The position numbers were made by a program, and so were the translations under genes. Of a DNA stretch of 64,000 nucleotides, positions 1 through 64,000 are shown piece after piece (position 1 is the first letter of the stretch; every line of letters starts with the position of its first letter). The DNA is from Sinorhizobium sojae CCBAU 05684 (GTDB taxonomy: Bacteria > Pseudomonadota > Alphaproteobacteria > Rhizobiales > Rhizobiaceae): assembly GCF_002288525.1 (NCBI RefSeq), contig NZ_CP023068.1:1426001-1490000 (forward strand), given 5' to 3'. The notes beneath the pieces are model-generated. The model was not told where the DNA came from, ran no database searches, and saw nothing but the letters and a program-made list of their open reading frames with translations.

Positions 1-527
1 CATCGCCAGCGAAGCGCTCAGGCGTATCGCCGAGTTCTACGAAATCGAGGACGATATCCGCGGTCTCACCCACGAGGAACGTCGCGCCGTTCGGCAGGAC
101 AAGAGCCGTCCGATCATCGACAGTCTCGCGCCTTGGCTGACCGAGCAACTCTCCCTCATCAGCCAGAAGACCAAGCTCGCCGAAGCAATCCGCTACACGA
201 TCTCACGCTGGGACGGATTGATCCGTTTCATCGATGACGGCCGTATCGAGATCGACTCCAATACCGTCGAGCGTTCCATCCGGCCGATTGCCCTCAATCG
301 GAAGAATGCCTTGTTCGCAGGCTCCGACGCCGGGGCCGAACACTGGGCGACCATCGCCTCGCTCATCGAAACGGCCAAGCTCAATGACGTTGAGCCACTT
401 GCCTATCTGACCGACGTCATCACCAAGATCGTCAATGGCCACCCGAACAGCCAGCTCGACGACCTGTTGCCTTGGGCCTACGCCGAAAAGCCAGAAACCA
501 AGCCCGTGGCCTGAGAACACCGCTTAC
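1..527 (+). mobile_element. IS66-family element, right end
   Basis: The window opens inside an IS66 element. Its right terminus ends with CGCTTAC (521-527), the reverse complement of the GTAAGCG found at IS66-family ends. The next bases (528-535, TCTTGAGG) belong to an ISL3 transposase gene read on the other strand, so the IS66 copy was inserted into that gene. IS66 elements usually make 8-bp target duplications; the other copy would lie left of the window. Confidence 0.8.
2..514 (+). CDS. tnpC: IS66 family transposase (TnpC), C-terminal part
   Basis: The frame is open from base 2 to the stop at 512-514 and is 5'-truncated by the window edge. The sequence is the C-terminal part of the IS66 DDE transposase. 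It carries the catalytic Glu context 'DSNTVERSIRP', the 'RKNALFAGSDAGA' block and the C-terminal 'LDDLLPWAY' motif of the IS66 C-terminal domain. It ends 13 bases before the terminal repeat, as expected for an intact 3' end. Whether the element is complete cannot be judged here. Confidence 0.93.
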   Translation: MASEALRRIAEFYEIEDDIRGLTHEERRAVRQDKSRPIIDSLAPWLTEQLSLISQKTKLAEAIRYTISRWDGLIRFIDDGRIEIDSNTVERSIRPIALNRKNALFAGSDAGAEHWATIASLIETAKLNDVEPLAYLTDVITKIVNGHPNSQLDDLLPWAYAEKPETKPVA

Positions 528-1748
528 TCTTGAGGCGGTTGATCTGGCCCTCGGCCTGTCCATTGCTCCAGGGCATCTCAATAGCGTTGTTGACGGCATC
601 GATGTCTCTGCGCAGGACGCGGGCGAACCGCATGATCGGAATGAGCTCGGAGTCGATCGCATCGTCGATCCACTCCTCCAGTGGTGCCGATCTCTTGCCG
701 CGGAGGATGCCGTTAAAGCGCATCGCCAAGCGTCGCATTTCGGCGAAAGCTTCAGATCCCTGCTTAAGGGCATCGACCTTCCTTACCTGCCGGTCTGTCA
801 GCATGCCTCGTGGCTTGATGCACAGCGATGCGGCAATCACCGGCGAGATCGCATGGCCAGTTTCCGGATCTCGAACCGGCTCCAACTTCAACACGGTCGG
901 CAGCACATCACCGACCCGCTCCCTTTCGGCTCTCCGCCAAGCTCCCAATAGTCGCTCCAGATTGGCGAAGCTGCCGGTGTAGCCGCGCTGCTTGACGTCA
1001 TGAAACAGGTGTCGGCCGCAGCGGTTCCCATCCCTCCAGCATTGGGCGAGGAAGGCCTCGAAATACCAAGGTGATGTGGGCTTCAATGCTGCTCGACGTC
1101 TGTCTGGGGGAGCCTTGAACTTGAGCCAATTCGCCACACTACGACGCTCATAGCCTGTCCGTCGGGCGATTTCGCTGTAAGACAGACCCTCATCGCGCAA
1201 GGCATGCAGCTTCTCGAATATTTCCTGGCGAGATTGCCTATGCGCGAGGCGGGCGCGACGGCGGTGTGTCGCAGCATCGACGATTGCGTCCTTCGACAGG
1301 ATCGCCCTACCGGTGGCCCGGCCGGAAAGGCTCATCTGTTCTTCGATCGCCGAACGAAGATTCTGGACCAGGTGAAATCTATCGGCGACCTGTCGCGCCT
1401 GCGGTGCACCCTCGCGAACAACCTGCGCATAAAGGCCGCAGCGGTCCCGGCTGACGACCTCGACCGAAGGATGGCTCCGCAGCCACATGGCCGCACTCTC
1501 AACGCTCCGATCGTCCAGTATGTCGACAACTGAGCGGCGCTCGAGATCGACCATGACGGTCCCATAGCTTGTTGCCCGCCGCCAACTCCAATCATCGATA
1601 CCAACCACCCGGATCTCGGTATTGTGGTGAGCAACAGTGGCATCCCGCTTTAAATGCCGCAGGATAGTGTCGTCGCTGACCGGCATGCCGAGCCGTTGCA
1701 TCAAACGCTCGCCAGGACGGCCGCCAGTGCTGTGGCCAAGCAGGCCAA
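528..1748 (-). pseudogene. ISL3 family transposase remnant
   Basis: An open frame of about 425 codons (478-1755) covers most of an ISL3 transposase: 'VVGIDDWSWRR' and 'VSRDRCGLYA' in the DDE core, and 'MPWSNGQAEGQINRLK' near the C-terminus. Compared with the full-length relative at 61.7-63.4 kb, the N-terminal zinc-binding region is missing. Homology begins at 'IVGLLGHSTGG' (about 1748). The C-terminus is cut after 'NRLK' by the IS66 insertion, so the last residues are antisense IS66. It cannot encode an active enzyme. The remnant at 51.2 kb starts at the same codon. Confidence 0.88.
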
Positions 1749-1901
1749 CAATCAAAGGCCCGCATCGCGGCGGGTTTCTATTTAGTCGCCGCCCCTGCCG
1801 TCCGCATGAATTTCTTTCAAGCGGAGTTTAAATCTCATCATTTGCGATCGACTTTCGTTGCTTCGATAGTCCTCCGGCACTCAAACGCCAGGGGAAATTA
1901 G

Positions 1902-3542
1902 ATGCGAATTAACAGCCTTTTTTACAGTGTCGTGGGCGCTTGCCTGCTCTTGTCCAGTACAGCCATGGCCGATGTCGCTTTGAACGGCCGGGACGCCACG
2001 CCCGAAATGATCGTACGCGTCGCCAATGGTGAAGCGGTCATGGTCGACGATGACAGCCTCGACAGAGTTGCCCGCGCCTATGCAGTGCTTCTGCAGGGCG
2101 CAAAAGAAGGACAGGAGATCTATGGCCTGACCGTCGGCGTCGGCTGGAACAAGGACCGCAAGATGGTCGATGCCACGGGCGAACTCACGCCGGAGCTCAT
2201 GGAAGCCTCGCGCGAATTCAATGAGGGTCTACTGCGCGCCCACTCGGTCGGCGTCGGACCCGATACCGCCCTGCCCGTCGTGCGCGCCGCCATGGCCGTG
2301 CGCCTCAACAACATCCTGACCGGCGGCCCGGGCGTTCAGCCGCATGTCGCCGAAATGCTCATCGCGTTCCTGAACAAAGGCATCACGCCCATCATGCCAT
2401 CGCGCGGTTCGGTCGGCCAGGCGGATATGACACTGCTCAGCCATATCGGCCTTGCCATGCTTGGCGAAGGCGACGTCGACTATCAGGGTCGCCGCATGCC
2501 GGCCGCCGATGGCCTGAAGGCCGCCGGCATCGAACCGCTGAAGCCTTTCGGCAAGGACGGTCTCGCCATCCTGAGCTCCAACGCCTATGCCGCTGGTCTC
2601 GCGGCCATCGCTATCCACGATGCCGAACAATTGCTTTCGACGTCCCGCCTCGTCTACGCGCTCAGCCTAGAGGGTCTGAACGGGAACGTCTCTCCCCTGC
2701 TCGAAGACGTTGCCAAACTCCGGCCGTTCCCGAGTCACCTCAGTTCGACCGCCGAACTGCGGACCGTGCTCGACGGCAGCTATCTTTGGCAAGCGGATGA
2801 CAAGCGTATTCTCCAGGACCCTTTGAGCTTCCGCACCGCGCCTTATCTGCTCGGCAGCTTTGCGGACAGCCTGTCTCGGACCAAGGCGCTTGTGGAGATC
2901 CAGATCAATTCTTCGGACGACAATCCCGGCATCGCCGTGGGCGCCAAGCCGAAATCGGACCTCCCGCAGGCACGGAGCGGCTACGTGGAGGGCGGCGCGG
3001 TGCTTCCGACGGCGAACTTCGAACCGTTGCCCTGGGTTATCACTTTCGAGGAGCTCGGCATCGTGCTGGCGCATCACACGACGGCGGCGTCCGAACGCGT
3101 CCTAAAGCTCAACAATCCGACCCATTCGAAACTGCCGCGTTATCTCGGCACAGAAAACACGCACCACGCGTTTCTCGTGGTTGAAGCACCCCTGATGGCT
3201 CTGGCGACAGAGAACCGGGCGCTGGCGCAGCCGACCTCGTTCGACTCCCGACCGATCGCCGGCGGTGTCGAAGATGTCGGAACGAATGCGTCCTTCGTCG
3301 TGGAACGCGTGCGCGCGCAAATCGACAACAGCTTCACCATCCTCTCCATGGAGTTGCTGCATGCTGCGCAGGCGGCGGATTTGCGGCTTAAGGAGCACCC
3401 GGAGCGAAAGCTGGCGACAGCGACCAAATCCTTTCACGATGCGTTTCGCCAAAAGGTGCCGTTCCTGGATCATGACCGGTCCATGACCCCCGATATCGCC
3501 GCCGGATCCATCTTCTTGAAGGAATATGCCCTGATGAACTGA
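1902..3542 (+). CDS. secreted HAL/PAL-family ammonia-lyase homologue lacking the MIO triad
   Basis: A 546-residue member of the histidine/phenylalanine ammonia-lyase superfamily. Residues 1-23 form a Sec signal peptide with likely cleavage after 'STAMA', unusual for a normally cytoplasmic family. Superfamily positions are recognisable: Tyr74 in 'YGLTVGVG', His114 in 'RAHSVGVG', Asn227 in 'LSSNAYAAG', Gln305 and Arg311 in 'LQDPLSFR', 'NSSDDNPG', and a C-terminal Glu in 'GGVEDVGTN'. The family's Ala-Ser-Gly, which cyclises to the MIO cofactor in 'SRGSVGASGDL', is absent; the sequence reads 'SRGSVGQADMTLLSH' (168-182). The Tyr after Gln-Asp-Pro is Leu308. Classical MIO deamination is therefore unlikely, and a different lyase, isomerase or binding role is possible. 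It converges on the LysR gene and may belong with the importer at 4.6-10.8 kb. Confidence 0.82.
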   Translation: MRINSLFYSVVGACLLLSSTAMADVALNGRDATPEMIVRVANGEAVMVDDDSLDRVARAYAVLLQGAKEGQEIYGLTVGVGWNKDRKMVDATGELTPELMEASREFNEGLLRAHSVGVGPDTALPVVRAAMAVRLNNILTGGPGVQPHVAEMLIAFLNKGITPIMPSRGSVGQADMTLLSHIGLAMLGEGDVDYQGRRMPAADGLKAAGIEPLKPFGKDGLAILSSNAYAAGLAAIAIHDAEQLLSTSRLVYALSLEGLNGNVSPLLEDVAKLRPFPSHLSSTAELRTVLDGSYLWQADDKRILQDPLSFRTAPYLLGSFADSLSRTKALVEIQINSSDDNPGIAVGAKPKSDLPQARSGYVEGGAVLPTANFEPLPWVITFEELGIVLAHHTTAASERVLKLNNPTHSKLPRYLGTENTHHAFLVVEAPLMALATENRALAQPTSFDSRPIAGGVEDVGTNASFVVERVRAQIDNSFTILSMELLHAAQAADLRLKEHPERKLATATKSFHDAFRQKVPFLDHDRSMTPDIAAGSIFLKEYALMN

Positions 3543-3614
3543 TTTTGCCCGGCAAGGCTTTGACACTTTCGGCCTGCAACCCGACCGTTGCGGGCCGCTT
3601 GAACATTCCGGGAA

Positions 3615-3630
3615 GCCCGCTCTGGCGGGC
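3615..3630. terminator. small hairpin between convergent genes
   Basis: GCCCGC-TCTG-GCGGGC is a perfect 6-bp stem between the lyase gene (+) and the LysR gene (-). It could stop transcription in both directions, but no clear T-run follows, so function is uncertain. Confidence 0.35.
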
Positions 3631-3631
3631 A

Positions 3632-4510
3632 TCACGCCAACTCCTGGATCCACTGTAGGAATTTGCGCATGGCCTTCTCGTTACCCCGCCGCTCCTGGTG
3701 AACGAGATACCATCCGCCTGGCTGCATGACATCAGAGGCGAGCGGAGCAACGAGAGTGCCGGCAGCGATATCCGCCTCGACCAAGAAATGTGGAACGACC
3801 ACAACACCCTGCCCGCTGATCGCTGCCTCGATGGCAAGCAGGTTGCTGTCGAAGAGCGGTGCGGATTTTTGCGAAACGCCGGTCGCACCAACGCTGGCGA
3901 CCCATGTTGCTGCGTCCTCAGTGGTTCCGCTGACCGCAAGGAACGAGAAGTGTCGCAGGTCTTCCGCCGCCTTGATAGCCCGGGCGATCGGAGGTGAACA
4001 GACACCGACGAGCCGCTCCCGGCGCAGCAGTGTATAGGAAAGGTTCGGTCGGTTCGGCGTACGCGTATAGATAAAGCCAATATCGGCGCGGTCGGGATTG
4101 AACTCCCAATCGAGCAGGCTGGCATCGAGGTTGACGGCGATTTCGGGCGAAGCTTCCTTGAAGGCCTGCAAACGCGGTATCAGCCAGCGCACGGCGACAG
4201 TGACGTAGACCTGTACGGTCAGCGAGGCCGGGCCATTGTTCTGGCGGATGAGGTCGGTGGTCAGCGCGATCTTGTCGAGAGCATCCTGTATCACGGGGAA
4301 GTAAACAGCCCCCGTCTCGCTAAGCTCCACCCGGCCCGGCAGCCGGAGGAACAAGGTGGCTCCGAGATTGCGCTCCAGCGAGGCGACCTGGTGACTGATG
4401 GCGGATTGGGTGACATGCAGCTCTTCGGCCGCGGCTTTGAAACTCATCAGCCGCGCGGCCGCCTCGAATGCCCGCAGTGTCGACAGGGGAGGCAAAGTGC
4501 GCTGGATCAT
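3632..4510 (-). CDS. LysR family transcriptional regulator (GcvA-like)
   Basis: A 292-residue LysR-type regulator. The N-terminal winged helix-turn-helix is clear: 'LRAFEAAARLMSFKAAAEEL' followed by 'VTQSAISHQVASLE' (about 12-50). A PBP2-like effector domain follows. The 'PLSTLRAFEAAARLMSF' start and helix sequence resemble the GcvA/AmpR subgroup. It is divergent from the peptide ABC operon (start 4619) and convergent with the lyase gene, so it most likely controls one or both. An inverted repeat 14 bp upstream of its start (4524-4540) is a candidate operator and would allow autoregulation. The effector is unknown. Confidence 0.9.
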   Translation of the reverse strand: MIQRTLPPLSTLRAFEAAARLMSFKAAAEELHVTQSAISHQVASLERNLGATLFLRLPGRVELSETGAVYFPVIQDALDKIALTTDLIRQNNGPASLTVQVYVTVAVRWLIPRLQAFKEASPEIAVNLDASLLDWEFNPDRADIGFIYTRTPNRPNLSYTLLRRERLVGVCSPPIARAIKAAEDLRHFSFLAVSGTTEDAATWVASVGATGVSQKSAPLFDSNLLAIEAAISGQGVVVVPHFLVEADIAAGTLVAPLASDVMQPGGWYLVHQERRGNEKAMRKFLQWIQELA

Positions 4511-4523
4511 ACTCGCAAACCCA

Positions 4524-4540
4524 CATGAATTTTCCTCATG
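4524..4540. promoter_or_regulatory. candidate LysR operator
   Basis: CATGA-N7-TCATG is an interrupted palindrome in the 108-bp gap between the divergent lysR gene and ABC operon. It has the size of a LysR recognition site (T-N11-A type). It lies just upstream of the regulator start, consistent with autoregulation and activation of the importer. Inferred only from sequence and position. Confidence 0.45.
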
Positions 4541-4618
4541 TAGACGTTAATTCTAATCGTTTGCAAGGCGGGGGTTCGATTTTCATACTGCTGAAATAAT
4601 CAAAAATGGGGAACTGAA

Positions 4619-6145
4619 ATGAAGAGACATCTTCACAAGGGCACGGCGCTCGCCGTGACCATAACCGCATGCCTTTTTTCCGCGACGACCGCCTTTGCGC
4701 AGCAGACCTGCGTGCGCGTACTTGGGTACGAATCCGATGGTGAAAAACAGACCATGGACCCGGCCGCACTCATCGGAACCGACAGCGTTTACCATATCCG
4801 CGCGGTCTACGAGCCTCTGGTCGATCGAAGCAACACGATGCAGCCCGTGCCGGCACTCGCAGAATCCTGGGAAGCGAATGCCGATGCGACGGAATGGACC
4901 TTTCGCCTCCGCAAGGACGTGAAGTTCCATGACGGCTCCGATTTCGGCGCCAAGGATGTGGTCTATTCCTATCGCCGTCTGCTCGATCCTGCCGTTTCGC
5001 CCGGCGGGTTTTCGACGCTTGCCTTTCTGGATACGGATGGGATCACAGCCGTCGACGATCACACGGTGCGCTTCAAAGTGAAGGCACCTGTCGTCGAGTT
5101 ACCGATGCTGATCGCGACCAAATATGCGCTAATGGTGCCAGAGGGTGCCACATCCGAGGACCTGCGCGTCAAGGGTAACGGCACGGGCCCCTTCATGCAG
5201 GAGACCTTCACCATCAACGGTGCGGTGCGGGTGATGCGACGCAATCCGAACTACTGGCGTGCCGGCCTGCCGAAGGCCGAATGCCTGGAGATCACCACCA
5301 GCCTGGAGCCGACTTCCCGCCTTTCCGCGCTGCTGTCGGGCACTGTCGACCTGTCGCTCACGGTCGATCCGGCGAGCCTTATTACGCTGAAGGACAATCC
5401 CGCCGTGGAACTCGCTGCCACGCCCGGCGCCACATCGCTTTATCTGGCAGTCTGGACGGATACGCCGCCCTTCGACAACGTCAAGGTCCGTCAGGCGATG
5501 AAACTGGTAATGGACCGCCAGAAGATCCTCGACACCGTGCTGCTAGGCTATGGCGAGGTCGGTGGCGATACGCCCATCCCGCTCTCCTCGCCGCTCGGTC
5601 TTGCCACACCGGCAAAGACAGCAGATGTCGAAAAAGCCAAGGCGCTGCTGGCGGAAGCCGGCCATCCCGATGGCATCGACTTCGATCTGTACACCTCGGA
5701 CTCCTATCCCGGTATGATGCTGCTTGCCCAGGTCTACGCCCAGATGGCGGCTCCCGCCGGTATCCGCGTCAATGTCATCACCTCACCGGCGGAAGGTTAT
5801 TGGGACACGATCTGGCTGAAGAAGCCGGCCGTTATCTCCTATACCAGCGCCCGACCGCCGGCAGAGGCCCTGACGCTGTCGCTAAACAGCAAGTCGGAAT
5901 GGAACGAGACCCATTGGAGACGCGATGATTTCGATGCGCTTGTCGTCAAGGCCGGCCAGACGGCCGATGAGATGCAGCGCAACGAACTCTATCGGGAGGC
6001 ACAACGCATGGTCGCCGAAGAAGGCGGCATGATCCTGCCAGTCTTCACATCGGTCGTCGCAGGCCTTCGCAAAGGCTGCACAGGCTATACGCCGAATGTC
6101 GATGTGAACCGCATCGACTATGCCGAGTTGACCTGCGGCCAATAA
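4619..6145 (+). CDS. ABC transporter peptide-type substrate-binding protein (SBP_bac_5)
   Basis: A 508-residue periplasmic binding protein of the DppA/OppA/NikA family. The signal peptide is residues 1-27, ending in 'ATTAFA'. Family motifs include 'DPAALIGTDS..', 'YEPLVDRS', 'LAESWEANADATEWTFRLR', 'VKFHDGSDFGAKDVVYSY' and 'NPNYWRAG'. It delivers ligand to the membrane complex encoded downstream. It is the first gene of the operon, and a strong hairpin at 6176-6200 separates it from the rest, a usual way to keep binding protein in excess. This family binds oligopeptides but also opines, nickel, sugars and betaine-like compounds, so the ligand cannot be read from sequence. Confidence 0.92.
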   Translation: MKRHLHKGTALAVTITACLFSATTAFAQQTCVRVLGYESDGEKQTMDPAALIGTDSVYHIRAVYEPLVDRSNTMQPVPALAESWEANADATEWTFRLRKDVKFHDGSDFGAKDVVYSYRRLLDPAVSPGGFSTLAFLDTDGITAVDDHTVRFKVKAPVVELPMLIATKYALMVPEGATSEDLRVKGNGTGPFMQETFTINGAVRVMRRNPNYWRAGLPKAECLEITTSLEPTSRLSALLSGTVDLSLTVDPASLITLKDNPAVELAATPGATSLYLAVWTDTPPFDNVKVRQAMKLVMDRQKILDTVLLGYGEVGGDTPIPLSSPLGLATPAKTADVEKAKALLAEAGHPDGIDFDLYTSDSYPGMMLLAQVYAQMAAPAGIRVNVITSPAEGYWDTIWLKKPAVISYTSARPPAEALTLSLNSKSEWNETHWRRDDFDALVVKAGQTADEMQRNELYREAQRMVAEEGGMILPVFTSVVAGLRKGCTGYTPNVDVNRIDYAELTCGQ

Positions 6146-6175
6146 CCGCCGTCGCACCCCTCCAGGAAAACCGCA

Positions 6176-6200
6176 TCCACGGGACAGGCCGTCCCGTGGA
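6176..6200 (+). terminator. intra-operon hairpin (attenuator or RNA stabiliser)
   Basis: TCCACGGGAC-AGGCC-GTCCCGTGGA is a perfect 10-bp stem with a 5-base loop in the 68-bp gap between the binding-protein gene and the cupin gene. There is no T-run, so it may act as a partial terminator or as a 3' stabiliser that raises binding-protein mRNA over transporter mRNA. Confidence 0.6.
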
Positions 6201-6213
6201 AGAGGATAGCTGC

Positions 6214-6885
6214 ATGACTGTTTCCGCCCTGACGACATTTCTCGACTGCTTCGCCGCTGCGCTCGATCGCGATCCGAAGCCTGTGCCCGGGTCTCATGCC
6301 ACCCGGCTGCGCCGGATTGCGAGGCAATTACCGCCAATTAAAGACACTCCGGCGGGCCGCGTGCCGATCCAGGCGGTCTGCGAAGCCGAGCTGGCGTCCC
6401 ATGCCGTGCAGTCGCCTCTTGCCGGAGCGCTCGCCGGGCTCCTACCCTCGCTTCACATCACCCGCAGCAGCAACTATCTCGCCAACCCGCCGAGCAGCGA
6501 TTTCGGCGAAAACTACGGCTACGGCGTCATCTGCGGTCCCGGCGATGGGCCGCCGGCGCTGATCCAAGACCCCGAGATAGCTTTTGGCCTGATGTTCCTG
6601 GGGCCGAAGACCCACTATCCCCTCCACCACCACCCAGCCGACGAGATCTACTACACTGTCACCGGCCCCTCATTCTGGCGCGCCGGCACGGCGAACTGGA
6701 CCAGCTATGGCACCGATGCGATCATCCATCATCCGCCGTGGCTACCCCATGCGACGCTTTCGGCGGAGCGGCCTCTTGTGCTTCTCTACATATGGCACGG
6801 CGACCTCGTCACAGATGCCGCCTTCATTGCCGATACCATGACGGCGGATGCCGCCCGTTCTTCAGTGGGGCTCGATGCAACATGA
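6214..6885 (+). CDS. DMSP-lyase-like cupin (DddQ/DddL-type family)
   Basis: About 223 residues, starting at ATG 6214 with AGAGGA upstream; a GTG at 6196 is the alternative. The C-terminal half is a cupin: 'HYPLHHHPADEIYYTVTG' supplies the closely spaced His, Glu and Tyr of the metal site, and 'HHPPWLPHATLS' supplies the second-motif His. This arrangement and the 'FLGPKTHYPLHHH' context match the dimethylsulfoniopropionate-lyase cupin family. In this family many members are not DMSP lyases. It sits between the binding protein and the permeases and its stop overlaps the permease start (ATGA), so it probably acts on what the importer brings in. The substrate could be DMSP, another betaine, or something unrelated. 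Confidence 0.72.
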   Translation: MTVSALTTFLDCFAAALDRDPKPVPGSHATRLRRIARQLPPIKDTPAGRVPIQAVCEAELASHAVQSPLAGALAGLLPSLHITRSSNYLANPPSSDFGENYGYGVICGPGDGPPALIQDPEIAFGLMFLGPKTHYPLHHHPADEIYYTVTGPSFWRAGTANWTSYGTDAIIHHPPWLPHATLSAERPLVLLYIWHGDLVTDAAFIADTMTADAARSSVGLDAT

Positions 6886-7835
6886 GTATTTTTCGTCTTC
6901 TCGCCAGCCGGATCCTGTTATCAGTGCTGACACTTCTTCTCGTCTCGATCCTGATCTTCTTGATCCTTGAGGCGCTTCCCGGCGACGTCGCCACCCGCAT
7001 CCTCGGCCGTGATGCGACCGCCAAGGCGCTGGAGGTGCTGCGCAGCCAGCTCCATCTCGACCAGCCCGCGCTCGTGCGCTATTTCCAATGGCTCGGCGAT
7101 TTCCTGCGCGGCGATCTCGGTGTGTCGATCGCCACCGGGAGACCAATCGCCGACGTGCTTGGCCCACGCATCGTTAACACGCTCCTCCTGTCACTCTTCG
7201 CCTTCGTGATCTATCTCGTGCTGGCGGTGGTTCCAGCCATCATCCAGGCGGTAAACCGCGGCAAGGCCGTCGATAACATCATCTCGGTCATCACACTCGT
7301 CCTACTATCCCTGCCGGACTTCCTGCTCGCGACGATGCTGCTCTTCCTGTTTGCCGTCGCCGTGCCGATCTTGCCGGCGCTGGCGACTGTCTCCGAGGCC
7401 AGCACCTGGCAGGAGATGCTGCGCGCCATGGTGCTGCCCGCTGTGACGCTCGCCATCATGATGGCGGTCTATGCCATCCGTGTACTACGCGACAGCCTGA
7501 TCGAGGTGCTGCGCTCGGACTACATACGCCTTGCCGAGCTCAAGGGTCTGCGCCCCCGCGCCGTACTCTTCCGCCACGCTCTGCCTAACGCCGTCGTGCC
7601 GGCGCTCAACGTCACAGCGCTCAATCTCGGTTTTCTCATCGGCGGTGTCGTCATCGTCGAGCGCGTCTTCTCCTATCCCGGCTTCGGCACGCTGCTGATC
7701 GACGCGCTGCAACTGCGCGATATCCCTCTGATCAAGGCAACCGTCATGATCAGCGCTGCCGTCTATGTCGCCGCCAATCTCGTCGCCGACGTTCTCGCCA
7801 TCCTGCTGCAACCGCGCCTGAGGGCAAGCCGATGA
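6882..7835 (+). CDS. ABC transporter permease (DppB type)
   Basis: A 317-residue inner-membrane permease. The start is ATG 6882, which overlaps the cupin stop. The N-terminal membrane helix with 'LVSILIFLILEALPGD' is typical of DppB/OppB proteins. Further membrane segments follow. The EAA loop that contacts the ATPase is near residues 205-235 ('SDYIRLAELKGLRPRAVLFRHALPNA'). It overlaps the next permease by 4 bp, so the two are translationally coupled. It forms the translocation pore with the next product. Confidence 0.93.
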   Translation: MSIFRLLASRILLSVLTLLLVSILIFLILEALPGDVATRILGRDATAKALEVLRSQLHLDQPALVRYFQWLGDFLRGDLGVSIATGRPIADVLGPRIVNTLLLSLFAFVIYLVLAVVPAIIQAVNRGKAVDNIISVITLVLLSLPDFLLATMLLFLFAVAVPILPALATVSEASTWQEMLRAMVLPAVTLAIMMAVYAIRVLRDSLIEVLRSDYIRLAELKGLRPRAVLFRHALPNAVVPALNVTALNLGFLIGGVVIVERVFSYPGFGTLLIDALQLRDIPLIKATVMISAAVYVAANLVADVLAILLQPRLRASR

Positions 7836-8719
7836 CCACGATCACCTCCAATCTCGCCAAGCGCGTCCCCTGGCTCGACATCGACCGCTGGCGTGCCACG
7901 CCCGGTCCCTTCAGGGTCGGCGCGGTCATCCTTCTCGCCCACGCGCTCTTTGCCCTTGCCGGCGTGTTCTGGACGCCCTACGGCTTTGCCGAAATGGGTG
8001 CCGGCCTGCCGCTCTCGGGCGCCTCGTGGCAACACCCGATGGGTCTCGACCAGATCGGCCGCGATGTCTTCAGCCGCTTCATGCACGGCGCGCATATCGT
8101 GCTGCTGCTCGCCTTCGCCGGCACCATTCTCGGCATGGTCGCGGGCACCACGCTCGGTCTTCTGTCGGGCTATATCGGTGGCTGGTTCGACGAGGTTACC
8201 CAACGCATCGTCGAGGCTATGATCAGCATTCCTTTCCTGGCGCTCGCGCTGGTGCTGATCATCGCTGCCGGTCCCGCGCTTGCCGGCGAGCCGGTACTGA
8301 TCGTCTTCGTCGTCGGCCTCGTCTATGCACCGCGCATCGCCCGCATCGCGCGCGCCGCCGCCATGGAAATCGCGACACGCGAATATGTCGCCGTCGCGGA
8401 GCTGCGCGGTGAAGGCATCTGGTCCATCGTCTTCCGCGAAATCCTCCCGAACGCTGCCAACGTGCTGCTCGTCGAGTTTTCGCTGCGCCTCAGCTATGCG
8501 CCCATCCTCATCGGCGCGCTTGGCTTCCTCGGCTTCGGCATCCGCCCGCCGACACCGGAATGGGGCCTGATGATCAGCGAGAACCGCAACCTGCTGATCG
8601 CCTCGCCGGTGACGGTGTTTGGTCCCGGCCTCGGCCTCGCCTCCCTCGTTATCGGATTCAACCTTTTCACCGATGGCCTGTCGCGCATGCTCGGCCAGCG
8701 GCCCGTTGCGGGAGCGTGA
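7832..8719 (+). CDS. ABC transporter permease (DppC type)
   Basis: A 295-residue partner permease of the DppC/OppC type. It has the family's extended N-terminus with 'HPMGLDQIGRDVFSRFMHGA' before the membrane core. It also carries an EAA motif, 'REYVAVAELRGEGIWSIVFREILPN' in content (read here in two adjoining parts), and a conserved 'PPTPEWGLMISENR' near the end. It starts inside the previous gene (ATGA) and is followed two bases later by the ATPase gene, so all are one transcript. Confidence 0.93.
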   Translation: MTTITSNLAKRVPWLDIDRWRATPGPFRVGAVILLAHALFALAGVFWTPYGFAEMGAGLPLSGASWQHPMGLDQIGRDVFSRFMHGAHIVLLLAFAGTILGMVAGTTLGLLSGYIGGWFDEVTQRIVEAMISIPFLALALVLIIAAGPALAGEPVLIVFVVGLVYAPRIARIARAAAMEIATREYVAVAELRGEGIWSIVFREILPNAANVLLVEFSLRLSYAPILIGALGFLGFGIRPPTPEWGLMISENRNLLIASPVTVFGPGLGLASLVIGFNLFTDGLSRMLGQRPVAGA

Positions 8720-8721
8720 AA

Positions 8722-10758
8722 ATGCAAAAACTCATCGAAGTCCGGAACCTGAACATCGCCTATGGCAGCCCCGCCCGCTGGACCAATGTCGTGCAGGGCG
8801 TCTCCTTCGAGATCGCGCGCGGCGAGGCCTTCGGGCTCGTCGGGGAATCCGGCTGCGGCAAGTCCACCGTCGCCTATCGCCTGCTCGGCTACGGCACGAT
8901 CAACAGCCTGGTGCAGACCGGCGAGGTGCTGTTCGACGGCATAGACCTGCTGAAGCTCGACGCGAAATCACTCGGGCGGCTACGCGGCAACCGCATCGCA
9001 CTTGTGCCACAGAACCCGACGACCTCGCTCAGTCCCGGCATGCGGGTCGGTTCTCAGATCCGCGAGATGATCGCCACGCACAAGGCCTTGCCGGCCGGCA
9101 TGACCATGCAGGCCCGCATCGCCGAGCTTTTTGCGCTGGTCGGCCTACCGGATGTCGGCCATCGCTATCCGCACGAGCTCTCCGGCGGCCAGCAGCAGCG
9201 CGTGACGATCGCCATGGCGGTCGCCTGCAATCCGGACCTGCTGGTGCTGGACGAGCCGACGACCGGCCTCGACGTCACCACGCAACGCCAGATCATACAG
9301 CTTCTCGGCGATCTCAGAAGCCGCATCGGCATGGCAATGCTCTACGTGACGCACGACCTCGCGCTGCTCGCCCAGATCGCCGACCGGGTGGGCGTCATGT
9401 ATGCCGGCCAGCTCGTCGAAGTCGCGCCCTGCGATCAATTGCTGGCAGCACCGGCGCACCCCTATTCGCGCGGACTCATCGCCTCGATCCCGACCGTCGA
9501 CGGTACGGAGCGGCAGGCGCGTGGTCTGCGCGGCATGTTGCGCCGTGACCAGATGTCGACCGGCTGCAAGTTCGAGCCGCGCTGCGATTTCGCGACCGCC
9601 GCCTGTCGCACCACGCCGCAGGCGCTGGAGCCGGTCGCTGACACCCGCGCCGTCGCCTGCATGAAATGGCGGGAGGCGGTGGCGCCTGAGACGCCAGTCG
9701 GCAGGCCGAAACGCCGTGCCGGTGTCGCGGCACGGCCCGAGCGCCTGCTCGCGGTCGCCGACCTCGATCTCAGCTACCGGAAACCCGGCTTTTTCGACAG
9801 GTTCTTTGGCCGCACAAGCCCTTCCGTGGTGCGCGATATCGATCTGGAACTGCGCGCCGGCGAGGTTGTGGCACTCGTGGGCGAATCCGGCAGCGGCAAG
9901 TCGACCATTGCCCGCGCCATCAGCGGCCGCCTGCCGCCGCGCGCGGGGCTGATCAGCCTTGCCGGCGGCCTGCTCGCGCCGGCACTGAAAAGTCGCTCGG
10001 TCGAGCAGTTGCGGCAGATCCAGTACATCTTCCAGAACCCCGACGCCTCGCTCAACCCCCGCCGCCGTATCCGGGCGATCCTCGAACGCCCGCTCGACCA
10101 TTTCGGCATCAAGGCGGATGAGAAGACGCTTGTCGATGTGCTGGAAAATGTCGGCCTGCATGCCGGCTATCTCGACCGGTTCCCCGAACAGCTTTCCGGC
10201 GGCGAGCGGCAGCGCATCGCCATCGCCCGCGCGCTTCTGGTCAATCCAAAACTCCTGATCTGCGACGAGATCCTCTCCGCGCTTGACGTCTCGGTGCAGG
10301 CGCGCATTGTCGAGTTGCTGCGCTCCCTCAAGGAGAAACACGCCGTCGCCATGCTGTTCATCTCGCACGACCTCGCCGTCGTGCAGGAATTCGCCGACCG
10401 GGTCGCGGTGCTCTATCGCGGCGAACTCATGCAGCTCGCCGACACCGCAACGCTGCTTTCCGAGCCCCTGCATCCCTATACGGAAATGCTGCTGGAAGCC
10501 GCCCCGGGCCTTCGAAAAGACCATTTCATCTCCCACCCGCCCGCTGCTCCGACCTCGAAAGCGGTGCCCGGCGTTGGCTGTCCACTTGCCGGCCGTTGTC
10601 CCCGCCAGCTTGGCAACGTCTGCGCCGAAACCCGGCCGCCCGTCCAAGCAACGGACAACGGGTTCATCCGCTGCCATCTGACCACGCGCGACTTGGCAAC
10701 CCGTGCTTCTCCGGCAAATCGCAGTGACCACTCGAGACAGAGCAGGTCAGTCTCCTGA
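8722..10758 (+). CDS. ABC transporter ATPase, DppD-DppF fusion
   Basis: A 678-residue cytoplasmic protein holding two complete ABC domains in tandem. The start is ATG 8722. Domain 1 has Walker A 'GESGCGKST' (41-49), signature 'LSGGQQQRV' and Walker B 'LLVLDEPTTG'. Domain 2 has Walker A 'GESGSGKST' (about 387-395), signature 'LSGGERQRI' and 'LLICDEILSALD'. Both halves end with the oligopeptide-transporter C-terminal extension with spaced Cys ('GCKFEPRC', 'GCPLAGRCP'), which often binds a 4Fe-4S cluster. In domain 2 the usual 'DEPVSALD' Pro is Ile. The fusion replaces separate D and F subunits. It is the last gene of the operon. Confidence 0.92.
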   Translation: MQKLIEVRNLNIAYGSPARWTNVVQGVSFEIARGEAFGLVGESGCGKSTVAYRLLGYGTINSLVQTGEVLFDGIDLLKLDAKSLGRLRGNRIALVPQNPTTSLSPGMRVGSQIREMIATHKALPAGMTMQARIAELFALVGLPDVGHRYPHELSGGQQQRVTIAMAVACNPDLLVLDEPTTGLDVTTQRQIIQLLGDLRSRIGMAMLYVTHDLALLAQIADRVGVMYAGQLVEVAPCDQLLAAPAHPYSRGLIASIPTVDGTERQARGLRGMLRRDQMSTGCKFEPRCDFATAACRTTPQALEPVADTRAVACMKWREAVAPETPVGRPKRRAGVAARPERLLAVADLDLSYRKPGFFDRFFGRTSPSVVRDIDLELRAGEVVALVGESGSGKSTIARAISGRLPPRAGLISLAGGLLAPALKSRSVEQLRQIQYIFQNPDASLNPRRRIRAILERPLDHFGIKADEKTLVDVLENVGLHAGYLDRFPEQLSGGERQRIAIARALLVNPKLLICDEILSALDVSVQARIVELLRSLKEKHAVAMLFISHDLAVVQEFADRVAVLYRGELMQLADTATLLSEPLHPYTEMLLEAAPGLRKDHFISHPPAAPTSKAVPGVGCPLAGRCPRQLGNVCAETRPPVQATDNGFIRCHLTTRDLATRASPANRSDHSRQSRSVS

Positions 10759-10870
10759 GCCGAGAATATGTGTCCGGCGCCAGAATATGGTCGCAGGATC
10801 GGTAACAAATCCGCACCGAGCGTATATAACGCCTTGAACCTATTCGGACCCGAGACCAGTGGATCGAGCT

Positions 10871-11296
10871 TTATATTCGTTGATTACTCCAAGGATTTAC
10901 GACGGTAAGTCCTGCCGCTTCAAAGGGGCTTACATCACGCGTCGCTATGATAAATCCCTTGGAGGCGGCAATGGCGGCAATATATCCGTCGGGCGTCGGG
11001 AAGCCCTTGCCGGCCGCTCGGGCCTTCACTGCTAAGGCGGCATAGTGCCGGGCAGCTCCGATGTCGAACGGCAATACGCGATCGCCAAACAGTGAGAGCA
11101 CCCCGTCAAGCGTTTCGCTCAGGGCTTTCTTGCGCCGGCCATCCGGCAATGCACCGATTCCAAACATCAGTTCGGCCAACGTCACACTGGACAGATATAG
11201 GGTCTCGGCGACCTGCTCGTTCAACCAGGAGTGCACGACCGGATTGGGGGCTGGTTTCATCGCCTCGGAGACGACATTCGTATCCAAGACGATCAT
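10871..11296 (-). CDS. vapC: type II toxin, PIN-domain ribonuclease (VapC/FitB)
   Basis: A 141-residue PIN-domain protein. The acidic residues expected for Mg-dependent RNA cleavage are present: Asp5 in 'VLDTNVVSE', Glu in 'SVTLAELMFGI', and Asp in 'TPDGYIAAIA'. 'ATRDVSPFEAAGLTVVNPW' is the C-terminal block of the FitB/StbB subgroup. Its start overlaps the antitoxin stop (ATGA), the normal order for this module. It probably degrades RNA when the antitoxin is lost, stabilising the replicon. Confidence 0.92.
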   Translation of the reverse strand: MIVLDTNVVSEAMKPAPNPVVHSWLNEQVAETLYLSSVTLAELMFGIGALPDGRRKKALSETLDGVLSLFGDRVLPFDIGAARHYAALAVKARAAGKGFPTPDGYIAAIAASKGFIIATRDVSPFEAAGLTVVNPWSNQRI

Positions 11297-11547
11297 TCAA
11301 ACCTCATTGGCTCCGCCGGCGCCTTGTCACGTACCTCATCAAACACTGCGAAATCATCATTGGTCAGTCCCAGCCGCCGGCCGACCTCAGCCAAGGCATC
11401 CCCCATGCGAACGCGCTGCTCGGGCTTTACCACACTTTCCAGAATGTCACGGACTTCCGCCTCGGTGCTGCGGCCGTGCATCGCCGCACGCACGCGTAAA
11501 GCGCGATGCACCTCATCGGGCACATTCCTCACTGTCAGGATCGCCAT
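11293..11547 (-). CDS. type II antitoxin, FitA/StbC-like ribbon-helix-helix protein
   Basis: An 84-residue protein from ATG 11547; an upstream in-frame start would add 19 residues without homology. The N-terminus 'MAILTVRNVPDEVHRALRVR' followed by 'HGRSTEAEVRDILE' is the FitA-type ribbon-helix-helix DNA-binding fold. The C-terminal half wraps the toxin in this family. It is transcribed first and overlaps the toxin gene by 4 bp. With the toxin it should repress its own promoter, located upstream of 11547. Confidence 0.9.
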   Translation of the reverse strand: MAILTVRNVPDEVHRALRVRAAMHGRSTEAEVRDILESVVKPEQRVRMGDALAEVGRRLGLTNDDFAVFDEVRDKAPAEPMRFE

Positions 11548-11604
11548 AGTCAGAAGCTCGAATTTGCCTTCAATGACTGCAATATAGTCGACATGCAGTC
11601 TCAT

Positions 11605-11876
11605 TGCAATTGCTTGAGTGACTGCCTTTGCGATTTCCGTACATTTACATCTATCGTGTGGCCACGTTTAAAGGTGCCAGGTCCAAAGCTCCCGAGGCGA
11701 GACGCTGGCAGCTGTTCGCTCTACCATGATGCTGGTCCGCGCGCATTGCGCGACGCTCCGGGATAAAGCCAGTCGATGTCCGCATAAAGGCGCACGACCC
11801 TCTGTTAAAAGGGCGCCAAGAGAAACCTGTTCCGGCAGGCACAGGAACAGGAACGCACCAACCGCGCTTCAATGCT
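11605..11876. other. intergenic region without recognised gene
   Basis: About 270 bases between the antitoxin promoter side and the csbD-like gene. Nothing convincing was seen apart from room for the toxin-antitoxin promoter. Confidence 0.5.
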
Positions 11877-12068
11877 TTAAGTCTTGTCGACAGCGTTTTT
11901 AACTGCGTCCTTTAGCTTTCCCTTGGCTTGCTGGGCACCGCCCTTTACCTCTTGCGCCGCGCCCTTGGCGCGGAGCGAGTTGTTGTCGGTTGCGTCGCCT
12001 GCGGCCTTCTTGGCCTTACCAGCGAGCTCATTGGCCTTGCCGGCCACTTTGTCCTTTGCACTGCCCAT
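11877..12068 (-). CDS. CsbD-family stress protein
   Basis: A 63-residue hydrophilic, Lys/Ala-rich protein starting at ATG 12068, 'MGSAKDKVAGKANELAGKAK'. It has the repeated 'KGxAxxxKGxAxQxKGKxKD' pattern of CsbD-like general stress proteins. The open frame extends upstream, but the extra 33 residues look like non-coding sequence. In rhizobia such genes are induced by osmotic and stationary-phase stress; function at the molecular level is not established. No operon partner. Confidence 0.88.
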   Translation of the reverse strand: MGSAKDKVAGKANELAGKAKKAAGDATDNNSLRAKGAAQEVKGGAQQAKGKLKDAVKNAVDKT

Positions 12069-12423
12069 GCGGGGTCTCCCGATTTGGAGGACGCGACTTG
12101 CGCCCCCACAGGCGCTCGAACGAGCGGCTCGGCGCTTTGTTCCCATTTGATCTGGATCAGGCGGCACGCATCAGCACCAGGCTCCTCCAGACGTAAGCTT
12201 TGGCTTTACCGATGTCCTCGCCCTTCACCTGGAATCCGAAGGGGTCAGCTCCACGATCCAACTTGCGCCTGCGGGTTCGGGAAGCCTAAACCCAACCGGC
12301 CCATCATCGGACTGAAGAGGATCAGGACTTCGTTCCGCGTGCTGGCCAAAGGACCGAGGGCGCTGGCGGTTGCCGCGACTATTGTGAGGCTTGGTATTAC
12401 CGCATGCGACTCGCTCACGATGC

Positions 12424-12473
12424 CGTTCCACTCGATACATTATGCGATCTTCTGAGCACAGAGGGCGAACATT
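12424..12473 (+). repeat. interspersed ~50-bp repeat, copy 1
   Basis: First of three related copies (others 46791-46842 and 58155-58205). The shared core is GATACATTATGCGATCTT followed by AGCACAGA. The outer ends are short inverted repeats (GTTCC at the left, GAAC at the right). It lies beside the broken HNH gene. Confidence 0.7.
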
Positions 12474-12539
12474 CTCGCAACCAGGCGGGCAGATGGCTCG
12501 TGAAGAACGGCTGCCCTCGACCCAAAGCGGACTTCGGAT

Positions 12540-12975
12540 TATCTTCCGATGTACGAAGATCGGCGATTTATCCCGTTTGACCGGAGGCACTAGCGTCCTC
12601 TTTCCAACCCGTACGACACGATCGGCGCTGACAATGCGACGCAGCGGGAATCGCGAACATCCAGTGGGCGGTCCCGGAAAGCGCGATACCATTGCCCAAT
12701 ATATCAGGGCCGCTGGCTTCCACTGGTCGAATATGCGCGGCATCGACTTCGGCCCGGCCGCCGCCGTTCATCAACTTCAGTCCGGTGATCGCGCACCGCT
12801 TGTCGTAGGTTTTGAGGACGAGGTGCCGGAACAGGCGGTTTCGCACGATTCGGGAAGTGAGCTGAGTGACGCGATCGCGCTCCTGCTCAAGAACGAGGGG
12901 GTCCTGCCGTTGCTCGCCAAATCCGGGCGCCGGATTGACGGTCTCTGGCTCACCGACACATGCGATTGAAATCAC
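12540..12975 (-). pseudogene. HNH endonuclease remnant, frameshifted
   Basis: The 12975 end gives a C-terminal HNH domain fragment: 'RHLVLKTYDKRCAITGLKLM' and then 'VDAAHIRPVEASGPD', 'NGIALSGTAHWMF'. This is the Cys-x2-Thr-Gly, AAHI and H-x2-F arrangement of HNH proteins of the PF13391 type. After 'HWMF' the frame is lost. Plausible continuation ('RRIVSADRVVRVGKR') is found in another frame from about 12640 down. The N-terminus is also missing. It is a decayed gene, not a product. Confidence 0.7.
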
Positions 12976-13123
12976 CTGGAGAGATCGGCCTCACCGCGGA
13001 CTGCGCCCGTCCGGAGATACGGCCGTCGTCATTCAGCAGGCCGCGTTCGATCACCGGCGCATTGAAATCATTGGCGAATTGAAAATCGCTAGTCTTACCA
13101 TTTCACGTCGTCATTTCATCAAC

Positions 13124-13184
13124 CGTCGCATCATCCGCCCGCTCCCTGATGCCCTTGAAAGATGGATGCTGCGGGTTTGCACCG
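13124..13184 (+). repeat. direct repeat flanking the cyclase gene, left copy
   Basis: Matches 15329-15383: both begin CGTCGCATC, run through TCCGCC, GCTCCC, ATGGATGC and end GGTTTGCACCG. This copy has an internal insertion (CTTGAAAG). The two copies bracket the cyclase-TPR gene. Confidence 0.6.
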
Positions 13185-13251
13185 GCTGGGCTATCTCTCG
13201 ATCCCCCCGGATCCGCCACTTCATTGTTTGAGTTGTTGAAAAACTCGCCTC

Positions 13252-15126
13252 TCAACCGAGAAGCTCAAGCACCTTCGGGAAGCGCGGATGGCTACGGACC
13301 GCATCGAGATCCGAGTCATATCTGATCCACCTCTTTGTTTCATGGGTGGCGCCTGGAAGGAGCTCTAGTAGCAGGTCGACCGCTCGATCAGCTTCGCCCT
13401 CGAGCGAGTAAAAGCAAGCCACATTGTATTTTGCTAGACGGTCGTCCGGATCAATAGCCAGCGCGCGGCCTGCCCATTCTTTGGCACGATCAAGCTCACC
13501 AAGTGCTGCGAGACCCACCGCGCCCAGGTAGGCGGCTCTCGAGTTTTCCGGACGCAACGCGAGTTCACGCTCGGCGCGCGCGACACCTTCCCGCGCCGCC
13601 ACTTTCATTTCATCCTCGCGCCCGAGCGACCGGAGAACGTTAACGAGCACAATCAAGGACTGGTAGTCGTCGGGCTTGATCTCTGCGGCGCGTTGGAAAT
13701 GTCTGGCCGCTTCGTCCAGTTTTCCCTGGGCAAAGCAGGCTCGGGCGTAGAAGTAATTGGCTTCAAACAGATTTGGATCGAGGTTGATTGCCTGATCGAA
13801 CTCCGCCATTGCTTCCGAATGCCGCTCGCGAAGCGAAAGCGCCAGGCCGAGTGAAGCATGCGCTTCTGCGAGGCCGCTCTCAAGATCTAAGGCCTTGGCA
13901 CTAGTCGCCAGAATACCGTCGACCGACACATCAGCATTGTAGTGAAGGAAGAGAAAGGAGTCGCAGTCAGCAATGCCCGCATACGCCCGCGCGTAAAGCG
14001 GGTCGAGTTCAACCGCCATCTCGAACATGCGCTTCGCCAAGACGTAATGGGACTTGGAATGCCAGTGCAGGAATTGCCGTCCTCTAAGGTAGTACGCGTA
14101 GGCCTTGAAGTTCTCGGTCGGCACCCGGCCGATAACTTTCTTCTCTTCTGGCAGCAGCTTGACCTTCAAGTGGTCCACAATGGTATGGGTGATCTCGTCT
14201 TGTAAGGCGAAGATATCAGTCAGATCCCGGTCGTAGCGATCCGCCCAGAGATGACCGCCGCCCTTACCCTCGACGAGCTGCGCCGTGATGCGAACACGCG
14301 ATCCGGCCTTGCGGACGCTTCCTTCGAGAATATAGCCAACGCTCAGATCTTGGCTCACCTGCTGCGTCTTAACCGGCTTGCCCTTGTAGGTATATACTGT
14401 ATTGCGCGCTACGACGAACAGGCCGGAGATTTTCGTCAGGTCGGTAATAAGGTCTTCTGTGATCCCATCGCTGAAATATTCTTGCTCGGGGTCACCGCTT
14501 ATATTGTTGAAGGGCAGGACCGCGATAGAGGGCTTTTCGATCTCCCAGGGCTCTTGGGTGTCTGCACCCGATCCGATCGTCCTGGCGGCCGGAGGAAAGC
14601 CCAGGGAAATGCCGTAAGCGCGCACCGGCCTATCGATGTTCTTGAGCGTGTGCTCACCCATGTCCTCAAATTGAAGATCGAGACGATTGCCGACGTTATC
14701 CCGGACCGCTGCAGAGACCGCGATCCCCCCCGGCGCTGCAAGTTTTTCGAGCCGTACGGCGACGTTGACGCCGTCGCCAAAGATGTCGTCGCCCTCTGCT
14801 ATCACGTCCCCGAGGTTGATGCCCATGCGGAGCTCGATCCGGCTAGGTGGCTGCACACCTGCATTCCGCTCAAGCATACCGCACTGGACCGTGGCAGCAC
14901 AGGTGACCGCATTCACGACGCTTGGAAATTCCGCTAGGAATCCGTCGCCGGTGTCCTTCACGATGCGCCCCTCGTACTCGGAAATCTTGGGATCAATAAG
15001 TTCCCTGCGGTGCGATTTCCATGACGCGTGAGTACCTGCCTCATCCCGGGCCATGAGGCGGGTATAAGTCACTACGTCCGCGGCGAGAATGGCCGTCAAA
15101 CGTCTGTGCACGTTCGGATCGTCCAT
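13252..15126 (-). CDS. class III adenylate/guanylate cyclase with TolB/FlgO-like and TPR regions
   Basis: A 624-residue protein. Residues 1-175 are a class III nucleotide cyclase domain. Metal-binding Asp is in 'ILAADVVTYTRLM', the second in 'KDTGDGFLAEF', and 'FGDGVNVAVRLE' is the dimer-interface motif. Residues about 195-320 ('KPSIAVLPFNNISGDPEQEYF' in content, then 'VRITAQLVEG') are the TolB/FlgO-like domain common in rhizobial cyclases. Residues 340-620 are tetratricopeptide repeats. No membrane segment is seen, so it is likely cytoplasmic. The product (cAMP or cGMP) and the signal are unknown. Rhizobia carry many such paralogues. It is monocistronic and flanked by a 55-bp direct repeat. 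Confidence 0.9.
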   Translation of the reverse strand: MDDPNVHRRLTAILAADVVTYTRLMARDEAGTHASWKSHRRELIDPKISEYEGRIVKDTGDGFLAEFPSVVNAVTCAATVQCGMLERNAGVQPPSRIELRMGINLGDVIAEGDDIFGDGVNVAVRLEKLAAPGGIAVSAAVRDNVGNRLDLQFEDMGEHTLKNIDRPVRAYGISLGFPPAARTIGSGADTQEPWEIEKPSIAVLPFNNISGDPEQEYFSDGITEDLITDLTKISGLFVVARNTVYTYKGKPVKTQQVSQDLSVGYILEGSVRKAGSRVRITAQLVEGKGGGHLWADRYDRDLTDIFALQDEITHTIVDHLKVKLLPEEKKVIGRVPTENFKAYAYYLRGRQFLHWHSKSHYVLAKRMFEMAVELDPLYARAYAGIADCDSFLFLHYNADVSVDGILATSAKALDLESGLAEAHASLGLALSLRERHSEAMAEFDQAINLDPNLFEANYFYARACFAQGKLDEAARHFQRAAEIKPDDYQSLIVLVNVLRSLGREDEMKVAAREGVARAERELALRPENSRAAYLGAVGLAALGELDRAKEWAGRALAIDPDDRLAKYNVACFYSLEGEADRAVDLLLELLPGATHETKRWIRYDSDLDAVRSHPRFPKVLELLG

Positions 15127-15886
15127 GTGCCCACCCAGTCTTCGTGTGCGCCACGGTTCGGTGTGCCATAGTCTCAGCCCAATCCAATCATACTCCAGCG
15201 GTTAGAGAATGTCTCGTTCTGGTGTGGTCAGGGACGACTGAACTCTGATCAATTCTCACGCAGACGAATGCTAATCCGGTTGCGGCGCAGACGACGAGTC
15301 CGAGGACGTATCGAGGTTAGAGTGTACCCGTCGCATCGTCCGCCGGCTCCCCGACCCACGATGGATGCCGCAGGTTTGCACCGAGAACGGCCAGCCGCTG
15401 TCCAAAGCAGAGATCAGGGCCGTCGAGGCGTTCACCCCCATACGTTTCTCGTGAGCGCGTTGAGATAGGACTTTAGTCCAACAAGAATTTTGCAAAAGGT
15501 CTTAGCCCACTCTGTCTATCTATTATCCCATTGAGCGCGCTTCATAATCCTTGAGCTACAACCTGTGCCGTGTGAGACCCTCCAAGTCTTGGTTGTAGGG
15601 CGTAGAGGAAATCGTGGATCTTCACACCACTGGGCGGAAGGCATCTGAGACTACGAGCTCGCGGCGCCTCGATTCAACGAACAGGCTGGTAGCCTTATTG
15701 TTCGTTTTCGGCCCGATCCTCCAAGCCTTATTCTATTTATTCTGTTGGTGGGTCATAGACGAGTTGACTGAGCCCGGCAGATGGTGACAGTCCCTGGGGC
15801 GGGCCGTCAAGTAATCTTAAACGCCGATCGCTCCTGCTGGTCTGCCTCTTTGGCGTGTGAGCCCAGCTATTGCATCCTATATATCG
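15127..15886. other. intergenic region with repeat, no intact gene
   Basis: About 760 bases. It contains the right copy of the direct repeat (15329-15383). Downstream of the repeat a short open stretch reads 'ENGQPLSKAEIRAVEAFTP' (to about 15440), possibly a remnant of an unrecognised gene. Nothing else was recognised before the ligD fragment. Confidence 0.5.
15329..15383 (+). repeat. direct repeat flanking the cyclase gene, right copy
   Basis: Partner of 13124-13184 in the same orientation, without that copy's internal 8-base insertion. Together they bracket about 2.1 kb containing one gene, which suggests an inserted or duplicated block. Confidence 0.6.
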
Positions 15887-16165
15887 TCGGATCGCGCCCT
15901 TGAGGCCGGCCAGGATGGGCTCGAGCAGCTGCCGCCTCTCGCCGAGTGGCAGTCGTCGCAGATCTCGGCCGTCGAGATAGAGGAGATCGAAAGCGAAGAG
16001 GATGATCTCGTCTGGCTCATGCGCGGCCGGCCGGCGCCCGAGCGCTCGCTGCAGCATGCCGAAGTCGGAGCGCCCTTGCTCGTCGAGAACGACCGCCTCG
16101 CCGTCCAGGATCGTCGACTTCACTTTGAGTCGCCGCGCCTCGGCCGCAATCGCCTGCCTCTATCC
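15887..16165 (-). pseudogene. ligD: ATP-dependent DNA ligase (LigD-type) fragment
   Basis: About 90 codons match the ligase domain of bacterial NHEJ ligase LigD: 'LDGEAVVLDEQGRSDFGMLQ' (conserved Glu after the adenylation site), then 'LFAFDLLYLDGRDLRRLPL' and 'ERRQLLEPILAGLKGAIR'. The catalytic Lys region upstream and everything after 'GAIR' are missing. The polymerase and nuclease domains are absent. It is a dead fragment. A Ku fragment at 38.3 kb is the other half of the same repair system. Confidence 0.8.
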
Positions 16166-16530
16166 ACCGCCTGCTGTGGAAAAAACGTAAAAGTCCAGGC
16201 GGCTAAGAAAGTCCGGTACGTCGTTCTCCGAGAAACTACGAATTTCCCAGTTCGAGCCTATCCAGTCCTCGACTGGCTCCGGGACGCCGCCGAGTACTTT
16301 GGCAAACGCAACCGGAACGCCGAAGAGGCGATCCAAAACGCGCTCGACGACTGCGAGATCGTATTGCTGAATGCATTGTCCGTCAAAGAGCGGATGATGA
16401 ACCACACACACGACACGCCGGGGCCGCAAACGCACCGGCGTGAGCGGCATCCGTCGAAAGACGGCAGGATGGTGCGCCAGAAGAATGTCGCAGGTCGCGT
16501 CTTCCGATCCGGTCAGCCAAGTTCGACTGC
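16160..16530 (-). pseudogene. glycosyltransferase fragment
   Basis: An open stretch without proper ends reads 'DILLAHHPAVFRRMPLTPVR', 'VCVVHHPLFDG', and finally 'SENDVPDFLSRLDFYVFST'. The last block resembles the donor-binding region of GT4-like transferases, where 'FLxxLDFFVYYT' precedes the conserved Glu motif. The rest is lost at the ligD junction. Assignment rests on motif resemblance. Confidence 0.45.
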
Positions 16531-16589
16531 TCGATCACGGCTGCCAAGCGGCTATCGAAGACACCAACCGGAGGCCGTTGAGGCCCTAG

Positions 16590-16722
16590 AAAGGGCAGGA
16601 GACCAGTTCGGCGGCATGGAGGTGTCCGAAGCCAAGCGGCCGAAGACGCTGGAGGACGAGAATACGAAGCTGAAGCGGCTTCTGGCGGATGCGATGCTGG
16701 ACAATGCTGCTTTAAAAGACCA
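16590..16722 (+). pseudogene. IS3 family OrfA fragment
   Basis: The stretch 'FGGMEVSEAKRPKTLEDENT' then 'KLKRLLADAMLDNAALKD' is the leucine-zipper 3' half of IS3-family (IS407-like) OrfA. No OrfB follows and the 5' part is missing. Confidence 0.8.
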
Positions 16723-16734
16723 TAAGTTCGCGCC

Positions 16735-16811
16735 CGGGCCGATCCAGTCGCAAGCGCTGCCGCGATGAGAACCGATCCGAGACAAGCGTATAGAAGCTTG
16801 ATCATTGACAT
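16735..16811 (-). pseudogene. 5' end of a secreted-protein gene, truncated by IS3 debris
   Basis: ATG 16811, preceded by GGAGG, opens a typical signal peptide (basic 'MIK', hydrophobic 'SVLIAAALATG', 'SARA'). The frame then runs into antisense IS3 sequence. The original gene cannot be identified. Confidence 0.5.
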
Positions 16812-16821
16812 TCCTCCCTTG

Positions 16822-17699
16822 TCAAATTGGAAAGCTTGAACCGTGTGAGATGATGGCAATCGCGGCCCCGGACGCCGCCGGTATCACGCAAAGCAATCCG
16901 AATGCGCAGAGGCGGGCAAAGCGGCTTTTGAGCCGGCCGATTCGTCTGATCCGCCGTGCGACCTCTGGAACGAGGAACACGAGCGTGAGGGTCGCAAGCG
17001 CAAGGAGATCGGCCTTACGGGTAATCAGCGTCACTGCGTAAACGACAGACAACATCCCGCCGGCTCCACCCAGAAAAGCGGGTGTTCCGAAAGGATTGTC
17101 CTCGTCCCAAAACTCCAGGCGACAATCGCCGAAAGGGCGGCTGCGAACATCAGACAAAGCTGCAGGCTTGACGAGGACGCACCGAATAAAGCGATCGGCG
17201 CAAAACCGGCTGAAGCGATGGCAAGAAGCAGCATCCGTTTGGCGCCATCTTCCCCGGCGGAGCCCCCAAAGTCACGGCGCAGCAAGGTCATCGACAACAT
17301 GCCGGCGGCTGCGGCGAGAACCACTTCAAGCGGGGCGGCAGTTAGCCGGCTTTGTCCTATGTACAAGGCGGCGGCCAGCGGCTGCAGCACCACCGCCCAA
17401 GTTGTCAGCCGCGGTCGATCGGCAAGATCGACAGCAAGGCCTATGAGGGCACCCGCCATAGAAATGTAGAAAATCTTGTTCACTGCACCGATGGGCGGAA
17501 ACGGCGGCACTTTCTGGTAGACGAGGAAATATGAGGCCAGGAAGGCTGCCGAACCAATCAGCCCGGCCCAGGCCGCGCTGAGACTGAGCATTCGGCGAAG
17601 GCCCGCCTGGACGAAGACGGCGCTTGTGATCGAAACCGTCCCGTTGAGCACGGCTTCCTGAGGAGTGCCTCCCATCGAAATCACGCCGTCAACCAACAT
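16822..17699 (-). pseudogene. multi-pass membrane protein, frameshifted
   Basis: Two overlapping frames together describe one membrane protein of about 290 residues. The first (start 17699) has hydrophobic segments such as 'LIGSAAFLASYFLVYQ' and 'LMFAAALSAIVAWSFG'. Near 17090 the reading continues in another frame as 'DEDNPFGTPAFLGGAGG', then 'ADLLALATLTLVFLVPEVAR' and a last helix ending at 16822. A single indel in 'TCCTCGTCCC' (about 17098-17107) would explain the break. Family not recognised. A degenerate copy of the cluster palindrome lies upstream at 17763. Confidence 0.6.
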
Positions 17700-17762
17700 A
17701 ATTGCACGAGTTCGGCATCACCCCTCTCCTCCCCAGGTCGGCGACAAAGACCAATGATATTC

Positions 17763-17780
17763 TGATACCAGTTGGTCTTC
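17763..17780. promoter_or_regulatory. degenerate cluster palindrome
   Basis: TGATACCAGTTGGTCTTC keeps the left half (GATACC) of the cluster operator and a weak right half. It overlaps a separate wide repeat, AAGACCAA (17747) ... TTGGTCTT (17772). Possible operator for the gene at 17699. Confidence 0.3.
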
Positions 17781-17903
17781 TAATTCACTGATTCATGTGT
17801 GAGGGTCGTCAGCCTCAGTCGGACCACCTCAGCAAGGGACAGACCTTCGCGCAGCGATGGCGAGGCGGTCCTTTCTGCACACTGCGGCACGACCGCTTGC
17901 ACC

Positions 17904-18812
17904 TCACGCAAGCGCTTCTTGAAGGTAGAGGCTATCGAAGACTCCAGCGGCGGACGCACGCTTCCCTTCCTCAAGCAAACCTGCGCGGATCATCAGGTCC
18001 ACTGTGGTTTCGAGCGCTCTGTCGGGAATGGCGAGGCCCTGCGGCCACATGCCCATGTCGCGCATGTAGCGCAACCCTCGTAGCGCGAGATCGGCGTCCT
18101 TCGGCACGGTGATGCGCTGGAAAATCGGCAGCGTGATCTCCTCCTTCGCCGGATCGTTGGTGATCGCATGGGCTTCGGCGAGCGCTTTCAATAGCTTCCC
18201 CACTGTTTCGCCATTCGCATCAAGCCAGCTTTTCGCGGCGATGAGGGCTGCAAATACGATTTCCGGGATCGCATCATTGACCTCGCCGATCAGATTGTAT
18301 CCCGCGGCTTCAGCGATGAAGTTCCAGGGCGCCGGCTGTGGGGCACAGTCGATCGCTCCGGCCAGGAGAGCCTCCCAACGCTTCGTATGTACGCCGGCGA
18401 GCGCGAACTCATAGTCACCCGGGTACTTCAACCCTTCACGGCCAAGCAGCAGCTGCGTATAGATCGCCGTGCCTTCCGTAAGCGACGAGGTACCGACCTT
18501 CTTGCCCCTGAGTTCGGCGATCGAGTCGATCGACGGATGCGCCACGATCGACATGGGAAGGCGGTTCGAGTTCGACCCAACAACACGCAATTCGCCGCCA
18601 TTGATGTAGTTCGAAACGGCCCCTTCCGGCGGGGTAATCGCCAGATCCGCCACGCCCTCCAGAACGGCCGTCGTCGCCTTGTCGACGCTGCCCATGCGCA
18701 GATATTCGATCTTCAGCCCGTGTTTCGCGAAAAGGCCCTGCTCTTCGGCGACGAAGACCGGCAACCAGTTGAAACCCTGTGCACCGCCCGCCAGTTTGAC
18801 TGTGGTCGTCAT
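17904..18812 (-). CDS. NMT1/TauA-like substrate-binding-fold protein without signal peptide
   Basis: 302 residues from ATG 18812 (GGAGGAATATTC upstream). The fold is the periplasmic binding type of NMT1/SsuA/TauA: 'GAQGFNWLPVFVAEEQGLFA', 'LEGVADLAITPPEGAVSNY', 'LRGKKVGTSSLTEGTA'. No signal peptide precedes it, so it should stay in the cytoplasm. This makes a transport role doubtful. Cytoplasmic proteins of this fold are known as decarboxylases (4,5-dihydroxyphthalate decarboxylase) and other enzymes. It is the third gene of the P450-ligJ operon, 28 bp after ligJ, and is probably a catabolic enzyme or ligand-binding partner there. Confidence 0.75.
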   Translation of the reverse strand: MTTTVKLAGGAQGFNWLPVFVAEEQGLFAKHGLKIEYLRMGSVDKATTAVLEGVADLAITPPEGAVSNYINGGELRVVGSNSNRLPMSIVAHPSIDSIAELRGKKVGTSSLTEGTAIYTQLLLGREGLKYPGDYEFALAGVHTKRWEALLAGAIDCAPQPAPWNFIAEAAGYNLIGEVNDAIPEIVFAALIAAKSWLDANGETVGKLLKALAEAHAITNDPAKEEITLPIFQRITVPKDADLALRGLRYMRDMGMWPQGLAIPDRALETTVDLMIRAGLLEEGKRASAAGVFDSLYLQEALA

Positions 18813-18840
18813 GAATATTCCTCCATTTATCGCTGCGAGA

Positions 18841-19866
18841 TTACCGGCCTTGCGACTTGAGCCGCTTGTCGAGCAAGGGATAGACGCGCCGCGCATTGCC
18901 CTCGAAGATCGCGTGCCGGTCCTCGACGCTGAGATCGAGCGCGTCGATATAGCGCTTCGTGTCGTCGAAGCTGTGCCCCGTTTCTGGGTCCACCGCCTTG
19001 ACGGCGCCGAGCAATTCGGATCCGTACAGGATGTTCTTCTTGTCCACCACGCGGAACAGCGTATCGATGCCGGCCTGGTGGTAGACGCAGGTGTCGAAGA
19101 ACAGATTGTGCATCAGGTGCTCGGCCAACGGCGGCTTTTCGAGCATGATCGACAGACCCCGGTAGCGTCCCCAGTGATAGGGTGCAGCACCCCCACCATG
19201 GGGGATGATCAGGCGCAGCTTCGGGTGCCGCTCGAAAAGGTCGCCCTGTATCAACTGCATGAACACGGCCGTGTCGGCGTTGATGTAATGGGCGCCGGTC
19301 GTGTGCAGGCAGCGTTCGCAGGAGCCCGAAACATGGATCATCGCCGGCACGTCGAGCGCGACCATGGCCTGCCATAGTGGATCCCACCACTCGTCATAGA
19401 TTGGCGGCGCGCTCCACCTCCCCCCCGACGGATCCGGATTGAGATTGCAGCCGACGAAGCCGTGCTCGACGCAATGCTCCAGCTCGGCAATCACCGTCGT
19501 CAGATCCCCATTGACCGTTTGTGGCAATTGGCAGACACTGGCGAAATTGGCCGGGAACATATCCACGATACGCCTGATGTTATCGTTCGATATCCGCGCC
19601 CATTCGTTGGCGATCGCCACGTCATCAATATGGTGGCCCATCCCCGAGGCTCTGGGACTTATGATAGTCAGATCCGAGCCGCGCTCCTTCTGCAGCCGCA
19701 GTTGGTTCGCCTCGATGATCGCGTAGAGCTCGTCGTCGGAAATGCCCAGATAGGCCGGCCTTTCGGCCGCTTTACCTTCCGCATAGGCGACCTGCGCCTT
19801 GCGGAACTCGTGATGTTTCTGCGGCTCGGTAGTGAAGTGGCCGTGACAATCGATAATCAGGGTCAT
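18841..19866 (-). CDS. ligJ: 4-oxalomesaconate hydratase-like amidohydrolase
   Basis: 341 residues from ATG 19866, overlapping the P450 stop (TGATG). It is an amidohydrolase-fold protein with 'IIDCHGHFTT' at the N-terminus, 'RLQKERGSDLTIISPRASGM', 'VGCNLNPDPSGG', 'MIHVSGSCERCLHTTGAHY', 'IPHGGGAAPYHWGR' and 'YEGNARRVYP'-type ending ('FEGNARRVYPLLDK'). I recognise these blocks as LigJ, which hydrates 4-oxalomesaconate to 4-carboxy-4-hydroxy-2-oxoadipate in the 4,5-cleavage path of gallate and protocatechuate. The next enzyme, LigK, is encoded at 27937. An ACMSD-like decarboxylase is the alternative, but the context favours LigJ. Confidence 0.82.
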   Translation of the reverse strand: MTLIIDCHGHFTTEPQKHHEFRKAQVAYAEGKAAERPAYLGISDDELYAIIEANQLRLQKERGSDLTIISPRASGMGHHIDDVAIANEWARISNDNIRRIVDMFPANFASVCQLPQTVNGDLTTVIAELEHCVEHGFVGCNLNPDPSGGRWSAPPIYDEWWDPLWQAMVALDVPAMIHVSGSCERCLHTTGAHYINADTAVFMQLIQGDLFERHPKLRLIIPHGGGAAPYHWGRYRGLSIMLEKPPLAEHLMHNLFFDTCVYHQAGIDTLFRVVDKKNILYGSELLGAVKAVDPETGHSFDDTKRYIDALDLSVEDRHAIFEGNARRVYPLLDKRLKSQGR

Positions 19867-21056
19867 CACGCGTCCCACTTCGCCGGCAGCACGTTCACGC
19901 CGCGGAAGCGCCAGCCCTTGGCTTTGATCTCCTGTTCAGGATCGAGGCGCAGGTTCGGCAGTTGCCGAAAGGCTTCCTGAAGGGCGATCTCGCCCATGGC
20001 GCGCGACAGGAAATGGCCCGAGCAGAAATGCGGCCGGAAGCCGAAGGACACGTGCTGCTTCTTCTTGCGGAACATGTCGAACCGGTCCGGATTGTCGAAG
20101 CGCGCTTCGTCGCGGTTCGCGGACCCCATCACGATGGCAACCGATGAGCCTGCGGGGATAGTGGTGCCGGCAATCTCGAAATCTTCAAGCGCGATGCGCG
20201 GGGTCACTCCGATCGGTGCTATCCAGCGCAGTCCCTCGTCAAAGGCCCTGAGCGCGTGTGCGGATGGGTCTTCGGCCATGACTTTGGCCTGCTCGAGATT
20301 GGAAAGCAGTCCCGCGCAAGCATTTGCAGCCGCATGTCCCGGCTCCTGCAGTCCGCCCAAGATGATGACCCGCATTGTCGGCGAGATTTCCTTCAGGCTG
20401 CGAACCTGCCCATCGGGCATGCCGCCATGCATGACATGGCTCATCAGCGTGCTGTTCGGCTTCGACAATGCCGCTTCATAAAGCGCGCCAAGCTGGTTAT
20501 CGATATCCGCGAGTGCTGCGTCGAGCCGGTCCCAGACCGCCTGATCGTTGGATACGTTCTGCAGGCCGAGGGCCATTGCGTGAAACCACTCGACGAGATT
20601 GTCATTCGAAGTCTCAGTCAGCCCGATCACGTCGCCAATGCAGCGCACCGAGATCGGCTCGAAGAGCTCCGTCGTGAGATTCGCCTCGCCTTTGGGCTTG
20701 ATCTCGTCAAGGAAGCACTGGACCACCGGAAGCGTGAGGCGCTCGACATAGGAACGCACCCGCTCCTGCGTTAGGTTGAGGTCGATGCCTTCGCGCAGGC
20801 AGGCATGCTCGTCGCCTGACATGGTCAGGACGTTCGGCATGCCCATGACGCGTGCCTCGGGTCGATCCGCAGCACCGGACGGCCCGAAGACCCTGTTGGT
20901 CGCACCAACTGTGCGGCAATCGTCATAACGGGTAACGAAATACTCGTTGGTGCCCTCGAAGAGCGCAACAGGCGCCTCGCTCCGCAGCCGCGCATAGACC
21001 GGGTACGGGTCGTTGTACAGATTTGCGCCCGTCAGTGCTGACGCGTCATATGCCAT
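19866..21056 (-). CDS. cytochrome P450 (class I, aromatic O-demethylase-like)
   Basis: 396 residues from ATG 21056 (GGAGG upstream). The heme-binding loop is 'FGFRPHFCSGHFLSRAMGE'; the Cys ligand is present but the usual Gly of FxxGxxxCxG is Arg. The ExxR helix is in 'ALRAFDEGLRWIAP'. The I-helix reads 'LGGLQEPGHAAANA', lacking the usual acid-Thr pair; similar 'LQEPG' I-helices occur in the GcoA (CYP255) guaiacol O-demethylase group. A separate ferredoxin and FAD reductase in the cluster would supply electrons. It is the first gene of an operon with ligJ, with an operator at 21183. Likely substrate: a methoxylated or otherwise substituted aromatic (inference). Confidence 0.88.
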   Translation of the reverse strand: MAYDASALTGANLYNDPYPVYARLRSEAPVALFEGTNEYFVTRYDDCRTVGATNRVFGPSGAADRPEARVMGMPNVLTMSGDEHACLREGIDLNLTQERVRSYVERLTLPVVQCFLDEIKPKGEANLTTELFEPISVRCIGDVIGLTETSNDNLVEWFHAMALGLQNVSNDQAVWDRLDAALADIDNQLGALYEAALSKPNSTLMSHVMHGGMPDGQVRSLKEISPTMRVIILGGLQEPGHAAANACAGLLSNLEQAKVMAEDPSAHALRAFDEGLRWIAPIGVTPRIALEDFEIAGTTIPAGSSVAIVMGSANRDEARFDNPDRFDMFRKKKQHVSFGFRPHFCSGHFLSRAMGEIALQEAFRQLPNLRLDPEQEIKAKGWRFRGVNVLPAKWDA

Positions 21057-21182
21057 GTCTATCCTCCATTTGAAATCGCCTGACAACGGATGCCGATCCA
21101 GCACCGTTCCTCCGCCTGGCGTTTGCGAGCGCGTGCGCCCTTTCGGGCTCACGGCACGCGTTTACATACCAACTGGATTTCC

Positions 21183-21198
21183 GATACCAGTCAGTATC
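21183..21198. promoter_or_regulatory. cluster operator, P450 promoter
   Basis: GATACCAGTCAGTATC, an inverted repeat of the cluster type. On the minus strand TTGACA lies upstream with 15-16 bp spacing to GATACT, so the site covers the -10 of the P450-ligJ promoter. Confidence 0.75.
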
Positions 21199-21257
21199 CT
21201 AATGCAACGACCGTGTCAATCCAGCGTAGCAGATACGCAGGTGGCGCTTGCACATTT

Positions 21258-21275
21258 AAATACCCAATGGTATTT
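21258..21275. promoter_or_regulatory. cluster operator variant, dehydrogenase promoter
   Basis: AAATACCCAATGGTATTT is a perfect 7-bp-arm palindrome 46 bp upstream of the dehydrogenase start. A related half-repeat (ACCCAGTAGTATGT) follows at 21280. The arms differ from the consensus at the outer bases. Confidence 0.6.
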
Positions 21276-21320
21276 GAAAACCCAGTAGTATGTTACCACT
21301 GATGGAACAGGGAGGAATTC

Positions 21321-22430
21321 ATGACGGAGACAATGCGCGCCGCGCGGCTGCACGCGGTCGGAGAACCGATGAGAATAGATGAGGTGGCGCGACCCGTGGC
21401 CACCGGAAGCGACGTGGTTGTCGAGGTCAAGGCCTGCGGCATGGTACCCAATCTCGCCAATGTTCTCGCGAACTGGGAAAGCTGGTACCCGCAAATGCCC
21501 TTGCCGCCGCGTCCCGCGATTCATGGCCTCGATCCTTCGGGAATTGTCCATCAGGTCGGAGAGCAGGTCGTGGCGCTCAAGCCCGGCGACCGGGTCTATG
21601 TTAATCCAGGCCGTTTCTGCGGCGCCTGCCACGCCTGCTCGTCTGGACGCCCGCAGGCCTGCGATCATTGGACGCTCGGCGGCTACTTCGGCTACAACCC
21701 GAACAGCCTGGAAATGTTCAAGCGCTATCCCTTCGGCGGATTCGGCGAATACATGCTGGCTCCGCAGGCCCAAGTCATCAAGATTCCGGACAACATGTCC
21801 TTCGTAAAGGGCTCGCGGATGGGCTATCTCGGCACGTCCTACGCAGCCTTGAAGAAGTGCGGTCCGCTTATGGGGCGCTCGCTGATCATCAACGGCGCAA
21901 CCGGGACGCTCGGCGTCGGCGCCACTCTTCTCGCGCTCGCAATGGGGGTCGGCAAGATCTATGCGGTCGCGCGTGGGGACGAATTGCTTGCTCGGCTGAA
22001 GGCGCTTGCGCCGGACAGGATCGAAGTCTTTTCGAACCGGACCAGCTCAAGCGGTGAGTTTGTGAAGGCCAAAACCGGTGGGGTCGGTGCCGACCTGATG
22101 CTCGACACGCTCGGTGCCAAGGCGCCGCTCGATTCCATGCTCGACGCCATGAAGGGCGTGCGCAGAGGTGGTCGCATCGTCAATATAGGCGGCACCGCCG
22201 GCGACCTTCCCGTCGACGTGAAATGGTGGATGGACGAGCAGATGGAGCTGATCGGCTCCGTCTGGTTCACCGCCGCCGAGGGCATGGAAATCGCCGCAAT
22301 GCTCGAAAGCAAGGTCGTCGACCTCTCCGTCATGGAGCCAAAGGTCTGGCCGCTCGAAAGCATCAATGAGGCCATTTCCGGTGTCGCCTCGGGCGATGGC
22401 GGCTTCACCTACTACGCTGTTACGATCTGA
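21321..22430 (+). CDS. zinc-type alcohol dehydrogenase (MDR superfamily)
   Basis: 369 residues, ATG 21321 after GGGAGG. It is a medium-chain dehydrogenase/reductase. The structural zinc loop is 'CGACHACSSGRPQAC', and the nucleotide-binding turn 'GATGTLGVGATLLA' is the Rossmann GxGxxG equivalent. The catalytic-zinc Cys position reads 'KACGMVPNL', with the usual His-Thr/Ser missing, so zinc binding at the active site may be altered. It is transcribed away from the P450 operon from a shared, doubly palindromic region, so it is likely co-regulated. It may oxidise or reduce an aromatic alcohol/aldehyde intermediate; the substrate is not readable. Confidence 0.85.
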   Translation: MTETMRAARLHAVGEPMRIDEVARPVATGSDVVVEVKACGMVPNLANVLANWESWYPQMPLPPRPAIHGLDPSGIVHQVGEQVVALKPGDRVYVNPGRFCGACHACSSGRPQACDHWTLGGYFGYNPNSLEMFKRYPFGGFGEYMLAPQAQVIKIPDNMSFVKGSRMGYLGTSYAALKKCGPLMGRSLIINGATGTLGVGATLLALAMGVGKIYAVARGDELLARLKALAPDRIEVFSNRTSSSGEFVKAKTGGVGADLMLDTLGAKAPLDSMLDAMKGVRRGGRIVNIGGTAGDLPVDVKWWMDEQMELIGSVWFTAAEGMEIAAMLESKVVDLSVMEPKVWPLESINEAISGVASGDGGFTYYAVTI

Positions 22431-22480
22431 GGCACGCTCAGCGCGTTTGGCCTAAAAATTCGCGATCGTTGCGTATACCT

Positions 22481-22508
22481 CCCGCCCGGTGCCGCCGGGC
22501 GGGATTTT
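22481..22508 (+). terminator. rho-independent terminator of the dehydrogenase gene
   Basis: CCCGCCCGG-TGCCG-CCGGGCGGG followed by ATTTTTG: a 9-bp GC stem and T-run 50 bases after the stop. Confidence 0.9.
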
Positions 22509-22682
22509 TGTGTGAGGCGGAAGTGCCATCCAAGGGCTCACAGAGCCTATTGGCCATCCGGCCGCCTTGCAGGACCCGCGGTGCGGCCCCCGGCCATAAG
22601 GTCGGCCGTGGGAATGACGCGGCATTTAAGGCGCAATTGCCGGAGATGCCCGCCGGCTGGCCCGCCACACGCCGACACGCAA

Positions 22683-22705
22683 ATGCCCGCCTCGCGGCGG
22701 GCATC
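22683..22705 (-). terminator. terminator of the ligK-pnt operon
   Basis: ATGCCCGCC-TCGC-GGCGGGCAT is a perfect 9-bp hairpin just after pntB. On the minus strand it is followed by TTTG. It closes the operon that starts at ligK. Confidence 0.8.
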
Positions 22706-22710
22706 TGTTT

Positions 22711-24129
22711 TCAGAGCTGGGTCTGACGCTTAGTGATTGATGCCTTGACGATCTCCTCGGTGATCTTCTTGGCGTCGCCCAAGAGCATCATCGTGCCGTC
22801 CTTGTAGAACAGCGTGTTGTCAATGCCGGCATAGCCGGAACCGAGCGAGCGCTTGACGAACAGGCAGGTCTTGGCCTTGTCGACGTCGAGGATCGGCATG
22901 CCGTAGATCGGCGAGGTCTTGTCGTCGCGCGCCGCCGGGTTGGTGACGTCATTGGCGCCGATGACATAGGCGACGTCGGCCTGCGCGAACTCGGAATTGA
23001 TGTCCTCGAGTTCGAACACCTCGTCGTAAGGCACGTTCGCCTCGGCGAGCAGCACGTTCATGTGCCCCGGCATGCGGCCGGCGACCGGATGGATCGCGTA
23101 TTTGACCTCGACGCCCGCCTCCTTGAGCTTGTCCGCCAGTTCTCTCAGCGCATGCTGGGCCTGCGCCACCGCCATGCCGTAGCCGGGCACGATGATCACC
23201 TTCGAGGCGTTCTGCATCAGGAAGGCGGCATCGTCGGCCGAGCCCTGCTTGACCGTCTTCTCAACGCCGTCGTCGCCACCGGCCGAAGCCGTCTCGCCGC
23301 CGAAGCCGCCGAGGATAACCGAGACGAAGGAGCGGTTCATGCCCTTGCACATGATGTAGGAGAGGATCGCACCGGAGGAGCCGACCAGGGCCCCGGTGAT
23401 GATCAGCGCCAGGTTGCCGAGCGTGAAGCCGATGCCGGCCGCCGCCCAGCCGGAATAGGAGTTGAGCATCGACACCACCACCGGCATGTCGGCGCCGCCG
23501 ATCGGGACGATGATCAAAACGCCGAGCGCCAGCGACAGGAGGACGATCGCCCAGAAATTGAAGTGGCTCTCGGTCAGCGCCAGGCCGATGATGAAGAAGA
23601 CGACGAGCGCCGCGAGCGCCAGATTGATCAGGTGGCGGTAGGGCAAGAGGATCGGCTTGCCGGACATGCGGCCGTCGAGCTTCAGGAAGGCGATGATCGA
23701 GCCGGTGAAGGTGATGGCGCCGATGGCGACGCCGAGGGCCATCTCGACCAGAGCCTGGGCATGGATCGCGCCGATCTCGCCGATGCCGAAGGAGGACGGC
23801 GCGTAGAGGGCGGCGGCGGCAACCAGCACCGCCGCAAGGCCGACCAGCGAGTGGAAGCCGGCGACGAGCTGCGGCATCGCCGTCATCGGGATGCGCTTGG
23901 CGACATAGGCGCCGACGCCGCCGCCGAGCGCGAGACCGAGCACGATCAGCAGGAAGCCGCCGAGCGAGGGCTGCGCCAAGAGGAGGGTCGTGACGATGGC
24001 GATCGCCATGCCGACCATGCCATAGGCATTGCCCTTGCGGCTGGTGGTCGGGTGCGACAGACCCCGGAGCGCCATGATGAACAGCACGCCGGAGACGAGA
24101 TAGAGGAAGGCTGCAAAGTTCGCGTTCAT
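22711..24129 (-). CDS. pntB: NAD(P) transhydrogenase subunit beta
   Basis: 472 residues from ATG 24129; the longer open frame upstream is antisense-like and lacks homology. The N-terminal half is a run of membrane helices forming the proton channel ('FAAFLYLVSGVLFIMALRGL' start). The C-terminal half is domain III, which binds NADP(H): 'IIVPGYGMAVAQAQHALREL', 'HPVAGRMPGHMNVLLAEA', 'GANDVTNPAAR', 'VKRSLGSGYAG'. With the two alpha subunits it uses proton motive force to make NADPH from NADH. It is the last gene of the ligK operon. Its placement suggests a cluster-dedicated NADPH supply for the P450 chain. Confidence 0.95.
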   Translation of the reverse strand: MNANFAAFLYLVSGVLFIMALRGLSHPTTSRKGNAYGMVGMAIAIVTTLLLAQPSLGGFLLIVLGLALGGGVGAYVAKRIPMTAMPQLVAGFHSLVGLAAVLVAAAALYAPSSFGIGEIGAIHAQALVEMALGVAIGAITFTGSIIAFLKLDGRMSGKPILLPYRHLINLALAALVVFFIIGLALTESHFNFWAIVLLSLALGVLIIVPIGGADMPVVVSMLNSYSGWAAAGIGFTLGNLALIITGALVGSSGAILSYIMCKGMNRSFVSVILGGFGGETASAGGDDGVEKTVKQGSADDAAFLMQNASKVIIVPGYGMAVAQAQHALRELADKLKEAGVEVKYAIHPVAGRMPGHMNVLLAEANVPYDEVFELEDINSEFAQADVAYVIGANDVTNPAARDDKTSPIYGMPILDVDKAKTCLFVKRSLGSGYAGIDNTLFYKDGTMMLLGDAKKITEEIVKASITKRQTQL

Positions 24130-24139
24130 TGGCCCCGCC

Positions 24140-24550
24140 TCACTTTTCTTTCTTCTTGTACATGGCGAGCATGCGCTGGGTGACGAGGAAGCCGCCGAAG
24201 ATGTTGACCGAAGCAAGCACCAGCGCGACGAAGCCGAAGCCGGTGGCAAGCCCCGAGGCCGAGATACCGACGGCAAGCAGCGCGCCGACGACGATCACCG
24301 AGGAGATCGCATTCGTCACCGCCATCAAGGGCGTGTGCAGTGCCGGCGTCACCGACCAGACGACGTAGTAGCCGACGAAGATCGCCAGCACGAAGATCGC
24401 CAGGCGGAAGACGAAGGGATCGATCGCACCGCCAGTGGCGCCATGGGCAACGGCCCCGGCCGCATCCGGCACGTATTCGGCGGCGGTCCTGACCGCCTCG
24501 ACCGCCCGTTCGAGGTCTGTCAGTGCCTTGTCCAAGAGTTCATTCGCCAT
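24140..24550 (-). CDS. pntAB: NAD(P) transhydrogenase subunit alpha part 2
   Basis: 136 residues from ATG 24550; a GTG one codon earlier is possible. It holds the membrane helices that in E. coli are the C-terminus of PntA: '[20 protein letters not shown]', '[20 protein letters not shown]', 'FVTQRML'-type ending ('[13 protein letters not shown]'). The three-gene split is standard in alphaproteobacteria. It overlaps the pntAA stop (TGATG) and is 10 bp from pntB. Confidence 0.94.
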
Positions 24551-25704
24551 CACTTGTTCCCCTCTTTCGCGCCGCCGAAGGCCGGGTGCACGACCGTGCC
24601 GCCGTGGCTCAGCGCCGTCGCCTTGACGAGTTCGTCCTCCATGTTCAAAGCCAGCCGCTTTTCCTCCTTCGAGACCAGCGTCTCCAGGAAGGTGACGAGG
24701 TTCTTGGCGTAAAGAAGCGAGGCGGAGGCGGCGATGCGGCCAGGCACGTTGAGGTGGCCGACGACCTTGACGCCTTCCACCTCCGCGACCGTGCCGGCTT
24801 CGGCGCCTTCGACATTGCCGCCGCGCTCGACGGCGAGGTCGATGACAACCGAGCCGGGCTTCATGGATTTCAGCATCTCGCGCGTGACGAGCCGCGGCGC
24901 CGGCCGCCCCGGGATCAGCGCCGTGGTGATAACGATGTCCTGCTTGGCGATGTGCTCGGCGACGAGCGCCGCCTGTTTGGCCTGGTATTCCTTCGACATT
25001 TCCTTGGCATAGCCGCCGGCGGTCTCGGCCGCCTTGAACTCCTCGTCCTCGACGGCGATGAACTTGGCGCCAAGCGAGGCGACCTGCTCCTTGGCGGCCG
25101 GACGGACGTCGGTGGCGGACACCATGGCACCCAGGCGCCGGGCGGTAGCGATCGCCTGCAGGCCGGCGACGCCGGCGCCCATGACGAAGACCTTCGCCGC
25201 CGGCACCGTGCCGGCCGCCGTCATCATCATCGGCAGCGCCCGGTCGTATTCATGGGCCGCGTCGATCACCGCCTGGTAGCCGGCGAGGTTCGCCTGGGAA
25301 GACAGAACGTCCATCGATTGCGCCCGGGTGATCCGCGGCATCAGTTCCATGGCGAACGCGGTGAGCCCGGCCTTCGCCATCCCGGCGATCGCCTCCTCGT
25401 TGCCATGGGGGTCCATGATGGCAATGACCAGCGCGCCCGCCTTGTAGCCCTTGATCTCGGCCACCGTCGGGCGGCGCACCTTCAGCACGACGTCGGCGTT
25501 CCTGGCGTCCTTCGCCGTGCCGATCCGCGCACCGGCCTTCTCGTATTCCGCATCGGGAATGCGCGAACTGAGGCCCGCACCGGCTTCGACGACGACCTCG
25601 AAGCCGAACGATCGGATTTTCTTCACCGTCTCAGGCGAGCCCGCCACGCGCGGCTCGTCGGGACTGTTTTCCCTTGCTATGTACACGGTCACATTCACCG
25701 CCAC
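24550..25704 (-). CDS. pntAA: NAD(P) transhydrogenase subunit alpha part 1
   Basis: 384 residues. It is the soluble NAD(H)-binding domain I. Blocks '[20 protein letters not shown]', '[20 protein letters not shown]', the nucleotide-binding '[20 protein letters not shown]' and '[19 protein letters not shown]' are typical. It lies 58 bp downstream of the ferredoxin gene, on the same strand, and overlaps pntAB. Confidence 0.95.
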
Positions 25705-25762
25705 TTTACCTCCGGCCGGTACTGGATCTCTGATTTTCGAAAGATCGTTGCGACTGACCGGT

Positions 25763-26080
25763 TCAGTCTTCCGGCGCCAGCGTCACGATCATGCCCGCTA
25801 GCTCCGGGGTGAAGCGAACCTGGCAGGACAGCCGCGATTGGCTCCGGCGGTGATCCGAACTGTCGAGCAGATCGTCTTCGTCGACGGAGAGCGCCGGTAG
25901 ATGTTCCTGGAATTCGTCATCGACATAGACGTGACAGGTGGCACAGGAACAGCAGCCGCCGCAAAGCGCGAGCAACTCGTCCACGCCCGCATCGCGGATA
26001 TGCTCCATGATCGAGATTCCATCGCGCCCCTCGACGGGCACGACCTGTCCGTTTCGCGAGATAACCGTAAAATTCGACAT
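25763..26080 (-). CDS. [2Fe-2S] ferredoxin (adrenodoxin/putidaredoxin type)
   Basis: 105 residues. The cluster ligands are in '[14 protein letters not shown]' (Cys40, Cys46, Cys49; Cys43 and Cys44 are extra) and 'LSCQVRF'. The preceding '[20 protein letters not shown]' is the usual helix before the cluster loop. It probably carries electrons from the reductase encoded just upstream (start of that gene 27325) to the P450 at 19866. The extra Cys pair inside the loop is unusual but does not remove any ligand. Confidence 0.93.
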
Positions 26081-26110
26081 TCTATACCTCCCACATCGCT
26101 CTCGTCTGCT

Positions 26111-27325
26111 TCACGCAACGGCCAGCGATTTCAGTCTGATGCTGTTGTTTGCCAAAACGTCCGGACTGACTCGCGCGCCCCTTTCGACCAGCAACCGGCC
26201 CTCAACGTAGTCCCTGACGCAATTGATGCAGTCGAGGGCGATCACCGCACCCTCGCGGAGATAGACGATACTGAAGCTGCGGGTGTTGGGATCGCCCCGC
26301 ACCACCGTTCTGTCGAAGCCGGCGGAAAGACCCACGGTCTGAAGCCGGAGGTCGTACTGGTTCGACCAGAACCAGGGGATTGCGCTGTAGGGCGTCAGTT
26401 CACCGCAAAGTGTCTTTGCCACGGCAGTGGCCTGATCGTGGGCGTTCTGCACGGACTCGATCCGCAGGCCGTGGGTGCTCTTGACCCGAGCGCAGTCGCC
26501 GATCGCGAAAACGTCTGGCAGACTTGTCCGGCAATGCTCGTCGACATCGAGGCCGTTCTCTCCCGCCGCTCCGGCCTCGGTCAGCGGTTCGACACAAGGC
26601 ACGATACCTATGCCGACGATGACGATATCCGCAGGCAGCGTCTCACCATCTTTCAAGAGGACGCCCGTGACGCGCCCCTTGTTGCCGACAAAGCTCTCGA
26701 TACCGGTCTCGAGCCTGATGTCGACCCCGTGGTCACGGTGCTCCCGCTCGTAGAAACGTGACAGCGGTTCCGCTGCCACGCGGGCGAGCACCCTGTTCAT
26801 CGCCTCGACGACGGTCACCGTTTTCCTAAGCTTGGTTAGCGCAGCCGCGGCCTCGAGCCCGATGTAACCGCCGCCGACGACTACCACTCGTTCAGCGCTG
26901 GCAAGATCCTCCACGAGCCGGTCCACATCCGAGCGTGTCCGGACCGCGTGGATGCCTTGAAGATCATGGCCGGGGCAAGTCATCCGGCGCGGGCGCCCGC
27001 CTGCGGACCAGACAAGACTGCCGTAACTGAAGTTGGTGCCATCCGCGCACAGGACCTGCTTCTCCTTCGCGTCGACCTTGACGATTTCGTTTCCGAGCCA
27101 AAGGTCGATGTTGCGCGACGTCCAGAACTCAGCCGGCCGGATCAGAATGCGGTCGAACGTCTTGCCACCAAGAAGATAGTCCTTGGAGAGGGGCGGACGT
27201 TCATAAGGAGGATCCCGCTCCTCGCCGAGGAGGCCGATCGATCCCTGGAAGCCGTTCTGGCGAAGCGACGTCGCTGCCTGGGCACCGCCGTGCCCGCTTC
27301 CGACGATGAGGCAATCGTAATGCAT
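26111..27325 (-). CDS. FAD-dependent ferredoxin reductase
   Basis: 404 residues from ATG 27325 (GGAGGGCGCG upstream). Pyridine nucleotide-disulfide reductase fold: FAD-binding 'CLIVGSGHGGAQAATSLRQN', 'PPYERPPLSKDYLLGG', NAD-binding 'RVVVVGGGYIGLEAAAALTK', and the second FAD motif 'LPDVFAIGDCARVKS'. It has the C-terminal region of the rhodocoxin/putidaredoxin reductase group. It should reduce the adjacent ferredoxin with NAD(P)H. The 30-bp gap to the ferredoxin gene indicates one transcript. Confidence 0.93.
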   Translation of the reverse strand: MHYDCLIVGSGHGGAQAATSLRQNGFQGSIGLLGEERDPPYERPPLSKDYLLGGKTFDRILIRPAEFWTSRNIDLWLGNEIVKVDAKEKQVLCADGTNFSYGSLVWSAGGRPRRMTCPGHDLQGIHAVRTRSDVDRLVEDLASAERVVVVGGGYIGLEAAAALTKLRKTVTVVEAMNRVLARVAAEPLSRFYEREHRDHGVDIRLETGIESFVGNKGRVTGVLLKDGETLPADIVIVGIGIVPCVEPLTEAGAAGENGLDVDEHCRTSLPDVFAIGDCARVKSTHGLRIESVQNAHDQATAVAKTLCGELTPYSAIPWFWSNQYDLRLQTVGLSAGFDRTVVRGDPNTRSFSIVYLREGAVIALDCINCVRDYVEGRLLVERGARVSPDVLANNSIRLKSLAVA

Positions 27326-27389
27326 CGCGCCCTCCTCCGGCAGCGTAATTTGCACATGTGTTGATTTCCGCGCGTGCGAGCGATGTTGC

Positions 27390-27947
27390 TCAGGAACGCG
27401 CTGCTCCAATCAGGACGAAGGCCATCGTTGCCGGCAACGTCCCCTTGTTTCGCCAGGCATGGCGCGTTCCGCACTGGATCGCGATGTCGCCTTGGCGCAG
27501 ATGCACCTCCGCCCCGTCATCGAGCTCCAGCCAGATCTCGCCTTCGAGCACGATGTCGTAGTCGATCGAATCCGTCGTGTGCATGCCGGGGTTTTCGCGC
27601 TCGAAGAGTTCTGCGAGCCCCGGCAACTGCACCTGCTGCTCAACCGCCGCTGCTGCCGGATCGAAACTCGGGTCGGCCATCACCGAATCCGGCGGGAAAC
27701 GAACGATCATCAGGCGCGTCTCGCCGACGGAAGGCGTGATTGCGATCCCGGGCAGGGCGGGGTCCGATTCGTCCAGGGGAAGCTTCGGTTCGGGCGCCGT
27801 TGCCCAACAGACCGAAGTCACGAAGCCCGGGACGGAAGCATGAAGATGCGCATTGGGCACCTCTCCGTCGCTGATGAAGACAGAACGACCATTCCTGATG
27901 CCTGTCACCACCCGCCGCGGCACGTCAGTCTGCTTGTCAACCGACAT
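27390..27947 (-). CDS. cupin-domain protein
   Basis: 185 residues. The C-terminal half is a single cupin: '[20 protein letters not shown]', then '[20 protein letters not shown]'. The first motif has only one His well before the barrel strand ('[10 protein letters not shown]') and the second keeps His in 'GTRHAWRN', so the metal site may be incomplete. The N-terminal part ('[20 protein letters not shown]') is typical of cupins found beside aromatic and salicylate-like degradation genes. It overlaps ligK by 11 bp and precedes the reductase gene. A sensor or isomerase role is as possible as a dioxygenase. Confidence 0.8.
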
Positions 27948-28611
27948 AGACGAGTCCCTCCTCCAGGAGCTTCGGGCGCATATTGTTGACGTCGAGGCTC
28001 AGCTCGCCCGCTGCATAGCGCAGTCGCTTCTCCTCCTCCATGCGCTCCCGCTGCCGCCCCTTCTCGAGTGCTGCTGCCGCACTTTCGGCCGGGACTACGC
28101 AAACGCCGTCGTCATCGGCTACGATGACATCGCCGGGGTTGATCAGGCAGCCCGCACAGACGATCGGCACCTGGACATTGGCCAGGGTCTCCTTGACCGT
28201 GCCCTGTGCGAAAATCGATTTCGACCAGACCGGGAACTGCATCTCGGTCAGCGCCGCGACATCGCGGACGCCGGCATCGATGACGAGCCCGCGAATCCCA
28301 AGCGCTTTGGCGGAGGTCGCCAGGAGGTCGCCGAAATAGCCGTCGTCGCAAGGCGATGTCGGCGCCACGACCAGAATATCTCCCGGCCGGGCCTCGCCTA
28401 GCGCCACATGGATCATCCAGTTGTCGCCGGGCGCGACCTCGCAGGTCAGCGCATTGCCGGAAATCCTGGCGGGCCGGTAGATCGGCCGCATGTGGGGAGC
28501 GAGGAGCCCTTTCCTGCCCTGCGCCTCATGAATTGTCGCCACGCCAAGCTCGCCAAGACCGCGCACAATATCCTCGTCGGTCCGACTTATGTTTCGCATT
28601 ACCTTTGCCAT
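27937..28611 (-). CDS. ligK: 4-carboxy-4-hydroxy-2-oxoadipate aldolase (RraA-like)
   Basis: 224 residues from ATG 28611. RraA/HMG-aldolase fold: '[20 protein letters not shown]', '[20 protein letters not shown]', '[20 protein letters not shown]', 'AGVRDVAAL' (metal-ligand Asp and substrate Arg) and '[16 protein letters not shown]'. I recognise LigK/GalC/ProA, which cleaves the LigJ product to pyruvate and oxaloacetate and also decarboxylates oxaloacetate. It is first in a seven-gene operon (ligK, cupin, reductase, ferredoxin, pntAA, pntAB, pntB) from a promoter covered by the palindrome at 28673. Confidence 0.9.
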
Positions 28612-28672
28612 GATGCCCCTCCCGGTCACCACGACCGCCGAACGTACCGCCCGACGATCATCTTGTTTTTGT

Positions 28673-28690
28673 AGATACTAATTAGTATCT
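28673..28690. promoter_or_regulatory. cluster operator, ligK promoter
   Basis: AGATACTAATTAGTATCT is a perfect 18-bp palindrome. On the minus strand TTGACA lies 16 bp before GATACT, so the operator covers the -10 element of the ligK operon. Confidence 0.85.
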
Positions 28691-28746
28691 GAATTCTAAT
28701 GCGAATGTCAATGTCACAAGTGAGAAGTTCCGCGGGTGTCAGGCAG

Positions 28747-28782
28747 AAAAAAAGGGGCCCGAGCGCAGCGCCTGAGCCCCCC
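28747..28782 (-). terminator. terminator of the liv operon
   Basis: On the minus strand GGGGCTCAGGCGC-TGC-GCTCGGGCCCC folds into a GC-rich hairpin followed by seven T, 24 bp after the livK-type stop. Confidence 0.8.
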
Positions 28783-28805
28783 AATGCCGCGCACATCGAT
28801 TGTGA

Positions 28806-30047
28806 TCAGTGAGAGGGGGTCCTCCCCTCGAAGGAGATCATCTTTCCGAGCGGCTGGTAGGCAGAGCCGTCGAACTGAAAGAGCTGAAGGCTCTCGATCG
28901 GGTAAACGTCTTCAGCGCTCTTCGTATTGAGTGTGATCCCCGGCAACAGAAGATCCAGCTCGACGCCGTTAAGGTTGCGGACAGTCTCCATCAACGCTTC
29001 GCGCGTTGGCGCCTTCATCGACTGAAGCACCCTGACCAGCGCGTCGCCGGTTGCATAGCCGACCTGACCAAGCGCATCGTCCAGTGAATAGCGAGCCTTG
29101 GCGGCCTGATGATCGGCGACGTAACGGGTGACACCCGGATCGTCTCCTGGAGCAGTCGCATTCACCTGCTTCAGATATTGGCTGGTTATAACGCCCTTCG
29201 CATTTTCCAGACCCGCCGGCTTCAGGGACGCGACGGAAGCGGCGATGTTCGAGACGAGAGTCGTCGGCTTCCAGCCGCTTTCCGCCGCGAAACGCACGGC
29301 TTCGGCACCTTGCTTCGGACCGGTGATCACCACTAGTGTGTCCGCGCCGGAAGCCTTCAGGGTCGAAAGCTGGGTTTCGACGGTCGGATCGGCCGATGTC
29401 ACCGGCTGAGCGGCGGCGATTTGGATGTTTGACATGCTGACCGCGTCCTCGAGAGCCTTGCGGAAGATCTGCCCCGTCTCGGTGTTCAGATATAGCAGCG
29501 CGATCTTCGCCTGCGGCTTCGTCTCGACGAGGTAACGGGCGAACACGGCTGCCTCAGTCGTGAAGGACGGGACGAGACCTATCTCCCATTCCGGTCCCGC
29601 GAGTTCGTGGACGCCCGAATACATGAACAGGTTCGGCACCTCGCGCTGCGTAATATACCGGCCGATCGCCTGATTGTTGGGCGTTCCTGCAGTCGCAAGA
29701 ACGGCGAACACCTCCTCACGCTCCACCAGCTTTCGCACATTGGTGAGCGTGCGCTGCGGATCGAGGCCGTCGTCCTCCACGAGGAGCTCGATCCTGCGGG
29801 TCTTGCCGTCGCCCATCTTCACGCCTCCACCGGCATTGACGGCATCGACCTTCGTCCTGACGCCATCGGCGATCGCACCGATCGCCGCGACGGGGCCCGT
29901 CAGCGGTCCCGATATGCCGATCTTGACGACGTCGTCCGTAACGCCAGGGGTCTCGCTCTGCTGGGCCCGCGCGACGCTGGCCATGAGTCCAGCCAACGCC
30001 AGCACCTGCATCAGGCTGAAAGCTCCCTTCGGAATGCGTATCGGCAT
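28806..30047 (-). CDS. livK: branched-chain-amino-acid-type ABC substrate-binding protein
   Basis: 413 residues with a signal peptide (1-28, ending 'ASVARA'). Type I periplasmic binding fold of the Leu/Ile/Val and aromatic-acid group: 'VVKIGISGPLTGPVAAIGAI', 'RIELLVEDDGLDPQRTLTNV', 'RKLVEREEVFAVLATAGTP'. Members near aromatic catabolic genes bind benzoate-type acids rather than amino acids. It is last in the liv operon, one base after livM, ahead of a strong terminator. Ligand inferred to be the aromatic growth substrate of the cluster. Confidence 0.92.
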   Translation of the reverse strand: MPIRIPKGAFSLMQVLALAGLMASVARAQQSETPGVTDDVVKIGISGPLTGPVAAIGAIADGVRTKVDAVNAGGGVKMGDGKTRRIELLVEDDGLDPQRTLTNVRKLVEREEVFAVLATAGTPNNQAIGRYITQREVPNLFMYSGVHELAGPEWEIGLVPSFTTEAAVFARYLVETKPQAKIALLYLNTETGQIFRKALEDAVSMSNIQIAAAQPVTSADPTVETQLSTLKASGADTLVVITGPKQGAEAVRFAAESGWKPTTLVSNIAASVASLKPAGLENAKGVITSQYLKQVNATAPGDDPGVTRYVADHQAAKARYSLDDALGQVGYATGDALVRVLQSMKAPTREALMETVRNLNGVELDLLLPGITLNTKSAEDVYPIESLQLFQFDGSAYQPLGKMISFEGRTPSH

Positions 30048-30048
30048 G

Positions 30049-31059
30049 TCATTCTCCTCCCAATTGGCCGGGCAATGCGCCCGGCATCCGTGACAAAACC
30101 TTGAATTTGAGGGTACCCGGAACGGCCGCCTTGAGCTTGTCGATCCGCAATCCGGCGATGCCCTGGCGCGCGACCATCATCATGCCGATCAGGCAGAGGC
30201 CGTAGATCAAGCCGCCGAGCGCCGGGCTTATGTCGGTAGTAACACCCGGTACGAAGACCACGAACACCGCACCGATGAACGCGCCGGCAATGCTGGTGAT
30301 GCCGCCGACGATGCCGCCGATCAGGATGTCGATCGATTTCATCGGCAGGAAGGACTGGGGGCTGATGAAGCCGTTCAGGATGCAGAAGAGTCCGCCGCCG
30401 AGCCCTGCGAGTGCGGAACTCACGGCAAAGGCTGCCAGCCGGCCTTTCACCAGGTTGATGCCCATGGCCTCGGCGATCACCGGATTGTCGCGGACGGCGC
30501 GCATGAGGCGACCGGTGTCACCCCGCAGCAGCCGCCTGACGATCAGCACCGAAACCGCGGCGCAGATGAGCGTCAGGCCGTAGAGCCACGCTTCCTGGCT
30601 TCCCGCAAACCATTTCGGCGCAAACGGCTGATCGGTGGCAAGGCCGGTGACGCCGCCCGTGAGCCCGTCCATCTTCAACAAGAGTTGCGGAAAGGCGCAT
30701 GCGACGCCAAAGGTGATGATCGCAAGCTGCAACCCTTGCAGCCTCAGCGCCGGCAGCCCGAGTAGCACGCCGACCGAGCCGGTGACGATGGCCGATACAG
30801 GAAGAGTGGCGACCGGATCCCAGCCGAAATTGACGTTGAGGATAGCCGTCGTGTAGGCGCCAACTCCGAAGAGAGCGCCCTGTGCCAGGCAGATCTGGCC
30901 AGTGAAGCCGAGCAGCAGATTGAGGCCGAGCACAGCGATGCCGTAGGAGACCGCTATGCTGAACTCGAACAGCAGGAAGTCGGGGACCGTGAGAGGCAGA
31001 CCGAGGGCGGCCACAGCGAGAAGGCCCGCTGGGACAAATCGAAGATGTTGCGTGCTCAT
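30049..31059 (-). CDS. livM: ABC permease LivM-like
   Basis: 336 residues, about nine hydrophobic segments. 'ISYG'-type start region reads 'FSIAVSYGIAVLGLNLLLGF', then 'TGQICLAQGALFGVGAYTTA', both characteristic of LivM. 'RAVRDNPVIAEAMGINL' is the ATPase-contact loop. Its start overlaps the livH stop (ATGA). It pairs with LivH to form the pore. Confidence 0.94.
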   Translation of the reverse strand: MSTQHLRFVPAGLLAVAALGLPLTVPDFLLFEFSIAVSYGIAVLGLNLLLGFTGQICLAQGALFGVGAYTTAILNVNFGWDPVATLPVSAIVTGSVGVLLGLPALRLQGLQLAIITFGVACAFPQLLLKMDGLTGGVTGLATDQPFAPKWFAGSQEAWLYGLTLICAAVSVLIVRRLLRGDTGRLMRAVRDNPVIAEAMGINLVKGRLAAFAVSSALAGLGGGLFCILNGFISPQSFLPMKSIDILIGGIVGGITSIAGAFIGAVFVVFVPGVTTDISPALGGLIYGLCLIGMMMVARQGIAGLRIDKLKAAVPGTLKFKVLSRMPGALPGQLGGE

Positions 31060-31937
31060 AGCTTGACCACCGTGCGAGTACCGAAAAGGCCTACAGGCCG
31101 AACGAGCAGGACAAGGAGGGCGACGATGATCGGGATGACCACACGCAGATCCGCGCCGATGAAGGGAAGGAAGGCAGCGCCGACGCTTTCGGCCACTCCG
31201 ACGATCAAGCCGCCGATCATGGCGCCGAGCGGACTGTCCCAGCCGCCAAGAGTGGCCGACGCAAGGGCATAAAGCAGGATCGGCATCATCATGGTCGGAC
31301 TGAGAAACAGTCGCGGTGCGACCAGCGCAGCCGCGACGAACCCGATCGTTGCTGCAAAGCCCCAGCCAAGCATCAGCATGCGCTCTACGGGGATCCCGAC
31401 GAGGAGGCTCTTTTCACTGTCATAGGCGGAGGCGCGCATGGCGAGGCCGAGCCTCGTGAACCGGAAGGTCGCTCCCATCGCGATCGCAAGACAGAGAAGC
31501 ACCGCCAGCGTGCCGACGGCACTTGCCGTCACGCGAATGCCCAGTACGTCCCAGCCGACACTGGGGAACATTGAGGGAAAGGCTCGCTGGTCCGAGCCCC
31601 AGAGCCATAGCGAAAACGCCTGTAACACCACGAACAGGCCGAGTGTAACGACGACGACCGTTTCGACAGGGGCCTTGGAAACGGGCCGGACGACGAAGCG
31701 GAAGACGCCGATGCCAAGCAGGAAGGACAGAAGCGCGACGAGGGGGAAAGAAACCATCATCGGCAGCCCCCATTCGCAGAGCTGCCAGGCGCAATAGGCG
31801 GAGAAGGTGGCGATCTCACCCTGACCGAAATTGACGATGCGCGTTGCGCGAAAGATCAGGACCAGCGCCATCGCCAGCGACGCGTAGATGGCCCCGGAGG
31901 CGAGTCCATCGACGACGAGTTGGAAGAACAAAGCCAT
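31056..31937 (-). CDS. livH: ABC permease LivH-like
   Basis: 293 residues from ATG 31937; ten upstream in-frame codons are unlikely to be used. 'DGLASGAIYASLAMALVLIF' and 'RIVNFGQGEIATFSAY' are the LivH N-terminal signature. The ATPase-contact loop is 'TRLGLAMRASAYDSEKSLLV'. It begins one base after the livF stop and overlaps livM by 4 bp. Confidence 0.94.
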   Translation of the reverse strand: MALFFQLVVDGLASGAIYASLAMALVLIFRATRIVNFGQGEIATFSAYCAWQLCEWGLPMMVSFPLVALLSFLLGIGVFRFVVRPVSKAPVETVVVVTLGLFVVLQAFSLWLWGSDQRAFPSMFPSVGWDVLGIRVTASAVGTLAVLLCLAIAMGATFRFTRLGLAMRASAYDSEKSLLVGIPVERMLMLGWGFAATIGFVAAALVAPRLFLSPTMMMPILLYALASATLGGWDSPLGAMIGGLIVGVAESVGAAFLPFIGADLRVVIPIIVALLVLLVRPVGLFGTRTVVKL

Positions 31938-31938
31938 C

Positions 31939-32649
31939 TCACACTCCGAGGTAGGATTGCTGGACAACCTCGTTGCCGAGGAGGTCCCGTGCTGCGCCGC
32001 TCACCGTGATTGCTCCGGCTTCAAGAACATGGGCGCGATGGGCAAACTGCAGCGTCAAATCGGCATTCTGCTCGACGATCAGGAGCGTCATGCCGTGCTC
32101 GCGGTTGAGCGTCTTGAAGATCTCAAAGATCTCCTGCGTGATCGCCGGCGCCAGACCGAGCGAAGGCTCGTCGCACATCAGCAGCCTCGGGCGCGACATC
32201 AGCGCCCGGGCAAGCGCCAGCATCTGCTGCTCGCCGCCGCTGAGGCTGAGGGCCTGCTGCCGCCGCCGCTCGGAGAGCCGGGGAAAGGCCGCGTACCACC
32301 GTTCCATGTCGGAAGCGATCTGCCGCTTGTCGCCGATCGTATAAGCACCAGCCGCAAGGTTCTCCTCAACCGTGAAGTCGCCGAAGGTTCCGCGGCCCTG
32401 TGGTATGTGCGCAAGGCCGAGCGCCACCCTTTGTGCCGCGTTGCAGCCGTTGAGATTCGAGCCGCAAAAATCGACGGTTCCCCGGGCGGGCATGAGTCCC
32501 GACAGGGCTCTGAGGATCGTCGTCTTGCCGGCGCCGTTCGACCCGAGCAGCGCTACGATCGCGCCTTGCTCGACGGAAAAGTCAACGCCATGCAAAACGT
32601 CGGCTGCGCCGTATCCGGCAGACAGGCACTTCACCTGCAGCATTGTCAT
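31939..32649 (-). CDS. livF: ABC ATPase LivF-like
   Basis: 236 residues from ATG 32649 (GGAGGACACG upstream; a second ATG two codons on is possible). Walker A 'GSNGAGKTT', signature 'LSGGEQQML', Walker B 'LLMCDEPSLGL'. 'LVEQNADLTLQFAHRAHVLE' is the LivF-type H-loop region ('LIVEQN'). It overlaps the livG stop by 4 bp. Confidence 0.94.
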   Translation of the reverse strand: MTMLQVKCLSAGYGAADVLHGVDFSVEQGAIVALLGSNGAGKTTILRALSGLMPARGTVDFCGSNLNGCNAAQRVALGLAHIPQGRGTFGDFTVEENLAAGAYTIGDKRQIASDMERWYAAFPRLSERRRQQALSLSGGEQQMLALARALMSRPRLLMCDEPSLGLAPAITQEIFEIFKTLNREHGMTLLIVEQNADLTLQFAHRAHVLEAGAITVSGAARDLLGNEVVQQSYLGV

Positions 32650-33443
32650 CGTGTCCTCCCGAGATAGGCGTCGATGACTGCCGGATTGGCCTTCACCTCC
32701 ATGGGCGTGCCGCTCGCCAGATTGCGACCGAGATGGAAAACCTCGACGCGATCGCAAAGGCTCATGACGAGCCCCATGTGATGCTCGATTAGGACGATCG
32801 CGACGCCATGGTCCTCGCGAACGCGGGCGACGAGCTCGCCGAATTCAGCGACCTCGCCATGGGTGAGGCCGCCCGCCGGCTCATCGAGGAGAAGCACCGT
32901 GGGACGGGAGGCAAGCGCCCGGGCGATTTCCATCCGCTTTTGCGTCGGATAGGGCAGCGAGCCTGCCGCCTCGTCAGCAACGCCGGAAAGCTTGAGATCG
33001 TCGAGTATCGCACGGCACCGCTGCTCGCTCTCGCTTTCCCGATGACGGGCACGCCCGGGTCGAAGCACCGCCTCGACAAAGCGGCCGCCGGTCAAGTGGT
33101 GGGCGCCAAGCATGACATTCTCCAGAACCGTCATGGCGCCATAGATGCCGAGGTTCTGAAATGTGCGCGCAATGCCCATATGAATGATCCGGCGCGCGGG
33201 TACCGTCTCGATCGCCTGTCCGCAAAGACGGATCGAACCGGCGGTCACTGCGCTAAGCCGGGTGATGGAATTGAACAGCGTCGTCTTGCCGGCGCCGTTC
33301 GGTCCGATCAGGCCGCATATTTCGCCGGCATTTACGCTGAGCGAGACGCCCTTGAGCGCATGTATGCCGCCAAAGCGCACATCGACATTTTCGACGGAAA
33401 GCACCGGGCCGCCGCTGCCGGCAGCCTTGAGATCCACAGCCAT
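32646..33443 (-). CDS. livG: ABC ATPase LivG-like
   Basis: 265 residues from ATG 33443, with GGAGG upstream. Walker A 'GPNGAGKTT', LivG-type 'GIARTFQNLGIYGAMTVLEN', 'LPYPTQKRMEIARAL' in the signature position (Ser-Gly-Gly is not present as such, normal for LivG), Walker B 'VLLLDEPAGGL' and 'IEHHMGLVMSLCDRV'. It is the first gene of the liv operon, 80 bp from the palindromic promoter. Confidence 0.94.
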   Translation of the reverse strand: MAVDLKAAGSGGPVLSVENVDVRFGGIHALKGVSLSVNAGEICGLIGPNGAGKTTLFNSITRLSAVTAGSIRLCGQAIETVPARRIIHMGIARTFQNLGIYGAMTVLENVMLGAHHLTGGRFVEAVLRPGRARHRESESEQRCRAILDDLKLSGVADEAAGSLPYPTQKRMEIARALASRPTVLLLDEPAGGLTHGEVAEFGELVARVREDHGVAIVLIEHHMGLVMSLCDRVEVFHLGRNLASGTPMEVKANPAVIDAYLGRTR

Positions 33444-33522
33444 CCTATCCTCCCTGGGGCTGTTCAGTCGGTTCCGAGGTTGTCCCCGCCAATTCTCCTC
33501 TGCGGCGCCTTGACAATCCTCA

Positions 33523-33540
33523 AGATACCGCAAAGTATCT
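33523..33540. promoter_or_regulatory. cluster operator, liv promoter
   Basis: AGATACCGCAAAGTATCT. On the minus strand TTGACA sits 16 bp before GATACT; the operator covers this -10, the same design as at ligK. Confidence 0.85.
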
Positions 33541-33831
33541 GAAGTCCGAATGGTATGTCAATGCTTACTTTGAGGTGTAGGGGCAAGCCGTCGGGTAGGA
33601 AATGATGTGAGGCGGTCGTTAGCGGAAACCTCGGGTGCACCGGGCGGCTGCAAGCGGGGAGAGCCGGCTGAAACGGCAAAATGGAGGAGAGATGTCAGCG
33701 AGCGAAATCTTCATGCCTGCGCCGTCAACGGCGGCAGCGCATCATATCGAACTGCGCCAGAAGCCTCGCCGGGTCAGGACCGGCCGGATGCTGCGCCAAA
33801 CCACCAGACCATCCAACAGGAGACAAATAAT

Positions 33832-34248
33832 ATGATCGATTCACGAACTGCCCCCTACGCCATCCTCATACTGCGGGTGGCACTCGGGCTACTATTTCTC
33901 GCCCATGCCGGTTTGAAGGTCTTCGTCTTCACGCCGGCCGGGACGGCACAGTTCTTTGCAAGCCTCGGCCTGCCGGCTGCCCTCGCCTATCTGACGATCG
34001 CTGTCGAGACCCTGGGCGGCGTCGCCCTCATCGTCGGCTTTTTCGCGCGGGTGGCTGCGCTTGCCCTGATACCGGTATTGCTCGGCGCGATCATCACAGT
34101 CCATGCCGCGGCAGGCTTCTTCTTCACCAACCCGAATGGCGGATGGGAATTCTTGGCGCTGTGGATCGTTGGATTGGCGGCGGTTGTTCTTGCAGGCGAT
34201 GGTGCGCTTGCGGTGCGCCCGACCTTCAATCGCAAGGCAACCGGCTGA
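33832..34248 (+). CDS. DoxX family membrane protein
   Basis: 138 residues from ATG 33832. Four hydrophobic helices: 'ILILRVALGLLFLAHAGLKV' at the start is the DoxX signature. Others are 'IAVETLGGVALIVGFF', 'AALALIPVLLGAIITVHAAA' and 'FLALWIVGLAAVVLAG'. DoxX proteins sit in the inner membrane and accompany oxidoreductases and thiol/redox systems; the biochemical role is unclear. It is alone on the plus strand, converging on the TetR gene. Confidence 0.9.
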   Translation: MIDSRTAPYAILILRVALGLLFLAHAGLKVFVFTPAGTAQFFASLGLPAALAYLTIAVETLGGVALIVGFFARVAALALIPVLLGAIITVHAAAGFFFTNPNGGWEFLALWIVGLAAVVLAGDGALAVRPTFNRKATG

Positions 34249-34316
34249 TCATGGCCCTCGCCCGCGGCCGATAACCGTGTCGCGGGCACTCCCCGGACGT
34301 CGCACCCGCAAAAGGC

Positions 34317-34919
34317 TCAGCTCGCCTCTTCCTTGGCGCCGTAGGCCTCATACATCGATGTCAGGGCGACTTTCACCAGTTCGCCGACCGTCGGTCCATT
34401 TGTGAAGCTCGACGCCGCCCCATAGGTCAGCTCAAAAACGATGCCGCCGAGAGCGGTCGGCCCGGCGGGCGCCTCGCCCTCCGGGAACATCCGAAGCAGG
34501 ATTTTGCCGAGCCCCTCCCATTGAGCGCGGAACAGGTTCGAATGGCGCTCTCCGAAGGTGGCATTGCGTCGCGCGTGGCGGAAGAGCTCCAATGCCAGCA
34601 TCCCCCAGCTCGGGTCGGTAGAGCGCTCCTGGGCCCAACTGCTTAACGTATCGATCAACTCGCGCGGATCTTCGATTGGCCCGAGCAGTTCCTGGAGCTC
34701 GACCACGTCTTCGCCCGCATGGGTCTCGAGCAGGTAGAGGAAAATGTCTTCCTTGCCGTTGAAATTGGAATAGAAGGCTCCCTTGCTGAAACCCGCTTCC
34801 TCGGCGATGCGCTCGATAGTTGCGCCCTCGTAGCCTTCGCGGGCGACGACCTCGCGCGCGGACGCCAGCAGCTTTGCTTTCGTCCGCGCCTGACTCTGTT
34901 CCCGTGTCAATCGCGCCAA
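34317..34919 (-). CDS. TetR family transcriptional regulator of the catabolic cluster
   Basis: 200 residues; the start is TTG 34919 with GGGAGAG seven bases upstream. The N-terminal helix-turn-helix is 'ATIERIAEEAGFSKGAFYSN' (about 33-52), and the effector domain follows. The promoter region contains a cluster palindrome at 34950, so it should repress itself. Because the same palindrome covers the promoters of ligK, liv, P450 and frmA/doxX, it is the best candidate for the regulator of the whole 17.9-37.1 kb region. The inducer is probably the aromatic substrate or a CoA/ring-cleavage intermediate (inference). Confidence 0.92.
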   Translation of the reverse strand: MARLTREQSQARTKAKLLASAREVVAREGYEGATIERIAEEAGFSKGAFYSNFNGKEDIFLYLLETHAGEDVVELQELLGPIEDPRELIDTLSSWAQERSTDPSWGMLALELFRHARRNATFGERHSNLFRAQWEGLGKILLRMFPEGEAPAGPTALGGIVFELTYGAASSFTNGPTVGELVKVALTSMYEAYGAKEEAS

Positions 34920-34948
34920 GATTACTCTCCCTGATTGCTATCGCACTC

Positions 34949-34966
34949 GGATACCTCGCAGTATCT
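34949..34966. promoter_or_regulatory. cluster operator, tetR promoter
   Basis: GGATACCTCGCAGTATCT, one mismatch from perfect symmetry. On the minus strand TTGACG precedes GATACT by 15 bp. It lies 31 bp upstream of the TTG start. Confidence 0.8.
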
Positions 34967-34982
34967 CGAAAACATCGGAGCG

Positions 34983-35342
34983 TCAATCAAGCACGGCCAG
35001 GACGCACGCCACCGACCAGAAGATCATGAACTCCGGCCCCTGCTTCTGCCAGCGCCAGTTCCAACCGTTGATGCGAAGGACGGCATAGCTGGCGCCAAGC
35101 AGCACGGCGACAGCCAGCCCGGCGGCAAGGCGCGGAAAGATATTGAGAACCAGTCCCGCACCGGCAGTCAACTCAACGATAATGGTAATGATCACGAATG
35201 CGCCAGCCGGATGGAACCCGGCCTTGGCAAATGTGGCCGAGGCAGGCCCGACATTGCGCATTTTGCCGATGCAATGGGGAATGAACCACAGGCCGCACAG
35301 CATCCGAAGGATTGCGCTCGGTTCGATCAAGATAAAATCCAT
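34983..35342 (-). CDS. DoxX family membrane protein
   Basis: 119 residues. 'AILRMLCGLWFIPHCIGKMR' is the first helix and the DoxX-type Arg/His surface. Three more hydrophobic segments follow ('AFVIITIIVELTAGAGLVLN', 'LAAGLAVAVLLGASYAVL', 'FMIFWSVACVLAVLD'). It is 12 bp downstream of a small open frame on the same strand and upstream of tetR. Presumably it is transcribed from the frmA-side palindromic promoter. Confidence 0.88.
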   Translation of the reverse strand: MDFILIEPSAILRMLCGLWFIPHCIGKMRNVGPASATFAKAGFHPAGAFVIITIIVELTAGAGLVLNIFPRLAAGLAVAVLLGASYAVLRINGWNWRWQKQGPEFMIFWSVACVLAVLD

Positions 35343-35354
35343 TCCCAGGCCCTC

Positions 35355-35525
35355 CTATGCCGCGTTCGGCGCTTCGACGTGGCGCTTGCCGTCACCCGGT
35401 GCTGCCGTACCGCGCGACCTCTGGCGAGACTCCGCCACGAGCACCTCGCCGGAATCGTCTGTGACCGGCGCCCTCATAACAGCCCCCGAACCGCTCGGCG
35501 GCTGCGCTCCCGCGAAATCAAACAT
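35355..35525 (-). CDS. small hypothetical protein (56 aa)
   Basis: ATG 35525 is preceded by GGGAGGG at good spacing. It lies between the palindromic promoter (35626) and the DoxX gene, with a 12-bp gap to the latter. The product ('MFDFAGAQPPSGSGAV...') is hydrophilic, without recognised motif. Position and ribosome binding site support translation; a leader function is possible. Confidence 0.5.
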   Translation of the reverse strand: MFDFAGAQPPSGSGAVMRAPVTDDSGEVLVAESRQRSRGTAAPGDGKRHVEAPNAA

Positions 35526-35625
35526 TCGAACCCTCCCTGTCTCCGTCAACTTAGCTGAACGTCGTATCGCTCGTTTTTCCGAGCCAGCGTGTGAATACCA
35601 TCTCGAAACTGCGCCTTGCAATTTC

Positions 35626-35643
35626 AGATACCAAATAGTATCT
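35626..35643. promoter_or_regulatory. cluster operator between frmA and the doxX unit
   Basis: AGATACCAAATAGTATCT. On the minus strand TTGACG lies 16 bp before GATACT (doxX side). On the plus strand TTGCAA lies 17 bp before TATCTG (frmA side). One site could therefore repress both divergent promoters. Confidence 0.8.
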
Positions 35644-35699
35644 GCCAACCCTAACGAACGTCAATGCCGCAATCGGCGCATCTCCAGGGAGGACTCCAC

Positions 35700-36812
35700 A
35701 TGAAATCACGCGCCGCGGTCGCCTGGGCGGCCAACAAACCCCTGTCGATCGAGACCATCGAAATCGGCGGCCCTAGGGCCGGGGAAGTTCTCATCGAGAT
35801 CATGGCAACCGGCGTCTGCCACACGGACGCCTACACGCTCTCCGGCCTGGATTCGGAAGGCAAGTTCCCGGCGATCCTCGGGCACGAGGGCGCCGGAATC
35901 GTCAGGGAGGTAGGTCCTGGCGTCACATCGCTGAGGCCTGGCGACCACGTCATTCCGCTCTATACGCCCGAATGTCGGGAGTGCAAAACCTGCCTGTCGC
36001 AACGCTCCAACCTCTGCACCTCGATCCGGGCTACGCAGGGTCAAGGGCTGATGCCGGACAGGACCACCCGCTTTTCCTGCGACGCTGGCGAGATTTTCCA
36101 CTACATGGGCTGCTCGACCTTCTCGAACTTCACGGTCCTTCCCGAAATTGCCGCCGCCAAGGTTCGCGAGGACGCCCCCTTCGACAAGATCTGCTACATC
36201 AGCTGCGGCGTGACGACCGGCATCGGCGCGGTCATCTACACGGCGAAAGTCTGGCCGGGTGCAAGTGTCGCGGTGTTCGGCCTCGGCGGAATCGGCCTCA
36301 ACGTTATCCAAGGTGCCCGCATGGTCGGCGCCGACCGGATCATCGGCGTCGATCTAAACCCCGCCAAGGCGGAGATGGCGCGCCGCTTCGGCATGACCGA
36401 CTTCGTCAACCCGAACGAGGTCGGGACCGGCAAAGTCGTCGAGGCCATCCAGGACCTGACTGGCGGCGGCGTCGACTTCTCCTTCGATGCAACCGGCAAT
36501 ACCAATGTCATGCGCCAGGCGCTCGAATGCTGCCATCGCGGCTGGGGCGAGTCGATCATCATCGGCGTTGCCGAAGCCGGCAAGGAGATCTCGACGCGTC
36601 CGTTCCAACTGGTCACCGGGCGCGTATGGAAGGGCACGGCCTTCGGCGGCGCCCGTGGCCGCACCGACGTCCCGAAGATCGTCGACTGGTACATGGAGGG
36701 CAAGATCAACATCGACGATCTGATCACCCACACCATGCCACTCGACGAGATCAACACGGCCTTCGATCTGATGCACGAAGGCAAATCGATCCGTTCCGTC
36801 GTCCTCTACTGA
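35700..36812 (+). CDS. frmA: S-(hydroxymethyl)glutathione dehydrogenase (class III ADH)
   Basis: 370 residues from ATG 35700 (AGGGAGG upstream). Catalytic zinc ligands are in '[14 protein letters not shown]' and 'GHEGAGIV'; the structural zinc has four Cys in '[17 protein letters not shown]'. The Rossmann turn is '[15 protein letters not shown]'. '[17 protein letters not shown]' and '[15 protein letters not shown]' are specific to the glutathione-dependent formaldehyde dehydrogenase class. It oxidises the adduct of formaldehyde and glutathione. Placed under the cluster operator, it fits removal of formaldehyde released by P450 O-demethylation. Confidence 0.95.
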
Positions 36813-36834
36813 ATGAGACAGCAAAGGAAAAATC

Positions 36835-37146
36835 GTGGCTTCTTCAGGCTACACCTACGAAGTATCCCTGAGGCTGGTTGGCGGGGGCGACGGCAGCGTT
36901 CCCGAGGAGCCTGCCATACTGACCTTCGAACATGTCAACCATGACGACATCATCGACATAGTGGAGCGCATGCGCCGCACCACCGGCCTCGCTCCGGATG
37001 ACGCAGCAGCCGCCGCCGTCGGACTGAAGCTGCTCGGGGAAGTGATGCTGCAAGAAAAGGGAAATGCGCTGTTCAACCCGCTTCGTGCCGGCTTCCGTGA
37101 GTTCATCACATTCCTAAAGAGCCGAGCTGCGATCGAGCGACATTGA
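36835..37146 (+). CDS. DUF3861-type protein
   Basis: 103 residues with a GTG start at 36835 after AAAGGAAAA, 22 bp behind frmA. The sequence has 'YTYEVSLRLVGGGDG', 'TFEHVNHDDIIDIVERMR' and 'LFNPLRAGFREFITFLK', which I associate with DUF3861. No catalytic motif is seen. Likely co-transcribed with frmA; role unknown. Confidence 0.75.
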   Translation: MASSGYTYEVSLRLVGGGDGSVPEEPAILTFEHVNHDDIIDIVERMRRTTGLAPDDAAAAAVGLKLLGEVMLQEKGNALFNPLRAGFREFITFLKSRAAIERH

Positions 37147-37498
37147 TTTTGCTGGACCGATCTGCCGTGTACTCGCAGCGGAGACAACTTGCGACTTTGA
37201 GGCTCAGAAACCGTAACATCTTAGTGCAGCGCAAAGCGGTGGCTCGGCGAGAAGCGCCCCTATCCGCTCGCGCTGAATACCAAATTTGCCACCTGAGACG
37301 ATCGCTCAATGACCGATCGAACGCCACCCTCGGGAGTCAACCGACCTACTATACGCGCTGGTCTTGATGCGATACGGACCGACGCTCCTATAGCTCTGGC
37401 TCATAGCCAGTCATCTGCATCAAAGCCGCAGGTGAATAAGGCGTAGATTATCGCACCATATGGTGCTATTTTTGATGCTAAAAATTAGGAGTTCGATC
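37147..37498. other. intergenic region with vapBC operator candidate
   Basis: About 350 bases without a supported gene. The only clear element is the palindrome at 37453-37466 near the right end. Confidence 0.6.
37453..37466. promoter_or_regulatory. candidate VapBC operator
   Basis: GCACCATATGGTGC, a perfect 14-bp palindrome 33 bp before the vapB start. VapB-type proteins usually bind such sites for autorepression. Confidence 0.65.
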
Positions 37499-37699
37499 AT
37501 GCGATCTACCATTAATCTCGATGACAATCTGGTGGAAAGGGCAAGATCTCTTACTGGCACGAAGGAAACAGCCGCGCTTGTCCGCCAAGCATTAGAGACA
37601 CTCGTGCGGATTGAGTCCGGAAAGCGCCTAATTGCGCTCGGGGGAACCATGCCGGACGCAGAAGCAGCGCCTCGCCGCCGGAGCGAAGTGGTCGAGTGA
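37499..37699 (+). CDS. vapB: type II antitoxin VapB
   Basis: 66 residues from ATG 37499 (TAGGAG upstream). 'MRSTINLDDNLVERARSLTG' followed by 'TKETAALVRQALETLVRIES' is the VapB ribbon-helix-helix pattern of the family often labelled DUF2191/VapB. The C-terminal 'GGTMPDAEAAPRRR' would occupy the toxin active site. It overlaps vapC by 4 bp. Confidence 0.92.
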   Translation: MRSTINLDDNLVERARSLTGTKETAALVRQALETLVRIESGKRLIALGGTMPDAEAAPRRRSEVVE

Positions 37700-38073
37700 T
37701 ACTGGTAGACACCTCAATCTGGATAGATCATTTCCGCCACGGAGACGTCGAGCTACGCAAGATTATTGAAGATGATCGCCTACTCTGCCACCCTGTCGTC
37801 ATCGGCGAATTGGCGCTTGGCAGTCTTCGCGACCGTGGCGCTGTGCTGGCTTTCCTAGTAGCCCAGCGGGAAGCATTTGTAGCTACGCATGACGAGGTCA
37901 TGACGATGATTGATCGACATTTGATCTTCAGCATGGGGATTGGCTATACGGATGCGCACTTGCTGGCTTCGACGCTACTCGACCGGCGATCGACCTTATG
38001 GACCAGAGACAAGCGCCTTGCGGCAGCTGCTCAAAAGGCAGGCGTTTCACTGCATGCACCCATGAACGTGTGA
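37696..38073 (+). CDS. vapC: type II toxin VapC, PIN-domain ribonuclease
   Basis: 125 residues, GTG start at 37696 within the vapB stop (GTGA). The PIN acidic residues are present: Asp5 in 'LVDTSIWIDHF', Glu in 'VIGELALG', Asp in 'GIGYTDAHLLAS' and Asp in 'LWTRDKRL'. It is a second, unrelated toxin-antitoxin pair in the window besides 10871-11547, which fits a plasmid. Confidence 0.93.
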   Translation: MILVDTSIWIDHFRHGDVELRKIIEDDRLLCHPVVIGELALGSLRDRGAVLAFLVAQREAFVATHDEVMTMIDRHLIFSMGIGYTDAHLLASTLLDRRSTLWTRDKRLAAAAQKAGVSLHAPMNV

Positions 38074-38120
38074 ACCGCGCCGGCATTACGTTTTCTCCGG
38101 CGCGTGAACCGGGAACACTG

Positions 38121-38345
38121 ATGGCCATCGAGGTCCATGATCGACCAGCTTATGGGCACCAGAAAGATGCTCGACAACCTGCAACCAATTTCATCGCTGA
38201 GCTGATCAAGGCTGCAAACGAGCCTAACAAGCTGACGACCAACAAGATCAGCCGACTTCTTGACCGGTCAATTGACACGATCCGCGCCATGCGCGAGCAG
38301 CGTGGGGGCAGAACACCGGTTACAGATCGCAGGGAGAACTCCATA
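38121..38345 (+). pseudogene. small open frame fused into the Ku fragment region
   Basis: ATG 38121 opens 'MAIEVHDRPAYGHQKDARQ', followed by a helical stretch 'NKISRLLDRSIDTIRAMREQ'. The frame continues to 38441, but from about 38340 it overlaps the Ku fragment in another frame, so the original 3' end is lost. Family not recognised. Confidence 0.4.
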
Positions 38346-38674
38346 TTGTGTGGACACTCCGGTACGGTGATGAGGTTCGCAAGGAGGAAGCCTATTTCGA
38401 GGACATTGACGAGAAGGCCGACCCGGAGATGCTGCCGCTGATCGTCAAGCTCATCGAGCAACAGCGGAAACCGTGGACGCCCGACATGGTCCGCGACCCT
38501 GTCCAGGAAAAACTGCTCGAGATCATCGAGAAGAAGCGGAAGGCTACGAAGCCCGTCAAGGCCGCCAAGCCCAAAGGCGGTGCAGAACCGGCCGAGAGAG
38601 GAAATATCATCGACCTGATGTCGGCTCTCAAGCAAAGCCTCGAGGGCAAGAAGCCGGGCCGCAAGGCCTCTTAG
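38340..38674 (+). pseudogene. ku: Ku (NHEJ) C-terminal fragment
   Basis: About 110 codons match the C-terminus of bacterial Ku: 'TLRYGDEVRKEEAYFEDI' at the core-domain end, 'KLIEQQRKPWTPDMVRDPVQ', 'EKLLEIIEKKRKATKP', 'NIIDLMSALKQSLEGKK' and a basic tail. The first 150 or so residues forming the DNA ring are missing, so it cannot bind ends. A LigD fragment remains at 15.9 kb. Confidence 0.85.
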
Positions 38675-38685
38675 CCGCAACAGTG

Positions 38686-38910
38686 ATGGGAATGTCATTA
38701 ATGCGCAACGGCAGAGCCCGCTTGGCTCTGGCTCTGCCCCTTCATCAAGAGCAACTTCGCTCGGTAAAAAGCCGCGAGCTAGACCGGCTTTTCGAGTCGT
38801 ATGCGGTTGCGGCGATGAAGATCGAGGATCTGCGCAAAGATCCCGCCCGAGAAGCCTTTATTCCTTGGTACGAGAGTTTGTGCCTCGACATTGCAAGCGC
38901 AAGCTGTTGA
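38686..38910 (+). CDS. small hypothetical protein (74 aa)
   Basis: ATG 38686. The C-terminal part 'LFESYAVAAMKIEDLRKDPA' followed by 'PWYESLCLDIAS' resembles small conserved rhizobial proteins of unknown function; the N-terminus is less typical. No motif for function. It may have lost part of its 3' end, since it stops soon after a conserved-looking 'CLDIA'. Confidence 0.5.
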   Translation: MGMSLMRNGRARLALALPLHQEQLRSVKSRELDRLFESYAVAAMKIEDLRKDPAREAFIPWYESLCLDIASASC

Positions 38911-39057
38911 GCTGCTGGAAAGAGAAAAGCAGCATTAAGCGCCGCATTGACTCCAGCGACGATGAGAACATAATAAGAACATTCATCGGCGGTGCGGCCG
39001 CCAATCTGAGAATCTGTGGGGCAAAGGACTTCGTGCGAACGCGGAGAAGGAGACGTC

Positions 39058-39288
39058 ATGTCTGCTGAGAAGCAAACGTCCGAGATCGAGGAATTCGACA
39101 CATGGATGGATGAGGTTGCGTCAGCACTTGCCTGGCACGGCGGTGACGCGGAAGCGACAATCCGGACACTCCTCGCCGACTGCAAGCATCTGCGCGAGCA
39201 ATTGGCGCTGGCTCAGATCGCGATGAGCGTCGGCTTCACCAGACGCTGGGCACCCTGCCAAGAGCGCCAAGATGAGGTGACGAGATGA
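39058..39288 (+). CDS. small hypothetical protein (76 aa)
   Basis: ATG 39058 with GAAGGAG upstream. Acidic N-terminus ('EIEEFDTWMDEVASALAWHG'), then a helix 'TIRTLLADCKHLREQLALAQ'. It overlaps the next gene by 4 bp (ATGA), so this and the next two small frames form a coupled set like those seen on rhizobial plasmids and prophages. Confidence 0.6.
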   Translation: MSAEKQTSEIEEFDTWMDEVASALAWHGGDAEATIRTLLADCKHLREQLALAQIAMSVGFTRRWAPCQERQDEVTR

Positions 39289-39452
39289 GCGACGAGCAAG
39301 GCGCGGCCAGGCACGACACGGCACTCTACGTGCACTATTGCGAGCATACCGGCTGTAAGAAATGGGGCGCCTTCGGATTTGCGGTCGGTAAGGCGAATCC
39401 GAATTGGTTCTGCTTTGAGCACCGGCCGGAATGGAAGCCGCGCAATGCCTAG
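39285..39452 (+). CDS. small His/Cys-rich protein (55 aa)
   Basis: ATG 39285 inside the previous stop. 'YVHYCEHTGCKKWGAFGF' and 'NWFCFEH' place three Cys and three His in a zinc-finger-like spacing. It overlaps the next start at 39445. Too short for most gene finders; the coupling supports it. Confidence 0.6.
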   Translation: MSDEQGAARHDTALYVHYCEHTGCKKWGAFGFAVGKANPNWFCFEHRPEWKPRNA

Positions 39453-39705
39453 AGCTGGTGCCTGGTGGCTATCTGAGCTTGCTGGACGGAAGATCCGGGT
39501 TGAATGCGAGTGCGGTGTGAAGAAGAGATACGACGCCGCACAGATTCTCAAGCGCCTCGGTGACCGCAGCATGCCCGCGTTGTTGACGGAGTTGGCAATC
39601 GCTAACGGCTGCGACAGGACCGCGAACCGCTTCTATGACCGCTGTCGGCTCACCTATCGGCAGAGGCGAAGGAAAGTTGAGCGTGCGCCACTCCGAGTGC
39701 GATAA
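39445..39705 (+). CDS. small Cys-containing hypothetical protein (86 aa)
   Basis: ATG 39445 inside the previous gene's end. 'IRVECECGVKKRYDAAQILK' looks like half of a zinc ribbon, 'MPALLTELAIANGCDR' and 'YDRCRLTY' follow. Similar small proteins are common in rhizobial accessory DNA. Third of three overlapping frames. Confidence 0.6.
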   Translation: MPRAGAWWLSELAGRKIRVECECGVKKRYDAAQILKRLGDRSMPALLTELAIANGCDRTANRFYDRCRLTYRQRRRKVERAPLRVR

Positions 39706-40138
39706 GCGTAGTGGCCGTTAGCTTCTTCAATGCGAGTCTCCGTACAACGTCGGTAAACGCCATTCATCGACGGACCTTCCCGAGCTTTACAACGTTGCCG
39801 TCCTTGTTGCCGCATTTCGTGCAGCGTAGGTGCCGCGCCAGCGAGAGTATCGACCGTTTTGCCCCGAATCTCGTTTCCAGTTACCGTGCCTGGCGCGCGC
39901 CGAGCGTGCGAAGCGGGAGCCGTCTTGTTGAAGCGGCCACTGAACGAGGACCAAATGCTATAGCGCCATGCGAAAAGAACCGGTGCAAGCGCGCGCCGAT
40001 CAATTCGACTTTCGCGGCCGCATCTGCGGCAACTGCAGAACAGATCGAACCATTCCGGTAGGTTCGCGAAGGTGATCTCGTCAGGAGAGCCGGCTGGCGC
40101 CGCATCGTCAGCCGGTTCAATCGGGAGAGCTTGTTTTC
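39706..40138. other. intergenic region with a zinc-ribbon remnant
   Basis: About 430 bases. On the minus strand near 39775-39875 a stop-bounded stretch reads 'LARHLRCTKCGNKDGNVVKL', a zinc-ribbon tail without a start. Nothing else was recognised before the istA fragment. Confidence 0.45.
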
Positions 40139-40498
40139 CTGATTAGGAAGAGTGCCCGCAAACCCGGCGCTCTGCGCAACGGTGCGCCGTTCCGGGAATG
40201 GGTTCTGCCCGCGGCGATGGAGAAGGTGCGGCGCAAGCTGAAGAACGCCCCGGACGGCGATCGGCAGATGGTCGCGATCCTCGGATGCGTCGCGACCGAT
40301 GGATTGCCGGCCGTCGAAGCGGCCTGCCAGGAAGCCCTCGATCACGGCGCCTTCTCGGCCGCCGTCATCATCAACATCCTCGCCCGCGCCCGCGATCCCG
40401 CGCCGGCCGAGCGCCTTTCCATTCCCGACGCGCTTCGGCTGACCCATGAGCCGGTGGCCGATTGCGCCCGTTACGACAGCCTCAGGAGGGCAAGCTGA
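40139..40498 (+). pseudogene. istA: IS21 IstA transposase, C-terminal fragment
   Basis: The reading frame enters at about 40139 without a start. It runs 'EWVLPAAMEKVRRKLKNAPD', 'GDRQMVAILGCVATDGLPAV', 'DALRLTHEPVADCARYDSLR', the conserved IstA C-terminus. About 400 N-terminal residues with the DDE site are missing. It overlaps the istB start, the normal IS21 arrangement. Confidence 0.85.
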
Positions 40499-41092
40499 TG
40501 GAACGCACGCAGGTTCTCGAACTCATGAGCACGCTGAAGCTCTTCGGCATGCGCAGCGCCTATGACGAGATCATGGGGAACGCCATCAAGCGGCAGCACG
40601 AGCCGCCGCGTATCGTCGGCGACCTGTTGCAGTCGGAGATCGCCGAGAAGCAGGCGCGCTCCATCCGCTACCAGCTCACAGTCGCCAAGCTGCCGCTCGC
40701 CAAGGACATCGACGACTTCGACTTCGACGGAACGCCCATCAACGAGGGGCTGATCCGCGAACTCGCCACCGGTAACTTCCTGGCCGAACAGCACAACATC
40801 GTCCTCGTAGGCGGAACGGGAACCGGCAAGAGCCATCTGGCCATCGCCATCGCGCGTGCCCTCATCCGTAACGGCTCGCGCGGTCGCTTCTTCAATGTCG
40901 TCGATCTCGTCAACCAGCTCGAGACCGAAGCCCGCTCCGGCAAGCAGGGGCGGCTCGCCGATTATCTGAATCGCCTCGACTTCATCATCCTCGACGAGCT
41001 CGGCTATCTGCCCTTCGCTCAGGCCGGCGGCCAACTCCTGTTCCATCTGATCAGCAGGCTCTACGAGCGCACCTCCATCATCGTAACGACTA
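40498..41092 (+). pseudogene. istB: IS21 IstB helper ATPase, truncated
   Basis: ATG 40498 with AGGAGGG upstream. Normal IstB for about 198 residues: Walker A 'GGTGTGKSHLAIA', Walker B 'DFIILDELGYLPF', and 'LISRLYERTSIIVTT'. After 'IVTT' (41092) the sequence changes: the next IstB block ('AFGEWPSVFGDAK') is present but inverted on the minus strand at 41093-41140. The gene is therefore broken by rearrangement. Confidence 0.88.
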
Positions 41093-41955
41093 TCATCTTG
41101 GCGTCGCCGAAGACGCTCGGCCATTCTCCGAAGGCGAGATTAGACGGACCGGCCGCCGACGCTCCAGGTCACACACGATCGTGCCGTAGCGATGATTGCG
41201 CCGCCAGGCCCAGTCGTCGATGCCAATCACCGAGGGCGGGGTCGATGGCGGTAGTCCTTGCCTGCGGATGACGCGGAGCAAGGTATCGTTGCTTGCTGCC
41301 GGACCGTGAGCCGGCGACGGCAGAGGCTTGGCTGCGGCAGAATGCCCAAATCCAAATCATTGCCCGCGATCGTGGCGGCGCTTACGGGCTGGCGGCCGCA
41401 AGGGCATTGCCCGATGCAGTGCAGGTCGCTGATCGATGGCATTTGATGGAGAATGCCAGCCGTGCGTTCCTGGACGCCGTCCGCAAATCGATGCGGCAAA
41501 TCCGCAAGACACTCGGAGCAACGCGCGTCAATCCCAAGCTGCTGACGGCGGCCAAACGCCTTCAATACGAAGGCTATCTCAGGCGCGAACAGACCAACGC
41601 GGTCATCATTGCGCTGACAAAGGAGGGTGCCACGATCAAGGAAATCGTGCGCCGTACCGGTCATAGCCGCGGCTTGGTCCGCCAGGTGCTCAGAGGTCAA
41701 CGAAACGATGTTTTTCGGTCCAGAGAAAGCTCGTTGGAGCCCTATCTCGAATGGCTCGACGCGCAATGGGCTGCCGGCAAGCGGAACGGCACTGAGCTAT
41801 GGCGGCGTTTGAGAACACAGGGCTTTCGTGGTTCGCGCCGGCTCGTGAGTGAATGGGCCACACGGCGGAAGCGGGCCGACACCGGGCGGCGTCGGCCGCC
41901 GCCGTCATGGCCAACACGGGTCTTCCACGAAGGCTGGCGCGGGGCAGGCCATTGA
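41093..41955. mobile_element. scrambled IS21/ISL3 junction with broken ISL3 transposase
   Basis: From left to right: 41093-41140 is an inverted piece of istB. 41143-41288 is, on the minus strand, an ISL3 transposase segment ('NDTLLRVIRRQG', 'VIGIDDWAWRRNHRYGTIV', 'DLERRRPVRL'). 41294-41955 is the direct continuation of that transposase on the plus strand ('LPDREPATAEAWL', 'IIARDRGGAYGLAAARALPD', 'VADRWHLMENASRAFLDAVR'). The DDE gene is thus split head to head at the codon after 'RPVRL'. This ISL3 type differs from the copies at 0.5, 51 and 61.7 kb. Confidence 0.85.
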
Positions 41956-42359
41956 CGGCAAGGCGCCGTCCGGCAGAAGCGTAAGAAACCGGAGGGGCCG
42001 CAACGCACAGGAGCCTGGGACCGGCCTCGTCCTGCATCGCGGGCGGCATCCCGGATGTGGGCTCGGAGGAGGAAGAGCGGCGCAAGCGCGGCCCAAAGCA
42101 GCGGCGCCGCTCCCGTATGGCGGCGTGGTTGGAATGCCCCCGTTGCAAAGAGGGTTGCGAAACGGCAGCCGCCCACTCCCGTTTACCACAGGCTAGCGCG
42201 ACAATGTTTCGCCGCGCCGCTTGTCGGCTTCTTCGGCTAACGCTTGCGAAGGACGACGGACGGACACGTCACCGTCGCATCAACGTCTTGAATCGATCAG
42301 CGCTGATCGATTCAAAAATGTCGTTGGACGCCTGAACCTTGTCCGGCCAGTTTGGAGCC
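41956..42359. other. region after the ISL3 remnant, nothing recognised
   Basis: About 400 GC-rich bases. Short open frames exist on both strands, but none has a recognisable motif; probably decayed IS sequence. Confidence 0.5.
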
Positions 42360-42611
42360 ATGACCCAGCATTGGTTCCGCCTGTATGTTCAGCGCATCGA
42401 TCAGACCAGAAACATGGCACGCTTTTACGAGATATCGCTCGAGCCGGATCTCTTCGGCGGCTCGGCTCTCATCCGTCGCTGGGGTCGCATCGGTACTCGC
42501 GGCCAGGAGCGCGTCCATCTGTTTGAGGATGACCGTCAAGCGATAAGCCGCTTCCTTTCCTTGCTTCGCCAGAAGCGAGCGCGCGGTTACAGGCCTCAAC
42601 CGCACTTTTGA
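42360..42611 (+). CDS. WGR-domain protein
   Basis: 83 residues from ATG 42360. 'FYEISLEPDLFGGSALIRRW' and 'GRIGTRGQERVHLFED' form the Trp-Gly-Arg domain found in PARPs and in MolR-type bacterial regulators, which can bind nucleic acid. It is complete as a stand-alone WGR protein; many rhizobial plasmids carry such genes. No partner is evident. Confidence 0.88.
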   Translation: MTQHWFRLYVQRIDQTRNMARFYEISLEPDLFGGSALIRRWGRIGTRGQERVHLFEDDRQAISRFLSLLRQKRARGYRPQPHF

Positions 42612-42836
42612 TCGCTGACGTTCGATGCTCACTTCCACGAGCCTAAAGGATGACAGTGAACTTGGGCATTTCCGAATGGCCTTCACTGCAGGAAACTGGA
42701 GAAACTCTATTGCCCAGTTCCGCAACGACGTCAGAAAGAATGAACAATCAGGTGACATCGACGTAGCGCAGCCCCGCGGCTATCCGTGGAACTCGGGCCT
42801 CAGCGGTTTTTTCCCGACGCCAGTGGTGCCAGCTCG

Positions 42837-43448
42837 CTATGCGGCATCAAATCGTTCAAGCATCTTCTTGAGCCAAAGGTTCTGTGCACGAAGCTGTTCA
42901 GCCAGCAACCTCTTCAGGCGCTTGTTGTCTGCATCCAGGGCGGCAAGCTCGTCGAGGAAGATGGGATTGTCTACAGTCCCGCTCTGCGCCTTTCGATCCT
43001 CGTGCCGAGCCTTCGAGTCGTACGCGATCGCCTGGGCGGCGGCACGCTTGGCGCGCTTTCTAGGAGTGCCGGTAGATGTCGTTCGAGGCTGCGATGCTGG
43101 TTGGCTCTCCTGTACTTGCCCAACCGCTTCGGCCGGATGATCGGCCTCATGGTGCTTCGGGATTTCGACCTCTGCGCCGTTGGTAAATGCTGTCGCTGCT
43201 CGCGCAACGTCGACATCGTCGGCGCGATCGTAGACAGACTCTGCATTGATCGGATCAGCCGGCTTGGTTTCACCCGGGTCGGGCGTTCCAGGTGCTTCAT
43301 TTGAATTGAACAGATGCAGCGCCGTATCTTCCACTTCGCGGGCCAAAGCCTTGAGATCTGTGTCCCCCCAGATTGAGTTCGTCTGGGCTTTTGGCAGTCG
43401 TCGTCCCGACTTGAATTCGACAACGAATCTCCGTTGTGGCGTCTTCAT
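42837..43448 (-). CDS. SyrB-like regulator relative
   Basis: 203 residues. The N-terminus 'PQRRFVVEFKSGRRLPKAQT' and 'SIWGDTDLKALAREVE' is a conserved rhizobial module. A low-complexity acidic/Ala-rich middle and a Lys/Arg patch ('PRKRAKRAAAQA') follow. The C-terminal coiled coil ('ALDADNKRLKRLLAEQLRAQ', ending 'LKKMLERFDAA') resembles the tails of the two neighbouring proteins and SyrB. DNA-binding regulator role is inferred from that similarity. Confidence 0.7.
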   Translation of the reverse strand: MKTPQRRFVVEFKSGRRLPKAQTNSIWGDTDLKALAREVEDTALHLFNSNEAPGTPDPGETKPADPINAESVYDRADDVDVARAATAFTNGAEVEIPKHHEADHPAEAVGQVQESQPASQPRTTSTGTPRKRAKRAAAQAIAYDSKARHEDRKAQSGTVDNPIFLDELAALDADNKRLKRLLAEQLRAQNLWLKKMLERFDAA

Positions 43449-43705
43449 CTACTTTCGATCCCAAAGCGTGAAAAATTCAACGCCGATTTGGCGCCGCTGC
43501 ATTCCTGCTGGCGCACCAATACAGCCCCTCCTCGCGCGCTTCAACTCCTCGCCAACCTCGGGAGCTGGCGCGACTTTCAACCGGCAAGAGCGGGGACACA
43601 GCAATGCTGCGTTTGCCGCGACAATGCCAATGGGGAGCAAATATAAGCTTCGGCGTAACACGGAGGACGCCGATGAAACTGTCCCCCGCGCATTCCCGGA
43701 CCTGG

Positions 43706-44161
43706 TTAGTCGAGACCGAGCCTCTTGCGCAATTCGGCATTTTCCGCTCGCAGCTTCTCCGCCAGCAGCTTGCGGAGCCTCTGGTTTTCCTCTTCGAGCT
43801 TTACAAGATCTGCCAACTCATCGCCGGCCGGTAGGGGTTTGGTGCTCTTCGTATCCTTTTGCTCGACAGGTTTCGCAGCACCTTTCCAATGGTAGTAGGT
43901 TTGCTCTGATATGCCGGCGCTCTTGATAGCATCCTTGAGAGTGTTGCCTCCGGTGACTTGCGTCGCAATCAGCTTGAGCTTCTCGCTTTTCTGTTGCTCG
44001 GTATAGCCCCTGCGTTTAGCGGCCGGCGTCTTTGATTGAACTGGTTCGGAAGCCGCCTTCTGAGGCCGTGGCGACCTCCGCTTCTTAGCCGTTGGTGCTT
44101 TCACTTCTGCGTCCGTCGCTACAGCTGCAGCAATTGGTCCCGCATTACTCTCGTCAGCCAT
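43706..44161 (-). CDS. syrB: transcriptional regulator SyrB
   Basis: 151 residues from ATG 44161 (a TTG two codons earlier is possible). It has the layout of Sinorhizobium SyrB: a Lys/Pro-rich N-terminus ('KAPTAKKRRSPRPQKAA'), a helix-turn-helix of transposase-OrfA kind ('GNTLKDAIKSAGISEQTYYH'), and a C-terminal coiled coil ('LEEENQRLRKLLAEKLRAEN', 'ELRKRLGLD'). In S. meliloti SyrB represses syrA, a gene affecting exopolysaccharide. The helix-turn-helix plus coiled coil suggests descent from an IS3 OrfA. It lies between two relatives on the same strand. Confidence 0.85.
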   Translation of the reverse strand: MADESNAGPIAAAVATDAEVKAPTAKKRRSPRPQKAASEPVQSKTPAAKRRGYTEQQKSEKLKLIATQVTGGNTLKDAIKSAGISEQTYYHWKGAAKPVEQKDTKSTKPLPAGDELADLVKLEEENQRLRKLLAEKLRAENAELRKRLGLD

Positions 44162-44404
44162 CAGCAATCCCTCCTTTAGTCATCGCCTGTTTTCGGCTGA
44201 GTGTTCCACAGAGTCAACACAACCATGAGAGTCCTGCTTTACGGAACGTTGAGGCCTGGCCTGTGCCCAGAGCTTGACGGCAACGGTGAAAGGCTCCCAA
44301 CTCTCACCTGAAATAGACGCCGCCTGCCCACGATCCCCCAAATTGACGATCGTGGCGACCCCTACAGGTTGGCGCCAGGTTCGGCTCGAGCACGTCCGCC
44401 AAGC

Positions 44405-45010
44405 TCACGAAACGTCGAATCGCTCAAGCATCTTCTTGAGCTGGACGTTCTGCAGATGGAGCTTCTGAGCGAGTTGGCTCCTCAGCATTTTGATTTCTTC
44501 GTCGAGTGTTGCCACTTCATGGAAGAACAGGTCACGTGACGACGAGGGCTGCAAGCTTTGATGATGCTTTGGGGCGACACCGCTCTGCGCAGCCACCCGG
44601 GCGTTGGCTCTCCTCCCACGTTCTCGACGCTTGAGCCGCGGTTTGCTCTGCGACTTTGCGCTTGCCGGGCTTTCCGCAACCAACGAATTCGCCTCGGCAT
44701 CCGATTGGCCGGCTTCGTTTCGCGCAGTTGTTCGGGCCCCTTCAGCATCGATCGGCGATTTTAATGCCTGTGCAGAATCGTCATCGGCTTTCGTCTTATC
44801 CGATGCGACCGACCCTTGATCAACCGAGTCGTCCTCATCGTCAGCAGGGCGGCCGGCAGCTATCGTTGAACTAGGCGGAAGCGCGGACCTATGCTCCACT
44901 TCGCTCTCGAGAACCTTGGAATCGGCATTGATTTCGATCGAACTCTCTTGCGCTTCCCCCGATGGTCCCCGCGACATCAATTGGGCAAGGAATTTCCACG
45001 GTAATTTCAT
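44405..45010 (-). CDS. SyrB-like regulator relative
   Basis: 201 residues from ATG 45010; the longer upstream frame is not convincing. Begins 'MKLPWKFLAQLMSRGPSGEA', has a long acidic disordered middle, a basic patch ('KPRLKRRERGRRANARVAA') and a coiled-coil tail ('TLDEEIKMLRSQLAQKLHLQ', ending 'LKKMLERFDVS'). The last ten residues are nearly the same as those of the protein at 42837. Function inferred only by this relation. Confidence 0.65.
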   Translation of the reverse strand: MKLPWKFLAQLMSRGPSGEAQESSIEINADSKVLESEVEHRSALPPSSTIAAGRPADDEDDSVDQGSVASDKTKADDDSAQALKSPIDAEGARTTARNEAGQSDAEANSLVAESPASAKSQSKPRLKRRERGRRANARVAAQSGVAPKHHQSLQPSSSRDLFFHEVATLDEEIKMLRSQLAQKLHLQNVQLKKMLERFDVS

Positions 45011-45145
45011 AGTGTTCCACCTTGAGCAAGCCGGACTGCGATCCTGCTGCAGCTGTTGCTTCTCACCACTTTCGAGATGGCAACACCATCTCGGTAACGA
45101 GCCTGCGCACCTGCATGCCACGGCCCGCCCGGCGAGGCCATCCCC

Positions 45146-46120
45146 TCAAGCCTTGTACCGATCGAACGCCGTCAGCCTTTTGACCGGTGGGTCGGCCTCT
45201 TCCCACCGGTAGATCTCTGACCTCAGGAAAGCGAGCTCCGCGGTGAGCCGCTCCTCGTCGATTTCGATCCACCAGGATTTCGGACGGCCGTCGCTGCCAT
45301 CCGACCAGCGGTATCCCCGAGCCTTCAGATGATCCTTCATGTCGAAGGGGCTGTGCTCGGCGAAGATGCGCACGCGCGAGCGCTGACTTGTCTCGAGAAG
45401 TTCCGTAAAAGCGCTTGGCTCCGTCGCCCCGTCGCGGCCGGCGAGCACCTCGAGCAGAGCAAAACAGTCGTCGACGGCGCGATGACCGTCGTGGAAGTAG
45501 CCACTTTGACCAATCAGGTAGCCGAGCTTCGTGCCCTCGAACCCGCGCGTCGCCCAATCGACTTCCTTGACGGAACAGGCCCATGCCTTGCCGCAAAACA
45601 TGCTCGAGAACGCCTCGCAGAACGGACGATCGAAGCCGGCATTGTGGGCGATCACCAGGTCGGCCGGGTCGAGCAACACTCGAAGCGATTCGACATCGAT
45701 CATCTGCCCGGCAACCATCTCGTCCGTGATTCCTGTAAGGCGGGTGATTTCACGGGGGATTGGGACGGTTGGCTGCTGCAGGCCGCCGTAAACGCCCGTG
45801 ACGTCGCCGATATGGCCCTCGTCGTCAAAGGTGAACGCAACTGCGCCGATTTCGATGATCTCGTGCTTGCTGTGGTCGAGGCCCGTCGTCTCGGTGTCGA
45901 CAATCACTCCGACGCGAGGAAATCCCGGGCGCGGTATATCGACGATTTTGCGACCGACAAGCTTGCGCAGCACACGATAGCTGCCGCTCTCCTCCAAAAG
46001 CCGGGCCATACCCTCGTCATCAAGTGGCGTCTGCCGCCGCAGCTTCAAGGGTCCTCGCAGCTTTACGACGTCATCCCCTGGCTCAGGTGGCGAGGAAAAC
46101 ATATCCAGCTGAGATGCCAT
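45146..46120 (-). CDS. DnaQ-like 3'-5' exonuclease
   Basis: 324 residues from the ATG at 46120; the upstream 123 in-frame codons lack homology. DEDDh exonuclease motifs: Exo I 'GVIVDTETTGLDHSKHEIIE', Exo II 'LVIAHNAGFDRPF', Exo III 'FHDGHRAVDDCFALLEVL'. The last 90 residues ('DHLKARGYRWSDGSDGRPKS', 'WWIEIDEERLTAELAFL') form a C-terminal domain often seen in plasmid and phage versions. It resembles the DNA polymerase III epsilon family but as a stand-alone nuclease. Repair or RNA processing are both possible. Confidence 0.9.
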   Translation of the reverse strand: MASQLDMFSSPPEPGDDVVKLRGPLKLRRQTPLDDEGMARLLEESGSYRVLRKLVGRKIVDIPRPGFPRVGVIVDTETTGLDHSKHEIIEIGAVAFTFDDEGHIGDVTGVYGGLQQPTVPIPREITRLTGITDEMVAGQMIDVESLRVLLDPADLVIAHNAGFDRPFCEAFSSMFCGKAWACSVKEVDWATRGFEGTKLGYLIGQSGYFHDGHRAVDDCFALLEVLAGRDGATEPSAFTELLETSQRSRVRIFAEHSPFDMKDHLKARGYRWSDGSDGRPKSWWIEIDEERLTAELAFLRSEIYRWEEADPPVKRLTAFDRYKA

Positions 46121-46459
46121 CGGCCTCCAGTGTCCTCGGGCTTCGGGCGCACCAGTAGGGTGCGGATCATGCGTCAGGATAGAAACCGAGGGAGACTCTG
46201 GCAATGCGAATGAAGCCGGCAGAACCGGACACACAAGCCAAAATGCCCGTAAAATCTGTTGAAAAGACACACCGAGCTTCCGGCACCGCTCGCTGGCTAC
46301 GGCGCGCTCGAGGGCGCGCTCGCGAGCGGCTTCGCTACCACCTAACCACACCACCTGTGGGGACGCGACCCAGTCAATCGATAGACGATGGTTGTGCAAG
46401 GTTGGAGTTGACCGTTTTCGATGGCGAGGCGACACTTCTGCAGCAAGGCAGGAGGAAAA
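46121..46459. other. intergenic region, nothing recognised
   Basis: About 340 bases upstream of the exonuclease gene. Open frames pass through it, but none shows a family motif. Confidence 0.5.
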
Positions 46460-46764
46460 ATGATGGCCGAGCCAGACCACTGGCGCCACATGGCAAGCGC
46501 GCCGAAAAACGGCAGTCGGATCTCGTCACGATCCGCCCGTCCGAACAGGGGGCGGCAGAAGTTGACCTCGCGTACTGGTCGAATGGCGATCAGTTCGGCG
46601 AAGGCTGGCGCGCCGCTGATTCGTCTCCCGGCCGCATCATCGAATACGCCGAGCCCGAATTGAAGTGCTGGATGCCGATGCCGTCGGCCAATCTCAATCG
46701 CACCTCTATGCCCTCACCCTGGGAAGGCGATGACGACCAAGAGCTCGACGGGTCAGGGATTTAA
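46460..46764 (+). pseudogene. small conserved protein, frameshifted
   Basis: ATG 46460 after GGAGG. The first frame reads 'DHWRHMASAPKNGSRI' (compare 'WxPxxSAPKDGxxI' starts of small DUF551-like proteins). Near 46519 the sense continues in another frame as 'VTIRPSEQGAAEVDLAYWSN', 'GDQFGEGWRAADSSPGRIIE', ending 'DDDQELDGSGI' at 46764. One missing base in GGATCTCGTC explains it. Confidence 0.6.
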
Positions 46765-46790
46765 GAACTCGCGCCGCCGGCAATCTCCGT

Positions 46791-46842
46791 CGTTCCAGAC
46801 GATACCATTATGCGATCTTCGAAGCACAGAACGGGAACATCC
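46791..46842 (+). repeat. interspersed ~50-bp repeat, copy 2
   Basis: CGTTCCAGACGATACCATTA, then TGCGATCTTC and AGCACAGAACGGGAACATCC: the best-preserved inverted ends (GTTCC/GGAAC) of the three copies. It lies directly after the frameshifted small gene. Confidence 0.7.
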
Positions 46843-47013
46843 GGGGGACCAGTTCCGCGGGATATGCCCTGCATGGGACACCACCCCTCTGTTCCCAATG
46901 TGCTTCTCGTGAGTGCGCATTTACGCCAACAGCAGTCGCACGACAGTTTCCGATGGGTGGCTGGAATCGACCCAGTTGTATGGACCGGCATTGAGCAAGC
47001 TATGGCGCAAAAC

Positions 47014-48466
47014 TCACTCAAGGCAGACGTTCCCAAGAGTCGTGGTGTGCGGCTTGGGAGCGGGAGACTCTGGAGTGGGCGATGAAGCTCTCTCCCGTGT
47101 TCCGCTCTTGCTGGAATCGGCGGTGGCATGGCCCTCATTGTTCACATGAAGCGCGAAACCGGGCGCGCCCGGATCGCCCAGTTCGGGGCGGAGCTGCATG
47201 CTTGGGATCAGATAGTCGCCGCCATTCTGCTGCCGGTAGGGGATGGGTCGGGCCGTAAAAAGCGTGCGCATCCTCTCGCGCAGGCGCTCGGCAACAGGAT
47301 CGAACTCGCTCTCATCGAAACGATCGACGCGATATGCCACGAACGGCGGAAGGACGTCGTAGCCCGGATAGTAGAGGATGCCGTGATTGATCGGGAACAG
47401 GAGGTCGTCGATCGGTCCGTTGACCCCGCGGGGCGCGTAGTGCTCCCCAGCCGCCGGCGGTCACGATCAACATCGCGCGCTTGCCCGCCAGCGTGCCCTC
47501 GCCGTACCGGTCGCCCCACCGCTTGTCGCTGTGCTCGCCGACGCCATAGGCGAAGCCGTAGGCGAACACACGGTCGACCCAGCCCTTGAGGATCGCCGGC
47601 ATGGTGAACCACCACATGGGAAACTGCAGGATCAGGGCATCAGCCCAAAGAAGTTTCTCGATCTCGGTCTTGACGTCTTCGGTGAGGGTGCCGGTCTCGA
47701 ACCCCTTCTTGGAGGCGGCAACCGGAACGAGGTGTTCGTCCCGCGCCAGTAAGGGAAAGTCGGCGCGGTCGACCATGGAGCTGTCGGTAAGCGGGCTCAA
47801 GCGCAACGCGATATCCACGCCCTCCTGGACGAGATCGATGCGTTCGTCGGTTAGGCTAAGATCAATCCCGATATCGGGATAGCGATCCTGGAAGGCAAAG
47901 ATCAGGCGACTGATGTGCAAGACCCCGAATGCTGCCGTGCAGGATATGCGGATCGTGCCGGCCGGCGCGCTGCGCGTACCCCGCGCCTCGTCGCCAGCCT
48001 GCTCCATAAGACGCAAGATCTGAACGCTCTTGGCATAGTAGCGGTTGCCTTCATCCGTCAGCGTGACACGTCGAGTGGTCCTTGAGACCGCTGGCGTCGC
48101 GAGCCCCGTGAGCCAGGTTTCCCGGCTGCCATCGGGTGTGAAACGATAGATCTCGTCGCGAGAATAGGAAGCAACATAAATGTTGCCCTCCGCGTCGATC
48201 GCGAGACCCGAGGGGCCGGACAAATAACCCGCGAACGTCGTGCGCTTTCCATCCGGCTCGACGCGCGAGATGCGGTCAGCGCTCCATTCCGCCGCATAGA
48301 GGTTCCCGCTCTTGTCGAAAGCTATGCCAACCACCGAGCTGAAACCCGTCCAGAGACGTTCGGCCCGGTTGGTGCTCTGCGCTGCGGCGGGAGTGATCAT
48401 GGCGAGCGATGGCGGCACGAGTGCAGTTGAGATGATTGCGGAAAGCATTGAACGTCGGTCGATCAT
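47014..48466 (-). pseudogene. three-gene chimera: NHL/SMP-30 protein, LysR, NAD(P)H quinone reductase
   Basis: One open frame from ATG 48466 joins unrelated parts. Residues 1-123: signal peptide ('STALVPPSLAMITPAAA') and NHL/SMP-30-like beta-propeller repeats ('GLAIDAEGNIYVASYSRDEI'). Residues 125-232: LysR regulator from the end of its helix-turn-helix ('SRTTRRVTLTDEGNRYY') into the effector domain ('ISCTAAFGVLHISRLIFAFQ'). Residues 234-344: flavodoxin-fold quinone reductase ('LLWADALILQFPMWWFTMPA', 'AMLIVTAGGW'). A frameshift near 47431 breaks it; the reductase tail continues in another frame to about 47120. The start overlaps the upstream stop by 4 bp, so translation is probably coupled. 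Confidence 0.85.
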
Positions 48467-49818
48467 TCACTTTCTTCACTACGTGGTCGCGAGGACGGGT
48501 TGCTCTTGGCGAACTCTTCCGCAGCGATGCGGATCGCCTGCTGTGTCGCTGGATAGCCGCTGTAGGCGGTGAGATTGACCAGCGTTTCGATGATCTCATC
48601 CCGGCTCGCACCAACGTTCAAGGCGGCGTTGATGTGGACGCGCAAAGGGGTTTCCGTTGTCGCGGAGCCGATGGCGGCCAAAGCCGCGCAGGCGCTGAGT
48701 TCACGGGTCTTCAGATCGATGCCTTTGCGCGAGAAAACCTCGCCATAGGAATGTTCGACGATCATGCGTCCGAGGTCCGGTGCGATATCGTCAAAACTAC
48801 GGACCACGGCATCGCCTGATGCGGCCGAGCTTTTCGCAAGCAGAGCCTTCCCCCGCTCCAATCGATCCCCGCGACTTTCCGTATCGACGGACGTGGGGAT
48901 GTCGACCTGAAGCGGCTGGACGCCGAGCGCGAAGACGCTCCGGGCGACCGAAAATGCGTTGAGGGCGGCCGGAAATCCACGGTAGACGCTGAGTTGGATG
49001 AAAAGCTCGATGATCTCTTCGCGTGTGACGCCATTGGCAAGGGCGCCGGCCAGATGAAGGCGAAGCGCATCGCTGCGATTGCCGCTTGAGGCGAGCATCG
49101 CGACAATCGCGAGCAGCTTCACTTTGTGCTCCAGCCCATCACGGGCCAACGCCTCTCCGAACGCGAAATCGATTGAAAGCTGCGCGAGGTCGGGAGCGGC
49201 GGTAGCAAAGCGATCGAAGTAGTCCTGCCAGTCTCCGCCAGCCAGCCGGTGGAGCATGTCCTGTCCGGTCGCTCCTCGACCCGCTCCATCACCTGTCACA
49301 GGCTCGATGGGCTGAAACGCCAGCTCGCGTTCGGCGAATACCGAACGAACGATGCCGACAGCATTGACCGTTGCCGGAAAGCCCAGGATCGCGACCGATA
49401 CGAAGAGCAATTCGACGATCGCATTGGGCTCGCCGCCCGCATTGAGAAAGCCAGCTATATGAAACTTCAGTTGCGGTTGGGCACTCCCGTCTGCCAGCAG
49501 CATGGAGACGGTGCACAGCTGCCTTAACGGCAGATCAAGCCCCGGGCGGGATAGCACATCGCCGTAGGGGTATTCGACGGTGAAGCGCGAAAGGTCGGCG
49601 GAGGTTTCCGCCAACGCATTGATCGGCTCGTCGAAGTTCAGGCCGCCGATCCGGCGGAGTATCTCCAAGCCGCGTGAAAATCGATCCTCATGAGATTCCG
49701 AGGTCATAGCTTGCGCACTCCTACTGATGGCGAACCAGCCTGCTGTAACGAAGGTAGTCTCGATGAAGCGTCGGCGAGAGCTTGCTTTTCCCGTTGTGAC
49801 AGAATCGGAACCTGGCAT
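48463..49818 (-). CDS. Tat-exported protein with three carboxymuconolactone-decarboxylase domains
   Basis: 451 residues from ATG 49818. Residues 13-37 are a twin-arginine-type signal ('SSRRRFIETTFVTAGWFAIS' then 'RSAQA'). Three CMD/AhpD-like repeats follow (about 60-150, 195-290, 340-440). Each has the His helix: 'LKFHIAGFLNAGGEPNAIVE', 'LRLHLAGALANGVTREEIIE', 'LRVHINAALNVGASRDEIIE', and each is followed by a '[GY]xGFPA'-type strand. No CxxC is present, so AhpD-like peroxidase chemistry is unlikely. One or two CMD domains are usual; three in an exported protein is rare. It is divergent from a LysR gene and overlaps the chimera downstream. Confidence 0.88.
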   Translation of the reverse strand: MPGSDSVTTGKASSRRRFIETTFVTAGWFAISRSAQAMTSESHEDRFSRGLEILRRIGGLNFDEPINALAETSADLSRFTVEYPYGDVLSRPGLDLPLRQLCTVSMLLADGSAQPQLKFHIAGFLNAGGEPNAIVELLFVSVAILGFPATVNAVGIVRSVFAERELAFQPIEPVTGDGAGRGATGQDMLHRLAGGDWQDYFDRFATAAPDLAQLSIDFAFGEALARDGLEHKVKLLAIVAMLASSGNRSDALRLHLAGALANGVTREEIIELFIQLSVYRGFPAALNAFSVARSVFALGVQPLQVDIPTSVDTESRGDRLERGKALLAKSSAASGDAVVRSFDDIAPDLGRMIVEHSYGEVFSRKGIDLKTRELSACAALAAIGSATTETPLRVHINAALNVGASRDEIIETLVNLTAYSGYPATQQAIRIAAEEFAKSNPSSRPRSEESE

Positions 49819-49916
49819 TCATATTCTCCTACTCTGCTGTCCGCCCCTACTTTCATTCGTGCCGAACATTGCTGAGATGCTTGCGATAAATCCAATTCAT
49901 TATTAGCATCACCGTG

Positions 49917-50831
49917 ATGAAGAAGGTTCATATCGCCGCCGTCGATCTCAATCTACTGGTCGTCTTCGACGCCCTCGTTGCAGAACGGCATGCTACGCGC
50001 GCGGCCGAGCGAATTGGGTTGACTCAGCCGGCGGTCAGCCATTCCCTCAATCGCCTCCGGGCCCTGTTCGGAGACCCTCTGTTCGTCCGATCACCCCGCG
50101 GTATGATGCCGACGCCGCTGGCGCAGGACATCGCGCCAAGTGTGCGGTCGATTCTTGAACAGGTTGAGGGCGTCCTGCTTGGCGGGCGGGCGTTCGATCC
50201 GACCGAAAGCACTCGGCAATTCGTGATCGGTCTCTCCGATTATGCTGCTTTCGTGCTTCTATCGCGTCTGACCGCACGGCTCGATCGCGAAGCACCAGGC
50301 ATTTCTCTGGTGATCCGCAACACGAGCCGCAGTGTCGGTTTGCCGATGCTGGACGACGGTGCAGTCGAACTCATCGCAGGCAACTTCCCGCCGCCGCCCA
50401 CGCATATGCGAGAAGAACTGCTCTACGAAGAGGACTTCATCTGCGCCGGCCGTGGCGATCATCCCGATCTGGACGAAAGGCTTGACCTCGACCGTTACCT
50501 CTCGCTTCGCCATCTTCAGGTTTCGATGAAGGGCAATGCGAGCGGCTATGTCGATGCTGTGCTCACCGAGAAAGGATTGAAAAGGAACGTCGTCGTGACG
50601 GTCGGCCACTTCTTGATGGCGCCGATGCTGGTCGATGCCTCCGACCTCGTGGCAACGGAACCCCGCCGTCTCTTCGCACCGTTGGCCGGGCGGCTCCCGC
50701 TCCGACTTTTTCCGCCGCCACTGGATATTCCTTCATTCCGAGTGGTGCAGACTTGGCACGCACGACATGATGCCGACCCAGGACATCAATGGCTACGACG
50801 GGTGCTTAGTGACGTTGGTCAATGGGTTTGA
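49917..50831 (+). CDS. LysR family transcriptional regulator
   Basis: 304 residues from ATG 49917 (a GTG one codon earlier is possible). Nod-box-type LysR N-terminus: 'DLNLLVVFDALVAERHATRA' then 'IGLTQPAVSHSLNRLRALFG', 'DPLFVRSPRGMMPTPLA'. This start is typical of the NodD/SyrM/NahR-like branch. The effector domain follows. It is divergent from the triple-CMD gene with a 98-bp gap, so it probably activates that operon. The 3' end is intact; relaxase debris begins where it stops. Confidence 0.92.
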   Translation: MKKVHIAAVDLNLLVVFDALVAERHATRAAERIGLTQPAVSHSLNRLRALFGDPLFVRSPRGMMPTPLAQDIAPSVRSILEQVEGVLLGGRAFDPTESTRQFVIGLSDYAAFVLLSRLTARLDREAPGISLVIRNTSRSVGLPMLDDGAVELIAGNFPPPPTHMREELLYEEDFICAGRGDHPDLDERLDLDRYLSLRHLQVSMKGNASGYVDAVLTEKGLKRNVVVTVGHFLMAPMLVDASDLVATEPRRLFAPLAGRLPLRLFPPPLDIPSFRVVQTWHARHDADPGHQWLRRVLSDVGQWV

Positions 50832-51141
50832 GAGGCCAAAGCCCCAATCCCCGCTGCCGCCCCAACTGCCAAGACACCGCTCCGCCCTGCATGATGCCCG
50901 CGACCTCGCGACCGAGCTGTCGGTCAATGACCGGCCGCTACGGGACAAGCGTGAACTCGTGGGACCTTTCGACAATGGCGAACTTGCCGCTCGATAGCTG
51001 CACGGTCCCGGTGAAGGTGCCCGCAACCGTTTCGCCATCGGTGGCAGCACGGAAAGGCTTCGCTCTCTCCTGCGCCAGCGCCGCGCCGTTGCGGGCCACC
51101 TCGCGCTCCCACTCTGAACGACATATCGTTTTAGACCGCAC
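50816..51141 (-). pseudogene. relaxase (DUF3363/VirD2-like) C-terminal fragment
   Basis: Minus-strand reading: 'GETVAGTFTGTVQLSSGKFA', 'IVERSHEFTLVP', then a stop codon where Trp is expected (TAG near 50936), continuing 'RPVIDRQLGREVAGIMQGGA', 'VSWQLGRQRGLGL'. This is the C-terminal block of DUF3363 relaxases of mobilisable plasmids, where '(F/L)xLVPWRPVxExxLG' is conserved. The relaxase domain is absent. It marks a former conjugative module. Confidence 0.7.
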
Positions 51142-51229
51142 CTCACGCGCGGCGGCAATCGCTCACTTCGAACATGAGGACGCTCATACGTAACAATGCT
51201 CCAAAGGGCGCTATGCGCCGACGTAGCGT

Positions 51230-51745
51230 GAGTGTCATCCTGAATCAGTTCGTTTGGCGCGCTCCCGATACTTTTATCCGACAGCAATGCTCGTCCAGTA
51301 GCGCGGCCGGAAAGGCTCATCTGCTCCTCGATTGCGACCCGCAGATTCTGCATGAGATGGAACCGGTCAGCCACCTGACGCGCTTGCGGCGCACCCTCGC
51401 GAGCAGCTTGTGCGTACAGCCCGCATCGGTCTCGGCTCACGATCTCGACAGAAGGGTGCCGCTCCAGCCATCGCGCCGCACTCGCCACGCTCCGGTCCTC
51501 AAGGATATCGACAACCGAACGGCGCTCCAGATCGACGATCACCGTGCCGTAGCGCCACGATCGCCGCCAGCTCCAGTCGTCTATGCCTACGACCCGGATC
51601 GTGGCGTCGCAATGAGCGAGCGCGGCATCCCGCTTCAGCTGCCGCAGGATCGTGTCGTCGCTGACCGGCATGCCGAGCCGTCGCATCAAACGCTCGCCGG
51701 GACGGCCGCCGGCGCTATGGCCGAGCAGACCGACAATAAGACCCC
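51230..51745 (-). pseudogene. ISL3 transposase fragment
   Basis: About 170 codons almost identical to the central part of the full copy at 61.7 kb: from 'GLLGHSAGGRPGERLMRRLG' through 'VVGIDDWSWRRSWRYGTVIV' to 'LLSDKSIGSAPNELIQDD'. Both ends are lost. The left break point (after 'LIVGLLGHS', 51745) is the same codon as in the remnant at 0.5-1.75 kb. Confidence 0.9.
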
Positions 51746-51769
51746 ATTTACGTGCCAAGCGACACCGGG

Positions 51770-51893
51770 ACTGTAGCCGCCCTCGACAAACATGTGCTGT
51801 TCGAGCGGATTGGCGGGCCGGAGGAAGTCGCCGCCCTTGTCGCTTTCCTCGCATCCGATGAGGCAGCGCTCATGTGTGGCTCTCTTGTGGAAA
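51770..51893 (+). pseudogene. short-chain dehydrogenase C-terminal fragment
   Basis: The stretch 'RIGGPEEVAALVAFLASDEA' followed by 'ALMCGSLVEI' is the C-terminal signature of SDR oxidoreductases (normally ending 'TGxxxxVDGG'). It has no start and is joined to the ISL3 fragment. Confidence 0.75.
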
Positions 51894-52069
51894 TAACGGT
51901 GCGCAAGCGGTGGCTTGAGGCAAGCGTTGTGACGGCGCTCTCTAACGTCTACCGAGGTCTTGGTTCATATTCGCTAAGTTCGCGCAGGACAGTCAGGCAA
52001 GAGCTCCGCTGCTACGCAAGTCAGATTGTCAATAAGATTAGCCGTCTAACTGGTCGTGGAATGTCGACT

Positions 52070-52300
52070 TCTCGCGCACACGCCAGCCGGGGCGTATATC
52101 TCATCACCAACAGTCGCCAGCCGTCCCGCTATATCCGGGAACTTTGCGAGATAGCCGGGGATGAGGTGCGCTACGAGACGATCGAAGGCGCTGCCTTGCG
52201 TCAATGCCCCGTTCGTCTGGTGGGCCAGATGGTCGGGAAGCGCAACAGGAACGGGACGGTGTTTCACGGATGCAATCAGTTCCCCGCTGCAGGCACAGCG
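52070..52300 (+). pseudogene. possible restriction endonuclease / topoisomerase-zinc-ribbon fragment
   Basis: The reading 'GVYLITNSRQPSRYIRELCE', 'EVRYETIEGAALRQCP' then 'MVGKRNRNGTVFHGCNQFPA' resembles the end of an Mrr-type catalytic domain followed by a type I topoisomerase C4 zinc ribbon, a known combination, with several Cys lost. No intact start. Weak assignment. Confidence 0.35.
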
Positions 52301-52456
52301 AAGGTGTTCCGGCGCAATCGGCGGCGCAACCGTCGAGCATCACGTCCTCCTGCTCCTGAAATCCACAGCCAGGGCGTTATAGCCTTGATCAGATGACGGG
52401 CGTATAATTTCACTGGTACTGCTGTGGCTACACGGCGAAGGGACCGGGGCAAACGG

Positions 52457-53539
52457 ATGACATCCGACGAAGATAGGCACGAGCCTGTCGAACAATTGCT
52501 CGACACTCCAGAACTTGCGACTGCGCTCGAAAGCGAACAGTTCAAGAAGTTCCTCGACCAAGTTCCTATCGCAATTGCGGTATCCGATCTGAGGGATGGC
52601 GAGACGGTGGTCTACGCCAACCCAGAGTTCGAAAAGCTTTCCGGGCTCACCGCCGCTCGCATTGAGCAGGAGAATTGGGAGGGGCTTTCGGGGAGTGCGG
52701 TGAAAGCGCCCTTCGATCGGCGGATCGATGAAGCGATTGTCACGCAAACCGATTCCGTAGGAACCTTCCGCCTCGAGCGCAAGACCTCAGGTTCAGCGAT
52801 CGTAGATGTCTATTCAAATGTCATTGAGGACGACGACGACAAGCTCTGCTTCCGACTTGTTGCCCTGGTTGATGTGTCTGCCCATAGCGATGCGGACAAA
52901 CTGTCCATCGAGGAGCGAATCCGGGAGAAGGACACGCTCCTGCGCGAGCTTCAGCACAGGGTCAAGAACAACCTGCAAATGATCACGGCGCTCATCCGAA
53001 TGGAAACTCGGAACGCGGTCGAGCCAGACAAGGAGCGTTTCGAACGGCTGGTGGGGCGCGTTGATGCACTCGCGATCCTCTATCAAGCGCTATCTGGTGA
53101 GGATCACAAGGACGAGATCGATTTGGGCGTCTATCTGAGCCAGATAGCCTCCGCCGTCATGACCTCTCACGCGGTGGAGGGCATCCGCCTCGACATGAAG
53201 GTCGACACCTATCCGGTTTCGATAAATGTCGCCATGCCGACAGGACTGGTTGTGAACGAGCTTCTCACAAACGCGCTGAAGCATGCCTTTAGAGGTCTTG
53301 AGGGAGGGACAATCACGCTGCAGAGCATGGTTGACGGCAATGGTTGCCGGGTCGTGGTCGCTGACGACGGTATTGGCCTGCCTGAAGGTGTGACGTGGCC
53401 CGCCCCCGGTAAACTCGGAGCCCTCATCGCGCGGTCGCTGACGGAAAATGCCAAGGCGCAGTTCGACGTCACATCAACCGTCGGTGAGGGAACTAAGGTG
53501 ACTATCATCTTCAAGCGGTCGGCTGCGGTCGCGGGCTAA
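52457..53539 (+). CDS. PAS-containing HisKA_2 (HWE-like) sensor histidine kinase
   Basis: 360 residues from ATG 52457. Residues 25-145 form a PAS/LOV-like domain ('FLDQVPIAIAVSDLRDGETV', 'YANPEFEKLSGL'), but the flavin Cys motif of LOV proteins (NCRFLQ) is absent. The phosphoacceptor is His167 in 'LLRELQHRVKNNLQMITALI'. The ATP-binding domain has 'VVNELLTNALKHAFRG' (N-box), 'VVADDGIGLPEG' and a late Gly-rich loop. No membrane segment and no neighbouring response regulator, so it is a soluble orphan kinase. Confidence 0.92.
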   Translation: MTSDEDRHEPVEQLLDTPELATALESEQFKKFLDQVPIAIAVSDLRDGETVVYANPEFEKLSGLTAARIEQENWEGLSGSAVKAPFDRRIDEAIVTQTDSVGTFRLERKTSGSAIVDVYSNVIEDDDDKLCFRLVALVDVSAHSDADKLSIEERIREKDTLLRELQHRVKNNLQMITALIRMETRNAVEPDKERFERLVGRVDALAILYQALSGEDHKDEIDLGVYLSQIASAVMTSHAVEGIRLDMKVDTYPVSINVAMPTGLVVNELLTNALKHAFRGLEGGTITLQSMVDGNGCRVVVADDGIGLPEGVTWPAPGKLGALIARSLTENAKAQFDVTSTVGEGTKVTIIFKRSAAVAG

Positions 53540-53695
53540 AGCATTCACCGAGCCCGCTCGGCGCTCCGGCAGTAGAGCTGGCGCGCCTTCGAGTTGCAGC
53601 GTTGCAGCTTCTTGAGTCGCGCGCGGAGTAGAACTGCCTTATGATGTAGGGGTGGGTTTAGGCGGCCTTCTGAGAGGCAGGCTGATCGGCTTGGC

Positions 53696-54289
53696 GTGGA
53701 TGCGACGAGCAATACCTCGCATCAATTGCGTGCAGCCCTACGGCAAGCCGGGTGGACCATGCAGGAAACACCGGACGAGGTGCGGTTGATTCTCCCCGCG
53801 CACTCCGCACATCTGGTGGAGGATGTTTTGGGCGGCACGGAAGAAACCGAGGATGGGGGCGCTGACGAGCGCTCCGTATTTTTCGCTTGAATACCAGCTT
53901 CGGGATTTTCTCGCATCCAACCTTTCGTCAATCGACTTCGGGGGCAGGAGACTTCGGCTATATGTCGATCCAACGGGACGTGACGGTATCGAATATCCAA
54001 CGGCTGTCGGGCCTATCGACATTCTGGCTGTAGACGACACTGGAGCGTTTTTGTCTTCGAACTCAAACGCGCCCAAAGTTCGGATCGGGTCTTAGGGCAA
54101 GTCGCGCGTTACATGGGATGGGTCAAACTGACGATAGGCCGTGACGTGGACGTTTCCGGCACCATCAAAGTCGGTCAACCGAAACCTGAAATATGCGCGG
54201 ACGGTCGTTCCGAATATTCATCTGTTCGAATACACGGTCAGTTTCAGCGTAACCCCCCGCACATGCCATCGGCACTGATTGAAGGCGCA
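53696..54289 (+). pseudogene. NucS-like PD-(D/E)XK endonuclease, multiply frameshifted
   Basis: Three or four frames join into one protein. The first (from 53696) gives 'HQLRAALRQAGWTMQETPDE'. Then comes 'SLEYQLRDFLASNLSSIDFG', 'LYVDPTGRDGIEYPTAVGPI', 'DILAVDDTGAF', then in a new frame 'FVFELKRAQSSDRVLGQVAR', 'YMGWVKLTIGRDVDV'. From about 54185 in another, 'KYARTVVPNIHLFEYTVSFS' ends at 54289. 'IDILAVD...VFELKR' is the nuclease core of the NucS/DUF91 group. Frameshifts lie near 53880, 54052 and 54185. Decayed. Confidence 0.75.
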
Positions 54290-54373
54290 ATTCAGGTAGG
54301 CCTTCAGTCTGCTTGCTCAAGATTTAACGGCTTCGAAAACGTGCACTAAATAGCCGCCACCTATGCTTGTGGC

Positions 54374-54639
54374 ATGAGAACGCTCACGTTACTGGTTGTC
54401 GCGTCTTCGGCTGCCGCCTTCTTTGCAGGAGGCGGATACATACTTTCGTTCCGCGAGCGTGGTACGATCCCGATCGCAATATCAAAGGCAATATCTCCAT
54501 CAATTCCGGCGTGCGGTTTTTCCATGTGCCGGGACAAGAGGACTACGACGCCACAACCATCCGCACGAGATATGGCGACCGCTGGTTCTGTTCTGAGGCA
54601 GAGGCGCGAGAGGCCGGTTGGCGTAAAGCGTCAAGATGA
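54374..54639 (+). pseudogene. small exported protein (nuclease C-terminal-like), frameshifted
   Basis: ATG 54374 opens a signal sequence ('LTLLVVASSAAAFFAGGGYI'). Near 54460 the sense moves to another frame: 'DRNIKGNISINSGVRFFHVP', 'GQEDYDATTIRTRYGDRWFC', 'SEAEAREAGWRKASR'. That block is common in rhizobial succinoglycan-type/thermonuclease-like small exported proteins, where 'HVPGxxxYxxTxI' is followed by 'GERWFCSEAEA'. One indel explains the break. Confidence 0.7.
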
Positions 54640-54660
54640 TAACAGCAGGGGGCAAGGTTA

Positions 54661-55098
54661 TTGCGCAAGATCATTAGCTTCGTTTGTTTTCTGGTTCTTA
54701 CGTTCGGTTCGTTTTCGCAAGCGAAGGCGGATAATCGCAGTCTAGCGGGAATCTGGCAGCAAATCGTCTCGAACGCCGGCAAGTGCGACAAATGCCGAAT
54801 CACCATCAAGCAGCAAGGGTCCGTCCTGCGCGTTACTTCAAACAACGGCTGGTTTGCTATTGTCGAAGCTGACAAACGCGGAAAATCCAATGCTTTAAGC
54901 GGCGTCGGACGATGGGAGCCGGGGTACGGCGGTAGCTACGGTCGGGCGTCCTTTGACATCCATTTTACACTGACGGACGGCCAACTTTATATGAACATGA
55001 CTGTTCCGATGAAGAACGGACCTACTCAGGTGATCAAAGCGATTTTCGACAAGCTTCCGTCAGGCAATCGCGATGACAGTTCCATGTTAAAGGCTTAG
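54661..55098 (+). CDS. secreted hypothetical protein
   Basis: 145 residues with a TTG start at 54661 (GGGGGCAAGG upstream). A signal peptide (1-23, ending 'SQAKA') precedes a likely beta-rich domain: 'LAGIWQQIVSNAGKCDKCRI', 'LRVTSNNGWFAIVEADKR', 'GVGRWEPGYGGSYGRASFDI'. One CxxC pair may form a disulfide. Family not recognised; the overall pattern resembles small lipocalin-like exported proteins. Intact among broken neighbours. Confidence 0.7.
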   Translation: MRKIISFVCFLVLTFGSFSQAKADNRSLAGIWQQIVSNAGKCDKCRITIKQQGSVLRVTSNNGWFAIVEADKRGKSNALSGVGRWEPGYGGSYGRASFDIHFTLTDGQLYMNMTVPMKNGPTQVIKAIFDKLPSGNRDDSSMLKA

Positions 55099-55099
55099 C

Positions 55100-55480
55100 T
55101 GCTGGCCCGTGTGGACGGATAGAGCAAGATGAAGCCGGCGGCGAGGGCGACGAAGGAGCGGGTAGAGTGATGCGCCCGCGCATCCCACCGGGCCGATCCC
55201 GAGCGCTTTGCGTTCCTTGGCGACAAAGGCGAGATCATCGTCCACTTCGATGCCCTCGGACACGCCGAAGAAGAAGCCTTCAGTCGACGGCAGGCTGCGA
55301 TCATGGATCGCCGTTTCCAGCGATCGAGATCCTCGGTTGTCAGCTAAAGATTGACGCAATTGAAAATTGCGTCCTTGCCGCCTCTCGGGTAGAGATGCTC
55401 CATCCAGCCGTGAAGGTTCGGATGCTTGCGCCAGTAGTGGAGCGCCGTGGCCCTCGAAATTTCAAAGTCGACCGGCGCGG
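55100..55480 (-). pseudogene. decayed conserved protein
   Basis: Minus-strand pieces in shifting frames: 'RKHPNLHGWMEHLYPRGGKD', 'AIFNCVNL', then 'ETAIHDRSLPSTEGFFFGVS' and 'DDLAFVAKERKALG'. Together they match a conserved small protein known from phages and plasmids ('HPNLHGWM...FNCVxL...LPxTxGFFFG') of unknown function. Stops interrupt it. Confidence 0.5.
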
Positions 55481-55526
55481 ATCGATGACACCAGTTCGAG
55501 CGCAGCAATTGCTGCGCCCTTCCGCC

Positions 55527-57236
55527 CTACAGGCGGTCGATCCGCAGGATCGAGGTGTTGCCGACCCAAGCATCGCGCCATCGACGCGTTGTTTTTTCAG
55601 CCAAGAGTTCGTCGCCGCGTGCACGATAGACCTCGCTCAGGCCGAATAGTGCCCAACCATTGTTCGGAGCAAGATCGAGGCTCTCAAGAAAGGCCTTCTC
55701 CGCGCCATCGATATCGCCAACACGGAGCAGCGCCGCCCCAAGTGACTGACCGATGGGGTAATACCAGTGGCGCGGTTCCATATATGCGAGGCGATCCTCA
55801 ACTTTTTTGGCATCTGAGAAGGCGCGAGCGGCAGCCAGCCAATCTTCGCGGGCCTGGGCAATACGAGCCGTGAGGACGTGCCTGGCGATAGCCAAGACGT
55901 CAGCAGCGGGCATTCCGCCTGCCTCGAGCCCGCTTAAGTCGGAAGATCGTGTGATCTTTGCGATCGCCGCCCTTTCGACCCGAGCAGCGTCGAGATCACC
56001 GCGCGCAGCTTGGGCCACCCCGCGCATATAATGCCAGGCCGCATCAACAAACGGGAAGGCTCCACTTGGACGCGCGACCCCCAGGATCGTTTCAGGATCG
56101 CTGAACTGGGCATGCGCAAACAGGGGGGCGGCCTTTATCGGCTGAACGAAGGCAGGCGCGGCGCGCGCGAGCTCGTCCGAAATTATCCGGGAGAGCTTCT
56201 GCGCCGCTTCGATTGCAGTCGGTCCGTCGCCCGCCATTTGCGCCGAAACCAGCAGGAAGTGGATATTGTGCGGATAGTAGCCGCCTGCATAGAGCCCCTC
56301 AGGTGTTACGGCTTGAAAGAAAGTTTCGTCCGCCGCGACCGCCCGGCGGTTGACCGCAAGCGAATCCGCATAGCGTCCGACCCGGTAGTAGATGTGAGAG
56401 GGCATGTGGACCAGATGACCGGCATCGATTTCCATCGTCGTCAGGCGATCGGCGTACGGCTCCGCCCGCTCGGGCGTGGTCGAAGCCTCGACAGCATGAA
56501 TGTAGAGATGAATCGCCCCGACGTGGTCGGCGTTGCGCGCCAGCACCCGTTCAAGTGTCGAGATGATCTCCACAGTCTGTCCCTTTGGATTTTTGCCGCC
56601 GTCGGTCCAGTAGTCCCAGGGGCTGAGATCCATCAACGCCTCTGCATAAAGAACAGCAATATCATCGTCATCCGGAAACTTCCTGGTGACCTCGGCCATG
56701 GCGTCTGCATAGGCTTGGTCAAGAACGGCACGGTCGGCATCCGGCGCATAGCGATGGGCCAGGGCAGCGATCAACGCCTGCTCACGCGGAGATGCGCTGG
56801 GCGCCAAGGCTGTGGCCTTCGCCATTGCGGCCATCGCTGCAGCATTGCTATCGGGATCCATTGGCGCGTTGATGTTCGGACCGAGCACAAGTGCCTCGCC
56901 CCAGAAACAAATCGCGCAAGACGGATCAAGCTTTTGTGCTTGCTTGAAACTGCGTGCAGCCTCGGCATGGTTGAATCCGAAACTTAACATCATCGCCTGA
57001 TCGATATAGGCCTGCGCTTCCTCGCTGTCCGTCGAGCCGGAAAAGCGATGCCCGCTCAGGCTTGGCCACAGGGGAACTAGTGCGCCACGCGTGGCTGGGG
57101 TCGGAAGCTGGTTGCCGCCGAACTGTTTCAGTTCAGTGTTCTTCGCCCGGTGGTACTTCGCATCATGGCCAAGCACCGGAACCGCGTTGATCAGGATTAC
57201 TGCAGACAGGGCGCTGGAGAGAAGGTGCGTTTTCAT
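55527..57236 (-). CDS. exported TPR-repeat protein
   Basis: 569 residues from ATG 57236 (GAGGATGACC upstream; in-frame starts to 57278 exist). A signal peptide precedes about 540 residues rich in helical repeats. 'GFNHAEAARSFKQAQKLDPS' then 'CAICFWGEALVLGPNIN' is the hallmark of a family of exported TPR proteins. It has a CxxC pair, and 'GHLVHMPSHIYYRVGRYADS' occurs in mid-protein. The family's activity is not known; it often lies near redox genes. Not part of a visible operon. Confidence 0.85.
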   Translation of the reverse strand: MKTHLLSSALSAVILINAVPVLGHDAKYHRAKNTELKQFGGNQLPTPATRGALVPLWPSLSGHRFSGSTDSEEAQAYIDQAMMLSFGFNHAEAARSFKQAQKLDPSCAICFWGEALVLGPNINAPMDPDSNAAAMAAMAKATALAPSASPREQALIAALAHRYAPDADRAVLDQAYADAMAEVTRKFPDDDDIAVLYAEALMDLSPWDYWTDGGKNPKGQTVEIISTLERVLARNADHVGAIHLYIHAVEASTTPERAEPYADRLTTMEIDAGHLVHMPSHIYYRVGRYADSLAVNRRAVAADETFFQAVTPEGLYAGGYYPHNIHFLLVSAQMAGDGPTAIEAAQKLSRIISDELARAAPAFVQPIKAAPLFAHAQFSDPETILGVARPSGAFPFVDAAWHYMRGVAQAARGDLDAARVERAAIAKITRSSDLSGLEAGGMPAADVLAIARHVLTARIAQAREDWLAAARAFSDAKKVEDRLAYMEPRHWYYPIGQSLGAALLRVGDIDGAEKAFLESLDLAPNNGWALFGLSEVYRARGDELLAEKTTRRWRDAWVGNTSILRIDRL

Positions 57237-57287
57237 GGTCATCCTCATCTGTTTCTCGATCGGAGGAAACAATGGCATCCGGCCGCG

Positions 57288-57530
57288 TCACGCGCCCGTG
57301 CGCCAGTTGCGGGCTCGTCCAAAGCAGAGGTGGTCGATTTCGAATCGCGTCACGCCGATGTCCTTGACGATGTGGTCCGGCATTTCATGAAGGGCGCGGC
57401 GGCGTGCATGGCTGATCTGCCTCCGATCGCGGATTCTCTCGGCAAACTGTGCCGCGTAGGCGAACGAGGCTGTGTTTCGCACCACCGGCAGAAAGGCGGA
57501 TGGATCAATCTTGAACGAGGTCTTAGACAT
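57288..57530 (-). CDS. DUF1127 protein
   Basis: 80 residues from ATG 57530 (GGAGGGAAGCACC upstream). The C-terminal half 'RRALHEMPDHIVKDIGVTRF' plus 'EIDHLCFG' is the DUF1127 (YjiS-like) motif. Small DUF1127 proteins in Agrobacterium act in RNA turnover and phosphate/carbon physiology. It sits 52 bp upstream of the TPR gene and may be co-transcribed. Confidence 0.88.
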   Translation of the reverse strand: MSKTSFKIDPSAFLPVVRNTASFAYAAQFAERIRDRRQISHARRRALHEMPDHIVKDIGVTRFEIDHLCFGRARNWRTGA

Positions 57531-58154
57531 GGTGCTTCCCTCCCCGGTGTGTCCAGCTGGCGGCACTACACACGCCAATGCGGTCGAGGTGATAGATTCA
57601 AACGGTTGTAATCAGGGTGTTGTGCCGTAGGTTCGCTCGGCCCGCACGCCCCATCGATCTCTTAGTGATACGCGGGCTGTGTCACTGCGGCAGTTCCGGA
57701 GGTAACTCGTAGGGCGCTAACGCCCCCGTCAGACTCCCGTCCAGCGCGGCCGGTGGGTGCTCAGGCCCAAGCGACGAGCCAGCGGCACAGATCCTCGTGG
57801 GCGCGTGAAACGAGATAGCGGCCGTAACCCGCCGCGCCCGGGCGGCGGCCACAGGGGCTTTCAGTTCGAGGGGGTCCCGCATCGAGTACAAGTAAACCTT
57901 GTCGGCGAGCTTCCATGCCACCTTCCCTGACGATAGGGTGCATGCTCGACTGCAGAGCGCCTTTCCCAGGCTCGTCTCGAACAGGAGCTCCCCGATCCAG
58001 CTGGCGGCCGGCGCCTCGACTGAGATTGGGACAGGGCCCTAGCTAGGCTTCATCGAAAAAGCCAGGTCCCCACATCAGATGGAAGTTGTAGATCCCGTTG
58101 CGCCCGAAGATGCCCGACCACGGGTACCCCAGCATCAGGCCGCCTCACCGCAGG
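57531..58154. other. intergenic region with gene debris
   Basis: About 620 bases. On the minus strand between 57761 and 57943 a reading 'GYGRYLVSRAHEDLCRWLVA' looks like the end of a conserved gene, with the start lost in other frames. Nothing intact. Confidence 0.45.
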
Positions 58155-58205
58155 GGTTCCCGTTGATACATTATGCGATCTTTTTAGCACAGAACGGCAA
58201 CATCC
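58155..58205 (+). repeat. interspersed ~50-bp repeat, copy 3
   Basis: GGTTCCCGTTGATACATTAT, then GCGATCTTTTTAGCACAGAA and CGGCAACATCC. It lies 30 bases from the stop of the truncated nuclease-partner gene, as if it replaced that gene's 3' end. Confidence 0.7.
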
Positions 58206-58234
58206 TGGTTGTCGCCGTGCAGAGACGGGCTCCA

Positions 58235-58462
58235 CTAAAGATTATATCGATCGGCATAGATTGGAACGGCGAAACGCCGACACCAGTCGATATAGTGGGA
58301 TCCCTTCACCTCGTGATCTGTCTCCAGACCCGCACATATGTCGGGCAGGATCAGGACGGTGGCACGCGCTGCATAGCAGTTGCCGGATTCCATGGATTGT
58401 TTCGCGCTGTCGACGAGGTGACGTATGCTTTTTCTTTCTTTTGGCTTGTTGAAGGACGTCAC
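58235..58462 (-). pseudogene. partner gene of the nuclease, probably 3'-truncated
   Basis: 75 codons from GTG 58462, which overlaps the nuclease stop (GTGA), so it is translationally coupled. 'SGNCYAARATVLILPDICAG' and 'HYIDWCRRFAVPIYADRY' resemble the N-terminal third of a conserved family seen in accessory islands ('ALxxxDICxxxE...YxxWCxxY'), whose members are usually over 150 residues. The frame ends next to repeat copy 3. The short form might still be made; function unknown. Confidence 0.5.
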
Positions 58463-59427
58463 TGCCAGCTGAAGCTGAAGCTGCCGTCAGTCTCCGTGTA
58501 CTCGATGATCCCAATATTGAAGTCTGCCAGAATGGATATGGCAAGCTGTCGAATACCAGTCGGAGCGACCAGGAGTTTACGGTACGTGCGCCCGCGCAGC
58601 TTCTCATAAAACAATAGTTGTCCGAGCGCCTTTAGGTAGTCACCGGACCCGTATCCAGTCTTGATCTCGAACAGCATGGGGTCTGTCGCGCATACGGTGC
58701 AGAGATCCGGCGCCAGGCCTCCTGTTCGGGTGTTGACCACTTTCAACCCCTTTGCCTGCAGATGCCGGATCAATGCCTCCGAGACATGAGCATGTTTGCG
58801 GGTGACGATGATCTCATCTTTCGCAGGGATCACATACGATCCCATAGCCTCATTCATCAGTTTCTCAGCTCTAGCGGCCTCCTCCTCTTCAGCCAAGATT
58901 TCCGGATCAAGACCAAGAAAATCTAGTACGTCGTCCTTGATGTGCTCGAGCGTGACAGATGCATGACCGCGGAAAACGAGGCCTTGGCGTATCGCGTTAG
59001 GAAGGTCCGATATCGCAATAGTCTGCAGCTTGCAGATGTCGCGCCTGATGGCGGTGTCATCTTTTACCTTGTGCCTAAGATAGATGGGAGTTCCGGTCAC
59101 ACGTAGAAAATGAGCTTTGCCAAGATGCGGGACGATAACGATATCGCCGACTCTTAACTCTTGGGTGAACCGCCACACCTGGTTCGTCCCATGCGTGATC
59201 CGCTTTTGTGCGGCTAGCTGGGGATAAAGCGCGGTAAGTTTCTGTCGGATCTCGTCTTTTGTTGATGATGAACTTAATGCCGTTTGCTCATCAAGCTCGC
59301 TCCAACCTATCGCTATTTGGTTGTCTTCAAGAAGCTCGACGACTCGGTCAATTGCACTCGGAGCGAGGCGGTACGCATAAATATTAGGCATAGAAGATCC
59401 ATCGGCTAATGGTGCGAACAGTGCCAT
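58459..59427 (-). CDS. putative modification-dependent restriction nuclease (reader domain + PD-(D/E)XK)
   Basis: 322 residues from ATG 59427 (AGGA upstream; ATG 59391 is the alternative). Residues 1-165: an N-terminal domain with 'VWRFTQELRVGDIVIVPHLG' and 'AHFLRVTGTPIYLRHKVKDD', resembling the EVE/PUA-like reader domains of Mrr-type type IV enzymes. An acidic helix links to residues 205-322, a PD-(D/E)XK core: 'IIVTRKHAHVSEALIRHLQA', 'GLAPDLCTVC' (Asp), 'LFEIKTG' (ExK), 'YLKALGQLLFYEKL' (Gln). The combination predicts cleavage of DNA with foreign base modification. It is intact among decayed genes and is coupled to a truncated partner gene. Confidence 0.7.
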   Translation of the reverse strand: MALFAPLADGSSMPNIYAYRLAPSAIDRVVELLEDNQIAIGWSELDEQTALSSSSTKDEIRQKLTALYPQLAAQKRITHGTNQVWRFTQELRVGDIVIVPHLGKAHFLRVTGTPIYLRHKVKDDTAIRRDICKLQTIAISDLPNAIRQGLVFRGHASVTLEHIKDDVLDFLGLDPEILAEEEEAARAEKLMNEAMGSYVIPAKDEIIVTRKHAHVSEALIRHLQAKGLKVVNTRTGGLAPDLCTVCATDPMLFEIKTGYGSGDYLKALGQLLFYEKLRGRTYRKLLVAPTGIRQLAISILADFNIGIIEYTETDGSFSFSWQ

Positions 59428-60049
59428 CAGATTCCTAACGAAGTTTTATTGGCTCCCGCGACTATCGGGAACCGGAAAGATCGACCCGAAGCAGACTCCA
59501 GGCGGAGTCGCGGTTGGCCGCTTCGCGCCCCCAAGTCGGACACTGAGCAGAGCACGGTGCTATCCCCAGAAGCGGACATGCATACATGCCGCCGAGCTGC
59601 AGGTTTGCACCATTTCCAGACCTTACCTCGTAAGCTGCGGATCGACGCGTTTCGACCCAATGCGGCCGCTCCCCCGACAGCACTCGGAGTTCCGCTGTTG
59701 GGCGTAAAGCAGTGTTTGCGTGCTATCAACCAAACTTGATAACCGCGCCACAAACGTCGACCCGTTCCGCAGGCCAGCCTCCTCCGCATTTCCCGACGAG
59801 ACATCATCGTCATAACTGCGAGCGGACGCCTTGCGAGGGCTCTACTTCTATCCGCGCGAGAGCTTGGGTCAGTTTTTCGTGAGCTCATGCTCTGGGCGGA
59901 CAAACATCTCGCAAACGGCTACAAACACGACATCTAAGATCTCAATTCCTGGCCGGGCGCACTCGTCGGCCTGCGGCGCAACCTTTCAATTCGCACGGCA
60001 AAACGGCCAGCGCCGAGCTTTGACTGTTGACGCCACGCGCAGGCGCATG
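59428..60049. other. intergenic region, nothing recognised
   Basis: About 620 bases between divergent-facing genes. Open frames are present on both strands, but none has a convincing motif. Confidence 0.5.
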
Positions 60050-60055
60050 TACCGA

Positions 60056-60084
60056 TTGACACACTGTTTACCGATCGGTACAGT
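60056..60084 (+). promoter_or_regulatory. sigma-70-like promoter of the DUF1348-tetR-araC operon
   Basis: TTGACA (60056-60061), 17-bp spacer, TACAGT (60079-60084), 25 bp before the first ATG. The spacer holds the palindrome at 60069. Confidence 0.8.
60069..60080. promoter_or_regulatory. TetR operator in the promoter spacer
   Basis: TACCGATCGGTA, a perfect 12-bp palindrome between -35 and -10. A further half site, TACCGAT, is at 60050-60056. Binding by the TetR product (60587) would block polymerase. Confidence 0.75.
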
Positions 60085-60109
60085 AGGACGACAACAGGAG
60101 ATCAAGACC

Positions 60110-60583
60110 ATGTCTGAACAGCGCCCGCCATTGCCTCCCTTCACCCGCGAATCTGCGGCAGCCAAGGTCCGCGCCGCCGAGGATGGATGGAACAGTTGCG
60201 ATCCGCATCGGGTATCCCTCGCCTACAGCGTGGACAGCTATTGGCGTAACCGCGCAGAGTTTGTCCAAGGTCGCGAAAAGATCGTCGAATTCCTGACCAG
60301 GAAGTGGCGGAAGGAACTCGAGTATCGGCTGATCAAGGAACTTTGGGCCCATGACGGCGACCGTATCGGCGTCCGCTTTGCGTACGAATATCGCGATGAC
60401 TCCGGAAACTGGTACCGGGCGTACGGCAACGAGAACTGGGAGTTCGACGAAAATGGTCTGATGCACCACCGTTACGCCTGCATCAACGACATGCCGATTG
60501 CGGAATCTGAACGCAAATTCTTCTGGGACCGGTCTGGGCCACGGCCTGCCGACCACCCGAGCCTTTCGGAACTGGGACTTTAA
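60110..60583 (+). CDS. DUF1348 (NTF2-like) protein
   Basis: 157 residues from ATG 60110 (AGGAGATCAAGACC upstream). SnoaL/NTF2-like fold of the DUF1348 family: '[20 protein letters not shown]', '[19 protein letters not shown]', '[20 protein letters not shown]', '[12 protein letters not shown]'. No catalytic function is established. It is first in an operon with tetR (3-bp gap) and araC, a common pairing in rhizobia; TetR probably responds to a compound this protein acts on or binds. Confidence 0.88.
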
Positions 60584-60586
60584 AAC

Positions 60587-61168
60587 ATGGCAAAGATCGT
60601 CGCCGAGCGCTCGGACGTAATCCCATCCCTGGCCGAGATCTTTCGGGAATTTGGTTTCGATGGAGCAAGTCTTTCGACCATCACCGAAAAGACCGGCCTC
60701 GGAAAGGGAAGTCTCTATCACTTCTTTCCCGGCGGGAAGGAGGAAATGGCGGCCGCCGTGCTCGGCGAGATCGACCAATGGTTCGCGACAAAGGTCTTCG
60801 AACCATTGCGGAGCGCGGATGATCCGCGCTCCGCTATCGCCAACATGTGTCACTCAGTTTCCGAGTATTTTCGCTCCGGCCGCCGTGTGTGCCTCGTTGG
60901 CGCGTTTGCGTTGGACAACGTCCGGAACAAGTTCAGCGATCAGGTCAGGGAGTACTTCACCGAATGGCGGAGTGCGCTCACCGAGGCAATCGAGAAGGCT
61001 GGATGCTCGCACCAAGATGCACTTGCGATCGCCGAAGAAACGGTAGTTGCCGTTCAGGGGGCCCTGGTGCTCGCCAGAGCACTCGACGAACCGGAGGTCT
61101 TCGAACGAACGCTTGATAGGGTCCAGTCCAGACTTGTTGCTGCGACCCAGGGGGGAGACCAAAGATGA
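60587..61168 (+). CDS. TetR family transcriptional regulator
   Basis: 193 residues. The N-terminal helix-turn-helix is 'SLSTITEKTGLGKGSLYHFF' (about 30-49), with 'PGGKEEMAAAVL', typical of the AcuR/YxaF-like branch. The palindrome TACCGATCGGTA in the operon promoter is its likely operator, giving negative autoregulation. The stop overlaps the araC start (ATGA). Confidence 0.92.
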   Translation: MAKIVAERSDVIPSLAEIFREFGFDGASLSTITEKTGLGKGSLYHFFPGGKEEMAAAVLGEIDQWFATKVFEPLRSADDPRSAIANMCHSVSEYFRSGRRVCLVGAFALDNVRNKFSDQVREYFTEWRSALTEAIEKAGCSHQDALAIAEETVVAVQGALVLARALDEPEVFERTLDRVQSRLVAATQGGDQR

Positions 61169-61518
61169 GGGGGCGCGAGACCAGTTCTGTCGTGCTTGCA
61201 CCGTGGCGGATCAAGCGTGCTGTGGATTTCATCGAAACAAACCTCGCGAGTCCGCTTCACCTCGCAGACATCGCCCGCGCGGCGGGCCTCAGCCCCATGC
61301 ACTTCGCCGCCGGATTCCGCTCGGCGACGGGCCTCAGCCCGCATGCCTATGTTCGCGACCGTCGAATAGAGCGGGCAAAAACGAAGCTGATGAGCGATGA
61401 GATGCGCATCGACGAAATCGCCATCGACGTTGGATTTCGCTCGCAGACCCATTTCATCACAGTATTCCGGCGGCAGACGGGACAGCCTCCCGCACGTTGG
61501 CGGCGATGCAGTGCCTGA
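61165..61518 (+). CDS. AraC family regulator, DNA-binding domain only
   Basis: 117 residues, ATG 61165 inside the tetR stop. Two helix-turn-helix units: 'PLHLADIARAAGLSPMHFAA' with 'FRSATGLSPHAYVRDRRIER', and 'MRIDEIAIDVGFRSQTHFIT' with 'FRRQTGQPPARWR'. No effector domain, so it is of the short MarA/SoxS-like type. Its 3' end is complete and sits 165 bp before the ISL3 transposase. Confidence 0.9.
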   Translation: MRGRETSSVVLAPWRIKRAVDFIETNLASPLHLADIARAAGLSPMHFAAGFRSATGLSPHAYVRDRRIERAKTKLMSDEMRIDEIAIDVGFRSQTHFITVFRRQTGQPPARWRRCSA

Positions 61519-61682
61519 CTACGCCGGCCGGGCCCTTGGGCCCCTACGAAGTTGCTGCAACACTACCGTGTGTGAAGGACGGCTTGGAGACCGATACAGA
61601 GCACTGGATGCTCATGATTAAAGGGTCTTCCTCAATTTGTGTGGTTCACTCGCCGTTAGGCATGATGCCGCTATGGGCTGGC

Positions 61683-63360
61683 ATGCGAACGAAAACGAAA
61701 TGGTCACCCGGCCCAGGAGTCAAAGTTCTGGGTGTCGCGCTCACAGATGATGACAGTTGGGTTGTTTCCGCTGCCGGACCAGCCTTCGGCATTTGCCCCG
61801 ATTGTGGACGGCGGACCCGAAATCGGCATGGCTGGTCCAACCGAAGCCTTCAAGATCTGCCGGTCCAGGGCAAGACCGTAACGGTGAAGCTTCGGTTGAG
61901 CCGCTGGCGGTGCGCACATCAGAACTGTCAACGACAAACGTTCACCGACCGACTGCCGACGATTGCTTCCCCTTATGCGCGCCGGACAAGGAGGGTCTCG
62001 GAGATTGTCAGTCTGCTCGGCCATAGCGCAGGCGGCCGTCCTGGCGAGCGCTTGATGCGAAGGCTCGGCATGCCTGTCAGCGACGACACGATCCTGCGGC
62101 GGCTGAAGCAGGATGCCGCGCTCGCTCATTGCGACGCTACGATCCGGGTCGTTGGCATAGACGACTGGAGCTGGCGGCGATCCTGGCGCTACGGCACGGT
62201 GATCGTCGACCTGGAGCGCCGTTCGGTTGTCGATATCCTTGACGACCGGAGCGTGGCGAGTGCCGCGCGATGGCTGGAGCGGCACCCTTCTGTCGAAATC
62301 GTGAGCCGAGACCGATGCGGGCTTTACGCGCAAGCCGCTCGCGAGGGTGCGCCGCAAGCGCGTCAGGTGGCTGATCGGTTCCATCTCATGCAGAATCTGC
62401 GGGTCGCAATCGAGGAGCAGATGAGCCTTTCCGGCCGCGCTACTGGACGAGCATTGCTGTCGGATAAAAGTATCGGGAGCGCGCAAATCGATCTGATTCA
62501 GGATGATCCGCACGTTGACGCAACGCACCGCCGCCGGGTGCGTCACGCTCATCGACAATCACGGCAGGTGGTGTTCGATACAGTGCACGCCTTGCGCAAG
62601 GAGGGGCTGTCCTGTTCGGAGATCGCACGTCGCACCGGCTACGGCCGGCGCAGCATCGCGAAATGGCTGACTTTCGAGACGCCACCCGACCGACAGAAAG
62701 CGGCGTTGAAGCCGACATCGCCCCTGTACTTTGAGGTGTTTCTCGCGGCATGCTGGAAAGATGGCAATCGTTGCGGACGGCATCTGTTCCACGATATCAA
62801 ACAGCGCGGCTACACGGGCAGTTTTTCGAATCTCGAGCGGCTTCTCGCAAGCTGGCGCCGCGCCGAGAGGTCGGTCAAGGACAGTGCGTCGCCGGCTCCG
62901 ATCATACCCGATCAACCGGCTCCCGATGCTGTCCCGATACGGGATCCGGGGACCGGCCATGTGATCTCGCCTGTAGTCGCAGCTGCCCTCTGCATGAAGC
63001 CGCGAGGCATGCTGACGATCAATCAGGCGAGCAAGGTGGATGCGCTGAAGCAGGGATCACATGAGTTTGCCCTGATGCGCAGCCTTGCCATCCGATTTCG
63101 CGGCATTCTCCGGAGCCGTGAATCGAGCAAGCTCGACATTTGGATCGACGATGCCGTCAGCACCGGGCTCGCCCCGATCGTCCGGTTCGCGCGGGTCTTG
63201 TGCCGTGACATCGGCGCCGTCCGCAACGCTATCGAACTGCCCTGGAGCAACGGCAAGGCAGAGGGCCAGATCAACCGCCTGAAGACGATCAAACGTGCGA
63301 TGTATGGCAGAGCAGGCCCGGAGCTCCTCAGAGCACGCATTCTCACCGTTATCTGCCAAG
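61683..63360 (+). CDS. ISL3 family transposase
   Basis: The frame is open from upstream to 63812; I place the start at ATG 61683 ('MRTKTKWSPGPGVKVLGVAL'). Zinc-binding region 'ICPDCGRRTRNRHG' and 'RWRCAHQNCQRQTF', then the DDE core ('VVGIDDWSWRRSWRYGTVIV', 'IVSRDRCGLYAQAAREGAPQ'), an internal helix-turn-helix ('LSCSEIARRTGYGRRSIAKW') and the catalytic Glu block 'LPWSNGKAEGQINRLKTIKR'. Family proteins end soon after 'LLRARxL'; here the frame reads on for 150 more codons into sequence antisense to a peptidase, so the given end is approximate. This is the most complete of the ISL3 copies; terminal repeats were not identified. Confidence 0.85.
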
Positions 63361-63657
63361 CGACAGCTTATCAATGGATGCGGAATGTGGTTTTGGCGGT
63401 CGCCCTACGCGAGCACCGGAACCTTCAAGCCGCCGGCGTCGCCGCCTTTGCCGATCACCCGAGTTTTCCGACTGCACGGAAGGCAAAACTTGGCCTCCTT
63501 GATCCGACCTTCGGCGGCCAAGCCGCAATTACGCCGATCTCCTATCAGGAAATCATCGACATTGCTCGCAACGTCGGGGTGGATCAGAAGCTTTGCGCCG
63601 ATCTTTTCAACACTCGCGTGAAAGCAGAGTCGTCGCCCTTGAGGGTAAATACGCTAG
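63361..63657. other. junction between ISL3 and the peptidase gene
   Basis: About 300 bases. The transposase frame stays open here, but I see no family motif and cannot place the ISL3 right end exactly. Confidence 0.4.
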
Positions 63658-64000
63658 TCAGCGACCTTCGAGGGCAAGTCCTGCTTCCAGGATCGGATCC
63701 ACACCAGCAGAATAAGGGAGCGTTGCCTCGACTAGGATGTCTGGGGCGACACCACGCATTCGAGATCGGTGCCATCCACTTCGACCCGGTGGGTGGCAAC
63801 CAGCAAGAGTGATTGATCCGAGAGCAGGAATGGGCGTGCCGCCACTACCGCGCCCGCCGTCCTGTTTCCGACCACGGTCGCACCATAGCGCTGTAGTGCA
63901 AAGGCGAGCACCTCGTTGCCGCTGCGGGTCGTTCCATCTACGAGCAGAATGACTGGCTTGATCTGGTGTGAGGCGTTTGGGGAGTTCATCACCGCCACCC
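63658..64000 (-). pseudogene. S41 family peptidase, C-terminal part, frameshifted
   Basis: The gene enters from the right edge of the window. 'VILLVDGTTRSGNEVLAFAL', 'QRYGATVVGNRTAGAVVAAR' and 'LLVATHRVEVDGTDLECV' are the C-terminal processing/tricorn-like S41 protease core, with Ser in 'TRSGNE'. At about 63754 the frame stops early. One extra G in 'GCGTGGTGTC' restores 'GVAPDILVEATLPYSAGVDP' and 'ILEAGLALEGR', ending at 63658, which is the normal family tail. Either a true frameshift or a sequencing error. Confidence 0.8.

Follow-up and report, generated by a model that had tools for sequence, protein, structure and literature searches.

DarR of mycobacteria and rhodococci is a TetR-family repressor with the operator TAGATACTCCGGAGTATCTA and, in the available part of its description (PMC10636190), binds ATACT(N)4AGTAT through Lys44/Gly45. 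The guaiacol O-demethylase GcoAB comprises a P450, GcoA, which yields formaldehyde, and GcoB, which holds ferredoxin and reductase domains on one polypeptide, according to the accessible portion of PMC6021390, where aryl-O-demethylation is said to be a frequent bottleneck in lignin bioconversion. Syringate catabolism in Pseudomonas sp. NGC7 runs through O-demethylation by the Rieske enzyme VanAB and then oxalomesaconate steps; its genes lie in two operons under the GntR-type VanR2 and the LysR-type GalR, one of which includes a formaldehyde dehydrogenase gene (available part of PMC12314914). Here, we report a predicted regulon of Sinorhizobium sojae CCBAU 05684, in which a local, autoregulated TetR repressor distinct from DarR very probably controls genes for aryl-O-demethylation and formaldehyde disposal through a palindrome, as judged from sequence comparison.

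The operator type is already known, because mycobacterial DarR, as far as described in that source, binds the same palindrome (PMC10636190). Likeness to DarR further includes the TetR family, the site before the regulator's own gene, and the recognition-helix Lys-Gly pair, which aligns by position (K46/G47 of this TetR fall on chain positions 44/45 of 8sua in an ungapped match). The sequence match is confined to the DNA-binding part, residues 12-65 of 200 (E 2.6e-6); whole-protein homology was not found by sequence, and identity with DarR, compared by sequence only, was rejected. From what is available of its description, DarR answers to c-di-AMP and has other targets, whereas the regulon here is catabolic. 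The locus shares with GcoAB a P450 of the same group and, in frmA, encodes oxidation of the formaldehyde that such an enzyme yields, but its ferredoxin and reductase are encoded by two genes, which lie in a different operon of the regulon from the P450. With NGC7 it shares the order of O-demethylation and oxalomesaconate steps and the formaldehyde dehydrogenase gene, but not the regulator classes or the Rieske demethylase. Among the matches listed in our search there was no description of this regulon; most subscription journals lay outside that search, so this is no proof of absence.

Gene content of the proposed regulon

The window analysed is the whole 64,000-nucleotide stretch (contig NZ_CP023068.1, positions 1,426,001 to 1,490,000), and all coordinates are positions within it. 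The proposed regulator (34317..34919, minus strand; 200 amino acids) has an N-terminal TetR_N DNA-binding domain (PF00440, 53.2 bits; cut-off, 24) with the recognition helix GFSKGAFYSNF.

The minus-strand P450 unit encodes a cytochrome P450 of the GcoA group (19866..21056; PDB 8u09, E 2.4e-85; GcoA 5ncb, E 3.8e-71), a LigJ-type 4-oxalomesaconate hydratase (18841..19866; PDB 6dwv, E 2.4e-142, residues 1-340) and an NMT1/THI5-fold protein (17904..18812; PF09084; starts MTTTVKLAGG). Similarity of the P450 to GcoA 5ncb is full length (residues 39-427 of the 428-aa reading frame), and the protein is probably an aryl-O-demethylase of GcoA type. The NMT1/THI5-fold protein scored far under the cut-off for the SsuA subfamily, showed no signal peptide by eye, and is perhaps an enzyme, not a transport protein. 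A Zn-binding alcohol dehydrogenase-like protein (21321..22430; PF08240, PF00107) is encoded on the plus strand.

The minus-strand ligK unit holds LigK 4-carboxy-4-hydroxy-2-oxoadipate aldolase (27937..28611; NF006731 and TIGR02798 over cut-off), a cupin without assigned function (27390..27947; PF07883), a ferredoxin reductase (26111-27340; profile matches), a 2Fe-2S ferredoxin (25763-26080; annotation of the S. alkalisoli counterpart) and the proton-translocating transhydrogenase genes pntB, pntC and pntA (22711..25704). Domain matches (PF02233, PF01262, PF05222) support pntB and pntA, and the middle gene was assigned from its S. alkalisoli counterpart, annotated as transhydrogenase subunit alpha. 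Ferredoxin and reductase (25763..27340) are the probable redox partners of the P450. The cupin was judged by eye unlikely to be a typical metal dioxygenase. The hydratase and aldolase of the gallate/protocatechuate-4,5 pathway are thus both encoded in the cluster, and a genome search for the LigB family of ring-cleavage dioxygenases (PF02900) returned no match.

Next on the minus strand is a liv-type ABC importer (28806..33443; binding protein, two permeases and two ATPases by domain matches). Two doxX genes (both PF07681) flank tetR, doxX1 at 33833..34248 (plus) and doxX2 at 34983..35342 (minus), followed by frmA for S-(hydroxymethyl)glutathione dehydrogenase (35700..36812, plus; TIGR02818 over cut-off). 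S. fredii NGR234 carries the cluster too, with a DNA identity of 88.5%.

Palindromic sites and their promoter context

Five palindromes with a 16-bp core, each at most one base from where the original prediction had put it, lie at 21183..21198 (P450-ligJ-NMT1 promoter), 28674..28689 (ligK-cupin-fdr-fdx-pnt promoter), 33524..33539 (liv promoter), 34950..34965 (tetR promoter) and 35627..35642 (between doxX2 and frmA). On the minus strand, the corresponding -35 boxes are TTGACA (21219..21214, 28711..28706 and 33561..33556) and TTGACG (34986..34981 for tetR and 35664..35659 for doxX2), at 15, 16, 16, 15 and 16 bp upstream of GATACT, respectively. The expected site before tetR itself is therefore present, over a promoter with located -10 (GATACT, 34965..34960) and -35 hexamers. 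All five boxes face the minus strand, and thus serve P450-ligJ, ligK-pnt, liv, tetR and doxX2 and not the plus-strand dehydrogenase gene, doxX1 or frmA. The single regulon that had been proposed is supported, with the reservation that the dehydrogenase gene and frmA lie on the strand opposite to these boxes and owe their inclusion to palindromes that precede them in this genome and in relatives. Membership of doxX1 is doubtful. The TTGCAATTTC stretch on the frmA side of the 35627 site is retained in close relatives.

Two variants had also been named, of which the one reported at 21258 proved to be a sixth, conserved site, AATACCCAATGGTATT (21259..21274, plus), before the Zn-dehydrogenase gene; it was found in four of five aligned relatives, the fifth having a gap there. 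The other, reported at 17763, is the weak GATACCAGTTGGTCTT (17764..17779), with one half-site broken; the one of five aligned relatives that covers the place has the same half broken, and the site is doubtful as an operator.

Half-sites were more conserved than centres at all six sites. At the tetR promoter they were identical in 7/7 aligned relatives, and at the liv promoter 99% identical across seven. Computed identities are lowered where rows were retained although misaligned at doxX2/frmA (L035 and L036, with real sites elsewhere) or gapped (L095 at ligK, L035 at P450/ZnDH).

The strict core GATAC-N6-GTATC occurs five times in the 6.09-Mb genome, and all five occurrences fall inside 14.5 kb of the window (about 3 expected genome-wide from composition; p ~1.6e-10 for five of five within such a span); its reversed control pattern occurs nowhere. 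The genome-wide search proposed with the original prediction found the strict core confined to the cluster, and not common elsewhere as a refutation would have required. AGATACN6GTATCT with at most one mismatch occurs at six places (four within the cluster, a fifth at 43312 and the sixth on a different contig), and ATACYN4RGTAT at seven, six of them in this cluster, versus six for its control. Searches allowing up to two mismatches in AGATACN6GTATCT genome-wide (52 places versus 55 for control) or up to three in the window (13 versus 8.8 expected) gave counts near chance and were set aside. The signal fades as the pattern is relaxed, which limits diagnostic value to the strict core. Allowing a 5-bp spacer (GATACN5GTATC) adds two places in the genome, neither of them in the cluster.

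Association of the palindrome with the TetR

Orthologues of the TetR (45-96% identity) were sampled at 37 loci from Rhizobiales, Pseudomonas, Pseudoduganella and Actinobacteria, many of them close relatives and not independent. The recognition helix SKGAFYSNF is identical in all 37. ATAC-N6-GTAT occurs 87 times in these loci, versus 0-2 times in simulated sequence, and is present in 34/37; other spacers from 0 to 16 gave 0-8 occurrences each, except N5 (22). Two of the three loci lacking the N6 form (L045, L065 and L068) have N5 forms, one of these downstream of the tetR start; L065 has neither, and its sequence ends 289 bp before tetR. In 15 loci a 15-16-bp palindrome (N5 or N6) is placed 40-45 bp ahead of tetR, and in 22 one stands 100-700 bp upstream, in front of a doxX2-tetR pair; 28/37 have one or the other placement. 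Sites precede P450, ligJ, ligK, ZnDH, frmA, liv, cupin or doxX genes in varying gene orders, and do so before such genes also in the Actinobacteria, though the TetR there is only 45-52% identical. Among controls, the palindrome was found in 1/20 loci of other TetRs and 0/3 loci of 40%-identical P450 paralogues; the one control locus that has the palindrome, L075, shows a 71% match to this TetR confined to residues 1-34 and was left among the controls, though it is possibly a broken orthologue. Co-occurrence across phyla, the site before tetR and these controls together link the palindrome to this TetR.

After removal of repeats whose 36-base surroundings were identical, and of sites too near a locus end, 85 distinct sites remained, of which 49 have TTGAC 15 or 16 bp before the palindrome. 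Some palindromes stand in tandem, 18 bp apart. With the half-sites turned round as a control, GTAT-N4-ATAC was counted 28 times across the 37 loci, versus 0-5 times for the other spacers in the range 2-12; we attribute the 28 to these tandems, having traced part of them.

A palindrome at a promoter could be a shared core-promoter element, its -10 symmetric by chance and read by no regulator, since GATACT would serve as a -10 hexamer, with TTGAC recurring at regular spacing. One half would suffice for promoter function, yet both half-sites are conserved; the strict palindrome is absent from the rest of the genome, TTGAC is missing at that spacing from 36/85 sites, and some copies stand in tandem, which makes this the least probable account of those weighed here. 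Some TetR-family proteins are activators, and the local TetR might mainly activate these promoters; however, the palindrome covers the -10 hexamer and likely start at five minus-strand promoters, a placement that fits a block to polymerase, and activation is accordingly very unlikely.

It is somewhat easier to conceive, while still improbable, that the palindromes are real operators bound, alone or beside the local protein, by a different TetR encoded in this genome whose recognition helix is similar. The genome has eight further TetR matches (E<=0.001), DarR of another phylum has the same operator in the available part of PMC10636190, and the looser RATACYN4RGTATY occurs in 191/297 genomes of the family, including one (G164) with eight sites, in which a search with this TetR at E 1e-15 finds nothing. 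Other TetRs thus probably read the same palindrome, and presence of the motif by itself was rejected as a sign of this TetR; where a close orthologue is encoded, the counts per genome are 6 (own), 6, 4, 3, 2 and 2. Against a second regulator at this locus, ATACN6GTAT is absent from the four own-genome paralogue loci covered (L007-L010) out of eight found, sites follow the local TetR across phyla and precede its gene, and P450s of at least 79% identity occur in 3/397 genomes of the order, all three with this TetR. The local TetR remains the preferred regulator.

Proposed regulation and its reach

A dimer of the local TetR would bind RATACY-N4-RGTATY, overlapping the -10 hexamer of the five minus-strand promoters and lying also before the plus-strand dehydrogenase gene and frmA, and would block RNA polymerase while inducer is absent. 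A methoxylated aromatic compound or early breakdown product may release it, which would jointly switch on liv uptake, the GcoA-type P450 with ferredoxin and reductase for aryl-O-demethylation, pnt redox balance, the ligJ-ligK lower pathway and formaldehyde oxidation by frmA. The substrates would be plant aromatic compounds, their methyl groups probably being stripped with release of formaldehyde.

The regulon is ordinary in kind, a TetR-operator module of a known sort; what sets it apart is its breadth across phyla and a ligJ-ligK pair in a genome without a LigB-family dioxygenase (PF02900 search). It offers a regulator and an operator for P450-based aryl-O-demethylation that lend themselves to testing, and predicts regulon members adjoining this TetR in the 37 loci. 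More tentatively, and with doubt prevailing, one such module from rhizobia to Actinobacteria might control a pathway, hitherto undescribed, that leads from methoxylated aromatics to 4-oxalomesaconate. In it, P450 and VanA-type Rieske enzymes would be interchangeable for demethylation, and the ring would be opened, without a LigB-type dioxygenase, by one of the conserved regulon proteins without assigned function: the cupin, the cytosolic NMT1-fold protein or the Zn-dehydrogenase. The operator suggests that TetRs sharing recognition residues keep one palindrome across phyla while ligands and targets differ. Uncharacterised enzymes are suggested both by the pairing of one operator type with two demethylase classes and by a lower pathway that lacks its customary ring-cleavage enzyme; in two relatives, a VanA-type enzyme stands in place of the GcoA-type P450.

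Palindromes in the genome and at orthologue loci

The whole genome (6.09 Mb, three contigs, with the window at C2:1426001-1490000) was searched for the strict palindrome GATACN6GTATC, which occurred at five places, all within the cluster (21183, 28674, 33524, 34950, and 35627) rather than being common outside it; the reversed control gave none. About 3 occurrences were expected from window composition, and the probability of all five falling in 14.5 kb was ~1.6e-10. Other forms of the motif were also counted genome-wide: ATACYN4RGTAT occurred seven times, six of them in the cluster (control, 6), and GATACN5GTATC, with a 5-bp spacer, twice, both outside the cluster (control, 0). Allowing two mismatches gave 52 places genome-wide versus 55 for the control, i.e., no excess. 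The cluster aligned with plasmid pNGR234b of S. fredii NGR234 (98% coverage, 88.5% DNA identity).

An alignment of the cluster's TetR family regulator was scanned against the genome_contigs collection, yielding 48 loci. The main set comprised 37 (L033 to L069; TetR 45 to 96% identical), which are not independent, as several are near-identical strains; L070 (38%) was treated separately, and 20 loci served as controls (ten, L071 to L080, plus ten of other TetRs, L007 to L010 and L016 to L021). ATACN6GTAT was present in 34/37 main loci (87 occurrences in 688 kb; 0 to 2 in 20 Markov simulations) and 1/20 controls (L075). Spacers other than N6 gave 0 to 8 occurrences across the 37 loci, except N5 (22), of which twelve lay 40 to 43 bp upstream of tetR. 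The tetR start had a site no more than 100 bp away in 15/37 loci and no more than 700 bp away in 28/37. The Bryobacterales locus L070 (TetR 37 to 38% identical) carried AGATACCCTGTGGTATCA ~58 bp upstream of its tetR.

Tandem palindromes 18 bp apart were seen ~2.6 kb past the tetR start in L040, L042, and L044, ~7.6 kb past it in L041, L043, L050, and L057, and at L064:8036-8069; this arrangement suggests two dimers side by side.

Promoter geometry and footprint conservation

As originally predicted, TTGAC(A/G) lay 15 or 16 bp upstream of GATACT on the minus strand at all five main sites, which serve P450-ligJ-NMT1, ligK-cupin-fdr-fdx-pnt, liv, doxX2, and, in keeping with the same prediction, tetR itself (all minus strand). 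When the window and 37 relatives were pooled, 49/85 distinct sites had TTGAC spaced by 15 or 16 bp on one or both strands; of 70 TTGAC boxes lying no more than 60 bp from a site, 53 had this spacing. Sites so spaced were also found in Arthrobacter, Acrocarpospora, Nonomuraea, Microbacterium, and Pseudoduganella loci (L064, L066, L067, L069, and L038); the spacing in Pseudomonas L037 was 17.

Identity to the window, scored at six sites by alignment with five or seven relatives, was 74 to 100% in the half-sites (99% at the liv promoter, 100% at the tetR promoter), 40 to 83% in the six central bases, and 39 to 90% in the remaining intergenic DNA. The variant at 21259 kept its position in four relatives, the fifth having an alignment gap.

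Regulon content and comparison with known systems

The original prediction of a single TetR regulon is supported: the regulon is real, and the favored interpretation is that an autoregulated TetR repressor, acting through a DarR-like operator, would govern methoxy-aromatic catabolism. The P450 belongs to the GcoA group (top PDB match, 8u09, E value 2.4e-85; GcoA itself, 3.8e-71), LigJ matched PDB 6dwv (E value 2.4e-142), and LigK and FrmA both exceeded NCBIfam cutoffs. Gene order varies among relatives, yet sites recur upstream of the same gene kinds. VanA-type Rieske O-demethylase genes with VanB-like neighbors (assigned by Pfam in L037 and by eye in L038) were found at L037:4660-6752 (Pseudomonas sp. 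ACN8) and L038:6498-8554 (Pseudoduganella). An operator-type palindrome precedes the L038 gene, and the 20.6 kb examined yielded no P450. In L037, two imperfect palindromes 18 bp apart precede vanA and two more precede ligK (together 4/8 of the locus's N6 places with one core mismatch), and the locus DNA examined held no P450. The gene adjoining the cluster in S. alkalisoli is fghA, encoding S-formylglutathione hydrolase, which acts one step after FrmA. The common theme of the loci is thus aryl-O-demethylation plus formaldehyde disposal.

An NMT1/THI5-fold protein (17904-18812), encoded with P450 and LigJ, showed no signal peptide by eye and is possibly an enzyme. FAD_binding_4 oxidase genes adjoin tetR in two Actinobacteria (L064:8163-9767 and L069:8285-9910).

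The operator type is already known, because the mycobacterial TetR protein DarR is described as binding TAGATACTCCGGAGTATCTA (AGATAC-N6-GTATCT), the same palindrome type as in the window, via Lys44 and Gly45 (PMC10636190). K46-G47 of our TetR fall on positions 44-45 of the 8sua chain (ungapped match; chain position assumed to equal residue number). That this type is known may account for the frequency of looser copies in the family (191/297 genomes). Our TetR was nonetheless not classed as DarR, because sequence alignment with DarR is confined to the DNA-binding part. GcoB is a reductase with three domains in one polypeptide (PMC6021390), whereas ferredoxin and reductase are separate genes in the window; the syringate system of strain NGC7 (PMC12314914) has regulators other than this TetR. 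The regulon is unusual in its breadth, its two demethylase classes, and its missing LigB-family dioxygenase.

Ring opening and distribution

LigJ and LigK act on 4-oxalomesaconate and its hydrate, which normally form once a LigB-family dioxygenase has opened the ring. The dioxygenase search covered this family (PF02900) and found no member in the genome, despite ligJ and ligK belonging to the regulon. Of five other genomes bearing this TetR, three had no PF02900 member (G063, G194, and G212) and the remaining two had 1 and 4. Near tetR, Mesorhizobium waimense (L041:10694-16215) has FAD aromatic-ring hydroxylase-like, Ldh_2, glyoxalase/extradiol-type, and FAA-hydrolase genes, the extradiol-type gene being close to tetR.

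Among 397 genomes of the order, three (counting the window's own) had P450s at least 79% identical; each of them carries this TetR and has a site next to the P450. Three further genomes with P450s 39 to 40% identical had no site in 4.1 kb around the P450, and the two of these searched for this TetR gave no match. The spread of this TetR is patchy, since it was missing from 4/4 other same-genus genomes searched and present in other Sinorhizobium strains.

Beside the cluster, an IstB-like ATPase (40462-41271) and an ISL3-type transposase match (41293-41955) are probable remains of a mobile element. The window also encodes a protein with an adenylate/guanylate cyclase domain and TPR repeats (13252-15126).
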